A DNA stretch of 40,364 nt. Source: a virus. The notes beneath the pieces are model-generated. The model was not told where the DNA came from. It did no database searches and was given only the letters and a program-made list of their open reading frames with translations. Position 1 is the stretch's first letter, and each line of letters begins with the position of its first letter. Position numbers and translations under genes: made by a program. The stretch is taken from IMG/VR virus record IMGVR_UViG_3300025138_013592, positions 1 to 40,364 of that record; one strand, 5' to 3'. This document shows, piece by piece, positions 1 to 40,364 of the stretch.

Positions 1-780
1 ATGCTTTCAAGGCTTGGTAATAAATCTAAACTCATGAAGTACATCCATCCATACTTCCCGCCACACAAGATGAGGATAGACCTATTCTTTGGCGCTGGAG
101 GTGCGTTTTTTGGATTGCCAAAACCTCAATATTCGATACTTAATGATCTTGACGATGATGTCACTAATTTCTATTTCATCATCCAGGAAAGAAAGGAGGA
201 ATTCATTTATGAGTTTTTGAAAATGCCAATCTCTTCATCACTGGTGAGGTATTGGAAAAACCACCAGGAGACAGATCCCTTAAAGAAAGCACTTCGTTTT
301 ACACTTCTCTCAAATTTCACATACTTAGGAAAAGGTGATACCCTTCGGCTGGGTTTATCCGACCAAAAGAAAGTGATGATTCAAAAGATTGATCAGGTAT
401 TCCTTGAGTTGCAGAGTGCCAAACTCTGCAACTACGATTTTAGGGAGGTAATACCAAAGATTGAATTTGCCGACAGGATTAGTAGAAAAGAGAAAGCTTT
501 CGTGTTTATGGATCCTGTCTATCTCGACTCAAATCACACATACAAGGTTCCTAAATGGAAAAAAGATGACACTTTGGATTGCCTCGATCTTATGATCACG
601 TGCGGAATAAGAGCAGCAATGTGTGAGTTTGACCACCCAATTGTTATTGAGGAATCAAAAAAACGCGGACTGAACATTATTCCAATAAAGGAACGACGAA
701 ACATCAAGAAGCGCTCCACAGAGATTTTAATAACCAATTACAATAACCATTCTCTTTTCAATCAAAACCCACCTTCATGA
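1..780 (+). CDS. D12-class N6-adenine DNA methyltransferase
   Basis: Predicted to methylate adenine N6 in DNA using S-adenosylmethionine. The N-terminus has the Dam-like stretch RLGNKSKLMKYI (residues 4-15). It is followed by motif I, FFGAGGAFFG (about 29-38), the cofactor loop, and then motif IV as DPVY (171-174), where the family usually has DPPY. The length of 259 residues is normal for the family. The stop overlaps the start of the cytosine methyltransferase (ATGA), so the two are co-translated. No restriction endonuclease is visible nearby, so an orphan, anti-restriction or regulatory role is inferred. The start codon is the first base of the window, so an upstream extension cannot be excluded. 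The Pro-to-Val change in motif IV could affect activity, but Asp and Tyr are kept. Confidence 0.85.
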   Translation: MLSRLGNKSKLMKYIHPYFPPHKMRIDLFFGAGGAFFGLPKPQYSILNDLDDDVTNFYFIIQERKEEFIYEFLKMPISSSLVRYWKNHQETDPLKKALRFTLLSNFTYLGKGDTLRLGLSDQKKVMIQKIDQVFLELQSAKLCNYDFREVIPKIEFADRISRKEKAFVFMDPVYLDSNHTYKVPKWKKDDTLDCLDLMITCGIRAAMCEFDHPIVIEESKKRGLNIIPIKERRNIKKRSTEILITNYNNHSLFNQNPPS

Positions 781-2363
781 AACGTCAAAAAAAATCATTC
801 CTCGACTGTAGCGATTACTTCTGTGGTGCCGGTGGCACCGGCCAGGGCGCTAAAGCCGCCGGGCTCGAAGTAGTCATGGCCGCTAACCACTGGAGACTTG
901 CCACAGAAACCTACGAAACCAATTTCACCGAAGCAAAGGTCTACTGTGCCGATATCACCGCCAGTGACCCTCGTTATTTTCCTTCCACCACCTTCGGGCT
1001 ATTCTCCCCGGAGTGCACCACTCACTCCCCTGCAGGCGGCAATCACTACGCAAGCTTCAAAAAGCAGATGGACCTTTTCGAGAAAGGCACCATTGATCCA
1101 GCAGCCGAAAGATCCCGGATGACCATGTGGGATGTCGTTCGCTTCACAGAATACCACGATTATGAGATTGTAGTCGTTGAAAACGTCGTAGAAGCTAAAA
1201 CCAGATGGCCTCTCTTCGACAACTGGCTTCAGTCCATGCACACATTGGGCTACTCTCACGAGTGCCTGTATATCAATTCAATGCACTGCCACCCCACTCC
1301 ACAAAGCCGTGATCGCATGTACGTGGTTTTTTGGAAAAAAGGAAACCCAAAGCCCAACCTCAATTTTACTCCGGAGGCACATTGCAGTCATTGCGACAAA
1401 GTGGTTAACGCCTTCCAGTGGTGGAAAAATCCCTCTAAAAAATGGGGAAAATACGGCCCCAACGGACAGTATCTTTTCAGATGCCCCGAATGCACCAATA
1501 TCGTCGAGCCATTCTATCATGCAGCCTTCAACATCATCGACTGGACCATTCCAGGCAAGTCCGTCATCGATCGCAAAATTCCCCTCTCCAAAAACACTAT
1601 CAGGAGAATTGAGTATGGCTTGGAAAAATACGGTGATACAGCCTTGGTGATTGGGAGCCGGTACAAAGCAGGCATGGAGTGCCGTGTGAAGCCTACCACC
1701 GAAGCGCTAGCCACACAGCCCACCCAGGCCTCACATTCATTTGTCTTCCCCTACTTCATCAAGACAGACAATTCCAATGGCAAGGATGCAGTGGCCGTTA
1801 GATCCGCACTCAATTCATTCCGTACACTCACTACCTCAGACCCCCACGGCGTAGTTCTCCCATTCGCAGTGGAGCTCACCCGTACCGGCAAGGCCCGGAG
1901 CACCGCACAGCCAATCAGCACAGTACTCGCCGGTGGCAATCACCATGGCGTTGTTCAGGCTCCTATTCTGATTGAAAATAATGGACAGTCAAATGCCAGG
2001 CCATCATCCAAGCCACTCGCATGTGTCACTACTGAGATGAAACATGGGGTAATTAACCCTGAAGCCATGCAGAGCTTCCTGAGCTATTACAATGGCGGCA
2101 GCGACATGGCCAGTTATATCACCGAACCAGCTGGCACCGTCAGCACCAGGGATCGCATAGCTCTCGTTCAGTGCAAAAAGCCAACCATCGAAGACTGCAC
2201 CTATCGCACCATCCGCCCACATGAGGTGCATAAGGCCATGGCCTTCCGTGATGATTACGTTGTCCTTGGCAATGGCAAGCAGCAAGTGAAGCAGCTCGGC
2301 AATGCCGTCACACCACCCGTTCAGGAGTGGATTCTCAACAGATGTAAAGCAACTCTATTATGA
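777..2363 (+). CDS. C5-cytosine DNA methyltransferase (phage type)
   Basis: Predicted to transfer a methyl group to cytosine C5 in DNA. Motif I is FCGAGG (15-20). The catalytic Cys80 sits in SPEC followed by TTHS, the variant of the usual PPC motif. Motif VI is ENV (135-137), motif VIII is QSRDR (176-180) and motif X is GNAV (508-511). An insertion after motif VIII carries two CxxC pairs (203-206 and 236-239) and is probably a zinc ribbon. Residues about 310-470 hold four degenerate repeats with a P-x-x-T...HGVV pattern in the target-recognition position. At 528 residues it is longer than a minimal Dcm because of these two insertions. It overlaps the adenine methyltransferase by four bases and the next small gene by four bases, so it lies inside an operon. 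Confidence 0.9.
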   Translation: MKRQKKSFLDCSDYFCGAGGTGQGAKAAGLEVVMAANHWRLATETYETNFTEAKVYCADITASDPRYFPSTTFGLFSPECTTHSPAGGNHYASFKKQMDLFEKGTIDPAAERSRMTMWDVVRFTEYHDYEIVVVENVVEAKTRWPLFDNWLQSMHTLGYSHECLYINSMHCHPTPQSRDRMYVVFWKKGNPKPNLNFTPEAHCSHCDKVVNAFQWWKNPSKKWGKYGPNGQYLFRCPECTNIVEPFYHAAFNIIDWTIPGKSVIDRKIPLSKNTIRRIEYGLEKYGDTALVIGSRYKAGMECRVKPTTEALATQPTQASHSFVFPYFIKTDNSNGKDAVAVRSALNSFRTLTTSDPHGVVLPFAVELTRTGKARSTAQPISTVLAGGNHHGVVQAPILIENNGQSNARPSSKPLACVTTEMKHGVINPEAMQSFLSYYNGGSDMASYITEPAGTVSTRDRIALVQCKKPTIEDCTYRTIRPHEVHKAMAFRDDYVVLGNGKQQVKQLGNAVTPPVQEWILNRCKATLL

Positions 2364-2548
2364 AAATCACCCGACAGCCCATTTACCATCAGCTAGATCC
2401 AGGATACGGCGGATACATGTCAGTACACTTAGGCTCCGGATCAGATCTTGTAGTGCTCACCACACCGGTGAGCACCCTTCCCCCGGAAGAGCACTCCAGG
2501 CTACTCACCCAGAAAATTCGACATCACCTAAACAGAAACCCTGCATGA
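2360..2548 (+). CDS. Hypothetical protein, 62 aa
   Basis: A small gene I do not recognise. Its ATG overlaps the stop of the cytosine methyltransferase (ATGA) and its own stop overlaps the next ATG in the same way. This tight coupling is the main support for it being real. The product is soluble, with a Gly/Tyr-rich N-terminal third (DPGYGGY) and a basic C-terminus. No motif points to a function. Confidence 0.6.
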   Translation: MKITRQPIYHQLDPGYGGYMSVHLGSGSDLVVLTTPVSTLPPEEHSRLLTQKIRHHLNRNPA

Positions 2549-2817
2549 ACACATCAAAAGACATTATTAGACAAGAAAAACTCCTTAGTTGGCTAAGAGG
2601 GAAAATCAGTTTAGCTGAAGCGGAAGGAAAAGAAATGTTTATGGGAGTCCCTGACGAGTGGTATGAAACGGGCCTTCATTGCTGCAACAATGGGCATATA
2701 GGGAAAATGTACCTTAAAAGTGAAGATAAAGGCGCTCTATGTCTAACATGCCACCAGCCCAGCCATATTTTCCCATCAGATGCTACGCAGGAGGATTTAA
2801 ATAACGCGCTATCCTAA
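2545..2817 (+). CDS. Small zinc-ribbon-like protein, 90 aa
   Basis: Unknown function. The reading frame is open further upstream, but ATG 2545 is chosen because it overlaps the previous stop as ATGA, the pattern used throughout this operon. Residues 45-51 (HCCNNGH) and 66-74 (CLTCHQPSH) offer Cys and His ligands for one metal ion, so a zinc-binding fold is likely. The C-terminal half is duplicated exactly about 1.16 kb downstream, because the 155-bp direct repeat starts inside this gene. It is probably the intact parental copy; the downstream copy lacks the N-terminal half. Confidence 0.65.
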   Translation: MNTSKDIIRQEKLLSWLRGKISLAEAEGKEMFMGVPDEWYETGLHCCNNGHIGKMYLKSEDKGALCLTCHQPSHIFPSDATQEDLNNALS

Positions 2818-2853
2818 AAATTACAGAAATGGAATTCCAACGACTAAAACAAT
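2699..2853 (+). repeat. 155-bp direct repeat, copy 1
   Basis: Identical over 155 bases to 3858-4012, as read base by base. It covers the last 40 codons of the zinc-ribbon-like gene, the 11-base gap, and the first eight codons of the gene that is intact at 3988. It marks the left junction of a 1,004-bp inserted segment. Confidence 0.95.
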
Positions 2854-2864
2854 CATTGAAATGA
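2829..2864 (+). pseudogene. Truncated 5' end of the gene at 3988
   Basis: The first eight codons match the intact gene at 3988 (MEFQRLKQ). The frame then runs out of the repeat and stops after SLK, giving an 11-residue peptide. Its TGA lies inside the ATGA that starts the next gene. The remnant may therefore still act as a leader that couples translation into the cassette. Confidence 0.75.
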
Positions 2865-3400
2865 CAGTTGAAACTTATAAATGCGTTAAAACTAGCTACA
2901 ATTCCAACATGGGAACAGAATGTTGGAGCAATGAGACAACAATATTCTACTCTGACAGAAATGGATGGGTGAAAGTTGGCGATGAAGTAAAACTAGAAAG
3001 AGATGATAAAGGCTTTTACCGCAGCGTATGGGTCAACGGTGTGTTAAAAACAGTTGACAACTTTGGAGACATTCACGGGATGAATAAACTAAAGCAATTG
3101 GCCCATACCTATACAACCATGGTCATTAATGAAGTGATTAAAGCACGAGAAGATCAAATCTTGAATATTCTTAAAGAACATGGTTTTGAGTTTAAAAACA
3201 GAATCGAACTGGCGCAATTTGCTAAGTCAAGGTGTACCGTTGAGAAATACCCCAATAGGCTCAATGTCCTGAGAGTGGATGGAGAGTTTATTTGCGATTG
3301 GTGGGATACCTCACGATTTGTGAACGATGATCCACTGACTTTTTCAGTTATTATAGGAGAAGCCCCAGGGGAGCAGCAAGTTAAACCTCGATCAATATGA
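2861..3400 (+). CDS. Hypothetical protein of the repeat-bounded cassette, 179 aa
   Basis: Not recognised. The first third looks beta-rich, with many Trp and Tyr and a short conserved-looking stretch, GWVKVGDEVKL. The middle is helical and charged (residues about 70-120). The C-terminal part has VDGEFICDWWDT. There is no signal peptide and no membrane segment. It is the first of three genes joined by ATGA overlaps that lie entirely between the two 155-bp repeats, so the block can be seen as one acquired unit. The start overlaps the stop of the truncated leader ORF. Confidence 0.65.
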   Translation: MTVETYKCVKTSYNSNMGTECWSNETTIFYSDRNGWVKVGDEVKLERDDKGFYRSVWVNGVLKTVDNFGDIHGMNKLKQLAHTYTTMVINEVIKAREDQILNILKEHGFEFKNRIELAQFAKSRCTVEKYPNRLNVLRVDGEFICDWWDTSRFVNDDPLTFSVIIGEAPGEQQVKPRSI

Positions 3401-3633
3401 GTGAAGAATTTTATTTTATTGAAAGGGCCATCAAAACATGGATAATCGAGCATGAAGCTATTGCAAGGTCATGCAGATCAGGCGTTGGAAACGCGTGTAA
3501 AGGCCTAACTGAAAATGATAGAATCCACCAAGCTGAGTTTTCAGAGAAGTTTGTCCGTCAATCAATGCGCACACTTGACCTCATTGCGGACGCACAGAAA
3601 TTAATAGATAAACACAAAAATTTAGAATTATGA
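3397..3633 (+). CDS. Hypothetical helical protein, 78 aa
   Basis: A small, mostly helical and charged protein with no recognised domain. Both ends use ATGA overlaps with its neighbours, which supports it as the second gene of the cassette. It has two Cys residues (SCRSG and NACKG) and no membrane segment. Confidence 0.6.
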   Translation: MSEEFYFIERAIKTWIIEHEAIARSCRSGVGNACKGLTENDRIHQAEFSEKFVRQSMRTLDLIADAQKLIDKHKNLEL

Positions 3634-3839
3634 ACAAGGATTATAAAGAAACGAAAAGCAATGCATTTTATACAGCGGTAGTGCTTATTGTTGCATTATG
3701 GTTAATGTGGTTTGCTTCTATTGGATTACTTAGCGAACTATGTAATGGAGATTACTTTTGGTGGAGAATATTAGCAATATACCCCTTTACAATGGTAAAT
3801 ATAAAAGTGAGCGGTTTAGTATGGAGGCATTACCGCTAA
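3630..3839 (+). CDS. Small membrane protein, 69 aa
   Basis: Third gene of the repeat-bounded cassette, overlapping the previous stop as ATGA. A strong hydrophobic segment spans about residues 13-34 (AFYTAVVLIVALWLMWFASI region). A second, weaker one follows at about 44-63, so two inner-membrane passes are likely, with a basic C-terminus (VWRHYR). The function is unknown. Small membrane proteins in phage accessory cassettes often act in superinfection exclusion, but nothing in the sequence proves it here. Confidence 0.65.
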   Translation: MNKDYKETKSNAFYTAVVLIVALWLMWFASIGLLSELCNGDYFWWRILAIYPFTMVNIKVSGLVWRHYR

Positions 3840-3857
3840 CAATCACAGGTTATTCCT

Positions 3858-3976
3858 TAGGGAAAATGTACCTTAAAAGTGAAGATAAAGGCGCTCTATG
3901 TCTAACATGCCACCAGCCCAGCCATATTTTCCCATCAGATGCTACGCAGGAGGATTTAAATAACGCGCTATCCTAA
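3858..3976 (+). pseudogene. Truncated 3' end of the zinc-ribbon-like gene
   Basis: The last 39 or so codons of the 2545-2817 gene are repeated without their N-terminal half. The frame is open upstream to an ATG at 3758, but that part is read out of frame through the membrane-protein gene, so a functional fusion is unlikely. The CLTCH motif is kept and the first Cys/His cluster is lost. Confidence 0.7.
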
Positions 3977-4012
3977 AAATTACAGAAATGGAATTCCAAC
4001 GACTAAAACAAT
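3858..4012 (+). repeat. 155-bp direct repeat, copy 2
   Basis: A perfect copy of 2699-2853 in the same orientation. It closes the right side of the inserted 1,004-bp segment (2854-3857) and runs into the intact gene at 3988. Confidence 0.95.
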
Positions 4013-4341
4013 TGATCCATGCCGGTCTAAGAGACGGGGTTAAGGACGAAGACAGGTGGAAAGTCGCTCAGCTTGCCGCTGAGTGCGCTGCTATCCATAT
4101 ACAAGCAGCCGAGAAAGAGGTTGACTGGTTAAAGAAAAAAATAAGTGTGATTGAAAATGATTTCAAGGAAGCACAGAAACCTATCCTCGCTAAGGATTTG
4201 GAAATCAATCTGTACGATGATATTCAAGGGAGAAAATGTCTCATGCTTTCACATAAAAACACTATCCTAATGGATGTTTATATCCAAATGAAAGAAGAAT
4301 CCGTGACAGCTAAAACAAAGAAAGATGATAGAGCAAATTAA
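3988..4341 (+). CDS. Hypothetical helical protein, 117 aa
   Basis: Not recognised. The N-terminal 70 residues form a predicted helical, coiled-coil-like region (AAECAAIHIQAAEKEVDWLKKK). A beta-rich part with GRKCLMLSHKNTILMDVYIQMK follows. Its first eight codons also occur at 2829, where the gene is cut by the inserted cassette. In the parental arrangement it probably followed the zinc-ribbon-like gene directly, 11 bases after its stop. Confidence 0.65.
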   Translation: MEFQRLKQLIHAGLRDGVKDEDRWKVAQLAAECAAIHIQAAEKEVDWLKKKISVIENDFKEAQKPILAKDLEINLYDDIQGRKCLMLSHKNTILMDVYIQMKEESVTAKTKKDDRAN

Positions 4342-4387
4342 GGAAGCTACGAGACAAACACAGCTGCATAAACGCCGGATGAATTAG
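4325..4387 (+). CDS. Possible 20-residue small ORF
   Basis: ATG 4325 lies inside the 3' end of the previous gene in another frame. It encodes a short, highly charged peptide (MIEQIKEATRQTQLHKRRMN) and stops at TAG 4385-4387, which overlaps the GTG of the following frame by one base. Support is only this tight packing, so it may be a coupling leader rather than a functional protein. Confidence 0.3.
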   Translation: MIEQIKEATRQTQLHKRRMN

Positions 4388-4581
4388 TGAGAACAATTAG
4401 AAAAATTATGGAACAGATAAAAGTTGGTGATTTATTGGTATCAAAGCTGAATCCCGATGCTGACCCAGTAAAGTTTGTTATGGATTTCGGTGAGTCAATT
4501 GGGATTCAGTTTGTTAGTGGATCATCAAAAGGGATGAGAGCGGTCTTTAGCAAAGAGATTTGGAAAAAGCATTTGCCTTAA
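4387..4581 (+). CDS. Hypothetical protein, 64 aa (GTG) or 57 aa (ATG 4408)
   Basis: Unknown. The product has the look of a small beta-barrel (GDLLVSKLN...VKFVMDFGES) with no motif I can name. GTG 4387 gives one-base coupling to the preceding small ORF, and ATG 4408 is in frame and also plausible. It is the last gene before a strong hairpin at 4587-4618. Confidence 0.5.
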   Translation: MRTIRKIMEQIKVGDLLVSKLNPDADPVKFVMDFGESIGIQFVSGSSKGMRAVFSKEIWKKHLP

Positions 4582-4586
4582 TTTGA

Positions 4587-4618
4587 GCTAAGCGCCACGA
4601 CGGAAGTGGCGACTTAGC
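4587..4618 (+). terminator. Hairpin after the methyltransferase operon
   Basis: Left arm 4587-4598 (GCTAAGCGCCAC) pairs with 4606-4618 (GTGGCGACTTAGC), with one bulged A. No T-run follows directly, so it may be a weak terminator or an RNA-stabilising 3' hairpin. It separates the methyltransferase operon from the next promoter. Confidence 0.5.
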
Positions 4619-4623
4619 GGATG

Positions 4624-4654
4624 TTATCGTTCTTCTCCCCATCCCCTATCTTTG
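4624..4654 (+). promoter_or_regulatory. Bacteroidota-type promoter (TTA-N20-TATCTTTG)
   Basis: TATCTTTG at 4647-4654 is a full match to the Bacteroidota -7 consensus TAnnTTTG. A near -33 element (TTA, 4624-4626) lies 20 bases upstream. The expected transcription start is at or next to the ATG at 4660, which would give a leaderless message. Confidence 0.5.
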
Positions 4655-4659
4655 CGCTC

Positions 4660-4836
4660 ATGAACGTCTCACAAGTCATTATAGGCCAATTCTGCACCCA
4701 TCAGGGACAATACTATCAGCGAGATATCACCGGAGCCCGCCAGGTAGATCACACCGGAGCGCTCATCAGAGGTGGCTCCAGACTTGATCTCAGCACTACA
4801 GTTCAGCCCTGGACACCCACCGTCTCCCCCTCCTGA
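4660..4836 (+). CDS. Hypothetical protein, 58 aa
   Basis: Unknown. The frame is open from 4621, but ATG 4660 is preferred because the -7 box at 4647-4654 lies between the two starts. The product is small and polar (GQYYQRDITGARQVDHTGALIRGGSRLDL) and ends in a Thr/Pro/Ser-rich tail. There is no signal peptide. Isolation between a hairpin and a long non-coding region, with its own promoter, supports it as a separately regulated unit. Confidence 0.45.
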   Translation: MNVSQVIIGQFCTHQGQYYQRDITGARQVDHTGALIRGGSRLDLSTTVQPWTPTVSPS

Positions 4837-5040
4837 TCTCCCATATTTCCAGTTTCCTCCTTTTATGCCCAACAGCCCGCGCAGCGGGACATACTACCTC
4901 ATTGCGTAGCAATAGCCTCTCTTTTACCTTTTTACCCTTTTACCCTTACTATAATACAATTATACCCTTTGCATTGCGGCTAACATCTGCCCGTTTTGCA
5001 TCCTCCCCAAACCCCACAACTATATTAACCTATATTTTTT
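4837..5040. other. Non-coding stretch with two short hairpins
   Basis: No convincing gene. Two tri-loop hairpins lie at 4876-4888 (CCCGC-GCA-GCGGG) and 4901-4913 (ATTGC-GTA-GCAAT). A pyrimidine-rich stretch with repeated TTTTACC units (about 4918-4950) follows. The first hairpin could end the 4660 transcript, though neither is followed at once by a T-run. Confidence 0.4.
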
Positions 5041-5295
5041 TGTTACTTTGTTACAAAATAAAAAAGAATAAAGTAAAGCTTTTGAGTATCAAGGCTTTAG
5101 GGTGTAACAAATCATCATTCTCGTTTGTAACTAAAATCGGCTTGTAACAAACTTTTTGTAACATCTCCCAAGGCTCCACCTCTGTAACAAAACGATACCC
5201 ACCCTGTTACAATTCTAAAAACACGTTTGTTAACACCCTTTCCCACTCATTATTAGTATCTTAACTATTGTTTGTGTCAATGTTACAGAGTTACA
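5041..5295. repeat. Array of TGTWACA sites (candidate operator or origin array)
   Basis: Seven exact TGTWACA heptamers begin at 5049, 5103, 5143, 5157, 5183, 5205 and 5281. Close variants lie at 5041 (TGTTACT), 5126 (TGTAACT), 5229 (GTTAAC) and 5289 (AGTTACA). Extended units such as TTTGTTACAAA (5047-5057) and CTTGTAACAAA (5141-5151) are near-palindromic. They differ by one or two bases from the operator-like TTTGTATCAAA at 24514. Spacing is irregular, which fits repeated regulator binding better than classical iterons. The array lies upstream of the promoter of the 5467 gene. Confidence 0.75.
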
Positions 5296-5416
5296 GAAAA
5301 AGTACTCACTTATACACTCATACAAATTCTCCTATCACCTCTATTTTTCATTGTGTGGCACTTCACAGATCGCCAGACCTTCAAATTGTACAATCACCAA
5401 TCTCACCACGGACTAC

Positions 5417-5447
5417 TTGTCGCATAACCACGGAATTACTACCTTTA
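5417..5447 (+). promoter_or_regulatory. Housekeeping-type promoter for the 5467 gene (TTG-N20-TACCTTTA)
   Basis: TTG at 5417-5419 and TACCTTTA at 5440-5447 are 20 bases apart. This matches the Bacteroidota primary-sigma pattern with one mismatch in the -7 box. A further GTAAC motif (5449-5453) lies just downstream, within reach of whatever binds the array. Confidence 0.5.
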
Positions 5448-5466
5448 TGTAACCAAATCACATTGC

Positions 5467-6036
5467 ATGAAAGTCCTGCTAGACATCAAATCCGAGTTGC
5501 TGAGATCATACCTCAGACACATCTTTGAGCCGTTGAAGGAAACTCCTGGCGGTGCATCAGTTAGTTTTAAGGCCACCCGGAAGAATACATTTGGGACCCT
5601 ACTTTGTGCCCTGGTCAGATACAGCAATCAGCGAAGCCCACACATCATCACTCCATCCACCGTTTGTTTCCAGCTCCCCAATTGCTCCAGCTTGCACAAT
5701 GCCCCTAACTACCATCTCTACTATACTGTGGAGGATGCCAACAAATTGAATGATCTCCTGGAGTCTCTATTCAATATTGCTTTCGATCAGTACTACCTCC
5801 AGGGCATTCACAAAGGCTATCAAAAAAAAGACATCATCACTTCATTCATCGTCACTCGTCAGCTTACCGGCCTGGAGGATATTTCCGGTTCTTTGAAAAA
5901 GCGGCAGTACAGACAGGAAGCAAAGGCCCTGGCAGAGAGAACCAGTCAGCTCATCAATAGAGCTTACGATCGTCATGATCGAATCACCCATTTTGATCCT
6001 TCAAAAGTCATTCAAACCCGCCAAAAAATTATTTGA
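5467..6036 (+). CDS. Hypothetical protein; candidate late-gene regulator, 189 aa
   Basis: Family not recognised. The N-terminal half looks mixed alpha/beta (MKVLLDIKSELLRSYLRHIF; FKATRKNTFGTLLCALVRYS). Residues about 95-150 are helical, with YQKKDIITSFIVTRQLTGLEDISGSL followed by the basic KKRQYR. This could form a helix-turn-helix, but I cannot prove it. A basic tail rich in Arg and Lys follows. Three contextual facts suggest regulation: it has a housekeeping-type promoter, it lies downstream of an operator-like array, and it sits just before the first of the phage-specific promoters. The activator role is inference. A structural or replication role is possible. Confidence 0.55.
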   Translation: MKVLLDIKSELLRSYLRHIFEPLKETPGGASVSFKATRKNTFGTLLCALVRYSNQRSPHIITPSTVCFQLPNCSSLHNAPNYHLYYTVEDANKLNDLLESLFNIAFDQYYLQGIHKGYQKKDIITSFIVTRQLTGLEDISGSLKKRQYRQEAKALAERTSQLINRAYDRHDRITHFDPSKVIQTRQKII

Positions 6037-6092
6037 TCAAATTCCCGTGATTTCGCCGGAAATATGCACTATCCCCTAAAACACATAAAACC

Positions 6093-6515
6093 ATGATCGA
6101 TCGTATTGATAATATCTGCCAAATTGATTATGTCAGCATCAATAGTATCCGAGAGATGAATTTTTCACTTGAAGACCTCACTGTGTCTCTCTTATTATAT
6201 ACAGACTGGTTGACATTAGATAAATCTCCAGGCGGTTCACTTATCATCGAGAAGTCCATCACCGATGGTGGGTATAGTTTTGATACCACGCTATCCACAT
6301 CCATGCGTTCCACGCTACACATAGATGCCCTCGTAATACTACGTCTCACGCTGGAGAGTGGAGCTGAGTTAATCCTAGGTGATGCGTCTCTCCCGGTCAG
6401 ACTATTGGTCTCCACGAGTCTCCAATCAAAAAGCCTCTCCCTATCTCATAGATCCTGGCACTACCCATTTACCTTGATTGTAGAAGGTTCATCCAGCGCA
6501 TCCGGGGGCATCTAA
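6093..6515 (+). CDS. Hypothetical protein with Ser/Gly-rich C-terminus, 140 aa
   Basis: Unknown, beta-rich protein (LTVSLLLYTDWL, LVILRLTLESGAELILGD, HYPFTLIVEG), which suggests a small virion or decoration-type fold. It ends in EGSSSASGGI, a Ser/Gly tail resembling those on the capsid protein and two other virion proteins of this element. That tail is the main hint that it belongs to the particle. No promoter of the GTCCTTTC type precedes it, so it may be read from the 5467 promoter. Confidence 0.6.
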   Translation: MIDRIDNICQIDYVSINSIREMNFSLEDLTVSLLLYTDWLTLDKSPGGSLIIEKSITDGGYSFDTTLSTSMRSTLHIDALVILRLTLESGAELILGDASLPVRLLVSTSLQSKSLSLSHRSWHYPFTLIVEGSSSASGGI

Positions 6516-6539
6516 GCCACGCAATTCCCTATTATTCAA

Positions 6540-6573
6540 GTCCTTTCACCCCATATCCTCCTTTTTATCATTG
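6540..6573 (+). promoter_or_regulatory. Phage-type promoter 1: GTCCTTTC-N18-TATCATTG
   Basis: The -33-like octamer GTCCTTTC (6540-6547) and the -7 box TATCATTG (6566-6573) are 18 bases apart. It faces the prohead protease gene (6604) and is one of seven copies with identical spacing. Confidence 0.75.
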
Positions 6574-6603
6574 CTTTAGGTATTCTCATAAAACCAAAAG
6601 CAC

Positions 6604-7503
6604 ATGCCTCTATCTGCCAACTGGCAAATTCTTCTTCAGGATCAACTAATGCGAGGAATCTTTTTCATGCATCCTCAAATGGCACTAGGGATGGTCAAGC
6701 AGTTCAGCGAGTTTGCTATCAAAGAAGCTTCTCTTGAGGAATTAAGAGCAGATTTCCAGCTTTTGGCCATGGATCACAATGGCGATGAGTACAGTGTTTA
6801 TGATGAGGCGCCTCAAGGCAGCGTTGCCAGGTTTCTTATCCATGGACCAATGCTCAAATATGGCACGTGGTATACCTACGGCACTTTAGAAATTGCCGAC
6901 AGGATCAGAGAGGCGGGATTGCATAAAAACATCTCAGCTATAGTTATCGACTATGATACAGGTGGCGGAGTGGTTTCATCAATTCCCCCACTATCTCAGG
7001 CTATCGCTGATGTGAGAAAAATGGGAAAGCCTGTTTTGGCAGAGGTAGATCTTTGCTGCTCAGCTGGGTTGTGGTCCGCTGCTGATTGCGATTGGATCAT
7101 TGCCAAAAACAGCCTATCATGTGAGATAGGATCCATTGGGGTGATGGCTGACTTCTGGGACATCGCACCCTACTACGAATCGCTTGGTTTAAAACACCAT
7201 AGGATAGAATCAAATCTATCAGAGGATAAAAACAAGCCATTCAACCTTGCACTCGCTGGTGATTATGATCTGATAAAAACAGAAACACTGGATCCACTCG
7301 CCCTCAAATTCCAAAATCACATCAAATCCAGAAGAGAAGGCAAAATAGATGAGTCAGCGCCTGGTATTTTAACAGGCCGCACAGTCTTCGCTGAGGATGC
7401 CCTCAAGTACGGTCTTATAGATGAGATCGGCACCGGACACACCGCCATCGAACGAGCCATTCAGCTCACTGAAGTAAAAAACTTTATTAACACTTATAAA
7501 TAA
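6604..7503 (+). CDS. S49 (SppA-like) prohead protease
   Basis: Predicted head-maturation serine protease of the SppA/ClpP-like crotonase fold. It would cleave the scaffold and the capsid N-terminus inside the procapsid. The S49 core is clear: IVIDYDTGGGVV (about 113-124), the nucleophile Ser153 in CCSAGLWSAA, and EIGSIGVM (174-181). The later segment LTGRTVFAEDALKYGLIDEIG is typical of the family C-terminus. The length of 299 residues fits phage S49 proteases. It lies directly before the major capsid gene, as expected, and is the first gene after phage-type promoter 1. Confidence 0.85.
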   Translation: MPLSANWQILLQDQLMRGIFFMHPQMALGMVKQFSEFAIKEASLEELRADFQLLAMDHNGDEYSVYDEAPQGSVARFLIHGPMLKYGTWYTYGTLEIADRIREAGLHKNISAIVIDYDTGGGVVSSIPPLSQAIADVRKMGKPVLAEVDLCCSAGLWSAADCDWIIAKNSLSCEIGSIGVMADFWDIAPYYESLGLKHHRIESNLSEDKNKPFNLALAGDYDLIKTETLDPLALKFQNHIKSRREGKIDESAPGILTGRTVFAEDALKYGLIDEIGTGHTAIERAIQLTEVKNFINTYK

Positions 7504-7511
7504 TTCGAATT

Positions 7512-9086
7512 ATGAACCAATTGCTCACCGTTATAAAAATTTTCCTCGGCAAAGAAAAATTTGCAGAGAAGGACGGAAAAGCTCACCTCACAGATGATGA
7601 GCTCGCTAAGGTCAAATCAATGTTCGGTGAAGAAACAGCCAAAATTGTCACCGATGCTTTGGCCAATGGTAACAACTCAGATGCCGAAGGGAACTCTGAG
7701 ATGGCAAAGTTGATCGCAGCTCTTGCAGATCAATCACAAAAACAAACTGCAGATTTCCAGAAGAAAATCAATGCACTTGCTGATGACAAAGACAAACTCA
7801 AGGCACTCATTGATGAACTGGCTGGAAAAGAAGAAGAAGACCCCGAACCTGAAATGGGAAAAAACCTTGCCCGAGATACCGCGAAACCTACCATTATGAA
7901 GGTTTCAGGTAAAAACCCTGTATATGCAGCCGCTTACGAGTTTTTGGAGACTGGACGCTCTTCAGTGAGTGCAGCCAACGAAAACGGAGATACCATCGAT
8001 GTATCCGAACTGAAAGCCGAATTTGGAACCTATCTGAATACCCAGCGAAACCTGGACATTCTCAGAAGAATCCTTACAGGCTTCACTACCGCTAAGTACA
8101 TGACCACCAAGATGGCCCTCACTGAGTGGAGAGCTACCCAGGCGATCATCACCAGTGTGGTTCAGCAGTTCTCTCCCAAGTGGACTCCAAACGGAAAAGT
8201 GAAGTTCCGCCCTTTGGTCATCAAGAACAGAAGGCAGAAAATCAACTTTCCTATCGTCCCTGCAGATGTGCTGGATTCTTATTTGCTGTATCTCTATGAT
8301 GAAGGCCTTCATCCTGATCAGATGCCTATCACCACTTACATCATGAATGTAATGGTACTTCCTCAGGCGCTTCAGGATATCGAACTCCGAATGGTTGCCA
8401 AAGGGCGCTATGAAGAGCTTGACTGGTCAGGTGTTTCTGATGGTGATGCGGGTACTCCTCCAGAGGATGGTTGTGATGGATTCGAAACCATATTGGTTGA
8501 TAGCAAGCCTCTCAGTGGCACTGCCAATGACACCTTTATCAATTACTTCCGACCAACTGTGACGTTCAATTGGGTCACCGCCACGGACCAGCAAGTACTC
8601 GATTTCATCAATGCGTTCGTGGATTGGATCAATCCACAGTATCAGACGATGATGGCGCCGGTTTTCTGCTCGCTGGACGTGTATAAGCGCTACAAGCGCG
8701 CGTACAAGAAGATTTGGGGCACAGGCTCCGGTCAGGATGGCGATTTCGGAAAGGATAAGATTGATTATTCAAACAACGTCCTCATTCCATTGGATTCCAT
8801 GTACCGATCACCGATCATTTTCTCCACACCGAAGGAGAACTTCATCAAACTTCGTCACAAAAACGAAGTACCAAATGTGATCAATGATGTACAGCGATTC
8901 AATTACCTGGTCAAACTCTTCGGTGAGTTCTGGTTCGGGGTTGGTTTTGCGCTTGGTGAGGCAGTTTTTGCCTACGTGCCGGATGGTTACGATCCTAAAG
9001 CTTCCATCAAGGGAGCTTGGGGAGACTTTGATGACTATCAGGGATACATAGGAGAAAGCGACGGATCATCCGGCGGTGGACTCTAA
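7512..9086 (+). CDS. Major capsid protein with fused scaffold domain
   Basis: Predicted shell protein, probably HK97-like. Residues 1-115 are charged and helical with a coiled-coil look (ADQSQKQTADFQKKINALADDKDKLKALI), followed by an acidic linker. This resembles a delta-domain or scaffold fused to the N-terminus, which the upstream protease would remove. The remaining 400 residues are the shell part, with no motif I can cite beyond position, size and the protease-to-capsid order. The protein ends in ESDGSSGGGL, a Ser/Gly tail shared with other virion proteins here. A terminator-like hairpin follows ten bases after the stop. Confidence 0.8.
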   Translation: MNQLLTVIKIFLGKEKFAEKDGKAHLTDDELAKVKSMFGEETAKIVTDALANGNNSDAEGNSEMAKLIAALADQSQKQTADFQKKINALADDKDKLKALIDELAGKEEEDPEPEMGKNLARDTAKPTIMKVSGKNPVYAAAYEFLETGRSSVSAANENGDTIDVSELKAEFGTYLNTQRNLDILRRILTGFTTAKYMTTKMALTEWRATQAIITSVVQQFSPKWTPNGKVKFRPLVIKNRRQKINFPIVPADVLDSYLLYLYDEGLHPDQMPITTYIMNVMVLPQALQDIELRMVAKGRYEELDWSGVSDGDAGTPPEDGCDGFETILVDSKPLSGTANDTFINYFRPTVTFNWVTATDQQVLDFINAFVDWINPQYQTMMAPVFCSLDVYKRYKRAYKKIWGTGSGQDGDFGKDKIDYSNNVLIPLDSMYRSPIIFSTPKENFIKLRHKNEVPNVINDVQRFNYLVKLFGEFWFGVGFALGEAVFAYVPDGYDPKASIKGAWGDFDDYQGYIGESDGSSGGGL

Positions 9087-9095
9087 TCATTAAAA

Positions 9096-9127
9096 AACAC
9101 TCCCTTTTCACGGGGAGTGTTCTTTCA
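9096..9127 (+). terminator. Intrinsic terminator or attenuator after the capsid gene
   Basis: AACACTCCC (9096-9104) pairs with GGGAGTGTT (9113-9121), followed by CTTTCATTTT. It lies inside the head gene block, so it probably reduces rather than stops downstream transcription. Confidence 0.75.
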
Positions 9128-9153
9128 TTTTCTCACATCAATTCTTAATAAAA

Positions 9154-9726
9154 ATGTCTTATAGCAACGTATCTATACCAAAAATTCCTGGCGCTGGATC
9201 TCCATCGGGCAAAGAACCAAACGTTCTGTTCATCAAGGTGAGTCAGATTCTCAAGGAAGACGGTTCGTACACCGGATTTCCCACGCGAGATGGAGTAAAA
9301 TCAGCTTCTGCCCTCACTCTCAAAGAGGGAGAAGCGGCTGTGGGTGTATACATTATCCCCACCACCATAAACCGTTTCGATTCCTCCGAAGGAGATGTCG
9401 ATAAAAAAGGTTGGCTGCACAATTTCATTGGAGAGCATCCGGGGGACGAAACTCCCTTCGCAGATTTCATGCAGGACAATCTCAATGAGGATTTCGTCAT
9501 CATCACCAGAGAGTGTGGTGATAGCAATGGCACCAGGCTTCACGGCACGCCGTGCACACCTATGCAATTTGCAGCAGAGGGTCAGGACTCCAATGAGGGT
9601 AAGATTACCACCCTCACCTGTGTCACTACCCAAAGATTGAAATTCAAAAGCATGCACTACGTTCATGACCTGCCTGACATTGCAGCAGATTATGAAACCG
9701 GATCCTCGGGATCAGGAGGTCTCTAA
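9154..9726 (+). CDS. Putative virion protein (decoration or tail-tube candidate), 190 aa
   Basis: No named family recognised. The product is soluble, with a beta-rich centre (GVYIIPTTINRF, DFVIITREC) and several Gly/Asp turns. It ends in ETGSSGSGGL, nearly the same Ser/Gly tail as the capsid protein. Position directly after the capsid gene, in its own segment bounded by two terminator hairpins, suggests a product needed in high copy such as a decoration protein. A major tail-tube role is also possible because no other tube gene was identified. Function is inferred from context only. Confidence 0.6.
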   Translation: MSYSNVSIPKIPGAGSPSGKEPNVLFIKVSQILKEDGSYTGFPTRDGVKSASALTLKEGEAAVGVYIIPTTINRFDSSEGDVDKKGWLHNFIGEHPGDETPFADFMQDNLNEDFVIITRECGDSNGTRLHGTPCTPMQFAAEGQDSNEGKITTLTCVTTQRLKFKSMHYVHDLPDIAADYETGSSGSGGL

Positions 9727-9747
9727 AAACAACTTTCGCTTCTTTCC

Positions 9748-9783
9748 ATTCACTCACCTCCCCGTAGGTGAGTGAATTTTTCC
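9748..9783 (+). terminator. Strong intrinsic terminator
   Basis: A 12-bp perfect stem, ATTCACTCACCT (9748-9759) with AGGTGAGTGAAT (9766-9777), is followed directly by TTTT. No phage-type promoter follows it, so the genes behind it depend on read-through or antitermination. Confidence 0.85.
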
Positions 9784-9806
9784 TTTCACCTTTTTCCATA
9801 TCAATC

Positions 9807-10766
9807 ATGTCCAAATCAAAAAAATCAAAAAAGGCAACCACCTCTAAGACTAAAGCTCCTGTTCAGGGATCTTCCACCATGGGAGGTGTTGATGATGTTC
9901 AGGGCTCATCTTCTGGCGGCATAGACACTCAGGAAGCTGTCGAATCTCTTCGGATAGAGCATGACTATGAGTTAGCGTCCGCATCACGTATTACCGTGGT
10001 TATTCCTTACAAAGCCTCACCAGCCAAAGGCAAAGAATTGCTCTTTGCCCTTAGAGCGTGGGATAAGTTTATACCAAACTGCAGGGTGATCATTATTGGT
10101 GATGATCCGGGCCCCTCCATTCGTACTACCGATAGCCCATTCGGTGACGATGGAGTAATCCATTTGGAGCATACGCCCACCTCTCCAAACCCTCAGATAG
10201 ACGTAGCTCAAAAGCTCCTGTTAGCTTGCGAATCACATCTGGTAAATGATTATTTCATTCTTTCCAATGATGACATCTATCCCGTATGTCCCATCACCAT
10301 CACAGACATTGATATGCACGTGGCCATGGGCCGCTTAGGTGTTCGTGGCGCTGCTGGTAGTATGTATAGATCAAACTCCGCAAACACGCTAAATGCCCTT
10401 CAAAAAGAAGGGATAAAGTCCCCGTTTGATTTTGCCACACATACCCCTTCAGTTTTTTGGAAAAAAGAGCTGAAAGAGATAATCCTCAGATTCAAAGCCA
10501 CAGAAGTGGGCCACCTGGTAGGTACTCTCTATTTCAATGTGGTTTGGAAAGATCACAGACCTATCATTGTTGACAATGGCATCAACGATAAGCACGTCGG
10601 TGCTAAGCAGTACGTTGCCTCAGTGTTCAAGAGTGGCACCAAACCTGAGCTGATTAGACGGGTTTTTGCTGAACGGAAATTCATCAACAACAATGACAGT
10701 GGATGGGATGGTGTTCTCCCGTTTCTCCGAAAGACTTTCCCTGACAAGTCACGCTTCGAATCATGA
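9807..10766 (+). CDS. Glycosyltransferase-like protein (GT-A/stealth-like), 319 aa
   Basis: Predicted sugar-transfer enzyme. The start at 9807 is chosen because the frame's earlier ATG (9768) lies inside the terminator stem. Residues 1-45 are a Lys/Ser/Thr-rich leader with two Ser/Gly patches (GSSTMGG and GSSSGG). A GT-A-like core follows: ITVVIPYK (62-69), VIIIGDD (94-100) and the metal-binding-like SNDD (153-156) in YFILSNDD. HTPSVFWKKEL near residue 212 recalls stealth-type capsular phosphotransferases. It sits between virion genes and the lysis genes and overlaps the endolysin by four bases. Modification of virion proteins or of the host surface is inferred. Confidence 0.7.
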   Translation: MSKSKKSKKATTSKTKAPVQGSSTMGGVDDVQGSSSGGIDTQEAVESLRIEHDYELASASRITVVIPYKASPAKGKELLFALRAWDKFIPNCRVIIIGDDPGPSIRTTDSPFGDDGVIHLEHTPTSPNPQIDVAQKLLLACESHLVNDYFILSNDDIYPVCPITITDIDMHVAMGRLGVRGAAGSMYRSNSANTLNALQKEGIKSPFDFATHTPSVFWKKELKEIILRFKATEVGHLVGTLYFNVVWKDHRPIIVDNGINDKHVGAKQYVASVFKSGTKPELIRRVFAERKFINNNDSGWDGVLPFLRKTFPDKSRFES

Positions 10767-11341
10767 CACACTCAGAAGTAAAAGCCTTATTCGAATCCCA
10801 TGGTCATAAATTCTATGATCATGGGGTTTACAATGTGAACCTTTTCGGTATTCGCTCAAAATCCACCCTGGTGGATCAGTTTGACGATGTATTGGGGATT
10901 GCCTTCCGGGATGACTTTGGCAATGGCATCGTACTTGAGCACCGTGGCACCACCAAGCCGGGATTGTACTGGCTTCGTGAGAAAATGGGCAATCACCAGG
11001 GCACCTTTATTTTGGCTCCCGGCCAGTATCCCAGATGCTGGAAAATTGCCGAGCACAAAGGGTATGAAGCCTTGGTTCAGGTAGGTAGCCCCTTTCGGGG
11101 TTGGAGAGATGCCAACAAGGATGGTAAGCTGGACCCCAATGGAAACATACACCGGGATGTCACCGGGCTCAATATGCACACCACGTCATTCAAGAGCGAC
11201 GTAGAGGTGGTTGGGGCCTACTCAGCCGGTTGCCAGGTTCGTCAAAGGGCTGATGATCACATTGTCGTCATGTCAATACTTAAGCGAAGTGCCGAACTAT
11301 ACGGAAATTCATTTTCATACACCTTAATAGACGCATCATGA
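10763..11341 (+). CDS. Putative endolysin (peptidoglycan peptidase-like), 192 aa
   Basis: Predicted cell-wall hydrolase for lysis. The C-terminal half has NMHT (His139) followed by YSAGCQV (Cys157), the His...Ser-x-Gly-Cys arrangement of L,D-transpeptidase-like catalytic sites and of a family of phage wall enzymes. An EF-hand-like loop, DANKDGKLD (116-124), suggests calcium binding. There is no signal peptide, so release would need a holin, and the next gene (ATGA overlap) encodes a small one-pass membrane protein that fits this. I am sure of the lysis context but less sure of the exact bond cleaved. Confidence 0.7.
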   Translation: MTHSEVKALFESHGHKFYDHGVYNVNLFGIRSKSTLVDQFDDVLGIAFRDDFGNGIVLEHRGTTKPGLYWLREKMGNHQGTFILAPGQYPRCWKIAEHKGYEALVQVGSPFRGWRDANKDGKLDPNGNIHRDVTGLNMHTTSFKSDVEVVGAYSAGCQVRQRADDHIVVMSILKRSAELYGNSFSYTLIDAS

Positions 11342-11586
11342 GCGATAAAAAACCATTTAAAGAAACCATAGTAGCCCAGGTGGGCAAAAGCCTACTTAAA
11401 GGAGTCACCAGGTCTATCCCAGTAGTGGGAGACGTGGTAGAAAACATCACAAGCGAGGATGGAGGAAAAGGGAACGTAGACTATCGTAAACTAGCAACAC
11501 AAGTCATCAGAATCATCACTTTCGGTGTGTTGGTCTGGCAGTTTGTAAAAGGAAACATCCCATTGGATCAGATTCTAAACTTTTAA
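11338..11586 (+). CDS. Putative holin, 82 aa
   Basis: A small protein with a single clear hydrophobic segment (about residues 53-72, VIRIITFGVLVWQFV). A Gly/Val-rich amphipathic N-terminal part (LLKGVTRSIPVVGDVVENI) may also touch the membrane. It overlaps the endolysin gene by four bases and is followed by a strong terminator, so it closes the lysis cassette. Holin assignment rests on size, topology and position. Confidence 0.6.
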   Translation: MSDKKPFKETIVAQVGKSLLKGVTRSIPVVGDVVENITSEDGGKGNVDYRKLATQVIRIITFGVLVWQFVKGNIPLDQILNF

Positions 11587-11611
11587 TCAGAAGCTTTGAT
11601 TGGTGGTTGAG

Positions 11612-11643
11612 TCGGGTGCTGAGAAATCACACCCGATTTTTTA
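11612..11643 (+). terminator. Intrinsic terminator after the lysis genes
   Basis: TCGGGTG (11612-11618) pairs with CACCCGA (11630-11636), with a run of seven T directly after. It ends the head and lysis block that starts at 6540. Confidence 0.85.
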
Positions 11644-11656
11644 ATTAAATACATCA

Positions 11657-12214
11657 ATGCGAAACCTACCATTATCACCACCCCCGCGTATAACTGCCAG
11701 GCCTGCACACCCTGCACCGGCCAAAGCCACCCCACCTCGAAAACCCTTCAGAGAGCAATACCCATTCCTTTCTTCACCCGAGTGCCCACCAGAGCTTAAA
11801 ATATTAGCCACTCAAAAATTCACGGCCTACCTCGCCTACAAGGAAGCCCATGCACAGCTTTTTGATTGCACCACTCTGGACGAAAGTTTTCTCACCGTCA
11901 AGCAGCTTGTAGAAAACTACATCGAGAATCAATCCATCTTCAACGAACTCAAATACTATGGCGAGCACGGTCATGTTCTTGGCAAGCACCCGGTATTCAA
12001 AGAGTACCAGGAGATCAGGAAGCTACGCCAGCTAAATCCCGTCGAACTTTATATTCTGCAAGAGAAGCTCCGGCATAACATCTGGCGCATTCAGCATCAA
12101 CTCAAGTCCAGCAAGCAGCCTCACTTGCGCGTCCAGAGAGAGCGGCGCTTGCACCAAAAACAAGCCCAGCTTCAGGAGATCACCCGATTGATAAAGCAGT
12201 ACACCAAAACTTAA
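11657..12214 (+). CDS. Hypothetical basic protein, 185 aa
   Basis: Not recognised. Residues 1-35 are Pro/Ala-rich and disordered (PLSPPPRITARPAHPAPAKATPPRKP would fall here). The rest is helical, with a basic C-terminal region rich in Gln, Arg and Lys (RRLHQKQAQLQEITRLIKQY) that could be coiled coil or bind nucleic acid. It lies between the lysis terminator and the terminase promoter. No promoter of the repeated type precedes it. A packaging-associated role is possible but unproven. Confidence 0.55.
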   Translation: MRNLPLSPPPRITARPAHPAPAKATPPRKPFREQYPFLSSPECPPELKILATQKFTAYLAYKEAHAQLFDCTTLDESFLTVKQLVENYIENQSIFNELKYYGEHGHVLGKHPVFKEYQEIRKLRQLNPVELYILQEKLRHNIWRIQHQLKSSKQPHLRVQRERRLHQKQAQLQEITRLIKQYTKT

Positions 12215-12236
12215 CTTATAAGTGAACTAACCCTCA

Positions 12237-12270
12237 GTCCTTTCCATGATTTACCGCTTTCATAATTTCA
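12237..12270 (+). promoter_or_regulatory. Phage-type promoter 2: GTCCTTTC-N18-TAATTTCA
   Basis: GTCCTTTC at 12237-12244 and TAATTTCA at 12263-12270 are 18 bases apart. The box ends eight bases before the ATG at 12278, so the leader would be extremely short. It drives the terminase block. Confidence 0.75.
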
Positions 12271-12277
12271 CTATACC

Positions 12278-12472
12278 ATGTCAAAGATCAAGTCCCTCAC
12301 CATTGAAGGGGTAAGAATCCCCCTTTCCACACCCTGCCAGGCAACCCCAGGCAGGCAGATCACTCCCGCTTGCTCCATCATCCTTCAGAGAGATGACTGT
12401 GCCCGTGGTGAGATTCAGCAGCTTTATTGCACCACATGTGCCGAGGTAGTTTTTCAGAATGTAATCCGATGA
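12278..12472 (+). CDS. Hypothetical Cys-containing protein, 64 aa
   Basis: Unknown. It has six Cys residues, including a C-terminal CTTC (YCTTCAEVVFQN), so a small zinc-binding fold is possible. It is the first gene after phage-type promoter 2 and lies five bases before the small-terminase gene, which supports it as a real member of the packaging operon. Confidence 0.5.
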   Translation: MSKIKSLTIEGVRIPLSTPCQATPGRQITPACSIILQRDDCARGEIQQLYCTTCAEVVFQNVIR

Positions 12473-12476
12473 CGTC

Positions 12477-13421
12477 ATGAAGCATAACCTCGAAATCACA
12501 GAAGAAACCGGAAATATCATTGAGAACCTGGCGTCGCTTGCATACACCACAGCCGAGATGGCCATCTATTTCGATGTTGACCCAATCGTTTTTCAGTCAC
12601 TGGCAGACAATAAAGAGTCAAAAGTCTACTACCATATCAAGCGTGGCCAGACCATCGGCATAGCCAATGAGGAAATGGCCCTTCTGGATGAAGTTGTGTC
12701 AGGAAAAAAGAAAGCAGAGGCCTCCAAAAGACTTCATGAGATCCGTCGAAATAGGTCGTGGGATATTTCCAAAATTGACATCTTCGGAGGCTTTGAGGAC
12801 TCCCGGTCAGGCCGGGAATCATTCGAAAAACTCAAAGATTACATCGAGTCAGGATCTATCAATAAACTCTCTGCAGAGGAAGCCATATACATTGAGGCAC
12901 TCACCCTGTTCAATTCCATGACTCGTAAATATGGTCGTCGAAACACCATCAGGTTTTTCACCGGCCCTCCTTTCAATCTCAAGTATACGCGTGCCTCGGA
13001 AATGCACGATGAGGCAATCAACCTCTTCTATACCGATCGAAATATCGAAAAGAAGGCCCTTCGAAACCTCAAGGCAGACCAGCTGGAGGAAGCGGCCATT
13101 CTCGCGCGTGACATGGCCCGGTCATCTAAAGACCTGGATGTATACGGAAACCTGATCATGAAAGCCGCCAAACTCCAGGAGCTGGACCGGCCAGATATCG
13201 AGAAGCTCCCTGCCGATGTATACATGAAGCCAGTTAGGGTTTATTCCCTGGACACCACACACATTGGATTGCCTCTCATCAACCGTCAGGAGCTCGCAGA
13301 GCAAATTGAAGCGCTCGAAATCCCCGAACGTGACAAAATGAGATTAACACAGGATGCACTCATGGCACCTTTCAATATTGAAGACACACTCAATGGCCTG
13401 GAGGAAGAAAGTAAGCATTGA
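12477..13421 (+). CDS. Putative terminase small subunit, 314 aa
   Basis: Predicted DNA-recognition subunit of the packaging motor. Residues about 18-60 fit the helix-turn-helix seen in many small terminases (LASLAYTTAEMAIYFDVDPIVF), followed by a charged helix ending in EEMALLDEVVSGKKKAEA. The protein is longer than usual for a small terminase (150-200 residues), so the C-terminal 200 residues are an extra domain of unknown role. It overlaps the start of the large terminase, the strongest support for this call. Confidence 0.65.
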   Translation: MKHNLEITEETGNIIENLASLAYTTAEMAIYFDVDPIVFQSLADNKESKVYYHIKRGQTIGIANEEMALLDEVVSGKKKAEASKRLHEIRRNRSWDISKIDIFGGFEDSRSGRESFEKLKDYIESGSINKLSAEEAIYIEALTLFNSMTRKYGRRNTIRFFTGPPFNLKYTRASEMHDEAINLFYTDRNIEKKALRNLKADQLEEAAILARDMARSSKDLDVYGNLIMKAAKLQELDRPDIEKLPADVYMKPVRVYSLDTTHIGLPLINRQELAEQIEALEIPERDKMRLTQDALMAPFNIEDTLNGLEEESKH

Positions 13422-15159
13422 TAGCCAAAACGTAAAGCCAACTTTTGCAAATTGGCTTTCGCAGATGTGCATGATGATCATGCCACGGTTTTTCTACGTC
13501 ATCGCCGGTCGTGGATCATCCAAAACCACCGATTTCCAGGTGGAGCGCCTTATCGAAATGATGTTCGATATGCCCGGAGCCCCGGTGTGTTGGGTATCAG
13601 ACTCATACACAAACCTCCAGCAAAACGTCCTGCCTACGGTCATGGAAGGCTTAGCCCTCAAAGGATTCTATGAGGGGGTTCACTATGTCAAAGAGAAAGC
13701 TCCTCCGGTGTTCACTGAAGCGGAGAAAGCAGACCTCTCACCAGGTATTCGCGAACACTTCTGGAAACCTTATAATCAGTTCGCAGGGTATAAGCACACC
13801 ATCATATTCTTCACCGGTCTCAACATTACTTTCGCTTCTCTGGATAGACCCGCTTCTCTCGCCGGTCGAAACTATGTACACGTATTTGGGGATGAGGTTA
13901 AGTATTTCCGCGAGGATCGCATTTCCAATCTGCTCAAAGCGGTCAGAGGGTATCGAGTCAAGTATGGAAACTCCGTGTTCTACCGTGGCCACACCATGAC
14001 CACCGATATGCCAGACACCACCAAGATCGGCCAGTACGATTGGATTCTCAAACAAGGCAAAAAGATGAGCACCAGGATGATCATGCTCATCCTCAAAACC
14101 GCCTTTGTGGTGAACGAGTCTTTGCAGGAATACCTTGTGGCTTGTGAAGAGCTGGAAGCATCCAGCACCAAAAGCGTCGAGCTTCGCGAAACCAAAGTCA
14201 AAAAACACCGCACATGGCAGCGCTGGAAGGAGCGTTGGACTTCCCTCAGACTATTGCCGGATAGCCACACATTCTTCTATATCGCATCCAGCTTTGTCAA
14301 CGCCGATATCCTTACGCCTGCTTGGTTCAAAGATGCCTTCGAGTCAGATTTCAGCGACAATAAGACGGCCATTCTGAGCATGAAACCTCGGCTGGAGTCT
14401 GGTGATTTGTTTTACGCCAATATAGAGCCTCGGCACTTTTACGAGGATGGCACCAACGATATGTGGGCAGATAAGTTTGGCCTTTCTGATCAGGAGGATT
14501 GTCGCATCCTCAAATATCACGACCTCACTAAGGCCATTGATGGTGGTGCCGACTTTGGCAACATGATGAGCCTCAGTCTGGCTCAGATGCGTGGAGCTCA
14601 TTATCGGGTTACCAATTTTATATATGCGCTCTCTCCGGAGTGGACACGCCAGTGGGCAGATAAGTTTATCGCATTCTACAAACCACATAGGGAAAAAATC
14701 CTCAACCTCTATTACGACCGTGCTGCCAACAACTACGCCAAACAAGGGCAGGATCTGGCTAACCAGCTAAAAAAAGACATCGAAAGGGATGGTAATGGCA
14801 AGCCCACTGGCTGGAAAGTTATCCTAATGTCAGAGGGACAGGGCAATATTGACCAGGATCTGGAATACAACTTCATGCAGGAGCTTTTCAGTGAAAGCAG
14901 AAAAGGCCTGCCAAAAGTCCTCATTGATAAGCACAGATGTAAGCCTGTCATGTGTAGCCTGGAAAACGCCCGAACCCGGGTAAACAGGAAAGGAAAAATA
15001 GCTAAAGACAAGAGCTCAGAGCAGCTCCCTGTTCATAGGCTTCCCTTAGAGTCTACTAACCCATCGGATAGTTTCAAGTACCTCATGATGAGGAAGACAT
15101 GGCGCATCCTCGTTTCTGGAGGCAAAAAACCATACACGGGCACGACATCCGTCATATAA
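13393..15159 (+). CDS. Terminase large subunit (packaging ATPase/nuclease)
   Basis: Predicted ATP-driven motor and nuclease that loads DNA into the prohead. With the ATG at 13393 the protein has 588 residues; an in-frame ATG at 13354 would add 13. Walker A is AGRGSSKTT (38-46) and Walker B is YVHVFGDE (161-168). The nuclease domain begins around DGGADFGN, whose Asp residues fit the first metal-binding position of the RNase H-like fold. The second half has LNLYYDRAANNY and other features of Bacteroidota phage terminases. The start lies inside the 3' end of the small-terminase gene. Confidence 0.88.
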   Translation: MAWRKKVSIDSQNVKPTFANWLSQMCMMIMPRFFYVIAGRGSSKTTDFQVERLIEMMFDMPGAPVCWVSDSYTNLQQNVLPTVMEGLALKGFYEGVHYVKEKAPPVFTEAEKADLSPGIREHFWKPYNQFAGYKHTIIFFTGLNITFASLDRPASLAGRNYVHVFGDEVKYFREDRISNLLKAVRGYRVKYGNSVFYRGHTMTTDMPDTTKIGQYDWILKQGKKMSTRMIMLILKTAFVVNESLQEYLVACEELEASSTKSVELRETKVKKHRTWQRWKERWTSLRLLPDSHTFFYIASSFVNADILTPAWFKDAFESDFSDNKTAILSMKPRLESGDLFYANIEPRHFYEDGTNDMWADKFGLSDQEDCRILKYHDLTKAIDGGADFGNMMSLSLAQMRGAHYRVTNFIYALSPEWTRQWADKFIAFYKPHREKILNLYYDRAANNYAKQGQDLANQLKKDIERDGNGKPTGWKVILMSEGQGNIDQDLEYNFMQELFSESRKGLPKVLIDKHRCKPVMCSLENARTRVNRKGKIAKDKSSEQLPVHRLPLESTNPSDSFKYLMMRKTWRILVSGGKKPYTGTTSVI

Positions 15160-15170
15160 CTCTCAAAATC

Positions 15171-15443
15171 ATGGACATATATCAGGCACTCAACGAAATG
15201 CGAAAACTCTCCAAGCAGAAGCAGCCTTTCTCCTTCAAGTTTATGAGTTACAATAGATCCACTCAATCCACAGAGGGGATTGTTGAGGTGCCACGTGCAT
15301 GGCTCACACGCCGTTCCAAAATCGTCCAGTTCGAAAACTCCGAAATCATAGAACCTTACTACGACCTCACTCAGCACGAAAGCCGCCGGTTCTATCAATG
15401 TACGCTCATGGAGTTCAATGGTCAAAAAGTAGAGATGTCCTAA
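15171..15443 (+). CDS. Hypothetical protein between terminase and portal, 90 aa
   Basis: Unknown small basic protein. ATG 15171 is chosen since upstream in-frame codons overlap the terminase. The middle is beta-like (FKFMSYNRSTQSTEGIVEVPRAWL). Its place between terminase and portal suggests a small head or packaging factor. There are no membrane segments or metal motifs. Confidence 0.55.
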   Translation: MDIYQALNEMRKLSKQKQPFSFKFMSYNRSTQSTEGIVEVPRAWLTRRSKIVQFENSEIIEPYYDLTQHESRRFYQCTLMEFNGQKVEMS

Positions 15444-15447
15444 ACCC

Positions 15448-15481
15448 GTCCTTTCTCTTTTTTACACAAATCCTAATTTCA
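15448..15481 (+). promoter_or_regulatory. Phage-type promoter 3: GTCCTTTC-N18-TAATTTCA
   Basis: GTCCTTTC at 15448-15455 and TAATTTCA at 15474-15481 are 18 bases apart. The -7 box is identical to that of promoter 2. It lies just before the portal gene (ATG 15486), giving an almost leaderless message. Confidence 0.75.
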
Positions 15482-15485
15482 TACC

Positions 15486-16853
15486 ATGGAAACAGTCAAA
15501 GCACCAAAAGGAATAATTCATACCCCAGTCGGGGTGTTTGCCGTCACAGAGGCACTATACGATTCATCCTATGACACCTACATGGACGCCATGTCCAAAG
15601 CCGACTGGGAGCGTGATGCCACCATTGTCATGGGCAAAAAAGTAGTGCCCTATGGAGTCAATAATAACCTCCCGGATGTAATGAGAGACCTCATCGATGA
15701 CAATCACCTGGTGTCATCACTCATTCAGCGTGAAGCGGGACTGCTCTATGGTGCCGGTGCTTTCCTGTATAAAATCGTCTACAAAGACGGACAGATTACC
15801 CGGGAGTACTTGGAGGATAAGACCATCCAGGCTTGGTTAGACCAATGGGACCACAAGCGGTACATAGACATGGCCATGATTGAGTTCAAACACATGAAGG
15901 GTGTTTTTGCCAAAAGATACCTCAACAGGGGCGCTCGGATCAATAGGTCTCCTCAGATCAAGAGCATAGAGGTTGTGCCCGGCACAGATGCACGTCTCGC
16001 CTGGCCAGAGACAGGACCAAAGAGGCTGGAGTCTGTGCGGTTTATTTATACCGGAGATTTCACCAACGACTGCTTCCAGACAGGTATTTATACCTATCCT
16101 GTATATTCTCCGTCTGATCCCTTTCGCCACCGTGTGAGTATTGGATATCACAATAAATACAGCCTCGGCATGCAGTTCTACCCAAAACCCGCATTTTATG
16201 GTGGTCGCAAGTGGATTGCCAGATCCAACGATATTGCCGATGTACTGAAATACCTCGGCGAAAATGGAATTTCATCAGCTCATCATATCCAGGCCCCAGC
16301 AGGGTACTGGGAGGAAAAAAAAGAGCTGCTCAAAAAGCAGTATCCTTTGGCTACTGAGGCGTCTATAAATAAAAAGGTGGACGAACTCCAGGACGAACTC
16401 CTGGCCAAAATGGCCAAAACGCTCACGAGCAAAAAGAATACGGGGAAGTTCCTGTCAACTGTGACATTCTATGACGAAAACAATAACCTGTGCGAATGGA
16501 AAGTCTCTGCTATTGATCAAAAATTCAAGGACTATGTGGAGACACAGCTGAAAATTTCCGATCAGGCAGACTCCGCCATCACATCCACCGTGGGTGTACA
16601 CCCCTCACTCTCCAACATCATCGTTGATGGCAAACTAGCCTCCGGTAGTGAAATCCTCTATGCATATAAATTATATATGGCCAGTGATACCACCATCCCC
16701 GAGGAAGTCATCTTTGAGCCGATCAATCAGGCCATAAGAGCCAACTTCCCGGACAAAAGCAACATCTTCATGGGTTTCTACCACCCTGAGGTGATGAAAG
16801 AGTCACAGGTATCACCATCCAATAGGGTCAAAGAATCTCAACCCACCACTTAA
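15486..16853 (+). CDS. Putative portal protein, 455 aa
   Basis: Predicted dodecameric portal at the head vertex through which DNA enters and to which the tail attaches. Segments typical of Bacteroidota phage portals are NLPDVMRDLIDDNHLVSSLI, EAGLLYGAGAFLY, and the late SAITSTVGVHPSLSNIIVDG followed by ASGSEILYAYKLY, which resembles the portal clip/stem region. The size is normal for a portal. It follows the large terminase, the usual order, and is the first gene of promoter 3. Confidence 0.8.
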   Translation: METVKAPKGIIHTPVGVFAVTEALYDSSYDTYMDAMSKADWERDATIVMGKKVVPYGVNNNLPDVMRDLIDDNHLVSSLIQREAGLLYGAGAFLYKIVYKDGQITREYLEDKTIQAWLDQWDHKRYIDMAMIEFKHMKGVFAKRYLNRGARINRSPQIKSIEVVPGTDARLAWPETGPKRLESVRFIYTGDFTNDCFQTGIYTYPVYSPSDPFRHRVSIGYHNKYSLGMQFYPKPAFYGGRKWIARSNDIADVLKYLGENGISSAHHIQAPAGYWEEKKELLKKQYPLATEASINKKVDELQDELLAKMAKTLTSKKNTGKFLSTVTFYDENNNLCEWKVSAIDQKFKDYVETQLKISDQADSAITSTVGVHPSLSNIIVDGKLASGSEILYAYKLYMASDTTIPEEVIFEPINQAIRANFPDKSNIFMGFYHPEVMKESQVSPSNRVKESQPTT

Positions 16854-16865
16854 TTAAAATCGACT

Positions 16866-17933
16866 ATGCTCCTTCTCATAAACCGCACATCAGACTATCA
16901 GGCAGCCGCTGATGAGGTCAGACTCCTCACCGGAAACTATTACGCCAACAACAGCTTCGAGAGACTCCAGACCGACTGGATACTCGCCCAAGAAGAGGTC
17001 GTCAAGATCGTAGGCGCTGAGGTGATGAACCGCGCTTTGGCTTACTACCATTCAGACGCATATATCCCATTCACCAGCGGCTCATCAGCCTCCGGATCAG
17101 GCTCAGAAGACACCATCGATGGTGAGCTGGTGCACTATCTGCAAGTACCTATAGCTTTCCTGGCCACACACAATTACTATCAGTCAAACATGGTCTCCCA
17201 TGAAGACACTGGCCGAAAGGTCAAAATCAACGATCAAAACGAGAAAATGCCTTGGGAGTGGATGATCGATCGTGATGACCTGGCTCAGCTCCGCAAGATT
17301 CACGGCACCATCGACCGGCTATTGGTTTGGCTGGAAGACAAGTCCATCACTCAGTGGATAGACAGTGCGCAGCGTATAGCCACCAGACAACTATTTGTCA
17401 ACACCACTGCCATTTTCCAGGCTACCTATCCCATAGATCAGAGTCCACGTTTTTTTTATACCGTCCTGGCTTTCAATTTGGAGGTCCAGACCAGAATCAT
17501 CAAAAAAGCAATCGGATCAGAGCTCTATCAGGCCCTGCTCACCTACTGGACCAACTTCCAGACCATAGATGAAGGATCCTCATCTCTCTCCAGCGGACTA
17601 CCAGGTAGTGAGTCCTCAGAGTATTACGACGAACTCATTGCATTGATTCAGAAGGTCATTCCACTTTTCACCATGACCATTGCCGCCAGGAGGCTCAGTT
17701 TATCAGTGTTGCCGTATGGTGTTGTTCAGCAATTTCAGAGCCAGTTCCAGTCGCGCAAAAGCTCTCAGGTTCCTCAGTCCAAGGCCATAGATGAGTATTG
17801 TGCTCCTCTTCTATCGGAGGTTGAGTATGCCTTGGATGATATCAAGAAGCTCATCCAGGCATCAGATCCGGAGGCTACCGAATATCAGTTTCTCCCCACA
17901 AACTCCGAAACCAACAAATACTTCCGATCATGA
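16866..17933 (+). CDS. Putative head-tail connector or neck protein, 355 aa
   Basis: Resembles the uncharacterised proteins often found after the portal in Bacteroidota phages (possibly DUF6712-like, from memory). It is mainly helical. Two Ser/Gly-rich patches interrupt it: SGSSASGSGS (71-80) and a second around residues 233-250 (GSSSLSSGLPGSESSE). They look like flexible insertions or linkers. It overlaps the next gene, an exostosin-like protein, by four bases, which ties that enzyme to virion production. Confidence 0.55.
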   Translation: MLLLINRTSDYQAAADEVRLLTGNYYANNSFERLQTDWILAQEEVVKIVGAEVMNRALAYYHSDAYIPFTSGSSASGSGSEDTIDGELVHYLQVPIAFLATHNYYQSNMVSHEDTGRKVKINDQNEKMPWEWMIDRDDLAQLRKIHGTIDRLLVWLEDKSITQWIDSAQRIATRQLFVNTTAIFQATYPIDQSPRFFYTVLAFNLEVQTRIIKKAIGSELYQALLTYWTNFQTIDEGSSSLSSGLPGSESSEYYDELIALIQKVIPLFTMTIAARRLSLSVLPYGVVQQFQSQFQSRKSSQVPQSKAIDEYCAPLLSEVEYALDDIKKLIQASDPEATEYQFLPTNSETNKYFRS

Positions 17934-18640
17934 TCACCACCTTTCACCTTCCGTTCCCCGAGCGGTTCATCCAGTGTGTCCGTATGAACCAGGCACTCAT
18001 GGAGGCTGGACTTACCATTGTCATCGACCGCCATCGCAAACCTATATATGATCATCTCAGCAGGTTCTTTCCTGTTTCCTACACCCTGGATCCCAAAGGA
18101 TCTTTACCTGCCAACGTGGAGTACCTTCACAAAGAACCTTTCATCAGAGTTGGGTCCATCAAGGTTCCGTTGCTCTATTCTCCAGCCGTTATCGCTCGTT
18201 GCCGCTCTCTGTGGCAAGCCACCCGCGTGGTAGATTATTTTTTTATGGGCAAAATCAGTGCCCACAGAGCAGCCACACTCACACACTGGCAGGCTTCCCA
18301 CCCTAATATAGGAAAGGTACTCATTGAGAATAGCCACAATGGGCGCACTCCTACCGGTGGTGCCTGGGATCAGAGATACTACACCCTCATGTCCAAATCC
18401 AAATTTGTGCTCTGCCCAAACGGATCATTCGTCTGGACCTATCGGTTTTTCGAAGCTATTCTGTGTGGAGCCATACCGGTGGTGTATGAGGATGCACCAT
18501 GCTACGATGGGTTTCATTATCACCTCATGTCTGATTCCGGGTTGGTCTATGATCCGGATCTTGCTGAGCAAAACTTCCGGTTGGCACTCAAGCGCCTCAC
18601 CATACCTCAGGATGTCATTCTTACTCAGATAGTCACTTAG
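17930..18640 (+). CDS. Exostosin-like (GT47-type) glycosyltransferase, 236 aa
   Basis: Predicted sugar-transfer enzyme. Residues 151-188 hold the exostosin-type signature: YYTLMSKSKFVLCPNGSF, then YRFFEAILCGAIPVVYED, the nucleotide-sugar-binding part of the GT-B fold. It is shorter than full exostosins and matches the minimal bacterial/phage version. No signal peptide, so it would act in the cytoplasm. It starts within the last codons of the neck-type gene (ATGA) and is followed after three bases by another glycosyltransferase-like gene. Confidence 0.75.
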   Translation: MITTFHLPFPERFIQCVRMNQALMEAGLTIVIDRHRKPIYDHLSRFFPVSYTLDPKGSLPANVEYLHKEPFIRVGSIKVPLLYSPAVIARCRSLWQATRVVDYFFMGKISAHRAATLTHWQASHPNIGKVLIENSHNGRTPTGGAWDQRYYTLMSKSKFVLCPNGSFVWTYRFFEAILCGAIPVVYEDAPCYDGFHYHLMSDSGLVYDPDLAEQNFRLALKRLTIPQDVILTQIVT

Positions 18641-18643
18641 CTC

Positions 18644-19522
18644 ATGATCCAGTTCATCACTCACCAATTACCCTCATGGCAGGCCCGCAAAAAGATAGAA
18701 AACGGTGCCGCCACTTATTCTGAAGATATCATCACATCTCAGCAGTTGCATTGGGAAGAATTCTTTCGGGGAGATCCTCGCAATATCGTCATTAGTACGT
18801 GCCCTTTACTATCACAAGTAAATCAGCGCGATATTAAGGCTACAAGAGTAGATCTCGCCATTCAGTATCTCCATACCTTCCCATACGAAAACCCAATTGG
18901 ATACATTCAAAAAATCGTCGCTGGGTTCACGCATCACAAAAGGCTCAAATCCACCCAATGGGTTTTCCTGTCAGCATATAGATCCTATGTAGATCAGATC
19001 AATGCTGCCGGGTTCAGGGCCTTCTTTGTTCCTATGAGTATCAACACCGCCCCTCTTCTGGAGCTGTCCCAGGCTCCAGTGTATACAGATCGCGTGATTT
19101 GGTTCGGCAATATCTATCACGACAAAAGCAAGCTCTACACATCTTTGGCGGGGTATGTTAGACAGGCCGGCTTGCAGTTGGACACCATCAGCCGGGGATT
19201 GTTCAATCGAACCACCCCGCTCTCCCAAACCGAGGCATGGGCTCGGATAGCTCAGTATAAGTACGGCATAGGGGTGGGTAGGTGTGCGCTGGAGATGTAC
19301 ACACTCGGTCTCCGGGTTGTCATCGCCGGTTCCAAGTTTGGGGGCATCGTCGCAGATCAGCACGATTTCGAGGTGCAAACCAAAACCAATTTCAATTCCC
19401 GTCTCATCACCTATGACAGAGATCCTAAGGCGGTGTTCAAAAAACTCCCCACTAGTTTTGTCCCTCATGTATCGTCTATCACAGAAATCAACCATACCGA
19501 CGCCATTACTGATAAAATATGA
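18644..19522 (+). CDS. GT-B (GT4-like) glycosyltransferase, 292 aa
   Basis: Predicted glycosyltransferase. The C-terminal half looks like a GT-B nucleotide-binding domain: RVIWFGNIY (150-158), then YKYGIGVGRCALEMYTLGL (206-223 region) and RVVIAGSKFGG (224-234). In the family, the Glu in such an E-x-Y-T-L-G segment contacts the sugar nucleotide. The N-terminal half is an acceptor-type domain with no clear family. It is paired with the preceding exostosin-like gene inside the portal-neck operon and overlaps the next gene by four bases. Confidence 0.65.
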   Translation: MIQFITHQLPSWQARKKIENGAATYSEDIITSQQLHWEEFFRGDPRNIVISTCPLLSQVNQRDIKATRVDLAIQYLHTFPYENPIGYIQKIVAGFTHHKRLKSTQWVFLSAYRSYVDQINAAGFRAFFVPMSINTAPLLELSQAPVYTDRVIWFGNIYHDKSKLYTSLAGYVRQAGLQLDTISRGLFNRTTPLSQTEAWARIAQYKYGIGVGRCALEMYTLGLRVVIAGSKFGGIVADQHDFEVQTKTNFNSRLITYDRDPKAVFKKLPTSFVPHVSSITEINHTDAITDKI

Positions 19523-20478
19523 TACACCTCACAGATGACCAGCAGATCACTATTCCTGTGCCGTCCGCGTGGGATGAACTCACACCAGCACAGATTTTCA
19601 CTTGTGTCACACACCACCTTCAGGACGCCACTTCCACTATTCCATTGTTCTTTACAATTGCCGGTATTCGTCGGGGTTGGCGCACGTTTGTTTGGGAGCG
19701 TGTCATGCCTGCATATATGGTAGAAGAAAAAAACGCGCACATCTCCACTCTATCAGATCAGCTTACATCCTGGATGTTTTCACCTAAAGATGACACCTCT
19801 GCCACGCTCAATTACGCCACCATTATCAATCACTTCCCGGTTATCAGAGTTAGATCCCGGCGCTTTGGTTTCAAGTATCACAAAGTCATTGGCCCGGCCA
19901 GTCTCCTTTCAGACATTTCATTCGGTGAGTTTCGCGCCGCTCTGGAGGAGTTAGATGAATACTTCGCATTGCATCATAGCGGCGAAGACCCCGTGCAGGT
20001 CTCCCTTCAGATGGACAGGTTCATTGCTTGCCTTTATCGTCCGCAGAGAGCGAACTTTTCAAAAATTTCAAAGTCAGAGACATTTGACGGCCATTGCCGC
20101 GAACCCTTCAATAGAAGTCTTATATCAAAAAACGCGCCTCTCGTTCGCTACATGTCTCCAGCTCATCGCACCATCATATTATTGTGGTTCACCTTTTGTG
20201 TCAGATACATTCAGGAGCAGGAGCTCATCATTGGTGGTAGAGCAGTCAGTCTCAGGGCTCTATTTCCGAAACCTCCAGAGGGTGAAGTCCACACATCACC
20301 CGCTCCTAAATCTCAGGGCGGATGGGCCTCCATTCTTTACAGCATCGCTCAGGAGGGACTCTTCGGCAATGCCGACCAGACAGATAAAGTTGCCCTCTTC
20401 GATGTGCTACTGTATCTATACGATCAGCACCAGCGAAACCAGGCCCTCAAACGCAAGTATGCCACCAAAGGCAAGTAA
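19519..20478 (+). CDS. Putative tail-assembly or structural protein, 319 aa
   Basis: Not assigned to a named family. The N-terminus (MIHLTDDQQITIPVPSAWDELTPAQI) is a well-formed start of the type seen in Bacteroidota phage late genes, and the protein is largely helical. A hydrophobic segment lies around residue 220 (HRTIILLWFTFCVRYI), but it is not a convincing membrane span. Position after neck genes and before tail-completion-type genes suggests a tail-assembly role. Confidence 0.5.
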   Translation: MIHLTDDQQITIPVPSAWDELTPAQIFTCVTHHLQDATSTIPLFFTIAGIRRGWRTFVWERVMPAYMVEEKNAHISTLSDQLTSWMFSPKDDTSATLNYATIINHFPVIRVRSRRFGFKYHKVIGPASLLSDISFGEFRAALEELDEYFALHHSGEDPVQVSLQMDRFIACLYRPQRANFSKISKSETFDGHCREPFNRSLISKNAPLVRYMSPAHRTIILLWFTFCVRYIQEQELIIGGRAVSLRALFPKPPEGEVHTSPAPKSQGGWASILYSIAQEGLFGNADQTDKVALFDVLLYLYDQHQRNQALKRKYATKGK

Positions 20479-20520
20479 AGAGGGGTACCAAATCTCATAT
20501 TTTCTTTAACTTTATCATCA

Positions 20521-20816
20521 TGCAAAAGAATAAGAAGAGCAGAGTATTCAGGCAGGTTGCCTTTTCCCATACCATCATTACTGGCATCAATTCCCTGATA
20601 GAGAAAGGTGTCATCAGGATAGATGGAAACAAACTCTTTGTCTTTGAGGAGATCACCGGCCATACCACAGAAAAGAAATCTGCCTTCATCAAAAATGCAT
20701 ACTTGTACTTCCGGCTCAAACTCAAGAAGCCTCAGGGCACTATCGTAGAAGTGATCAATATTGAGACCAATCAGCTCATCGGCACCTATAACTCTCGCCC
20801 GATTCTTCCTCATTGA
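20521..20816 (+). CDS. Hypothetical protein, 98 aa
   Basis: Unknown, basic, mixed alpha/beta protein (GVIRIDGNKLFVFEEIT, AYLYFRLKLKK, GTIVEVINIETNQLIG). It has no membrane segment. It lies between the 19519 gene and phage-type promoter 4. A long minus-strand frame covers the same bases, but the forward frame fits operon direction and codon usage better. Confidence 0.55.
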
Positions 20817-20842
20817 ATAAATAACCCCACAAGATTCCTTTA

Positions 20843-20876
20843 GTCCTTTCCTTTTTCCATTCACCCACTATCTTCA
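20843..20876 (+). promoter_or_regulatory. Phage-type promoter 4: GTCCTTTC-N18-TATCTTCA
   Basis: GTCCTTTC at 20843-20850 and TATCTTCA at 20869-20876 are 18 bases apart. It serves the tail-completion-type gene at 20894 and the lipoprotein gene behind it. Confidence 0.75.
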
Positions 20877-20893
20877 CTGGCATACTTCATGAT

Positions 20894-21331
20894 ATGCCTA
20901 TGCTCTCCATTCCCGAGCTCGAAGCTCTTTGCCAAACCCTCGTAGACAGCATTCCTCAGCTGTCAGGCCACGTCATCGTGGCTGAAGACAATCAGGCCAC
21001 CAGAAAACTCGCCGACAAGCAAAAGATCATCCTGGTGGGGGTTATCCCGTCCAGCGACACAGATGGCAGGCCTGGTATTCGTTCGGAGAAACAGACCGCC
21101 CTATTTTTTGTGGTCAAAAAGCACGACACCTCCGCTCCCGAAAGCCGGGAGCTCGCAGATTTTGCAGACACTCAGCAGGCGGCCTTAGCCATCCGTGAGT
21201 ACATCCTCTCAGAGCAGGAAGATAACGGATGCAGCATCTTCTTTAGGCTCGTCACCACTAGCATCACCATCACTCCAGAGTACAACATTTTCGGCGGCTT
21301 CCTCGGATGGTCCATCACATTCGTATTCTGA
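20894..21331 (+). CDS. Putative tail-completion (terminator-like) protein, 145 aa
   Basis: Size and layout fit a tail-terminator or head-tail joining protein. The N-terminal helix (SIPELEALCQTLVDSI) is followed by beta strands, and the protein ends with ITITPEYNIFGGFLGWSITFVF. A final strand of this type (NIFGGFLGWSITF) is common in small Bacteroidota phage proteins at this position. No catalytic motif is seen. The call rests on shape and place, directly after promoter 4. Confidence 0.5.
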   Translation: MPMLSIPELEALCQTLVDSIPQLSGHVIVAEDNQATRKLADKQKIILVGVIPSSDTDGRPGIRSEKQTALFFVVKKHDTSAPESRELADFADTQQAALAIREYILSEQEDNGCSIFFRLVTTSITITPEYNIFGGFLGWSITFVF

Positions 21332-21416
21332 TTGTTCAAAACTCGTTCATAACTCATCTCAATACTCATCGCTATTCACAATATTCATTCATACCTTTCA
21401 TCAAAAAACCACAGTT

Positions 21417-21602
21417 ATGAAAAACACCATTCGTAAATCCATCATCATCGCCATCATGCTCTGTGCATCAGGCTTCCTATTCAGTTGTCAGGATGATATC
21501 ACCGATCTTCAGGTATCTCCACCCCAAACCACCGCTCCTTCAGGAGGAGATACTGGCGGGGGTTCAGGTGGTGGTACATGCCCGGATTGTGGCGGTGGAT
21601 AA
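21417..21602 (+). CDS. Small surface-type lipoprotein, 61 aa
   Basis: Predicted outer-membrane lipoprotein. ATG 21417 gives a basic N-terminus, a hydrophobic core and a lipobox LFSC with acceptor Cys24. The residues after the Cys (QDD) fit the acidic signal that sends Bacteroidota lipoproteins to the cell surface. The mature part is only 38 residues, Pro/Thr/Gly-rich, ending in GTCPDCGGG with a CxxC pair. It is followed by a strong terminator. In phages, small lipoproteins often block receptors against superinfection, or act as outer-membrane spanins. The distance from the lysis genes makes the first more likely, but this is inference. Confidence 0.7.
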   Translation: MKNTIRKSIIIAIMLCASGFLFSCQDDITDLQVSPPQTTAPSGGDTGGGSGGGTCPDCGGG

Positions 21603-21638
21603 TCCACTCAAAGGGGTACTCGTAAAAATAAATGCATC

Positions 21639-21665
21639 AAAACCGCGTCTAATCGCGGTTTTTTT
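21639..21665 (+). terminator. Intrinsic terminator after the lipoprotein gene
   Basis: AAACCGCG (21640-21647) pairs with CGCGGTTT (21654-21661) and runs into a T tract. It separates the promoter 4 unit from the moron block. Confidence 0.85.
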
Positions 21666-21703
21666 GCTATTATTCCACTACACAAGAGTCCCTATACTAT
21701 CAA

Positions 21704-23047
21704 ATGATTATAAGATTTTCCGCCATTCTTATTGTCGTTTGCTTTCAGGCGTTTTATGCACTATCAAATGATAGTGATTTTGAAAAAACCATTGCCAGCG
21801 CCAGGCAGCAAATCACAGTAAACACCCCTTCAGCCATCAGTCTCGCAGAGCAGGCCTCGCGCATTGCTATTTCATCAGGATCCAGGCTCCAGCTTGGACG
21901 GGCATACTGGATGCTCGGTTATCTCTATGAAATATCCGATAACCTGTCGCTGGCAGTGACACATTATCATCAGGCAGCGCTCATCTATCAGCGCCTGGAT
22001 CGACCCTCAGATGTTGCCGCACTCATGGAGCAGTCTGGTCGTGCCAAATTAAACTTTGGCCTCTATCATCTCGCGCTCAAGGATTATCAGCGTGCTCTCG
22101 CAGCACTTTCATGCCATCCAGATGATCATCCCTGCCAGGCTACTTCCCACAGTTATAAGATTCTGTCCTCCCTACATTACGACATGGGCATCACTCACGC
22201 GCATCTCAGGCAGTACGATCAAGCCATTATGTTTTTCATTCGTGTACTCTCTCTCACCCGCCTACATGGAGACCTCTCAGATACTACGCTCATCAGTCAT
22301 ACACACAATGAAATAGGACGCGTATATCAGCATCTTGCCACTGATCAGCATTTGCCGCATTATTACGATAGCGCCACCCTTCATTTTCACAGGGCTCTAT
22401 CCTACTCATCGGCGCCATTTCACACGTTCTATGTCAGAAATAACCTCGGTCACATGGCCCTTACTCGCCGCCAGTTGGATACGGCTTCTCATTGGCTCAG
22501 CCGGACCATGGATATTGGCGTTACGCTTCCGGCACATCAGGCCATCATCCCCACCCTCAACAACCTCGCTGAGCTGGCATTCCTCTCCGGAGACATTCAC
22601 ACTGCAGACTCATTGTTGCATCAGTCCATTCAGATAAATGTTCGGCAGTATTCCCCTGATCAAATCATCCAGGATCTACACTTACCGCTTGTCTTGCACA
22701 ATACCCCCGAGCTCATCCGTAGTTATAGCCTTTTAGACAGTATTGCCATTGGTCACCCAGACATGAGCGCATTGCTGGCACGGGTTACTCAGATCACCCA
22801 GGCAGAGCAGGCTGCCAGAGCTCAGGAAATGGAAACCACCTATTTAGAGGAGATTAATCATATGCAAAAGGAGATCAAAGCCAAAGAAACGGATGACATC
22901 ATTACCTATTGGCTCATCTTAGGCACCATTTCCATCATCAGCGGATCCGTTATTTATTTTCTCTCTGTTAAATTTGTCAAAGCTTCCAGGTATAAGCAGT
23001 CCATCGAGTCCAAGCTGTCTCGTATCCGTTCTAAGTATTCATCCTAA
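21704..23047 (+). CDS. TPR-repeat membrane protein, 447 aa
   Basis: Residues 1-20 are a signal peptide (MIIRFSAILIVVCFQAFYAL). TPR-type helical repeats fill about residues 45-330 (LGRAYWMLGYLYEISDNLSLA; FGLYHLALKDYQRAL; RNNLGHMALTRRQLDTA; LNNLAELAFLSGDIHTADSLL). A coiled coil (about 360-395) leads to one membrane span (about 397-423) and a short basic cytoplasmic tail. This is the layout of the sensor half of Bacteroidota TPR histidine kinases and TPR-LuxR regulators, but the output domain is absent. It may be a host-derived cargo gene that interferes with signalling or acts at the envelope. Confidence 0.7.
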   Translation: MIIRFSAILIVVCFQAFYALSNDSDFEKTIASARQQITVNTPSAISLAEQASRIAISSGSRLQLGRAYWMLGYLYEISDNLSLAVTHYHQAALIYQRLDRPSDVAALMEQSGRAKLNFGLYHLALKDYQRALAALSCHPDDHPCQATSHSYKILSSLHYDMGITHAHLRQYDQAIMFFIRVLSLTRLHGDLSDTTLISHTHNEIGRVYQHLATDQHLPHYYDSATLHFHRALSYSSAPFHTFYVRNNLGHMALTRRQLDTASHWLSRTMDIGVTLPAHQAIIPTLNNLAELAFLSGDIHTADSLLHQSIQINVRQYSPDQIIQDLHLPLVLHNTPELIRSYSLLDSIAIGHPDMSALLARVTQITQAEQAARAQEMETTYLEEINHMQKEIKAKETDDIITYWLILGTISIISGSVIYFLSVKFVKASRYKQSIESKLSRIRSKYSS

Positions 23048-23054
23048 AATCAAC

Positions 23055-23681
23055 ATGGAAACATCCTTAATAGTCATTATCGTTATTGGAGTACTGCTAA
23101 TAGTGGTAGTAGCTAAGGTAAAAATGAACAAGGATCTCAAGATTAAGCTTGGAAAGACTTCTCTTCAGGCGGCATTGGATAGCCTTGAACACTTTGACGT
23201 TAGCATTCATCATATCAATCCATTATCAGGGTTTATTGCAGCGAGTCATGATTACCGAAAGTTGGCCGTCTGTTATCTGGAGAGCATCCCGCTAGTTTAT
23301 CCTTACACAAGTTTGATCAAGTGTGAAATCATTCAGGATGGAGAAACATCCTACTCCAAATCGACAGCAAGCACTATTGGTCGTGCTGCTGTTGGAGCTT
23401 TATTTGCCGGTGGCGCTGGATTGTTGTTAGGGGGAATGAGTGCCGCACAAAAAAAGAAAATCAAAATTAAAAAACTCCACCTCAAGCTGTTTTTTCGAGA
23501 TCTTGATAACCCTTCTTTTACCCTCACTTTTTTCGAATCATACGATCAGAGCAAGGGCACGTCACCTATTGACAATGTAGACGGGAAGGATTTAGTCAAA
23601 GCTTTAGAGGAAATCAATAAATGGAAAGATGTTCTTGAAGTGATAATTGATTCCAACTTGAGTGCCGTAGGTGATGAATGA
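23055..23681 (+). CDS. Membrane-anchored protein with Gly-rich segment, 208 aa
   Basis: ATG 23055 starts right after the TPR gene, and earlier in-frame ATGs lie inside that gene. Residues 4-21 form an N-terminal membrane anchor (SLIVIIVIGVLLIVVVAK). The centre has a Gly/Ala-rich hydrophobic stretch (GRAAVGALFAGGAGLLLGGM, about 118-137), flanked by beta strands such as LIKCEIIQDGE and LHLKLFFRDLDNPSFTLTFFE. This matches a widespread uncharacterised family that pairs such a glycine-zipper-like stretch with small beta domains. Function unknown. It belongs to the same cargo block as the TPR gene. Confidence 0.65.
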   Translation: METSLIVIIVIGVLLIVVVAKVKMNKDLKIKLGKTSLQAALDSLEHFDVSIHHINPLSGFIAASHDYRKLAVCYLESIPLVYPYTSLIKCEIIQDGETSYSKSTASTIGRAAVGALFAGGAGLLLGGMSAAQKKKIKIKKLHLKLFFRDLDNPSFTLTFFESYDQSKGTSPIDNVDGKDLVKALEEINKWKDVLEVIIDSNLSAVGDE

Positions 23682-23787
23682 TTATGCTCCAGAGTGGTAC
23701 GAGGTGATATTGTCAGTCCTCATCTTTGTTGGTGGGCTTTGGCTGGTGATACGCTTTACCAATTGGCGCAAGGGTGGGTATAAGTAG
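23674..23787 (+). CDS. 37-residue single-pass membrane protein
   Basis: ATG 23674 overlaps the end of the previous gene and the frame runs to TAG 23787. The product is MNDYAPEWYEVILSVLIFVG and then GLWLVIRFTNWRKGGYK: a short outside part, one hydrophobic span (about 10-28) and a positively charged end. Clear topology and coupling to the previous gene support a real micro-gene. It ends 12 bases before the convergent regulator gene. Confidence 0.55.
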   Translation: MNDYAPEWYEVILSVLIFVGGLWLVIRFTNWRKGGYK

Positions 23788-23799
23788 GGGTTTACCGAA

Positions 23800-24198
23800 T
23801 TATTCCCCTCTCAGTAAGTTCATCAGCTCGGCCTTCATCTCAGCATTCTCATCTTCCAGGTGGTTCACCAGGGAAATTGCCCGCTCCACCGCATCCAGTG
23901 AGTCGTTATCCTTTAGACTCTCCCGGATCCGCTTCATCAGGTCATAAAACTCCGCCCGACTCCACTTCTTTTCATCACTGGTCATGGGGCCAACTCCATC
24001 CATTAGCCATCTTCTGTTAACCTCAGGGAAAGCCATTAGTATTTTCTCCACCTTATCCACTCCCATTACAGATCCTTTTCTGAGTGTGCCAAATATGCTA
24101 TGGCTTACACCTATTTGCCGAGCTATTTCCCGATCACTAAGACCTGTTTCTGCCAGGAACGTCAAAATTCTTTGCTGTATGCCTAATATATTTGACAC
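23800..24198 (-). CDS. XRE-family helix-turn-helix regulator (candidate repressor), 132 aa
   Basis: Predicted DNA-binding repressor. Residues 7-60 form an XRE-like domain, with the helix-turn-helix at about 21-41 (SDREIARQIGVSHSIFGTLR). The segment EVNRRWLMDGVGPM (59-72) is typical of this group in Bacteroidota mobile elements. The C-terminal part is a coiled-coil-like dimer region (SLVNHLEDENAEMKAELMNLL) with no autoprotease domain, so RecA-driven self-cleavage is not expected. The start is GTG 24198. It is transcribed leftward behind the small RHH gene and away from the KilA-N operon. An 18-bp palindrome lies 35 bases upstream. Confidence 0.75.
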   Translation of the reverse strand: MSNILGIQQRILTFLAETGLSDREIARQIGVSHSIFGTLRKGSVMGVDKVEKILMAFPEVNRRWLMDGVGPMTSDEKKWSRAEFYDLMKRIRESLKDNDSLDAVERAISLVNHLEDENAEMKAELMNLLRGE

Positions 24199-24232
24199 TT
24201 TGTTATTTTTACTAGGTTGTTTTCGTTATGAT

Positions 24233-24255
24233 TGTAAAATATATTTTACATGTAA
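24233..24255. promoter_or_regulatory. Palindromic operator candidates upstream of the XRE gene
   Basis: TGTAAAATATATTTTACA (24233-24250) is a perfect 18-bp palindrome. It overlaps a second one, TTACATGTAA (24246-24255). Both lie between the two minus-strand regulator genes, where a dimeric repressor could control the XRE gene. Confidence 0.6.
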
Positions 24256-24266
24256 GGTAAATGAAT

Positions 24267-24431
24267 TTATACTTTCCTCTCTGCTTTAAGCTTTTCAACT
24301 CCAGCGCGAACCACTTCATAATACAAGTCTTTAAGATTTTCCTTCCGGTCGTTTTCAAGTTCTCTTTCTATCTGAAGTCTTTTTACTTCTGCGTGGAGTT
24401 CCGAAGGAACATCCAATTGAATCTTTGCCAT
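24267..24431 (-). CDS. Small ribbon-helix-helix-like regulator, 54 aa
   Basis: Translating the minus strand from ATG 24431 gives a start MAKIQLDVPSELHAEVKRLQ and an end VRAGVEKLKAERKV. The pattern of a short strand (KIQLDVP), a helix (SELHAEVKRLQIERE) and a second helix ending the protein fits Arc/CopG-type ribbon-helix-helix proteins, which bind DNA as dimers through the strand. It is the first leftward gene of the switch. Its own promoter candidate and operator-like inverted repeats lie between it and the KilA-N gene. It could also be an antitoxin, but no toxin partner is evident. Confidence 0.6.
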   Translation of the reverse strand: MAKIQLDVPSELHAEVKRLQIERELENDRKENLKDLYYEVVRAGVEKLKAERKV

Positions 24432-24451
24432 GCCACCAATATTTTATATGT

Positions 24452-24463
24452 CTTTGATACAAA
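24452..24463. promoter_or_regulatory. Operator half of the divergent switch (left)
   Basis: CTTTGATACAAA at 24452-24463 is the exact reverse complement of TTTGTATCAAAG at 24514-24525. It overlaps the leftward -7 box TACATTTG (24467 down to 24460 on the minus strand), so a bound protein would block leftward transcription. Confidence 0.65.
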
Positions 24464-24467
24464 TGTA
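24460..24467 (-). promoter_or_regulatory. Leftward -7 box for the regulator genes
   Basis: On the minus strand this reads TACATTTG, a full match to TAnnTTTG, 28 bases before the RHH start. I see no good -33 TTG at the right distance. Confidence 0.5.
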
Positions 24468-24486
24468 AACTTTTAATATAATTATT

Positions 24487-24517
24487 TTGATATGTATATA
24501 TCTATTATATATGTTTG
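24487..24517 (+). promoter_or_regulatory. Rightward promoter for the KilA-N operon (TTG-N20-TATGTTTG)
   Basis: TTG at 24487-24489 and the perfect -7 box TATGTTTG at 24510-24517 are 20 bases apart. The box overlaps the operator half at 24514-24525. It is the likely early promoter of the element. Confidence 0.65.
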
Positions 24518-24525
24518 TATCAAAG
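24514..24525. promoter_or_regulatory. Operator half of the divergent switch (right)
   Basis: TTTGTATCAAAG, the inverted partner of 24452-24463, with 50 bases between the two. It overlaps the rightward -7 box. The core TTTGTATCAAA is one base away from TTTGTAACAAA, the reverse complement of the array unit at 5047-5057. Confidence 0.65.
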
Positions 24526-24551
24526 TAATACTTTAGATACCTACAAACATC

Positions 24552-25094
24552 ATGAATCAGGAAACGATACTCAAATTCACCTATCAGGAAACAGAAATAG
24601 ATTTCCTACAGTCTTCCAGTTCCATTATGGTCAATGCCACAGAGATGGCTAAACTATTTGGAAAACGCGTAGACGTGTTCTTGAAATCTGATCACGCTCA
24701 AGCCTTCATTGAAGCATTAAAGCTCACACCATATGGTGGGAGCTTTGATAGTTTGGCGGATGCCGATATTATAAAATCAAGAAGCGGATCACGGACTTAT
24801 TTCCATCGCCTTCTGGCACTCAAGTTTGCCGCATGGTTAAGTCCGGAGTTTGAAGTTTGGGTATACTCCACCATAGACCATATTCTGTTCAGCTACTACC
24901 ATGAGCTGGAGGCCAATCTAAACGAAACAGCTCGGGTGGACACTGAAATTGAGAAGTATAATAATGAGCTGATGGAGATGGACACCTATCAGCAGCTGAA
25001 CCGGCTCAAGAAACAAAAGAGCCAGTTAGTTGCTCAGCGCTCAGTCATTTCCAGAACTCAGCTCAACTTCCTCAAAGAACTTTATAAAAATTAA
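24552..25094 (+). CDS. KilA-N domain protein, 180 aa
   Basis: Predicted DNA-binding early protein. Residues about 20-115 follow the KilA-N pattern: IMVNATEMAKLFGKRVDVFL, then SRSGSRTYFHRLLALKFAAWLSPEFEVWV. The C-terminal third is a coiled coil (NLNETARVDTEIEKYNNEL; LNRLKKQKSQL). KilA-N proteins are frequent in phages, where they act as early regulators or antirepressors. As the first gene after the early promoter and divergent to the repressor genes, it occupies the position of a Cro or antirepressor. Confidence 0.85.
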   Translation: MNQETILKFTYQETEIDFLQSSSSIMVNATEMAKLFGKRVDVFLKSDHAQAFIEALKLTPYGGSFDSLADADIIKSRSGSRTYFHRLLALKFAAWLSPEFEVWVYSTIDHILFSYYHELEANLNETARVDTEIEKYNNELMEMDTYQQLNRLKKQKSQLVAQRSVISRTQLNFLKELYKN

Positions 25095-25097
25095 ACA

Positions 25098-25325
25098 ATG
25101 CGATACACCTATATCATCAAACACTTAGATGCTCCACAGCTGCTTTCAGGCGCAATTCACCGTCCTGAGGAAATTATTGCCCGTAAGAAGAGCGCTGCAA
25201 AAGCACGGAAATTTCTCTTACGCTTTGGTATACAGACAAAGGATCGCCTACAGAAGGAAGTAGCCTTTCTTATCCCCAATACCAGAGAAAAACTTATCCA
25301 GATAAATCGAATAGGGCATTCATAA
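25098..25325 (+). CDS. Hypothetical protein, 75 aa
   Basis: Three bases after the KilA-N gene. A small, strongly basic protein (RKKSAAKARKFLLRFGIQTKDRLQ), which might bind nucleic acid. No family is recognised. Support is operon packing and direction. Confidence 0.55.
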   Translation: MRYTYIIKHLDAPQLLSGAIHRPEEIIARKKSAAKARKFLLRFGIQTKDRLQKEVAFLIPNTREKLIQINRIGHS

Positions 25326-25344
25326 AATCAGGCTGACTAACACC

Positions 25345-25692
25345 ATGCACGAATTCAACCGAAAAGAAATCACCCAAGATCAGATGCTTCAGCAGTTGGG
25401 GTCACTCATTACTAAAAATCATCAGATACCCGAGCATACCCGAAAGAACCTCCTTGAAAACAAAAGCATCAAGGATTTCTGTGAAGAGTCCCGGCACTTT
25501 GCTTTGCTAAAAAAGATGGGTGGAAAGGATCTCCACATTCATTATGATGTCAGTTCATGGTTCTTACCACCCAATGGAGTCACAATCAAAATCCAGACCA
25601 TTGGTATCTATGAAAATTACCTGGAGTATGAAATCGCACGTCAAAAGGCCCTGAACAGCACTCCTCATTCTTACAGTCCAAACCAAAACTAA
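25345..25692 (+). CDS. Hypothetical protein, 115 aa
   Basis: Unknown. The N-terminal half is helical (ITQDQMLQQLGSLITKNHQI...NLLENKSIKDFCEES) and the second half beta-like (LHIHYDVSSWFLPPNGVTIKIQTIGIYENY). It lies in the early operon, 19 bases after its neighbour. No membrane segment or known motif. Confidence 0.6.
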   Translation: MHEFNRKEITQDQMLQQLGSLITKNHQIPEHTRKNLLENKSIKDFCEESRHFALLKKMGGKDLHIHYDVSSWFLPPNGVTIKIQTIGIYENYLEYEIARQKALNSTPHSYSPNQN

Positions 25693-25704
25693 CCATTCCA
25701 CAAA

Positions 25705-26151
25705 ATGACAAACGAAGACGTTTTAGCAGAAATAGAGCAATTAGGATGTCTGTCAATAGATAGGCTTTTCTGGATAGCTCTCTCAACAGATAACAGGGAT
25801 CTTCATAGTTTCCTTGATGAGATTGATTTTGAACAGTATGTCCAAATCATCCCATGGGTAGAGGACACCAATAATCACCGGGTAAAATTTGCAACGGGCT
25901 ATGGAGGGGATTGGAAAGCAGTCATGGATGAGTTCGGCTTATTTGGATTCATTGCTGAAGTGCACATCCCTCACATTTCTAATGTTTTTTTCGGCGATGA
26001 TGGAGAACCACAGTCTTGGACAGTAAAACTAGGCGTGTGCTCCTATCACTATGTCTATGCTGAGGACACCGATGACCTTCTGGAGGCAATTAAGGACATA
26101 TATAATCGACGATTAAGCGAGATGGTCAACGAGGCCCGAAAAACTTCCTGA
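25705..26151 (+). CDS. Hypothetical acidic protein, 148 aa
   Basis: Unknown, clearly acidic protein with many Asp, Glu and Trp residues (WIALSTDNRDLHSFLDEIDF; GYGGDWKAVMDEFGLFGF). Small acidic early proteins in phages are often inhibitors of host proteins or of defence systems, but nothing here proves it. It lies 12 bases after the previous gene and three bases before the next. Confidence 0.6.
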   Translation: MTNEDVLAEIEQLGCLSIDRLFWIALSTDNRDLHSFLDEIDFEQYVQIIPWVEDTNNHRVKFATGYGGDWKAVMDEFGLFGFIAEVHIPHISNVFFGDDGEPQSWTVKLGVCSYHYVYAEDTDDLLEAIKDIYNRRLSEMVNEARKTS

Positions 26152-26154
26152 CAA

Positions 26155-26490
26155 ATGGCCTGCTCTTGTGTAAATATCATTCCGCAAAGTGAAGAATGCT
26201 ACGCCCAGCAGATCACCGTAGATATTCCTCCACACATGCATCAATACAGAGACAGTAGACTCAAGCAAGGTCTCAGTAGCAAGGTGTCCATTGACCCTTG
26301 CATTTACGATGAAATCTGTCAGCTCTGGGATATGGGTATCATCACATACGGTTCATGCTGTGGTCACAATTTGGAACAATCCTTTGTAAATGTATCACCA
26401 GACCATATTGATCAGATGTTAACCATGGGGTATGTCCATAATCATCCAGACCCCTTACGAAAAGACACATTCAAACTAAAAACCGCCTGA
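26155..26490 (+). CDS. Conserved Cys/His protein with CCGHN motif, 111 aa
   Basis: The central block VSIDPCIYDEICQLWDMGIITYG followed by SCCGHN (44-72) matches a family I know from many phages and bacteria but whose function is not known. Cys49, Cys55, Cys68, Cys69 and His71 could bind a metal. The N-terminus has a further CSC. Position in the early operon suggests a role in takeover of the cell. Confidence 0.65.
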   Translation: MACSCVNIIPQSEECYAQQITVDIPPHMHQYRDSRLKQGLSSKVSIDPCIYDEICQLWDMGIITYGSCCGHNLEQSFVNVSPDHIDQMLTMGYVHNHPDPLRKDTFKLKTA

Positions 26491-26493
26491 CCA

Positions 26494-27012
26494 ATGAATA
26501 AAGCTCAGAAAAAACGATTTACGGAATTCTGCAAAGATCAAATTGCTCTCTTAGAAGAGCAGAGGACTGAAATAGAGCAAGAAATCATATACTACCAGAC
26601 CATTGATTATAAGCAGTATGTGAAATTGATCACCTGTTCAATCTATGATGACACATCCAAATCACAGACCTTTTTCATTGTATCAGACCCTGACAAAAAG
26701 AAGAATGCTGATACCTTTCCTCAGCCCGGACGACTACTTCCGGCACATCCCAATTTTCCACACTTTAGATGCTTTGTTCACAGCACTGAAAAAGGGCAGT
26801 GTGTCTCCCACTTAGACAGTGGATTCAAGATTGGGTCTCTCAGTGAAATTCAAGGTACATATGATGATGCCTTAGAATCATTCCTGAAGTTTGATCCATC
26901 AAAAGATGACATAAACACGGCCATCAATCGTGCGCAAAAAACCATAGTAAGTTCCGGATTAGAATATCCAGTTAACCAACTCACAAAAACAAACAACAAT
27001 GGACCTCACTGA
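26494..27012 (+). CDS. Hypothetical protein, 172 aa
   Basis: Unknown. The N-terminus is a charged helix (RFTEFCKDQIALLEEQRTEIEQEIIYY). A mixed region follows, with VKLITCSIYDDTSKSQTFFIVSDPD, and the end is polar and Asn-rich. It overlaps the following gene by 14 bases. No motif recognised. Confidence 0.55.
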   Translation: MNKAQKKRFTEFCKDQIALLEEQRTEIEQEIIYYQTIDYKQYVKLITCSIYDDTSKSQTFFIVSDPDKKKNADTFPQPGRLLPAHPNFPHFRCFVHSTEKGQCVSHLDSGFKIGSLSEIQGTYDDALESFLKFDPSKDDINTAINRAQKTIVSSGLEYPVNQLTKTNNNGPH

Positions 27013-27238
27013 CCTCACCATGGAACTCTCCCATTTCGGACATGTCCAGATTTGCCATGCCAATACCGTTTTCACTCTCCTAATGACCGGCCACGGCCTG
27101 GACAATGCAAAGACCTATTGCTCTATCCAAACCAAAGTCTTAAATCAAGTGGGTGATCATTTCCCATACATAGAAGCCATGAGAAATGACACCAACTTTT
27201 TTTGCGTAGTTCTATCACCAAACCCAAAAACATCATGA
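26999..27238 (+). CDS. Hypothetical protein, 79 aa
   Basis: Unknown small protein (MDLTDLTMELSHFGHVQICH...). It overlaps both neighbours (14 and 4 bases), in the same manner as the rest of the operon. Mixed alpha/beta, no membrane segment. Confidence 0.5.
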   Translation: MDLTDLTMELSHFGHVQICHANTVFTLLMTGHGLDNAKTYCSIQTKVLNQVGDHFPYIEAMRNDTNFFCVVLSPNPKTS

Positions 27239-27441
27239 CCTGTGTCCACTGTGGCAAAGATCCCGGCACCCATCCCTCTAACCCTTTACTATGGTTTGGC
27301 TTCAAGGATGCCGATACCGGAGAGCTCTCCTGTAGAGCGTGTATACCGGTGCATTACAAGAAAAAGAACCTTGGGCCCTTTGCTCATATGTATAGCGAAT
27401 TACCCGTCATTATAAAGCCAACAGAAACTGTAAAATCATGA
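27235..27441 (+). CDS. Zinc-ribbon protein, 68 aa
   Basis: ATG 27235 overlaps the previous stop as ATGA and is preferred over an in-frame ATG at 27202. Two CxxC pairs (CVHC at residues 3-6 and CRAC at about 37-40) form a likely four-Cys zinc site with a 30-residue loop between. The C-terminal part is basic then Pro-rich. Possibly a nucleic-acid or protein-binding factor. Confidence 0.6.
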   Translation: MTCVHCGKDPGTHPSNPLLWFGFKDADTGELSCRACIPVHYKKKNLGPFAHMYSELPVIIKPTETVKS

Positions 27442-27842
27442 AACCATTCACTGAACGCCAATACCAAACTGCATACAATGCACTTCTTAAAATCATAGAA
27501 GTGAAAGACCGAAGAGAAATGAAGCTCACCTGGATTCAAAGTGAAGGAAGTGATCCTTCTGGAGCGAGTAACTGCTTAATGACTTTAAGCGATTTTGAAG
27601 TAGAAGTGAAGCGGCTCATGCATGGCCTGGTTGAACTACAGCGGACTGGTGAGTTTTATTTAGCAGATAATTCTCAAGAATCAGACGAATCGCTTGACAT
27701 GGACAGCGCAGAATTGGTGCTCCTCAGGAAATGTTTCGGAACATTTGATCGGGAGGTGATTGAGCAAATAGCGAAAGAAGGTGTAGGATCTCCTGCAGGT
27801 AAAACCCTAATCAATGATATAGCTAAATCAATACAGTCATGA
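27438..27842 (+). CDS. Hypothetical protein, 134 aa
   Basis: Unknown, helical and acidic. It overlaps the upstream gene by four bases, and its TGA overlaps the ATG of the remnant gene at 27839. No named domain. Confidence 0.55.
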   Translation: MKPFTERQYQTAYNALLKIIEVKDRREMKLTWIQSEGSDPSGASNCLMTLSDFEVEVKRLMHGLVELQRTGEFYLADNSQESDESLDMDSAELVLLRKCFGTFDREVIEQIAKEGVGSPAGKTLINDIAKSIQS

Positions 27843-27961
27843 AAGAACGTCCCATCCTATTTAGTACACCCATGGTTCGGTATGGGCCATCACTTTTAAA
27901 GTTATTTCCACAAACGGTAAACCTCGAAACAAATGAAAATGGCAAAAGCAAGTCAGGATGA
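27839..27961 (+). pseudogene. Remnant of an ASCH-type phage protein gene
   Basis: The frame begins MKERPILFSTPMVR, which I recognise as the conserved start of a common phage protein of the ASCH/RNA-binding-like group. In intact members a segment with Lys-Thr-Gln-Thr-Arg-Arg follows within 15 residues. Here the sequence diverges after Arg14 (YGPSLLKLFPQTVN...) and stops after 40 residues. This suggests an internal deletion that joined the 5' end to later sequence. The ATGA overlap with the previous gene is kept. Confidence 0.6.
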
Positions 27962-28373
27962 CTTGGATAAAATGAGACTCTTCTATGAGGTAATGGAAGC
28001 CTACTATCAAGCTGCCTGTGAAAACCTTCATGATTTCACTGATCTTTTTAAGGATTCTGAAATGGAACAAATCAGTTCTGCATTCAACGACAAAGGAGAA
28101 TTTGATATTGATGATTTCTTGCGCCTTTCATACGATCACCTGCTCTCCGGATTCTTCCGTGTCCATTTCGGATATCAAGTGTTACTTAGTAATGCTTGTG
28201 ATCCCTCAGAAGATTCACTCCAGTTTAAGGACTGGATCAAGCAATCCATAGAAGTACTATCAGAAATCGATGAATATATCTCACCAAACCCCACAAACTA
28301 CATCGGATTTGACTCCACTCTACATCAGAAAGTAAAGTCTGTATTATCACTCCATGAAAAATCGCTATTATGA
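27933..28373 (+). CDS. Hypothetical acidic helical protein, 146 aa
   Basis: Unknown. The product is almost entirely helical and acidic (LDKMRLFYEVMEAYYQAACENLHDF; FKDWIKQSIEVLSEIDEYI). The start lies inside the remnant gene's frame, consistent with a deletion that brought it close. It overlaps the next gene by four bases. Confidence 0.6.
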   Translation: MKMAKASQDDLDKMRLFYEVMEAYYQAACENLHDFTDLFKDSEMEQISSAFNDKGEFDIDDFLRLSYDHLLSGFFRVHFGYQVLLSNACDPSEDSLQFKDWIKQSIEVLSEIDEYISPNPTNYIGFDSTLHQKVKSVLSLHEKSLL

Positions 28374-28813
28374 AAAACTTAAACACACACCTCGCCATCT
28401 TCGAACTCCTCGAAGATTCAGATCCCGTCATCAAGGTAGCTACCAGGCTCCAGCACCTCATAGATTACTATGAGGAGGGCCGTGATTACTATCAGAAAAA
28501 CATCAGCGTAGAAGACTCCTTTGATCATGATGAGACCATCGCTTTTTTAGATGTCCTCCAGACCCTTACCGGCAAGATCATCAATCCCACAGGTCCTGTC
28601 ACAATGATACTCACCCGTGGCACCCAGTCCTTAAATGTGCTCCCCATTTCCAGTGTCTTTGAGCACTGGACACTCCCACAGGTTCTGAGCATCCTCCAGT
28701 CAGTCAAGTCCGCACTCGTGCTATACCTCCATGCAGACAACTGTATTCAGTTCAAGACCGCTTACGCCACACTAAATAACTGGTATTCATTTTTCACCCA
28801 GTTGGAGCCATGA
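28370..28813 (+). CDS. Hypothetical helical protein, 147 aa
   Basis: Unknown helical protein (HLAIFELLEDSDPVIKVATRL; LPQVLSILQSVKSALVLYL). It overlaps neighbours at both ends as ATGA-type junctions. No motif. Confidence 0.55.
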   Translation: MKNLNTHLAIFELLEDSDPVIKVATRLQHLIDYYEEGRDYYQKNISVEDSFDHDETIAFLDVLQTLTGKIINPTGPVTMILTRGTQSLNVLPISSVFEHWTLPQVLSILQSVKSALVLYLHADNCIQFKTAYATLNNWYSFFTQLEP

Positions 28814-29073
28814 TGACAGAGGTTACTACTGGCCATGATCATTCTGGCTTGCGATATCGCATTGTGGTAGATGAGATTGGCAAGTACCACATCCAGACTC
28901 CACGTTCCAAAGGTAAGTGGAGAGTCCTTCGCGGTGGTTTCACCAGGGAGAAAGCCTTCTATCTCATAAAAGAAAAAGGGATTTCCGGCATTCGCCAGAT
29001 AAACCTCAATGAGAAGTTCGGTTTCATACTTTTCCTCCTTCTTATGACCATCATCATGATACTCCTCAGATAA
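28810..29073 (+). CDS. Hypothetical tail-anchored membrane protein, 87 aa
   Basis: A polar N-terminal domain of about 65 residues (SGLRYRIVVDEIGKYHIQTP; GFTREKAFYLIKEKGI). One hydrophobic segment at the very end follows (FGFILFLLLMTIIMILL, about 70-86), so it is probably anchored in the inner membrane by its C-terminus. Last gene of the early operon, 35 bases before a strong terminator. Confidence 0.6.
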   Translation: MMTEVTTGHDHSGLRYRIVVDEIGKYHIQTPRSKGKWRVLRGGFTREKAFYLIKEKGISGIRQINLNEKFGFILFLLLMTIIMILLR

Positions 29074-29108
29074 AGAATAGTGGTTAGGTGTTTTTTTCAG
29101 GTTGGGTT

Positions 29109-29140
29109 GAACCCGCACCCTTTGGGTGCGGGTTCTTAGT
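29109..29140 (+). terminator. Strong intrinsic terminator of the early operon
   Basis: A 12-bp perfect stem, GAACCCGCACCC (29109-29120) and GGGTGCGGGTTC (29124-29135), with a three-base loop. TTAGTT follows. Confidence 0.85.
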
Positions 29141-29354
29141 TGCTAGGCACCCCATTTCGGCCATATTCTAGCACTTATCACCCGTTTTACACCACTTCTT
29201 CCCGAATTTTTACGATATATCCAATTGACTGTCAGATATATGCAGTCTTTTGCCGTCCCTTCGCTTTTTTCACACTACCGCGGAAGCCCGTTCCGCCCTC
29301 TTTTGTATGTGCAATTGCAAAAGAGGTTGGTTTGGTGATATATGATTAGCTCTT
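29141..29354. other. Non-coding gap between the early operon and tail genes
   Basis: No convincing gene. It contains an inverted repeat, CCTCTTTTG (29297-29305) and CAAAAGAGG (29318-29326), with a 12-base loop and a T/G-rich 3' side. This could be a second, weak terminator. The next promoter begins at 29355. Confidence 0.5.
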
Positions 29355-29388
29355 GTCCTTTCACACCCTGATCTCCTGGATAGTTTAG
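29355..29388 (+). promoter_or_regulatory. Phage-type promoter 5: GTCCTTTC-N18-TAGTTTAG
   Basis: GTCCTTTC at 29355-29362 and TAGTTTAG at 29381-29388 are 18 bases apart, in front of the tail block that starts at 29407. The early-operon terminator upstream isolates it. Confidence 0.75.
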
Positions 29389-29406
29389 CTTATAATATTA
29401 CAAGAG

Positions 29407-29781
29407 ATGAGTATTATTCAGAAGGAGTTTATCAGGAGGGTACTTGAGGATGAGGCTAATAGGATGGAAAAAAACCAGGGGTTGCAAATGAAAAGACTCC
29501 TGCACTTCCACACTGGCAACTTGTTTAATGGGAGGCAATTTACTGTGAAGCAGGGAGCAGACCTGGACGGTGTACTCACCATCAAATTCAAGATTTATCA
29601 ACGCTTTCTGGACATGAAAAGGAAAGTCCGATCTAAGAATGGTAACATCCGAAATCGCCAATATTCAATCCACAACAAATATGTGTTTGGGCACTTCTAT
29701 TCGATTGGAGACCGGCTTATGTACGAGCTGACAGAAGATCTGATTGAAGGAATAAAACGAGACCTCAAAATTTCAAACTGA
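29407..29781 (+). CDS. Hypothetical protein upstream of the tape measure, 124 aa
   Basis: Unknown. It is basic and mostly helical (IQKEFIRRVLEDEANRMEKNQG; YSIGDRLMYELTEDLIEGIKRDL) with a beta-like centre (DGVLTIKFKIYQRFL). Genes at this place often encode tail-completion or tail-chaperone products. It shares its last base with the first base of the tape-measure gene, so translation is coupled. Confidence 0.6.
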   Translation: MSIIQKEFIRRVLEDEANRMEKNQGLQMKRLLHFHTGNLFNGRQFTVKQGADLDGVLTIKFKIYQRFLDMKRKVRSKNGNIRNRQYSIHNKYVFGHFYSIGDRLMYELTEDLIEGIKRDLKISN

Positions 29782-32700
29782 TGGCTAAAACAGTAACCGA
29801 AGAAAACCTCCTACTGAACATGATTGTGAAGGGCGACAAGGCTCGCGCTGAGGTGAATAAACTTGATCGTGCTTACCGTGATTTATCCAAAGAAGTGGAG
29901 TATTTGGAATCCGCACAAAAGAAACTACGAGCAGAGGGGAAGAAAGATAGTCAAGGGTACAGGGAGCTCACTGCGGAAATAAATGCTAAGAAAACCGCTA
30001 TGGATCAGGCCTCTGCTGAGCTAGAACACATGCGCAAAAACATGGATATAAACAGGATGTCCATGCGAGACTTGCGAGCTGAGATGACCAGGCTTAGAAG
30101 ACTAGCCACGGATCCACTAAATAAGGAATGGCAAAAGCATGCTGCTAGGCTGCAAGTAGTAAAAGCCAGATATGGAGAGCTCCAGGCTCGCGCTAAGGCC
30201 ACATCGATTACCCTCCAAGGGCTCACATCTACATTAAACAGAATGTATGGATCGATAGCCGCTGGTGTTGCCACATTTGCAGCCCTAGCCTTTGGTATCC
30301 GAAGAGCTACTGATGAGTTTACAAAGTTTGATGATAAGATTGCCGACGTTCAGAAAACCACCGGTCTGGCAAAATCCGAAGTTCTTGAGATGAACGAGGA
30401 ATTGAAGGACATTAACTTCATTGATACCAGGACCTCACAAGAGGGTTTACTTGGTCTACTCAGAATTGCTGGAAAACTCGGAACAGAAGGCACTGATAAT
30501 CTTTTGGGTTTTGTTAAAGCTACAGATCAAATAGCTGTTGCCCTCACTGAGGATCTAGGTGGAGATATAGAGGAGAGTATTAATACATTGGGAAAACTTG
30601 TTGGGATTTTCGATGTATCCGATGAATTCGGGGTAGAGGAAGCGCTGCTAAAAGTTGGATCATCAATTAACGAATTAGGAGCGAGCAGTGAGGCCAATGA
30701 AGGGTATATCGTTGATTTCACCAAGCGCCTTGCCGGAGTAGCCCCCGGAGCTAAAATTTCCATTGCCAATATCATGGGGATGGGCGCCGCGTTGGATGTG
30801 GCCGGTCAGTCTGTAGAAGTATCGGGAACAGCCATTTCCCAGATTATTACTAAAATGTTTGATGACACAGCCACCTTCGCGAAAGTGGCAGGTATGGAGG
30901 TTGCTGATTTCTCGAATCTCCTGGAAACTGATGCTAACGCGGCTTTCATCACATTACTTGAAGGGGTGAAGGGAAATGATGAGCGGATGGCCATGATGGT
31001 AGGTCGCCTGAAAGAATTGGGAATAGATGGGGTGAGGGCCACCAATGTAATGGGAGTACTCGCTAACAACGTTGAGGAACTTAAAAAGCAACAATTATTA
31101 GCCAATAAAGCATTTGAGGAAGGGACCTCCATTACCGATGAATTCAACATCAAAAATCAGACGGCTGGAGCTGAGCTTGAAAAAGTACAGAAACAGATCA
31201 ATAACCTTTGGGTGGAGTTAGGTGAGCGATTATTCCCTACAGTAATGGAGGGCACCAAACTATTCAAATCCTTCCTTGAGGTACTAATCTTATTGTTCGA
31301 TTTCATAAAGATTCATTATCGAATAATTCTCACTTTGGCTGCTGCAATGGCCGGGTATCAAGCGGTGGTAATCTCCAGTACAATAGCAACCAAAGCAGCC
31401 ACCATCGCCACCAGGTTGTGGAATTTAGCGTTGAGGGCTAACCCCATTGGATTGGTTGTTTCGCTGCTCACCGGGTTGGCTGCTGCCATGTACTTCTATT
31501 CCAGGAGAACTAAGGAAGCCATCGACACTCAGGAGTTACTCAATGATGTACAGAAAAAATCTATGGATGGTATGAAGGAAGAGCAAAATCAAATTAACAC
31601 TCTTCTGAAAATTGCCCGAAATAAAGAGCTGTCTGATGGAGCGAGAAAAGAGGCCATTAAACAACTCGTAGCGATCAGCCCCGAGTACTTAAGTTCTTTG
31701 AGTTTAGAAACGATTAATACCGAGGCTGCTACCAGTGCTGTCAGAGACTATATCGACGCAAAGCAGGATCAGATAATGATTGATGAGATTCTTCTCAAGA
31801 AAAGGGAGATTAATAAGAAACAGGAGGATGCTCGCCAGACCATCTCTAGTTCAAAGGATGATCTCGCAAAAGACAGTGGCGGATTATATGGATGGGGTTC
31901 CAGAAGGGGAAAATCCATCAGGCTCAATAATCAGATCAGTGATGCAGAGGCTCAGCTCTCACAATTAGCCAAAGCAGAAGGAAGCCTGCAGGTTGCTTTG
32001 GATGAAATCGTCGAGCGTCAAGCACAGAGAGCAGCTGACAAGCGAGCTAAAATTGAGGAAAAAGAGGATGAAGAATCAAAGGCCAGGCGAATCAAGTACC
32101 TCTCTGATGAAGAGAAAGCACGTCAAAAAGCCATTCAGGAGTATCGGGCAAAAGTACTCTTAGAGTCAAAGTCACTGGTAGAGCAGGAAAGGATCGCTTA
32201 CAAAGAGCGGATCAAGGAGGCCGGTCTTTATGGTAAAGCCATTACAAAAATGACCACCGAGGAGTTTTCTGTGTGGGAAGCGTTAAGATCGGCACATCAA
32301 GCCAATTTAGCGAAGATCGATGCTGACGCCATCAGTGCGGAAATCACCAGATATGAGAGCGTTTTTCAGTCCGAACTCAATGCTCTAAAAGTCAAACAAA
32401 ACGAGGAATTAAAAGCCTTTAGTGGGACGAAGGATCAAAGAGAGGCGCTTATCAGGCAGCAAACCTCTGAAGAAGAGGCTTTGGTGAAAGCTAATTTGGA
32501 GAGTCTGCAATCACTGATACAGTTCACACTAGATACGAGCCGTTGGGAAGGCATTACTTCAGATGATGTATTGTCTGACGAGGAATACCAATTATTGAAA
32601 GAAAAGCTGGAATCAATCGGTTTATCTCTGTCAGAGATCGGACTTACTAAGAAAGAGCCGAAGACAGAAACCCCAAAGGAGCTTGGTTTTGGAGATACTG

Positions 32701-33722
32701 ATGTATTAGGGTTTTCACAGGACGATTGGGCACTATTCTTCGATAATATTGCATCAGGAGAAAATGGCATTCAATCACTAATTTTTGCCACCAGAGCGCT
32801 CACAGAAGCGTGGCAGATGCATAATGACTATGTGTCTCAGGCTGAAAAGCGTAAGCTTGAAAACTTCGAAAAAGATACTGATGCCCGTAAGCAGGCCATC
32901 AATGATCAGATGGACAAAGAATTGGAGCGAGCTGAGGGTAATGCTGATCGTCAAAAAGCCATTCGGAAAAAATACAACAGTCAACTAGTTAAGCTCGATG
33001 CTGACCTTGATAAGAAAAAGGCTGAATTCGATTACAACCAGGCCAAAAGAGATAAGGAGACTGCTATCGCTTCAGCATTGGTCAACAGTTTCGCGGGCGC
33101 GGCACGGGCCTTTGCTGATTATGCATTCCCTGCCAGCGCCATTATAGCAAGCATTGTTACAGGCCTCGGGTTATATCAGGTTGGTAAAATTGCTTCCACC
33201 CCACTTCCCGAAATACCAGGACGAGAGGATGGCGGGTATCTCGATGTGTCCCGATCACAGGACCGTAGAATGTTCCGGGCTAAAAGAGATCCAGGTAAGA
33301 GGGGATATGTGCACACTCCTACCGTCATCACCGGAGAGAATGGTACTGAGTTTGTAGCATCCAACGAGGCTTTTGCCAACCCAACTGTACGCCCAATGTT
33401 GGACATTCTGGATACCGCACAGCGAAATGGCACTATCAGTACGGTCAATCTGACCAAAGTACTAAATGATAGACCTGCTGTATCAATGTACGGGTTGGAG
33501 AGGGGAGGCCATCTTTCTAATGCTCCACAGCCTGGCAACACTACCTCGATGCCACAGGATCCTGAAATTAAGAATCTCATTAGGAAAAACACCTCAGTAA
33601 CAATGGCGCTTTACAATCAGCTTCGCAAGGGCATCAAAGCCGACGTTTCCCTCCTGGGGAAAGGGGGGTTTGTTGAAGCCGAGGAAGATCTTGACGAAAT
33701 CAACAATAACGTAAATTTTTAA
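29781..33722 (+). CDS. Tail tape-measure protein, 1313 aa
   Basis: Predicted ruler of tail length that also helps DNA pass into the cell. The N-terminal 130 residues are coiled coil. Residues about 180-450 resemble the TP901-type tape-measure core (FTKFDDKIADVQKTTGLAKSE; ISIANIMGMGAALDVAG). Hydrophobic segments lie at about 155-170 and 493-576. A long charged coiled coil with Lys/Glu repeats follows (about 640-1080), with another hydrophobic stretch near 1095-1140. It is the longest gene in the window, as usual. At about 0.15 nm per residue it predicts a tail near 200 nm. Confidence 0.88.
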   Translation: MAKTVTEENLLLNMIVKGDKARAEVNKLDRAYRDLSKEVEYLESAQKKLRAEGKKDSQGYRELTAEINAKKTAMDQASAELEHMRKNMDINRMSMRDLRAEMTRLRRLATDPLNKEWQKHAARLQVVKARYGELQARAKATSITLQGLTSTLNRMYGSIAAGVATFAALAFGIRRATDEFTKFDDKIADVQKTTGLAKSEVLEMNEELKDINFIDTRTSQEGLLGLLRIAGKLGTEGTDNLLGFVKATDQIAVALTEDLGGDIEESINTLGKLVGIFDVSDEFGVEEALLKVGSSINELGASSEANEGYIVDFTKRLAGVAPGAKISIANIMGMGAALDVAGQSVEVSGTAISQIITKMFDDTATFAKVAGMEVADFSNLLETDANAAFITLLEGVKGNDERMAMMVGRLKELGIDGVRATNVMGVLANNVEELKKQQLLANKAFEEGTSITDEFNIKNQTAGAELEKVQKQINNLWVELGERLFPTVMEGTKLFKSFLEVLILLFDFIKIHYRIILTLAAAMAGYQAVVISSTIATKAATIATRLWNLALRANPIGLVVSLLTGLAAAMYFYSRRTKEAIDTQELLNDVQKKSMDGMKEEQNQINTLLKIARNKELSDGARKEAIKQLVAISPEYLSSLSLETINTEAATSAVRDYIDAKQDQIMIDEILLKKREINKKQEDARQTISSSKDDLAKDSGGLYGWGSRRGKSIRLNNQISDAEAQLSQLAKAEGSLQVALDEIVERQAQRAADKRAKIEEKEDEESKARRIKYLSDEEKARQKAIQEYRAKVLLESKSLVEQERIAYKERIKEAGLYGKAITKMTTEEFSVWEALRSAHQANLAKIDADAISAEITRYESVFQSELNALKVKQNEELKAFSGTKDQREALIRQQTSEEEALVKANLESLQSLIQFTLDTSRWEGITSDDVLSDEEYQLLKEKLESIGLSLSEIGLTKKEPKTETPKELGFGDTDVLGFSQDDWALFFDNIASGENGIQSLIFATRALTEAWQMHNDYVSQAEKRKLENFEKDTDARKQAINDQMDKELERAEGNADRQKAIRKKYNSQLVKLDADLDKKKAEFDYNQAKRDKETAIASALVNSFAGAARAFADYAFPASAIIASIVTGLGLYQVGKIASTPLPEIPGREDGGYLDVSRSQDRRMFRAKRDPGKRGYVHTPTVITGENGTEFVASNEAFANPTVRPMLDILDTAQRNGTISTVNLTKVLNDRPAVSMYGLERGGHLSNAPQPGNTTSMPQDPEIKNLIRKNTSVTMALYNQLRKGIKADVSLLGKGGFVEAEEDLDEINNNVNF

Positions 33723-33726
33723 ACAT

Positions 33727-35571
33727 ATGCTGAAGATTACTATATCTGGAGAACCCTTGGATCTACCTAAGGATATAGCGTTGAGTTTGATTTTTGAAAA
33801 CCCAATGTTTGTCACGGATCGTATTCCCACAGCTCACAGCGTCTCCAGCAGCCTCCCCCCCACGGATAGAAATCTCCGATTACTAGGTCACCCGGAGCGC
33901 ATCAACCGCAAAAACAGGCTCAGGGAATTTGAAGGGATTAGAGTCTATTTTGATTCTGTAATGTTCTTGAAGGGAGTTCTTGTCATGACGGAGTTTGATC
34001 AGGATATCAAGTTTTTCATCAGGGGAGCAATCTTTAGTGAGGAAATGAAGGCTCCAATCAATGAAGCTGATATGGACACCTACTCCTTTGGATCTGTGGG
34101 TAACAGGTTCACCCCAAATTTTTACCTCGCTGGAGATTTCGGATACCTTTATCGCGAGTATGTACATGATACACTCACTGGCTCCTCCGATACTCGCTTT
34201 GCTCCCATCAGGATTAAGGGCGTAGAATTTCCTGATGGAAACTCCCCTACTCCAACAGGATATGGCAACTATGCTACATCCATTATGTATTTCAACTTTT
34301 GGAACGCCTATCGAGAGGAGTTTATGCTTGGTTACCCATCTTTCCAAGCCCATACCGTTTGTTTTCCCTTCCTTTCGGTGAAGTACCTGGTGAGTGAAAT
34401 ATTCGATTCCTCCTTGATTAATAATCCTTTCACAGCTTCGGAACTTTCCAAGCTGGTAATCACCTCTACCTATCATCCCAGATTCAGTGATGTTGTTTTG
34501 TCGGCTTATCGAGGCGTATTGCTGGATTCAAGTGAGTTGGATGCGTCACAGTTTCTCAATCTGGAAAGCTTCACCACCTCCATGAATTTCAATGTACTTA
34601 TCAAACAGATTCTCAAAATGTTCTGCATGACATTGTTTATCAAAGCGGATGAGTTTGAATTTAAGTACAACCGCGACATCATGGAGGAGTCCTCAAAAAT
34701 AGACTGGTCCCAAAAACTGGTGGGAGACCTTGCCAGCTGGACGGAGGATGGGGAGGATTATAGCTATGGATATCAGGGATATCAGTCTATCGAAAAACCC
34801 TATGGGATTTCTGAGGTGGATAATATTGAAGACCTTGCGGCACTCACAGTGCCAGAAGGGGAAGAAAAACAGGTTTGGGTGACCAATACCAATCAGATGT
34901 TTGACCTCCGAAATAGATTTGAAGATGAAGGATCATCTTATGGAGGTATATCTCCAGAGTACGAGTTTGAAACTGAGGTACTAGATCCCGGTTTCGCTGC
35001 TGCTCCTAACACTCCTTCATCGGGATTCAACATGGTGTCTGATGTCACCCCTCTTCCAGTAAATATCCATCCATACTGGTGGGAAAACACAGGATCCCCC
35101 ATCAAGTTTGGGAGGTGGTATGTGCCAGAGTGGGAAGGGGATCGCCTTCAGAGGCCCGCTATCCCAAATGTTATGATGTTTAGAGGCCTTGTGGACACAC
35201 TGACTGACAAAGACGGTGAATCTCCCCCAGTCAAAGACCTCTATCCTTACCTTTCATCACACAATATTGATGCTTATGGCAACAATCTCGGTGATATTAG
35301 TCTTCACTGGGAAGGAGCAGATGGCCTCATTACTAATTACCATTCAGAATTCAAAAGCTGGATAGAATCTGAAAAACTCAAGGCTCGCGGCGCTTTCCTA
35401 CTCACAGCACTGGATCTTAAAAATCTGGATATGAGTTCCAGACACCATGTGAGTGGGGTGGATTTTTTTATTGAAAAAGTAGAAGTAACCCTCTTTGCTA
35501 ATAAAATTGAGAAAGCACGGGTTCATTTGGTAGAAGCACCCTATTTAGGTTCTGCTTCCGGAGGACTATAA
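33727..35571 (+). CDS. Putative tail-tip/baseplate protein, 614 aa
   Basis: Directly after the tape measure, where distal tail or hub proteins are encoded. The N-terminus (MLKITISGEPLDLPKDIALSL...) is beta-rich and continues with strands (FEGIRVYFDSVMFLKGVLVM). The middle is helical around residues 270-310. The protein ends in LGSASGGL, another Ser/Gly tail like those of the capsid proteins. I recognise the type from Bacteroidota phages, but no biochemical function is known to me. Position is the main evidence. Confidence 0.6.
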   Translation: MLKITISGEPLDLPKDIALSLIFENPMFVTDRIPTAHSVSSSLPPTDRNLRLLGHPERINRKNRLREFEGIRVYFDSVMFLKGVLVMTEFDQDIKFFIRGAIFSEEMKAPINEADMDTYSFGSVGNRFTPNFYLAGDFGYLYREYVHDTLTGSSDTRFAPIRIKGVEFPDGNSPTPTGYGNYATSIMYFNFWNAYREEFMLGYPSFQAHTVCFPFLSVKYLVSEIFDSSLINNPFTASELSKLVITSTYHPRFSDVVLSAYRGVLLDSSELDASQFLNLESFTTSMNFNVLIKQILKMFCMTLFIKADEFEFKYNRDIMEESSKIDWSQKLVGDLASWTEDGEDYSYGYQGYQSIEKPYGISEVDNIEDLAALTVPEGEEKQVWVTNTNQMFDLRNRFEDEGSSYGGISPEYEFETEVLDPGFAAAPNTPSSGFNMVSDVTPLPVNIHPYWWENTGSPIKFGRWYVPEWEGDRLQRPAIPNVMMFRGLVDTLTDKDGESPPVKDLYPYLSSHNIDAYGNNLGDISLHWEGADGLITNYHSEFKSWIESEKLKARGAFLLTALDLKNLDMSSRHHVSGVDFFIEKVEVTLFANKIEKARVHLVEAPYLGSASGGL

Positions 35572-35579
35572 ACTGACCA

Positions 35580-35613
35580 GTCCTTTCCTATCAGGTAACG
35601 CTATTTATTTTCG
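35580..35613 (+). promoter_or_regulatory. Phage-type promoter 6: GTCCTTTC-N18-TATTTTCG
   Basis: GTCCTTTC at 35580-35587 and TATTTTCG at 35606-35613 are 18 bases apart. It precedes the small coiled-coil membrane protein gene at 35633. Confidence 0.75.
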
Positions 35614-35632
35614 CTTTAAGTGATATTATACT

Positions 35633-36016
35633 ATGGAAAACGCAGATTGGGGTAAGCTTTTTGACCACACTAAGTCATTAGAAAAAAAAATGGATCAGGT
35701 GCTCCAGGCTCTCAATGGTGATGAGTTCAATCAATATCCAGGACTCATCGCCGAGCAAAAGAATGATAATGAATTCAGAGGGTATGTAAAAGATAAGCTG
35801 GAGACCATCACACGCAATCAGGAGCATCAAAAAAAAATCAATCTGGAAGTAAATGAACGACTGGAATCTGTGGAAGTGTTTGTTAAGTTCTTTACCACAT
35901 TGGGAAAAATAAAGAGAACCACATGGATGATCATAGGCGCTATGATTGCCGGGGCTGGTTTGATGCTGACGAACATTGAAAAAATGGGTCATTGGGTTTA
36001 CAAGATTACCCATTGA
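35633..36016 (+). CDS. XhlA-like coiled-coil membrane protein, 127 aa
   Basis: A charged coiled coil (residues about 8-95) followed by one membrane segment (about 98-116, TTWMIIGAMIAGAGLMLTNI) and a short end. This is the layout of XhlA-type lysis-associated proteins and of some tail-linked membrane proteins. It has its own phage-type promoter on each side, so its level can be set apart from tail genes. A second holin or a lysis regulator is possible; function not proven. Confidence 0.55.
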   Translation: MENADWGKLFDHTKSLEKKMDQVLQALNGDEFNQYPGLIAEQKNDNEFRGYVKDKLETITRNQEHQKKINLEVNERLESVEVFVKFFTTLGKIKRTTWMIIGAMIAGAGLMLTNIEKMGHWVYKITH

Positions 36017-36042
36017 GTTAGATCTCTTACCCCTCACCTCTT

Positions 36043-36076
36043 GTCCTTTCCCAATAAGCCCTATCTCCTAGTTTAG
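36043..36076 (+). promoter_or_regulatory. Phage-type promoter 7: GTCCTTTC-N18-TAGTTTAG
   Basis: GTCCTTTC at 36043-36050 and TAGTTTAG at 36069-36076 are 18 bases apart. It drives the tail adhesin gene at 36103, and its -7 box is identical to that of promoter 5. Confidence 0.75.
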
Positions 36077-36102
36077 AGTATTGAAAATCACTGATCGTTC
36101 CA

Positions 36103-38394
36103 ATGACCATCATCCAGCAGCCATCTGAATACGAATTCGCCGGAAATTTCCCTGACATCATTGTGGAGACAGATGTTCCTATAGAATTTACGCTTGGTGG
36201 CAATTTCTATGCAGTCATTATTTTATCCGGAGGGTCGAGCTCCTGGCCGGTAGGAGCGGAAATCACAGGAGTCACATCAGGAGCCACAGGCAGTGTGGTG
36301 AGCTATAACAATAGCACCCTCACCCTAATCCTGGATAGTCTGGTCGGCACATTTTTAAATGGTGAAAATATCATTGGAGAATCTACTGGTGGAGGCATCG
36401 ATACGGTGGAGGTGTTTAGTAACTCACTTTTAGACGAAACCTATATCCCCGATGAAGATGGATTGGTCACCATAGAGCTGAGAGAATTCTTTGAGAAAAC
36501 ACTGAACAAAGTAGTCGTTCCTGATATAGCGGAGAGTTCATATCACCAGGCAGAGGCATATGGACAATTCAACGTCACTATTGACGCTACTGAGCTGGTG
36601 TTTTATGTGGTTTTCGGTGGGGGAAAGAACTTACTGCCTACTATCGGGGAGAGGTGGCACACATGGCAGGAGCCATCCAAGCGAGTCAAACTATCAGACC
36701 CCGAGTGGCTCACCTTTTTTTCGAAGGAAGAATCCGTCGTCCGAGCCAACATTTACCACGATGGTGGGATTGACGAAATTGAAATTGAATACTTATCTCC
36801 TGACAAATTCACATCTGTTCAGGTGACACCCTCTTTAATCGGAGATGGTTTCAGTGGAGTATATAAAATTGAAGTTTGGGTGTCTGAACCCATTTCCGGC
36901 AGTGACTCTTCTGGGCTGGATGGTGATCCTATCAGCAATGTTCAGACCTACATTATCACACGCGAATCTTTTGATTTTGACGATCTCTTTTTGTTTTCAA
37001 ACAGCCTTGGTGGCGTCGATACTATCAGATTCTATGGCGCTTTAGAGCAGATAGAACAGTTCGAAATAGATACCGCATTATTGGGCCGTGAGGATATCGA
37101 GTATTTTTCTGAGAGCGCTCGGGTATACAATAAGAACACCGGCATTTTCAGATCCCGTTGGGAGATGCTTTGGGCTCGGGACTTTTTCGCAAGTATTACC
37201 AAGTACCGGTATCAATACGAGCAACTAACCAGAATCAAAACCACGGGGAGCTTTCCATCCGTTCGTCACCTCTCCACCGTTTATGAATTCCAGTTTGCGG
37301 AAAGCGAGCCGGATACTTATCAGAACCACTATGATTTTTATGGATTGCCTGAGCCTCCGCAGGCTCCTTCAAACCTGGTAGCTATTAGTATAGGGGTTAG
37401 CGAGATATCACTTACATGGGATGATAATTCAATCACTGAAACTAGCTTCCTCTTGCAACGTTCCACATCCTCCGATTTTAGCAGCGGCGTTGCAGAAATA
37501 CCAGGGATACCTTCCAATTCTGAATCCTATACAGATACGGCGCTTTTAGATGCCACGGTATACTACTACCGTTTAAAAGCGGTAGGATCTGAAGGGAGTA
37601 GTTCATGGAGTAACATAGCCTCAGCTACTACGGTGTTAGATTTCGGCAAAGCGCTTAGGTTCGACGGAAACAATGATTACATAAACTTGTCCTCTTCAGA
37701 TCTAGTAGGAGAAAGTTTGCCCGACTCTTGGTCTTATTCTCTTTGGTTTAGGCATGACTATTCGGTGGGCAGCATGTCAACATTGCATGGAAATAGGCTA
37801 CTACTAATAGGGACAACTGGGGGATCCAACCAAACTTGGCAACTCCAGTTTTTAAATGATCCTACTTTTGGATATTGTTTTAATATTTTGATGACCGAAA
37901 ATGCAGGGGCCACACAGAACGATTATATAGCGCAGGAAGGTGGGACATTTGACAATGATTGGCACCATCTGGTTATTACCCGAGAACTTGTCGGGATGTA
38001 TTATAGGATTAGATGTTATTTAGACGGCACACAACAGGCATGGTGGCCTTCAGGGGGCTTATATAAAGAAATATCTCAAACTGAATTTAATCAGCTATCA
38101 ACCTACCCGGCAAACGTTTCCATTGGAGGTTCGTCCAGAACCTGGTTGGGATGTTTGAATGAAATATCATTCATCCACAAAAGACTATCACTCCTTGAGG
38201 TGCAGTCTCTATACAACGATGGAAAGGGAGAAAAACCAACCAATCTTTTTCCAGGGGATACTAAGCTATACCTAAGATTGAATGAATCCTCAGGATCCTC
38301 GGCCATAGATGAAAGTGGAAATGGGTATGATGGCGTTCTCACCAATTTTTCAGGAACTTATCGAATTGAAAATACTGACCCACCGCTAATTTAA
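36103..38394 (+). CDS. Tail fibre/adhesin with FN3 and LamG-like domains, 763 aa
   Basis: Predicted receptor-binding protein. Residues 1-110 include a small insert, GVTSGATGSVVSYNNSTLTL...GTFLNGENIIGEST, of a type common in phage structural proteins. It is bounded by Ser/Gly patches (LSGGSSSWP at 41-49 and STGGGID). Residues about 110-410 are a beta-rich body. A fibronectin type III domain covers about 415-508 (APSNLVAISIGVSEISLTWDD; YYYRLKAVGSEGSSSWSN). A LamG/concanavalin-like domain covers about 511-745 (ALRFDGNNDYINLSS; WHHLVITRE; ISFIHKRLSLLEVQSLYNDG), likely the sugar-binding tip. Confidence 0.8.
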   Translation: MTIIQQPSEYEFAGNFPDIIVETDVPIEFTLGGNFYAVIILSGGSSSWPVGAEITGVTSGATGSVVSYNNSTLTLILDSLVGTFLNGENIIGESTGGGIDTVEVFSNSLLDETYIPDEDGLVTIELREFFEKTLNKVVVPDIAESSYHQAEAYGQFNVTIDATELVFYVVFGGGKNLLPTIGERWHTWQEPSKRVKLSDPEWLTFFSKEESVVRANIYHDGGIDEIEIEYLSPDKFTSVQVTPSLIGDGFSGVYKIEVWVSEPISGSDSSGLDGDPISNVQTYIITRESFDFDDLFLFSNSLGGVDTIRFYGALEQIEQFEIDTALLGREDIEYFSESARVYNKNTGIFRSRWEMLWARDFFASITKYRYQYEQLTRIKTTGSFPSVRHLSTVYEFQFAESEPDTYQNHYDFYGLPEPPQAPSNLVAISIGVSEISLTWDDNSITETSFLLQRSTSSDFSSGVAEIPGIPSNSESYTDTALLDATVYYYRLKAVGSEGSSSWSNIASATTVLDFGKALRFDGNNDYINLSSSDLVGESLPDSWSYSLWFRHDYSVGSMSTLHGNRLLLIGTTGGSNQTWQLQFLNDPTFGYCFNILMTENAGATQNDYIAQEGGTFDNDWHHLVITRELVGMYYRIRCYLDGTQQAWWPSGGLYKEISQTEFNQLSTYPANVSIGGSSRTWLGCLNEISFIHKRLSLLEVQSLYNDGKGEKPTNLFPGDTKLYLRLNESSGSSAIDESGNGYDGVLTNFSGTYRIENTDPPLI

Positions 38395-38401
38395 AAAAGC
38401 C

Positions 38402-39145
38402 ATGCACAAATACGCAATAGCCCTTTACCCAGAAACAAGCCTTGAGGAGTTACAATTGTTCGATGTGGTAACCCTTCCACGTTCAGAAATGACCACGGTT
38501 GCAATAGCGTTCAGCGAACCTATAACTGATCAAAGCGGACAGAGTGAGCCAGCACCAATAGCTTGGGCCTCTGGTTATGTTGTGGAATGTTCAGATTGGC
38601 AGCAAGAGCATACCGATATCATTAATGCGAGTATCGCGGCTTATAATGCCGCTCATCCCGAAAATCCAATACCATTGGAGCAAATAATGATTTGGGATAA
38701 GGGAGAATTCTTTGTTCAGCATTACGATGTGGTTACAGACTTATATAGACGTGATTGTGATTTTATGATTGTTCCAGCGGATCAATATGATACGAATCTT
38801 CAAGATATTGTTTCTAATCTTGGCCTCACACCGGAACAGGACGCCAAGCTTGGAATGCACTTTTCATGGATGGTAGAAGGGCTTCCTTATGTGCCTACAG
38901 TTAGAGAATTCAATGAGGCGACAATCACTACGATTTCAGGATGGCGAAAGGTGCCTGGTATTACATCCCTTTTCACGGATGGAGTTAATGATTTTTATGT
39001 GATCTGCATTAAACCATTGGTGGATGATTTAGGAGAGCGGGAGATTGTGTATCTGCTCGGGCTTGAGCAAACTGAGCCAAACTATACCATATGTCGGACA
39101 GCCGAAAGGGTCCTTCATTTTGTCTCTCCCAAAACTACCTCATAA
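38402..39145 (+). CDS. Hypothetical protein after the tail adhesin, 247 aa
   Basis: Not recognised. It is a soluble, acidic, mixed alpha/beta protein without signal peptide or membrane segment. Being directly downstream of the adhesin gene (seven-base gap), it could be a tail-fibre assembly factor or a second tip protein. Its 3' end overlaps the end of the convergent integrase gene by 11 bases. Confidence 0.55.
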   Translation: MHKYAIALYPETSLEELQLFDVVTLPRSEMTTVAIAFSEPITDQSGQSEPAPIAWASGYVVECSDWQQEHTDIINASIAAYNAAHPENPIPLEQIMIWDKGEFFVQHYDVVTDLYRRDCDFMIVPADQYDTNLQDIVSNLGLTPEQDAKLGMHFSWMVEGLPYVPTVREFNEATITTISGWRKVPGITSLFTDGVNDFYVICIKPLVDDLGEREIVYLLGLEQTEPNYTICRTAERVLHFVSPKTTS

Positions 39146-40364
39146 AAACCATCTCCAGTCGCAGCCTGTTAGTATCCACGTGCACATAGATCATGGTGCT
39201 TTGGATGTTATCATGCCCCAGTAGTTTTTGAAGCACTTCCAGATGTCCGCCCTTCCTGAGAAACTCCGTGGCAAAGGTATGCCTGGCCACGTGAGTGGTC
39301 ACATGCTTCCTTACACCAGCTTCTCGCATGATCACCTTCAGCTTTGCGTTAGTTTTCTGTTCAGAGATCACATCAAACAGCTTTCCCGTTCTGTTGGCTA
39401 TATAACCTCTCGCTCGCTTGGTTAGAGGGACCACTACCTCTTTCACTCGCTTGGTGTGTCCTTTATACATTTCGAAAGTCAATAGATCACCATCCACATT
39501 CTTCTGGTTCATCCGGATCAGATCGCTATACCTCAGTCCCGTACAACAGCAAAAAAGAAAGTAACCAAGTACTCTCTTCTGATCCTCTGGTATATTGGAG
39601 GAGTTGTAGTATTCCTCCAGCTTAGATAACTCTCCATCCGTCAGGAAAACAATTCTACTCGTCGGCTGTAAGCGCTTGTAGTCCTCTGTTGATTTCAGGT
39701 TTACTTTCATTCCCCGCTTTTCTGCCAGTTTCACGTAGGCCATGAAGCGCTTGTTATACCTGTGCACGGTATTAAGTGAGAGGTGCCTGTTTCTGTAGTG
39801 TCCCTCCAGTTCCTCCAGGAGTAGGGTATTGATTTGAGAGAACTTCAAATCCTCCCTGAACTCAGCAATATTTTTAAGAATGGACAAATCTCCCTTTCTG
39901 GTATTCTTCGATATCATTCTTCGGCCAAACCTGCTCTCAATCTCTTCACGCATCCAAGGAATAAACAAGTGGCGATTGTCATATCTATCATAATCCTGTT
40001 TGAAACGACTGATCGACACATCCATATCAGAGTGCCTGTAATACATCAGTATGTCGTTGACCTTGGACTTTTCCTTTTGTATTTGGATATTATAATCACT
40101 CGCCTCCTGGTCCCCCTTATGCCTTTCTAGGAAAATGCCGGACTTATTATCGAAGTAGTTCACAGGCCAGCTTACCCCCATGGGGATAGTGGTTCTTTCT
40201 GAGTTGATGATGATTTGGAGATACACAGCAGCGGATCCAGATAGGGACTGCTTATCCATTCTTATTCTGCAAGCCACACTAGCTCGCATAATTACCCGCG
40301 ATATCGTGTGAAAAATTGGTGCTTTTCCCCTTCGGGAAATGCCCGTAGAGGACACTTTGATCAT
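39135..40364 (-). CDS. int: Tyrosine recombinase (phage integrase)
   Basis: Predicted site-specific recombinase for integration and excision. All catalytic residues are visible in the 409-residue reading: Arg in CTGLRYSD, Lys in MYKGHTK, His358 and Arg361 in HVARH, His384 in LLGHDN and the nucleophile Tyr393 in MIYVHV. The N-terminus (VACRIRMDKQSLSGSAAVYLQI) is the Arm-type domain common in Bacteroidota integrases, followed by a SAM-like core-binding domain. The first in-frame ATG is the window edge; ATG 40289 (384 residues) is an alternative start that fits the usual N-terminus better. The attachment site should lie beyond the window's right end. Confidence 0.9.
   Translation of the reverse strand: MIKVSSTGISRRGKAPIFHTISRVIMRASVACRIRMDKQSLSGSAAVYLQIIINSERTTIPMGVSWPVNYFDNKSGIFLERHKGDQEASDYNIQIQKEKSKVNDILMYYRHSDMDVSISRFKQDYDRYDNRHLFIPWMREEIESRFGRRMISKNTRKGDLSILKNIAEFREDLKFSQINTLLLEELEGHYRNRHLSLNTVHRYNKRFMAYVKLAEKRGMKVNLKSTEDYKRLQPTSRIVFLTDGELSKLEEYYNSSNIPEDQKRVLGYFLFCCCTGLRYSDLIRMNQKNVDGDLLTFEMYKGHTKRVKEVVVPLTKRARGYIANRTGKLFDVISEQKTNAKLKVIMREAGVRKHVTTHVARHTFATEFLRKGGHLEVLQKLLGHDNIQSTMIYVHVDTNRLRLEMVFMR

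Follow-up and report, generated by a model that had tools for sequence, protein, structure and literature searches.

We propose that the late genes of a Bacteroidota prophage are switched on from seven copies of a compound promoter, in which a phage element stands upstream of a box of the host type. The window, that is, the whole stretch of DNA analysed here, corresponds to an IMG/VR prophage record and is 40,364 bases long. It carries the octamer GTCCTTTC seven times, always on the + strand and never on the - strand, and we are highly confident, in the absence of transcript data, that these seven sites are phage promoters. The explanation that we favour, and consider likely, is that they are late promoters combining the host -7 box with a phage reader at the octamer, most likely a protein that we call P1; their activity and timing, the binding of P1 and its contact with sigma are inferred.

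Seven sites between genes and their conservation

A first-pass annotation of the window had placed octamers at 6540, 12237, 15448, 20843, 29355, 35580 and 36043, all facing rightward in gaps between genes, and each is found as placed. The gaps make up only 6.5% of the window and contain 7/7 sites; in fact, among the 8-mers present in five or more copies, GTCCTTTC alone sits wholly in gaps. Since the octamer is short, about 1.5 copies are expected by chance (mean 1.53 in shuffled windows), but none of 100 shuffles reaches seven, and conservation across phages refutes a collection of chance repeats, an explanation that can practically be set aside.

A TA, the beginning of a Bacteroidota -7-like box, follows each octamer at 18 nt, and no other such pair in the window is as strong as this combination of octamer and spacing. 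The exactness of the 18-base spacer, claimed at first for every case, thus holds within the window but not in relatives, where the spacer is 18 or 19 nt. The proposed box pattern TAnnTT likewise fits six of the seven sites exactly (GTCCTTTC-N18-TAnnTT); the site at 6540 has TATCATTG, with one mismatch. The box ends are imperfect: six deviate from TTTG (TTCA, TTAG, TTCG), and the remaining one, TATCATTG, deviates at its fifth base.

The first putative late promoter (6540-6573, + strand as are all the others) consists of the octamer at 6540-6547 and the box TATCATTG at 6566-6573, and precedes the head protease gene at 6604, a position at which many relatives also have a site. The second (12237-12270; box TAATTTCA at 12263-12270) precedes the gene at 12278, whose ATG is 7 nt from the box, the small terminase-like gene at 12477 and the large terminase gene at 13354; its position is matched in five relatives (L009, L022, L082, L095 and L098). 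The third (15448-15481) has the same box, TAATTTCA, at 15474-15481, with the ATG of the portal gene (15486) 4 nt further on. The fourth (20843-20876; box TATCTTCA at 20869-20876) precedes a conserved gene of the virion block at 20894. The fifth (29355-29388; box TAGTTTAG at 29381-29388) stands before the gene at 29407 and the tape measure gene at 29781, and is again matched in position in five relatives (L014, L017, L022, L088 and L098). The sixth (35580-35613; box TATTTTCG at 35606-35613) precedes the gene at 35633; the label "XhlA-like" first given to this gene (35633-36016) is without any family match in support. The seventh (36043-36076) has TAGTTTAG at 36069-36076 and precedes the gene at 36103, which weakly matches tail fibre J families.

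To follow these sites, relatives were collected with a terminase alignment built from five phages, which gave 80 viral contigs and 29 genome loci; the portal protein as a lone query had returned only an identical contig and zero genome relatives, a problem that the terminase alignment solved. The first-pass annotation had suggested searching the octamer pattern on both strands in related phages and in shuffled sequence, and this check came out in its favour: the near set comprises 27 loci (514 kb), and all 51 copies of GTCCTTTC in it are forward, with 0 in reverse. In the relatives, sites are found ahead of the same genes, namely those for the protease and the small terminase and the genes that precede the portal gene and the tape measure gene. 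Where the octamer seemed to be absent from a relative, a variant with the core GTCCTT lies at the same place. Among near relatives, 61 of 136 GTCCTT cases have a box that begins 18 or 19 nt after the octamer, as against at most 5 at any other distance; in distant phages, 19 of 113 cases have a spacing of 19. No spacing peak to a -7-like box is seen with the reverse complement of the GTCCTT core.

The element extends well beyond this group of phages. We find tGTCCTT-N20/21-TAnnTTTG before homologous late genes, almost only on the coding strand, in phages and prophages of Cyclobacteriaceae, Sphingobacterium, Bacteroides, Prevotellaceae, Cellulophaga and Polaribacter, including Bacteroides phage BT-TP2, Cellulophaga phage Ingeline and prophages of Prevotellaceae and Bacteroides. 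In the cultured Polaribacter phage Leef_1, which belongs to another family, all six copies of TGTCCTTT are forward and in gaps. The scan of the collection with GTCCTTTT-N19-TANNTTTG allows counts only among the matches listed, and no rate is given. Flavobacterium-type relatives lack GTCCTT and have tGTCACA at an equal distance before the protease gene; at that place, Flavobacterium phage 6H has GTCTTA and a Prevotellaceae group has GTCTTT. When all hexamers lying 21 nt before a box were ranked by their excess on the same strand over the opposite strand, without any prior choice of hexamer, GTCCTT (57/1) and GTCACA (29/0) came out as the top two.

The hosts themselves do not use the element. 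A sharpened pattern finds 32 matches in 297 Bacteroidota genomes, which is not above a reversed-pattern control, and GTCCTTTC-N18/19-TANNTT has no match in the genome (G489) that carries a 99% match to a gene flanking the prophage. A host promoter class, read by an alternative or ECF sigma factor at sites scattered through the host, was rejected because host genomes are not enriched. Thus, the description as a phage-specific promoter is right in that the element belongs to phages rather than to hosts, but it is not specific to this phage, being shared across Bacteroidota phages.

A host-type box and a replaced upstream box

In Flavobacterium johnsoniae, promoters have a -7 box TAHHTTTG, from which transcription starts 4-5 nt further on, with G absent at -10/-9, and the -33 box is weak (PMC6847099). 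The sites described here resemble these host sigma-ABfr promoters (TTTG-N19-21-TAnnTTTG) in the -7 box, the start distance and the avoidance of G at -10/-9 (PMC6847099), but differ from them in that tGTCCTTTC replaces the -33 TTTG. The boxes of the relatives read TA(not G)(not G)TT(T/C)G, G being avoided at both H positions. An A occupies the fifth position after the box in 65 of 94 related sites (69%) compared to 30% for other boxes, and an ATG lies exactly 4 nt after the box in 27 of the 94 (29%) compared to 2% in controls. Together with the start distance known from F. johnsoniae, this A and the ATG found there make transcription starts predictable. The sites thus agree with the host definition at the -7 box and the predicted start, the window boxes being imperfect at the end, and depart from it at the -33 box, where the octamer stands instead; as inferred from the spacing, the octamer spans about -38 to -31, the place of the host -33 box.

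Keeping the host -7 box while replacing the -33 box was the logic first proposed for these sites, and it is upheld by spacing, location in gaps, strand, conservation, the start-site signature and absence from hosts. The accompanying claim that TTG-N20-TAnnTTTG is the ordinary early promoter finds no such backing, as the window has a single match (24487) where 0.49 are expected. Gene content and association, without transcription data, are the basis for inferring that the sites are middle or late promoters in need of an activator.

The distance of 4 nt between box and ATG at 15448 means that the portal mRNA (15486) is probably leaderless. Sites before the portal gene and its small upstream gene in the relatives (L009-L093) also have the ATG 4 nt past the -7 box, and leaderless mRNAs are predicted there, unlike at most F. 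johnsoniae genes.

Could the conserved sequence act in RNA rather than in DNA, as a terminator, an antitermination site or a leader structure? At some small-terminase sites the spacer does form a perfect hairpin followed by TTTTTG. Nevertheless, folding surpasses that of shuffled sequence (z below -2) at only 14 of 94 sites, and the seven window sites fold at 0 to -2.2 kcal/mol; moreover, the -7 box, the fixed spacing and the start signature are features of DNA promoters. Folding thus rejects an RNA element, which we regard as very improbable, in favour of a promoter. As a separate observation, at the small terminase site of seven relatives (L016, L015, L020, L022, L082, L096 and L098) the spacer forms a perfect or near-perfect hairpin, and the T-run of this hairpin is also the -7 box (for example GCCACTATGTTAGTGGCATTTTTG), so that terminator and promoter seem superimposed.

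The P1 protein as candidate reader

If the octamer is read by a phage protein, the best candidate is P1 (189 aa; 5467-6036, + strand). No other non-virion gene is shared by all 16 near relatives complete enough to count, and P1 lies directly before the late block. The neighbouring gene at 6093-6515 was considered as the regulator and rejected, being conserved in only 12 of the 16. P1 alone finds zero matches by tblastn in the phage collection, and profiles were needed; iterated profiles bring together a family of 54 members, mostly encoded just upstream of the late block. An alignment of the full set of 26 P1 proteins proved too diverse for scanning the collection, and two narrower alignments took its place. 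The family corresponds to phrog_21888, of unknown function, and is unnamed.

P1 has no Pfam match and no match in the PDB by profile or fold. Its AlphaFold2 model is confident (pLDDT 90) and has a beta/alpha N-terminal part, a helix at 120-130, a turn and a helix at 139-174. Judging from the order of the helices in the model, and with no solved relative to compare, the C-terminal bundle may be helix-turn-helix-like; conservation is among the highest at residues about 139-150. Fold searches of the PDB and of viral proteins gave one useful match, a 157-aa protein of phage Leef_1, whose gene is most likely the one just upstream of the protease gene.

The association between P1 and the element holds in both directions. 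Seven contigs fetched solely for the DNA pattern also hold P1. Conversely, in 25 unseen loci picked by P1 alone, GTCCTT ranks first of 4096 hexamers by the strand excess used above, with 18 occurrences on the same strand in 16 loci and 0 on the opposite strand; four of the 25 show no element class. Strong P1 matches in host genomes have sites downstream, a test that is only partly independent because some of these genomes had already been seen through the terminase search; one very weak match (27.7 bits, in G871) is without sites and is probably false. P1 subfamilies pair with GTCCTT, GTCACA, GTCTTT or GTCTTA at one spacing, and the element class changes 4 times on the P1 tree, where the least possible is 3. 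There are exceptions: Ingeline has GTCCTT, yet its P1 sits on a very long branch among GTCACA types, and six P1 loci lack any element class under the strict pattern.

These pairings bear on whether an activator is needed at all. The host polymerase could read the element by itself, GTCCTTT being simply a -33 box preferred by phages; it does occupy the -33 place at a spacing near that of the host, whose own -33 box is weak (PMC6847099). This we consider improbable, since hosts leave the element unused and since four elements at one spacing are sorted by P1 subfamily, which suggests a phage reader that changes. A phage reader other than P1, or a host factor, is harder to dismiss, and we leave it as an unlikely but real possibility: the association of P1 with the promoters partly follows descent, so P1 could be merely co-inherited and present for a different reason, and without binding data other early proteins, some of them unconserved, remain possible readers. 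Against it, P1 stands alone among non-virion genes in 16/16 relatives, its subfamilies match the element sequence, searches by P1 only recover the element, and host genomes lack it. On association, position and the helix-turn-helix-like model, we think it probable that P1 activates the promoters.

We envision the following sequence of events. P1 would be made at the end of early expression from its gene directly before the late block, so that the virion genes would be switched on together once it accumulates. At each site, the host primary sigma (sigma-ABfr) would read the TAHHTTTG-like -7 box, while a phage protein, most likely P1, would contact GTCCTTTC at about -38 to -31 and replace the -33 contact. 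Transcription would start at the fifth base after the -7 box, usually an A, which at 15448 would be the A of the portal ATG. P1 may replace sigma region 4 (as MotA does with AsiA), straddle region 4 or act otherwise, and this remains open. A bolder idea, tentative and on present evidence doubtful, is that P1 represents a new fold family in which a single protein displaces region 4 of the unusual sigma of Bacteroidota or takes its place, and in which changes in the three bases after an invariant GTC (CTT, ACA, TTT, TTA) give separate late regulons with one architecture, phylum-wide.

Relation to known switches and other features of the window

That a phage element can take over from the upstream promoter box is already known from T4 and Mu. 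In T4 middle promoters, a MotA box at a fixed distance replaces the upstream box and the host -10-type box is kept, MotA acting with AsiA (PMC2988021). The sites described here are similar in having a phage box at a fixed distance (the peak at 18/19) upstream of a host-type box and many copies before operons, but they differ in sequence and spacing, in serving virion genes and in belonging to a temperate phage; P1 matches nothing solved in sequence or fold. Phage Mu is temperate, with the gene for its activator C (and Mor) ahead of the late genes; it has four late promoters with a host -10 box, a poor -35 box and a longer, partly dyadic site. The resemblance lies in the temperate lifestyle, the activator gene ahead of the late genes and several late promoters with a host box; however, neither P1 nor 25 relatives contain a Mor/C Pfam domain. 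RinA and ArpU of Firmicutes phages are small regulators at the early-late boundary, conserved by position, that act on one main packaging and morphogenesis operon. P1 is also small and positionally conserved at that boundary, and has no Pfam match to the RinA/ArpU sequence family. Phage sigma factors of the T4 gp55 or SPO1 type, which have a sigma fold and a -10 sequence of their own, do not fit, as the -7 box here stays host-type and P1 has no sigma match by sequence or fold. Kinship with the MotA or Mu C systems is not shown, and any likeness would appear to be one of working.

Within the open-access library searched, which omits most subscription journals, we found no description of a Bacteroidota phage promoter with this octamer, of the P1 family, of their phylum-wide spread or of any control of Bacteroidota phage late genes. 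The recurrence of the signal and the adjoining P1 in viruses across Bacteroidota suggests a common late-gene switch. With the promoter pattern, late operons can be recognised in phages of widely different Bacteroidota hosts, which would aid the annotation of their genomes, and the candidate activator P1 has a confident model and lacks any known relative. The three further element classes allow swap tests, and the system could yield inducible promoters that are silent in the host. It would also make clear by what means phages redirect the divergent sigma factor of the Bacteroidota.

Several other features deserve mention. Eight Flavobacterium-type phages (L030, L033, L040, L061, L064, L065, L103 and L104) each have one promoter-like site TTACTTG-N19-21-TAnnTTTG, perhaps an early or accessory promoter. 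In the window, the 630-bp gap upstream of P1 holds a TGTAAC/GTTACA array (5039-5295) that comprises all six TGTAAC of the window, 4 of its 8 GTTACA and three copies of TGTAACAAA spaced exactly 40 nt apart; it is perhaps a replication origin or an operator array controlling P1. An accessory block, mostly unconserved in relatives, lies between late promoters 4 and 5 (21332-29349) and includes a KilA-N gene (24552-25094).

One contig (G001) is identical to the window over the 21 kb compared, has the same seven sites and extends into host DNA with a GAPDH gene, which lies past the integrase, an alpha-amylase and a histidine kinase, the last of these 99% identical to one in G489. The record edges (1 and 40364) coincide exactly with gene boundaries, namely the ATG of a methyltransferase and the integrase start; it was therefore annotation that trimmed the prophage, and the record may lack the true left end. 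Finally, a near-exact direct repeat of about 150 bp (about 2702-2855 and 3860-4010) flanks the genes at 2861-3839, as would result from the insertion or duplication of a gene cassette.
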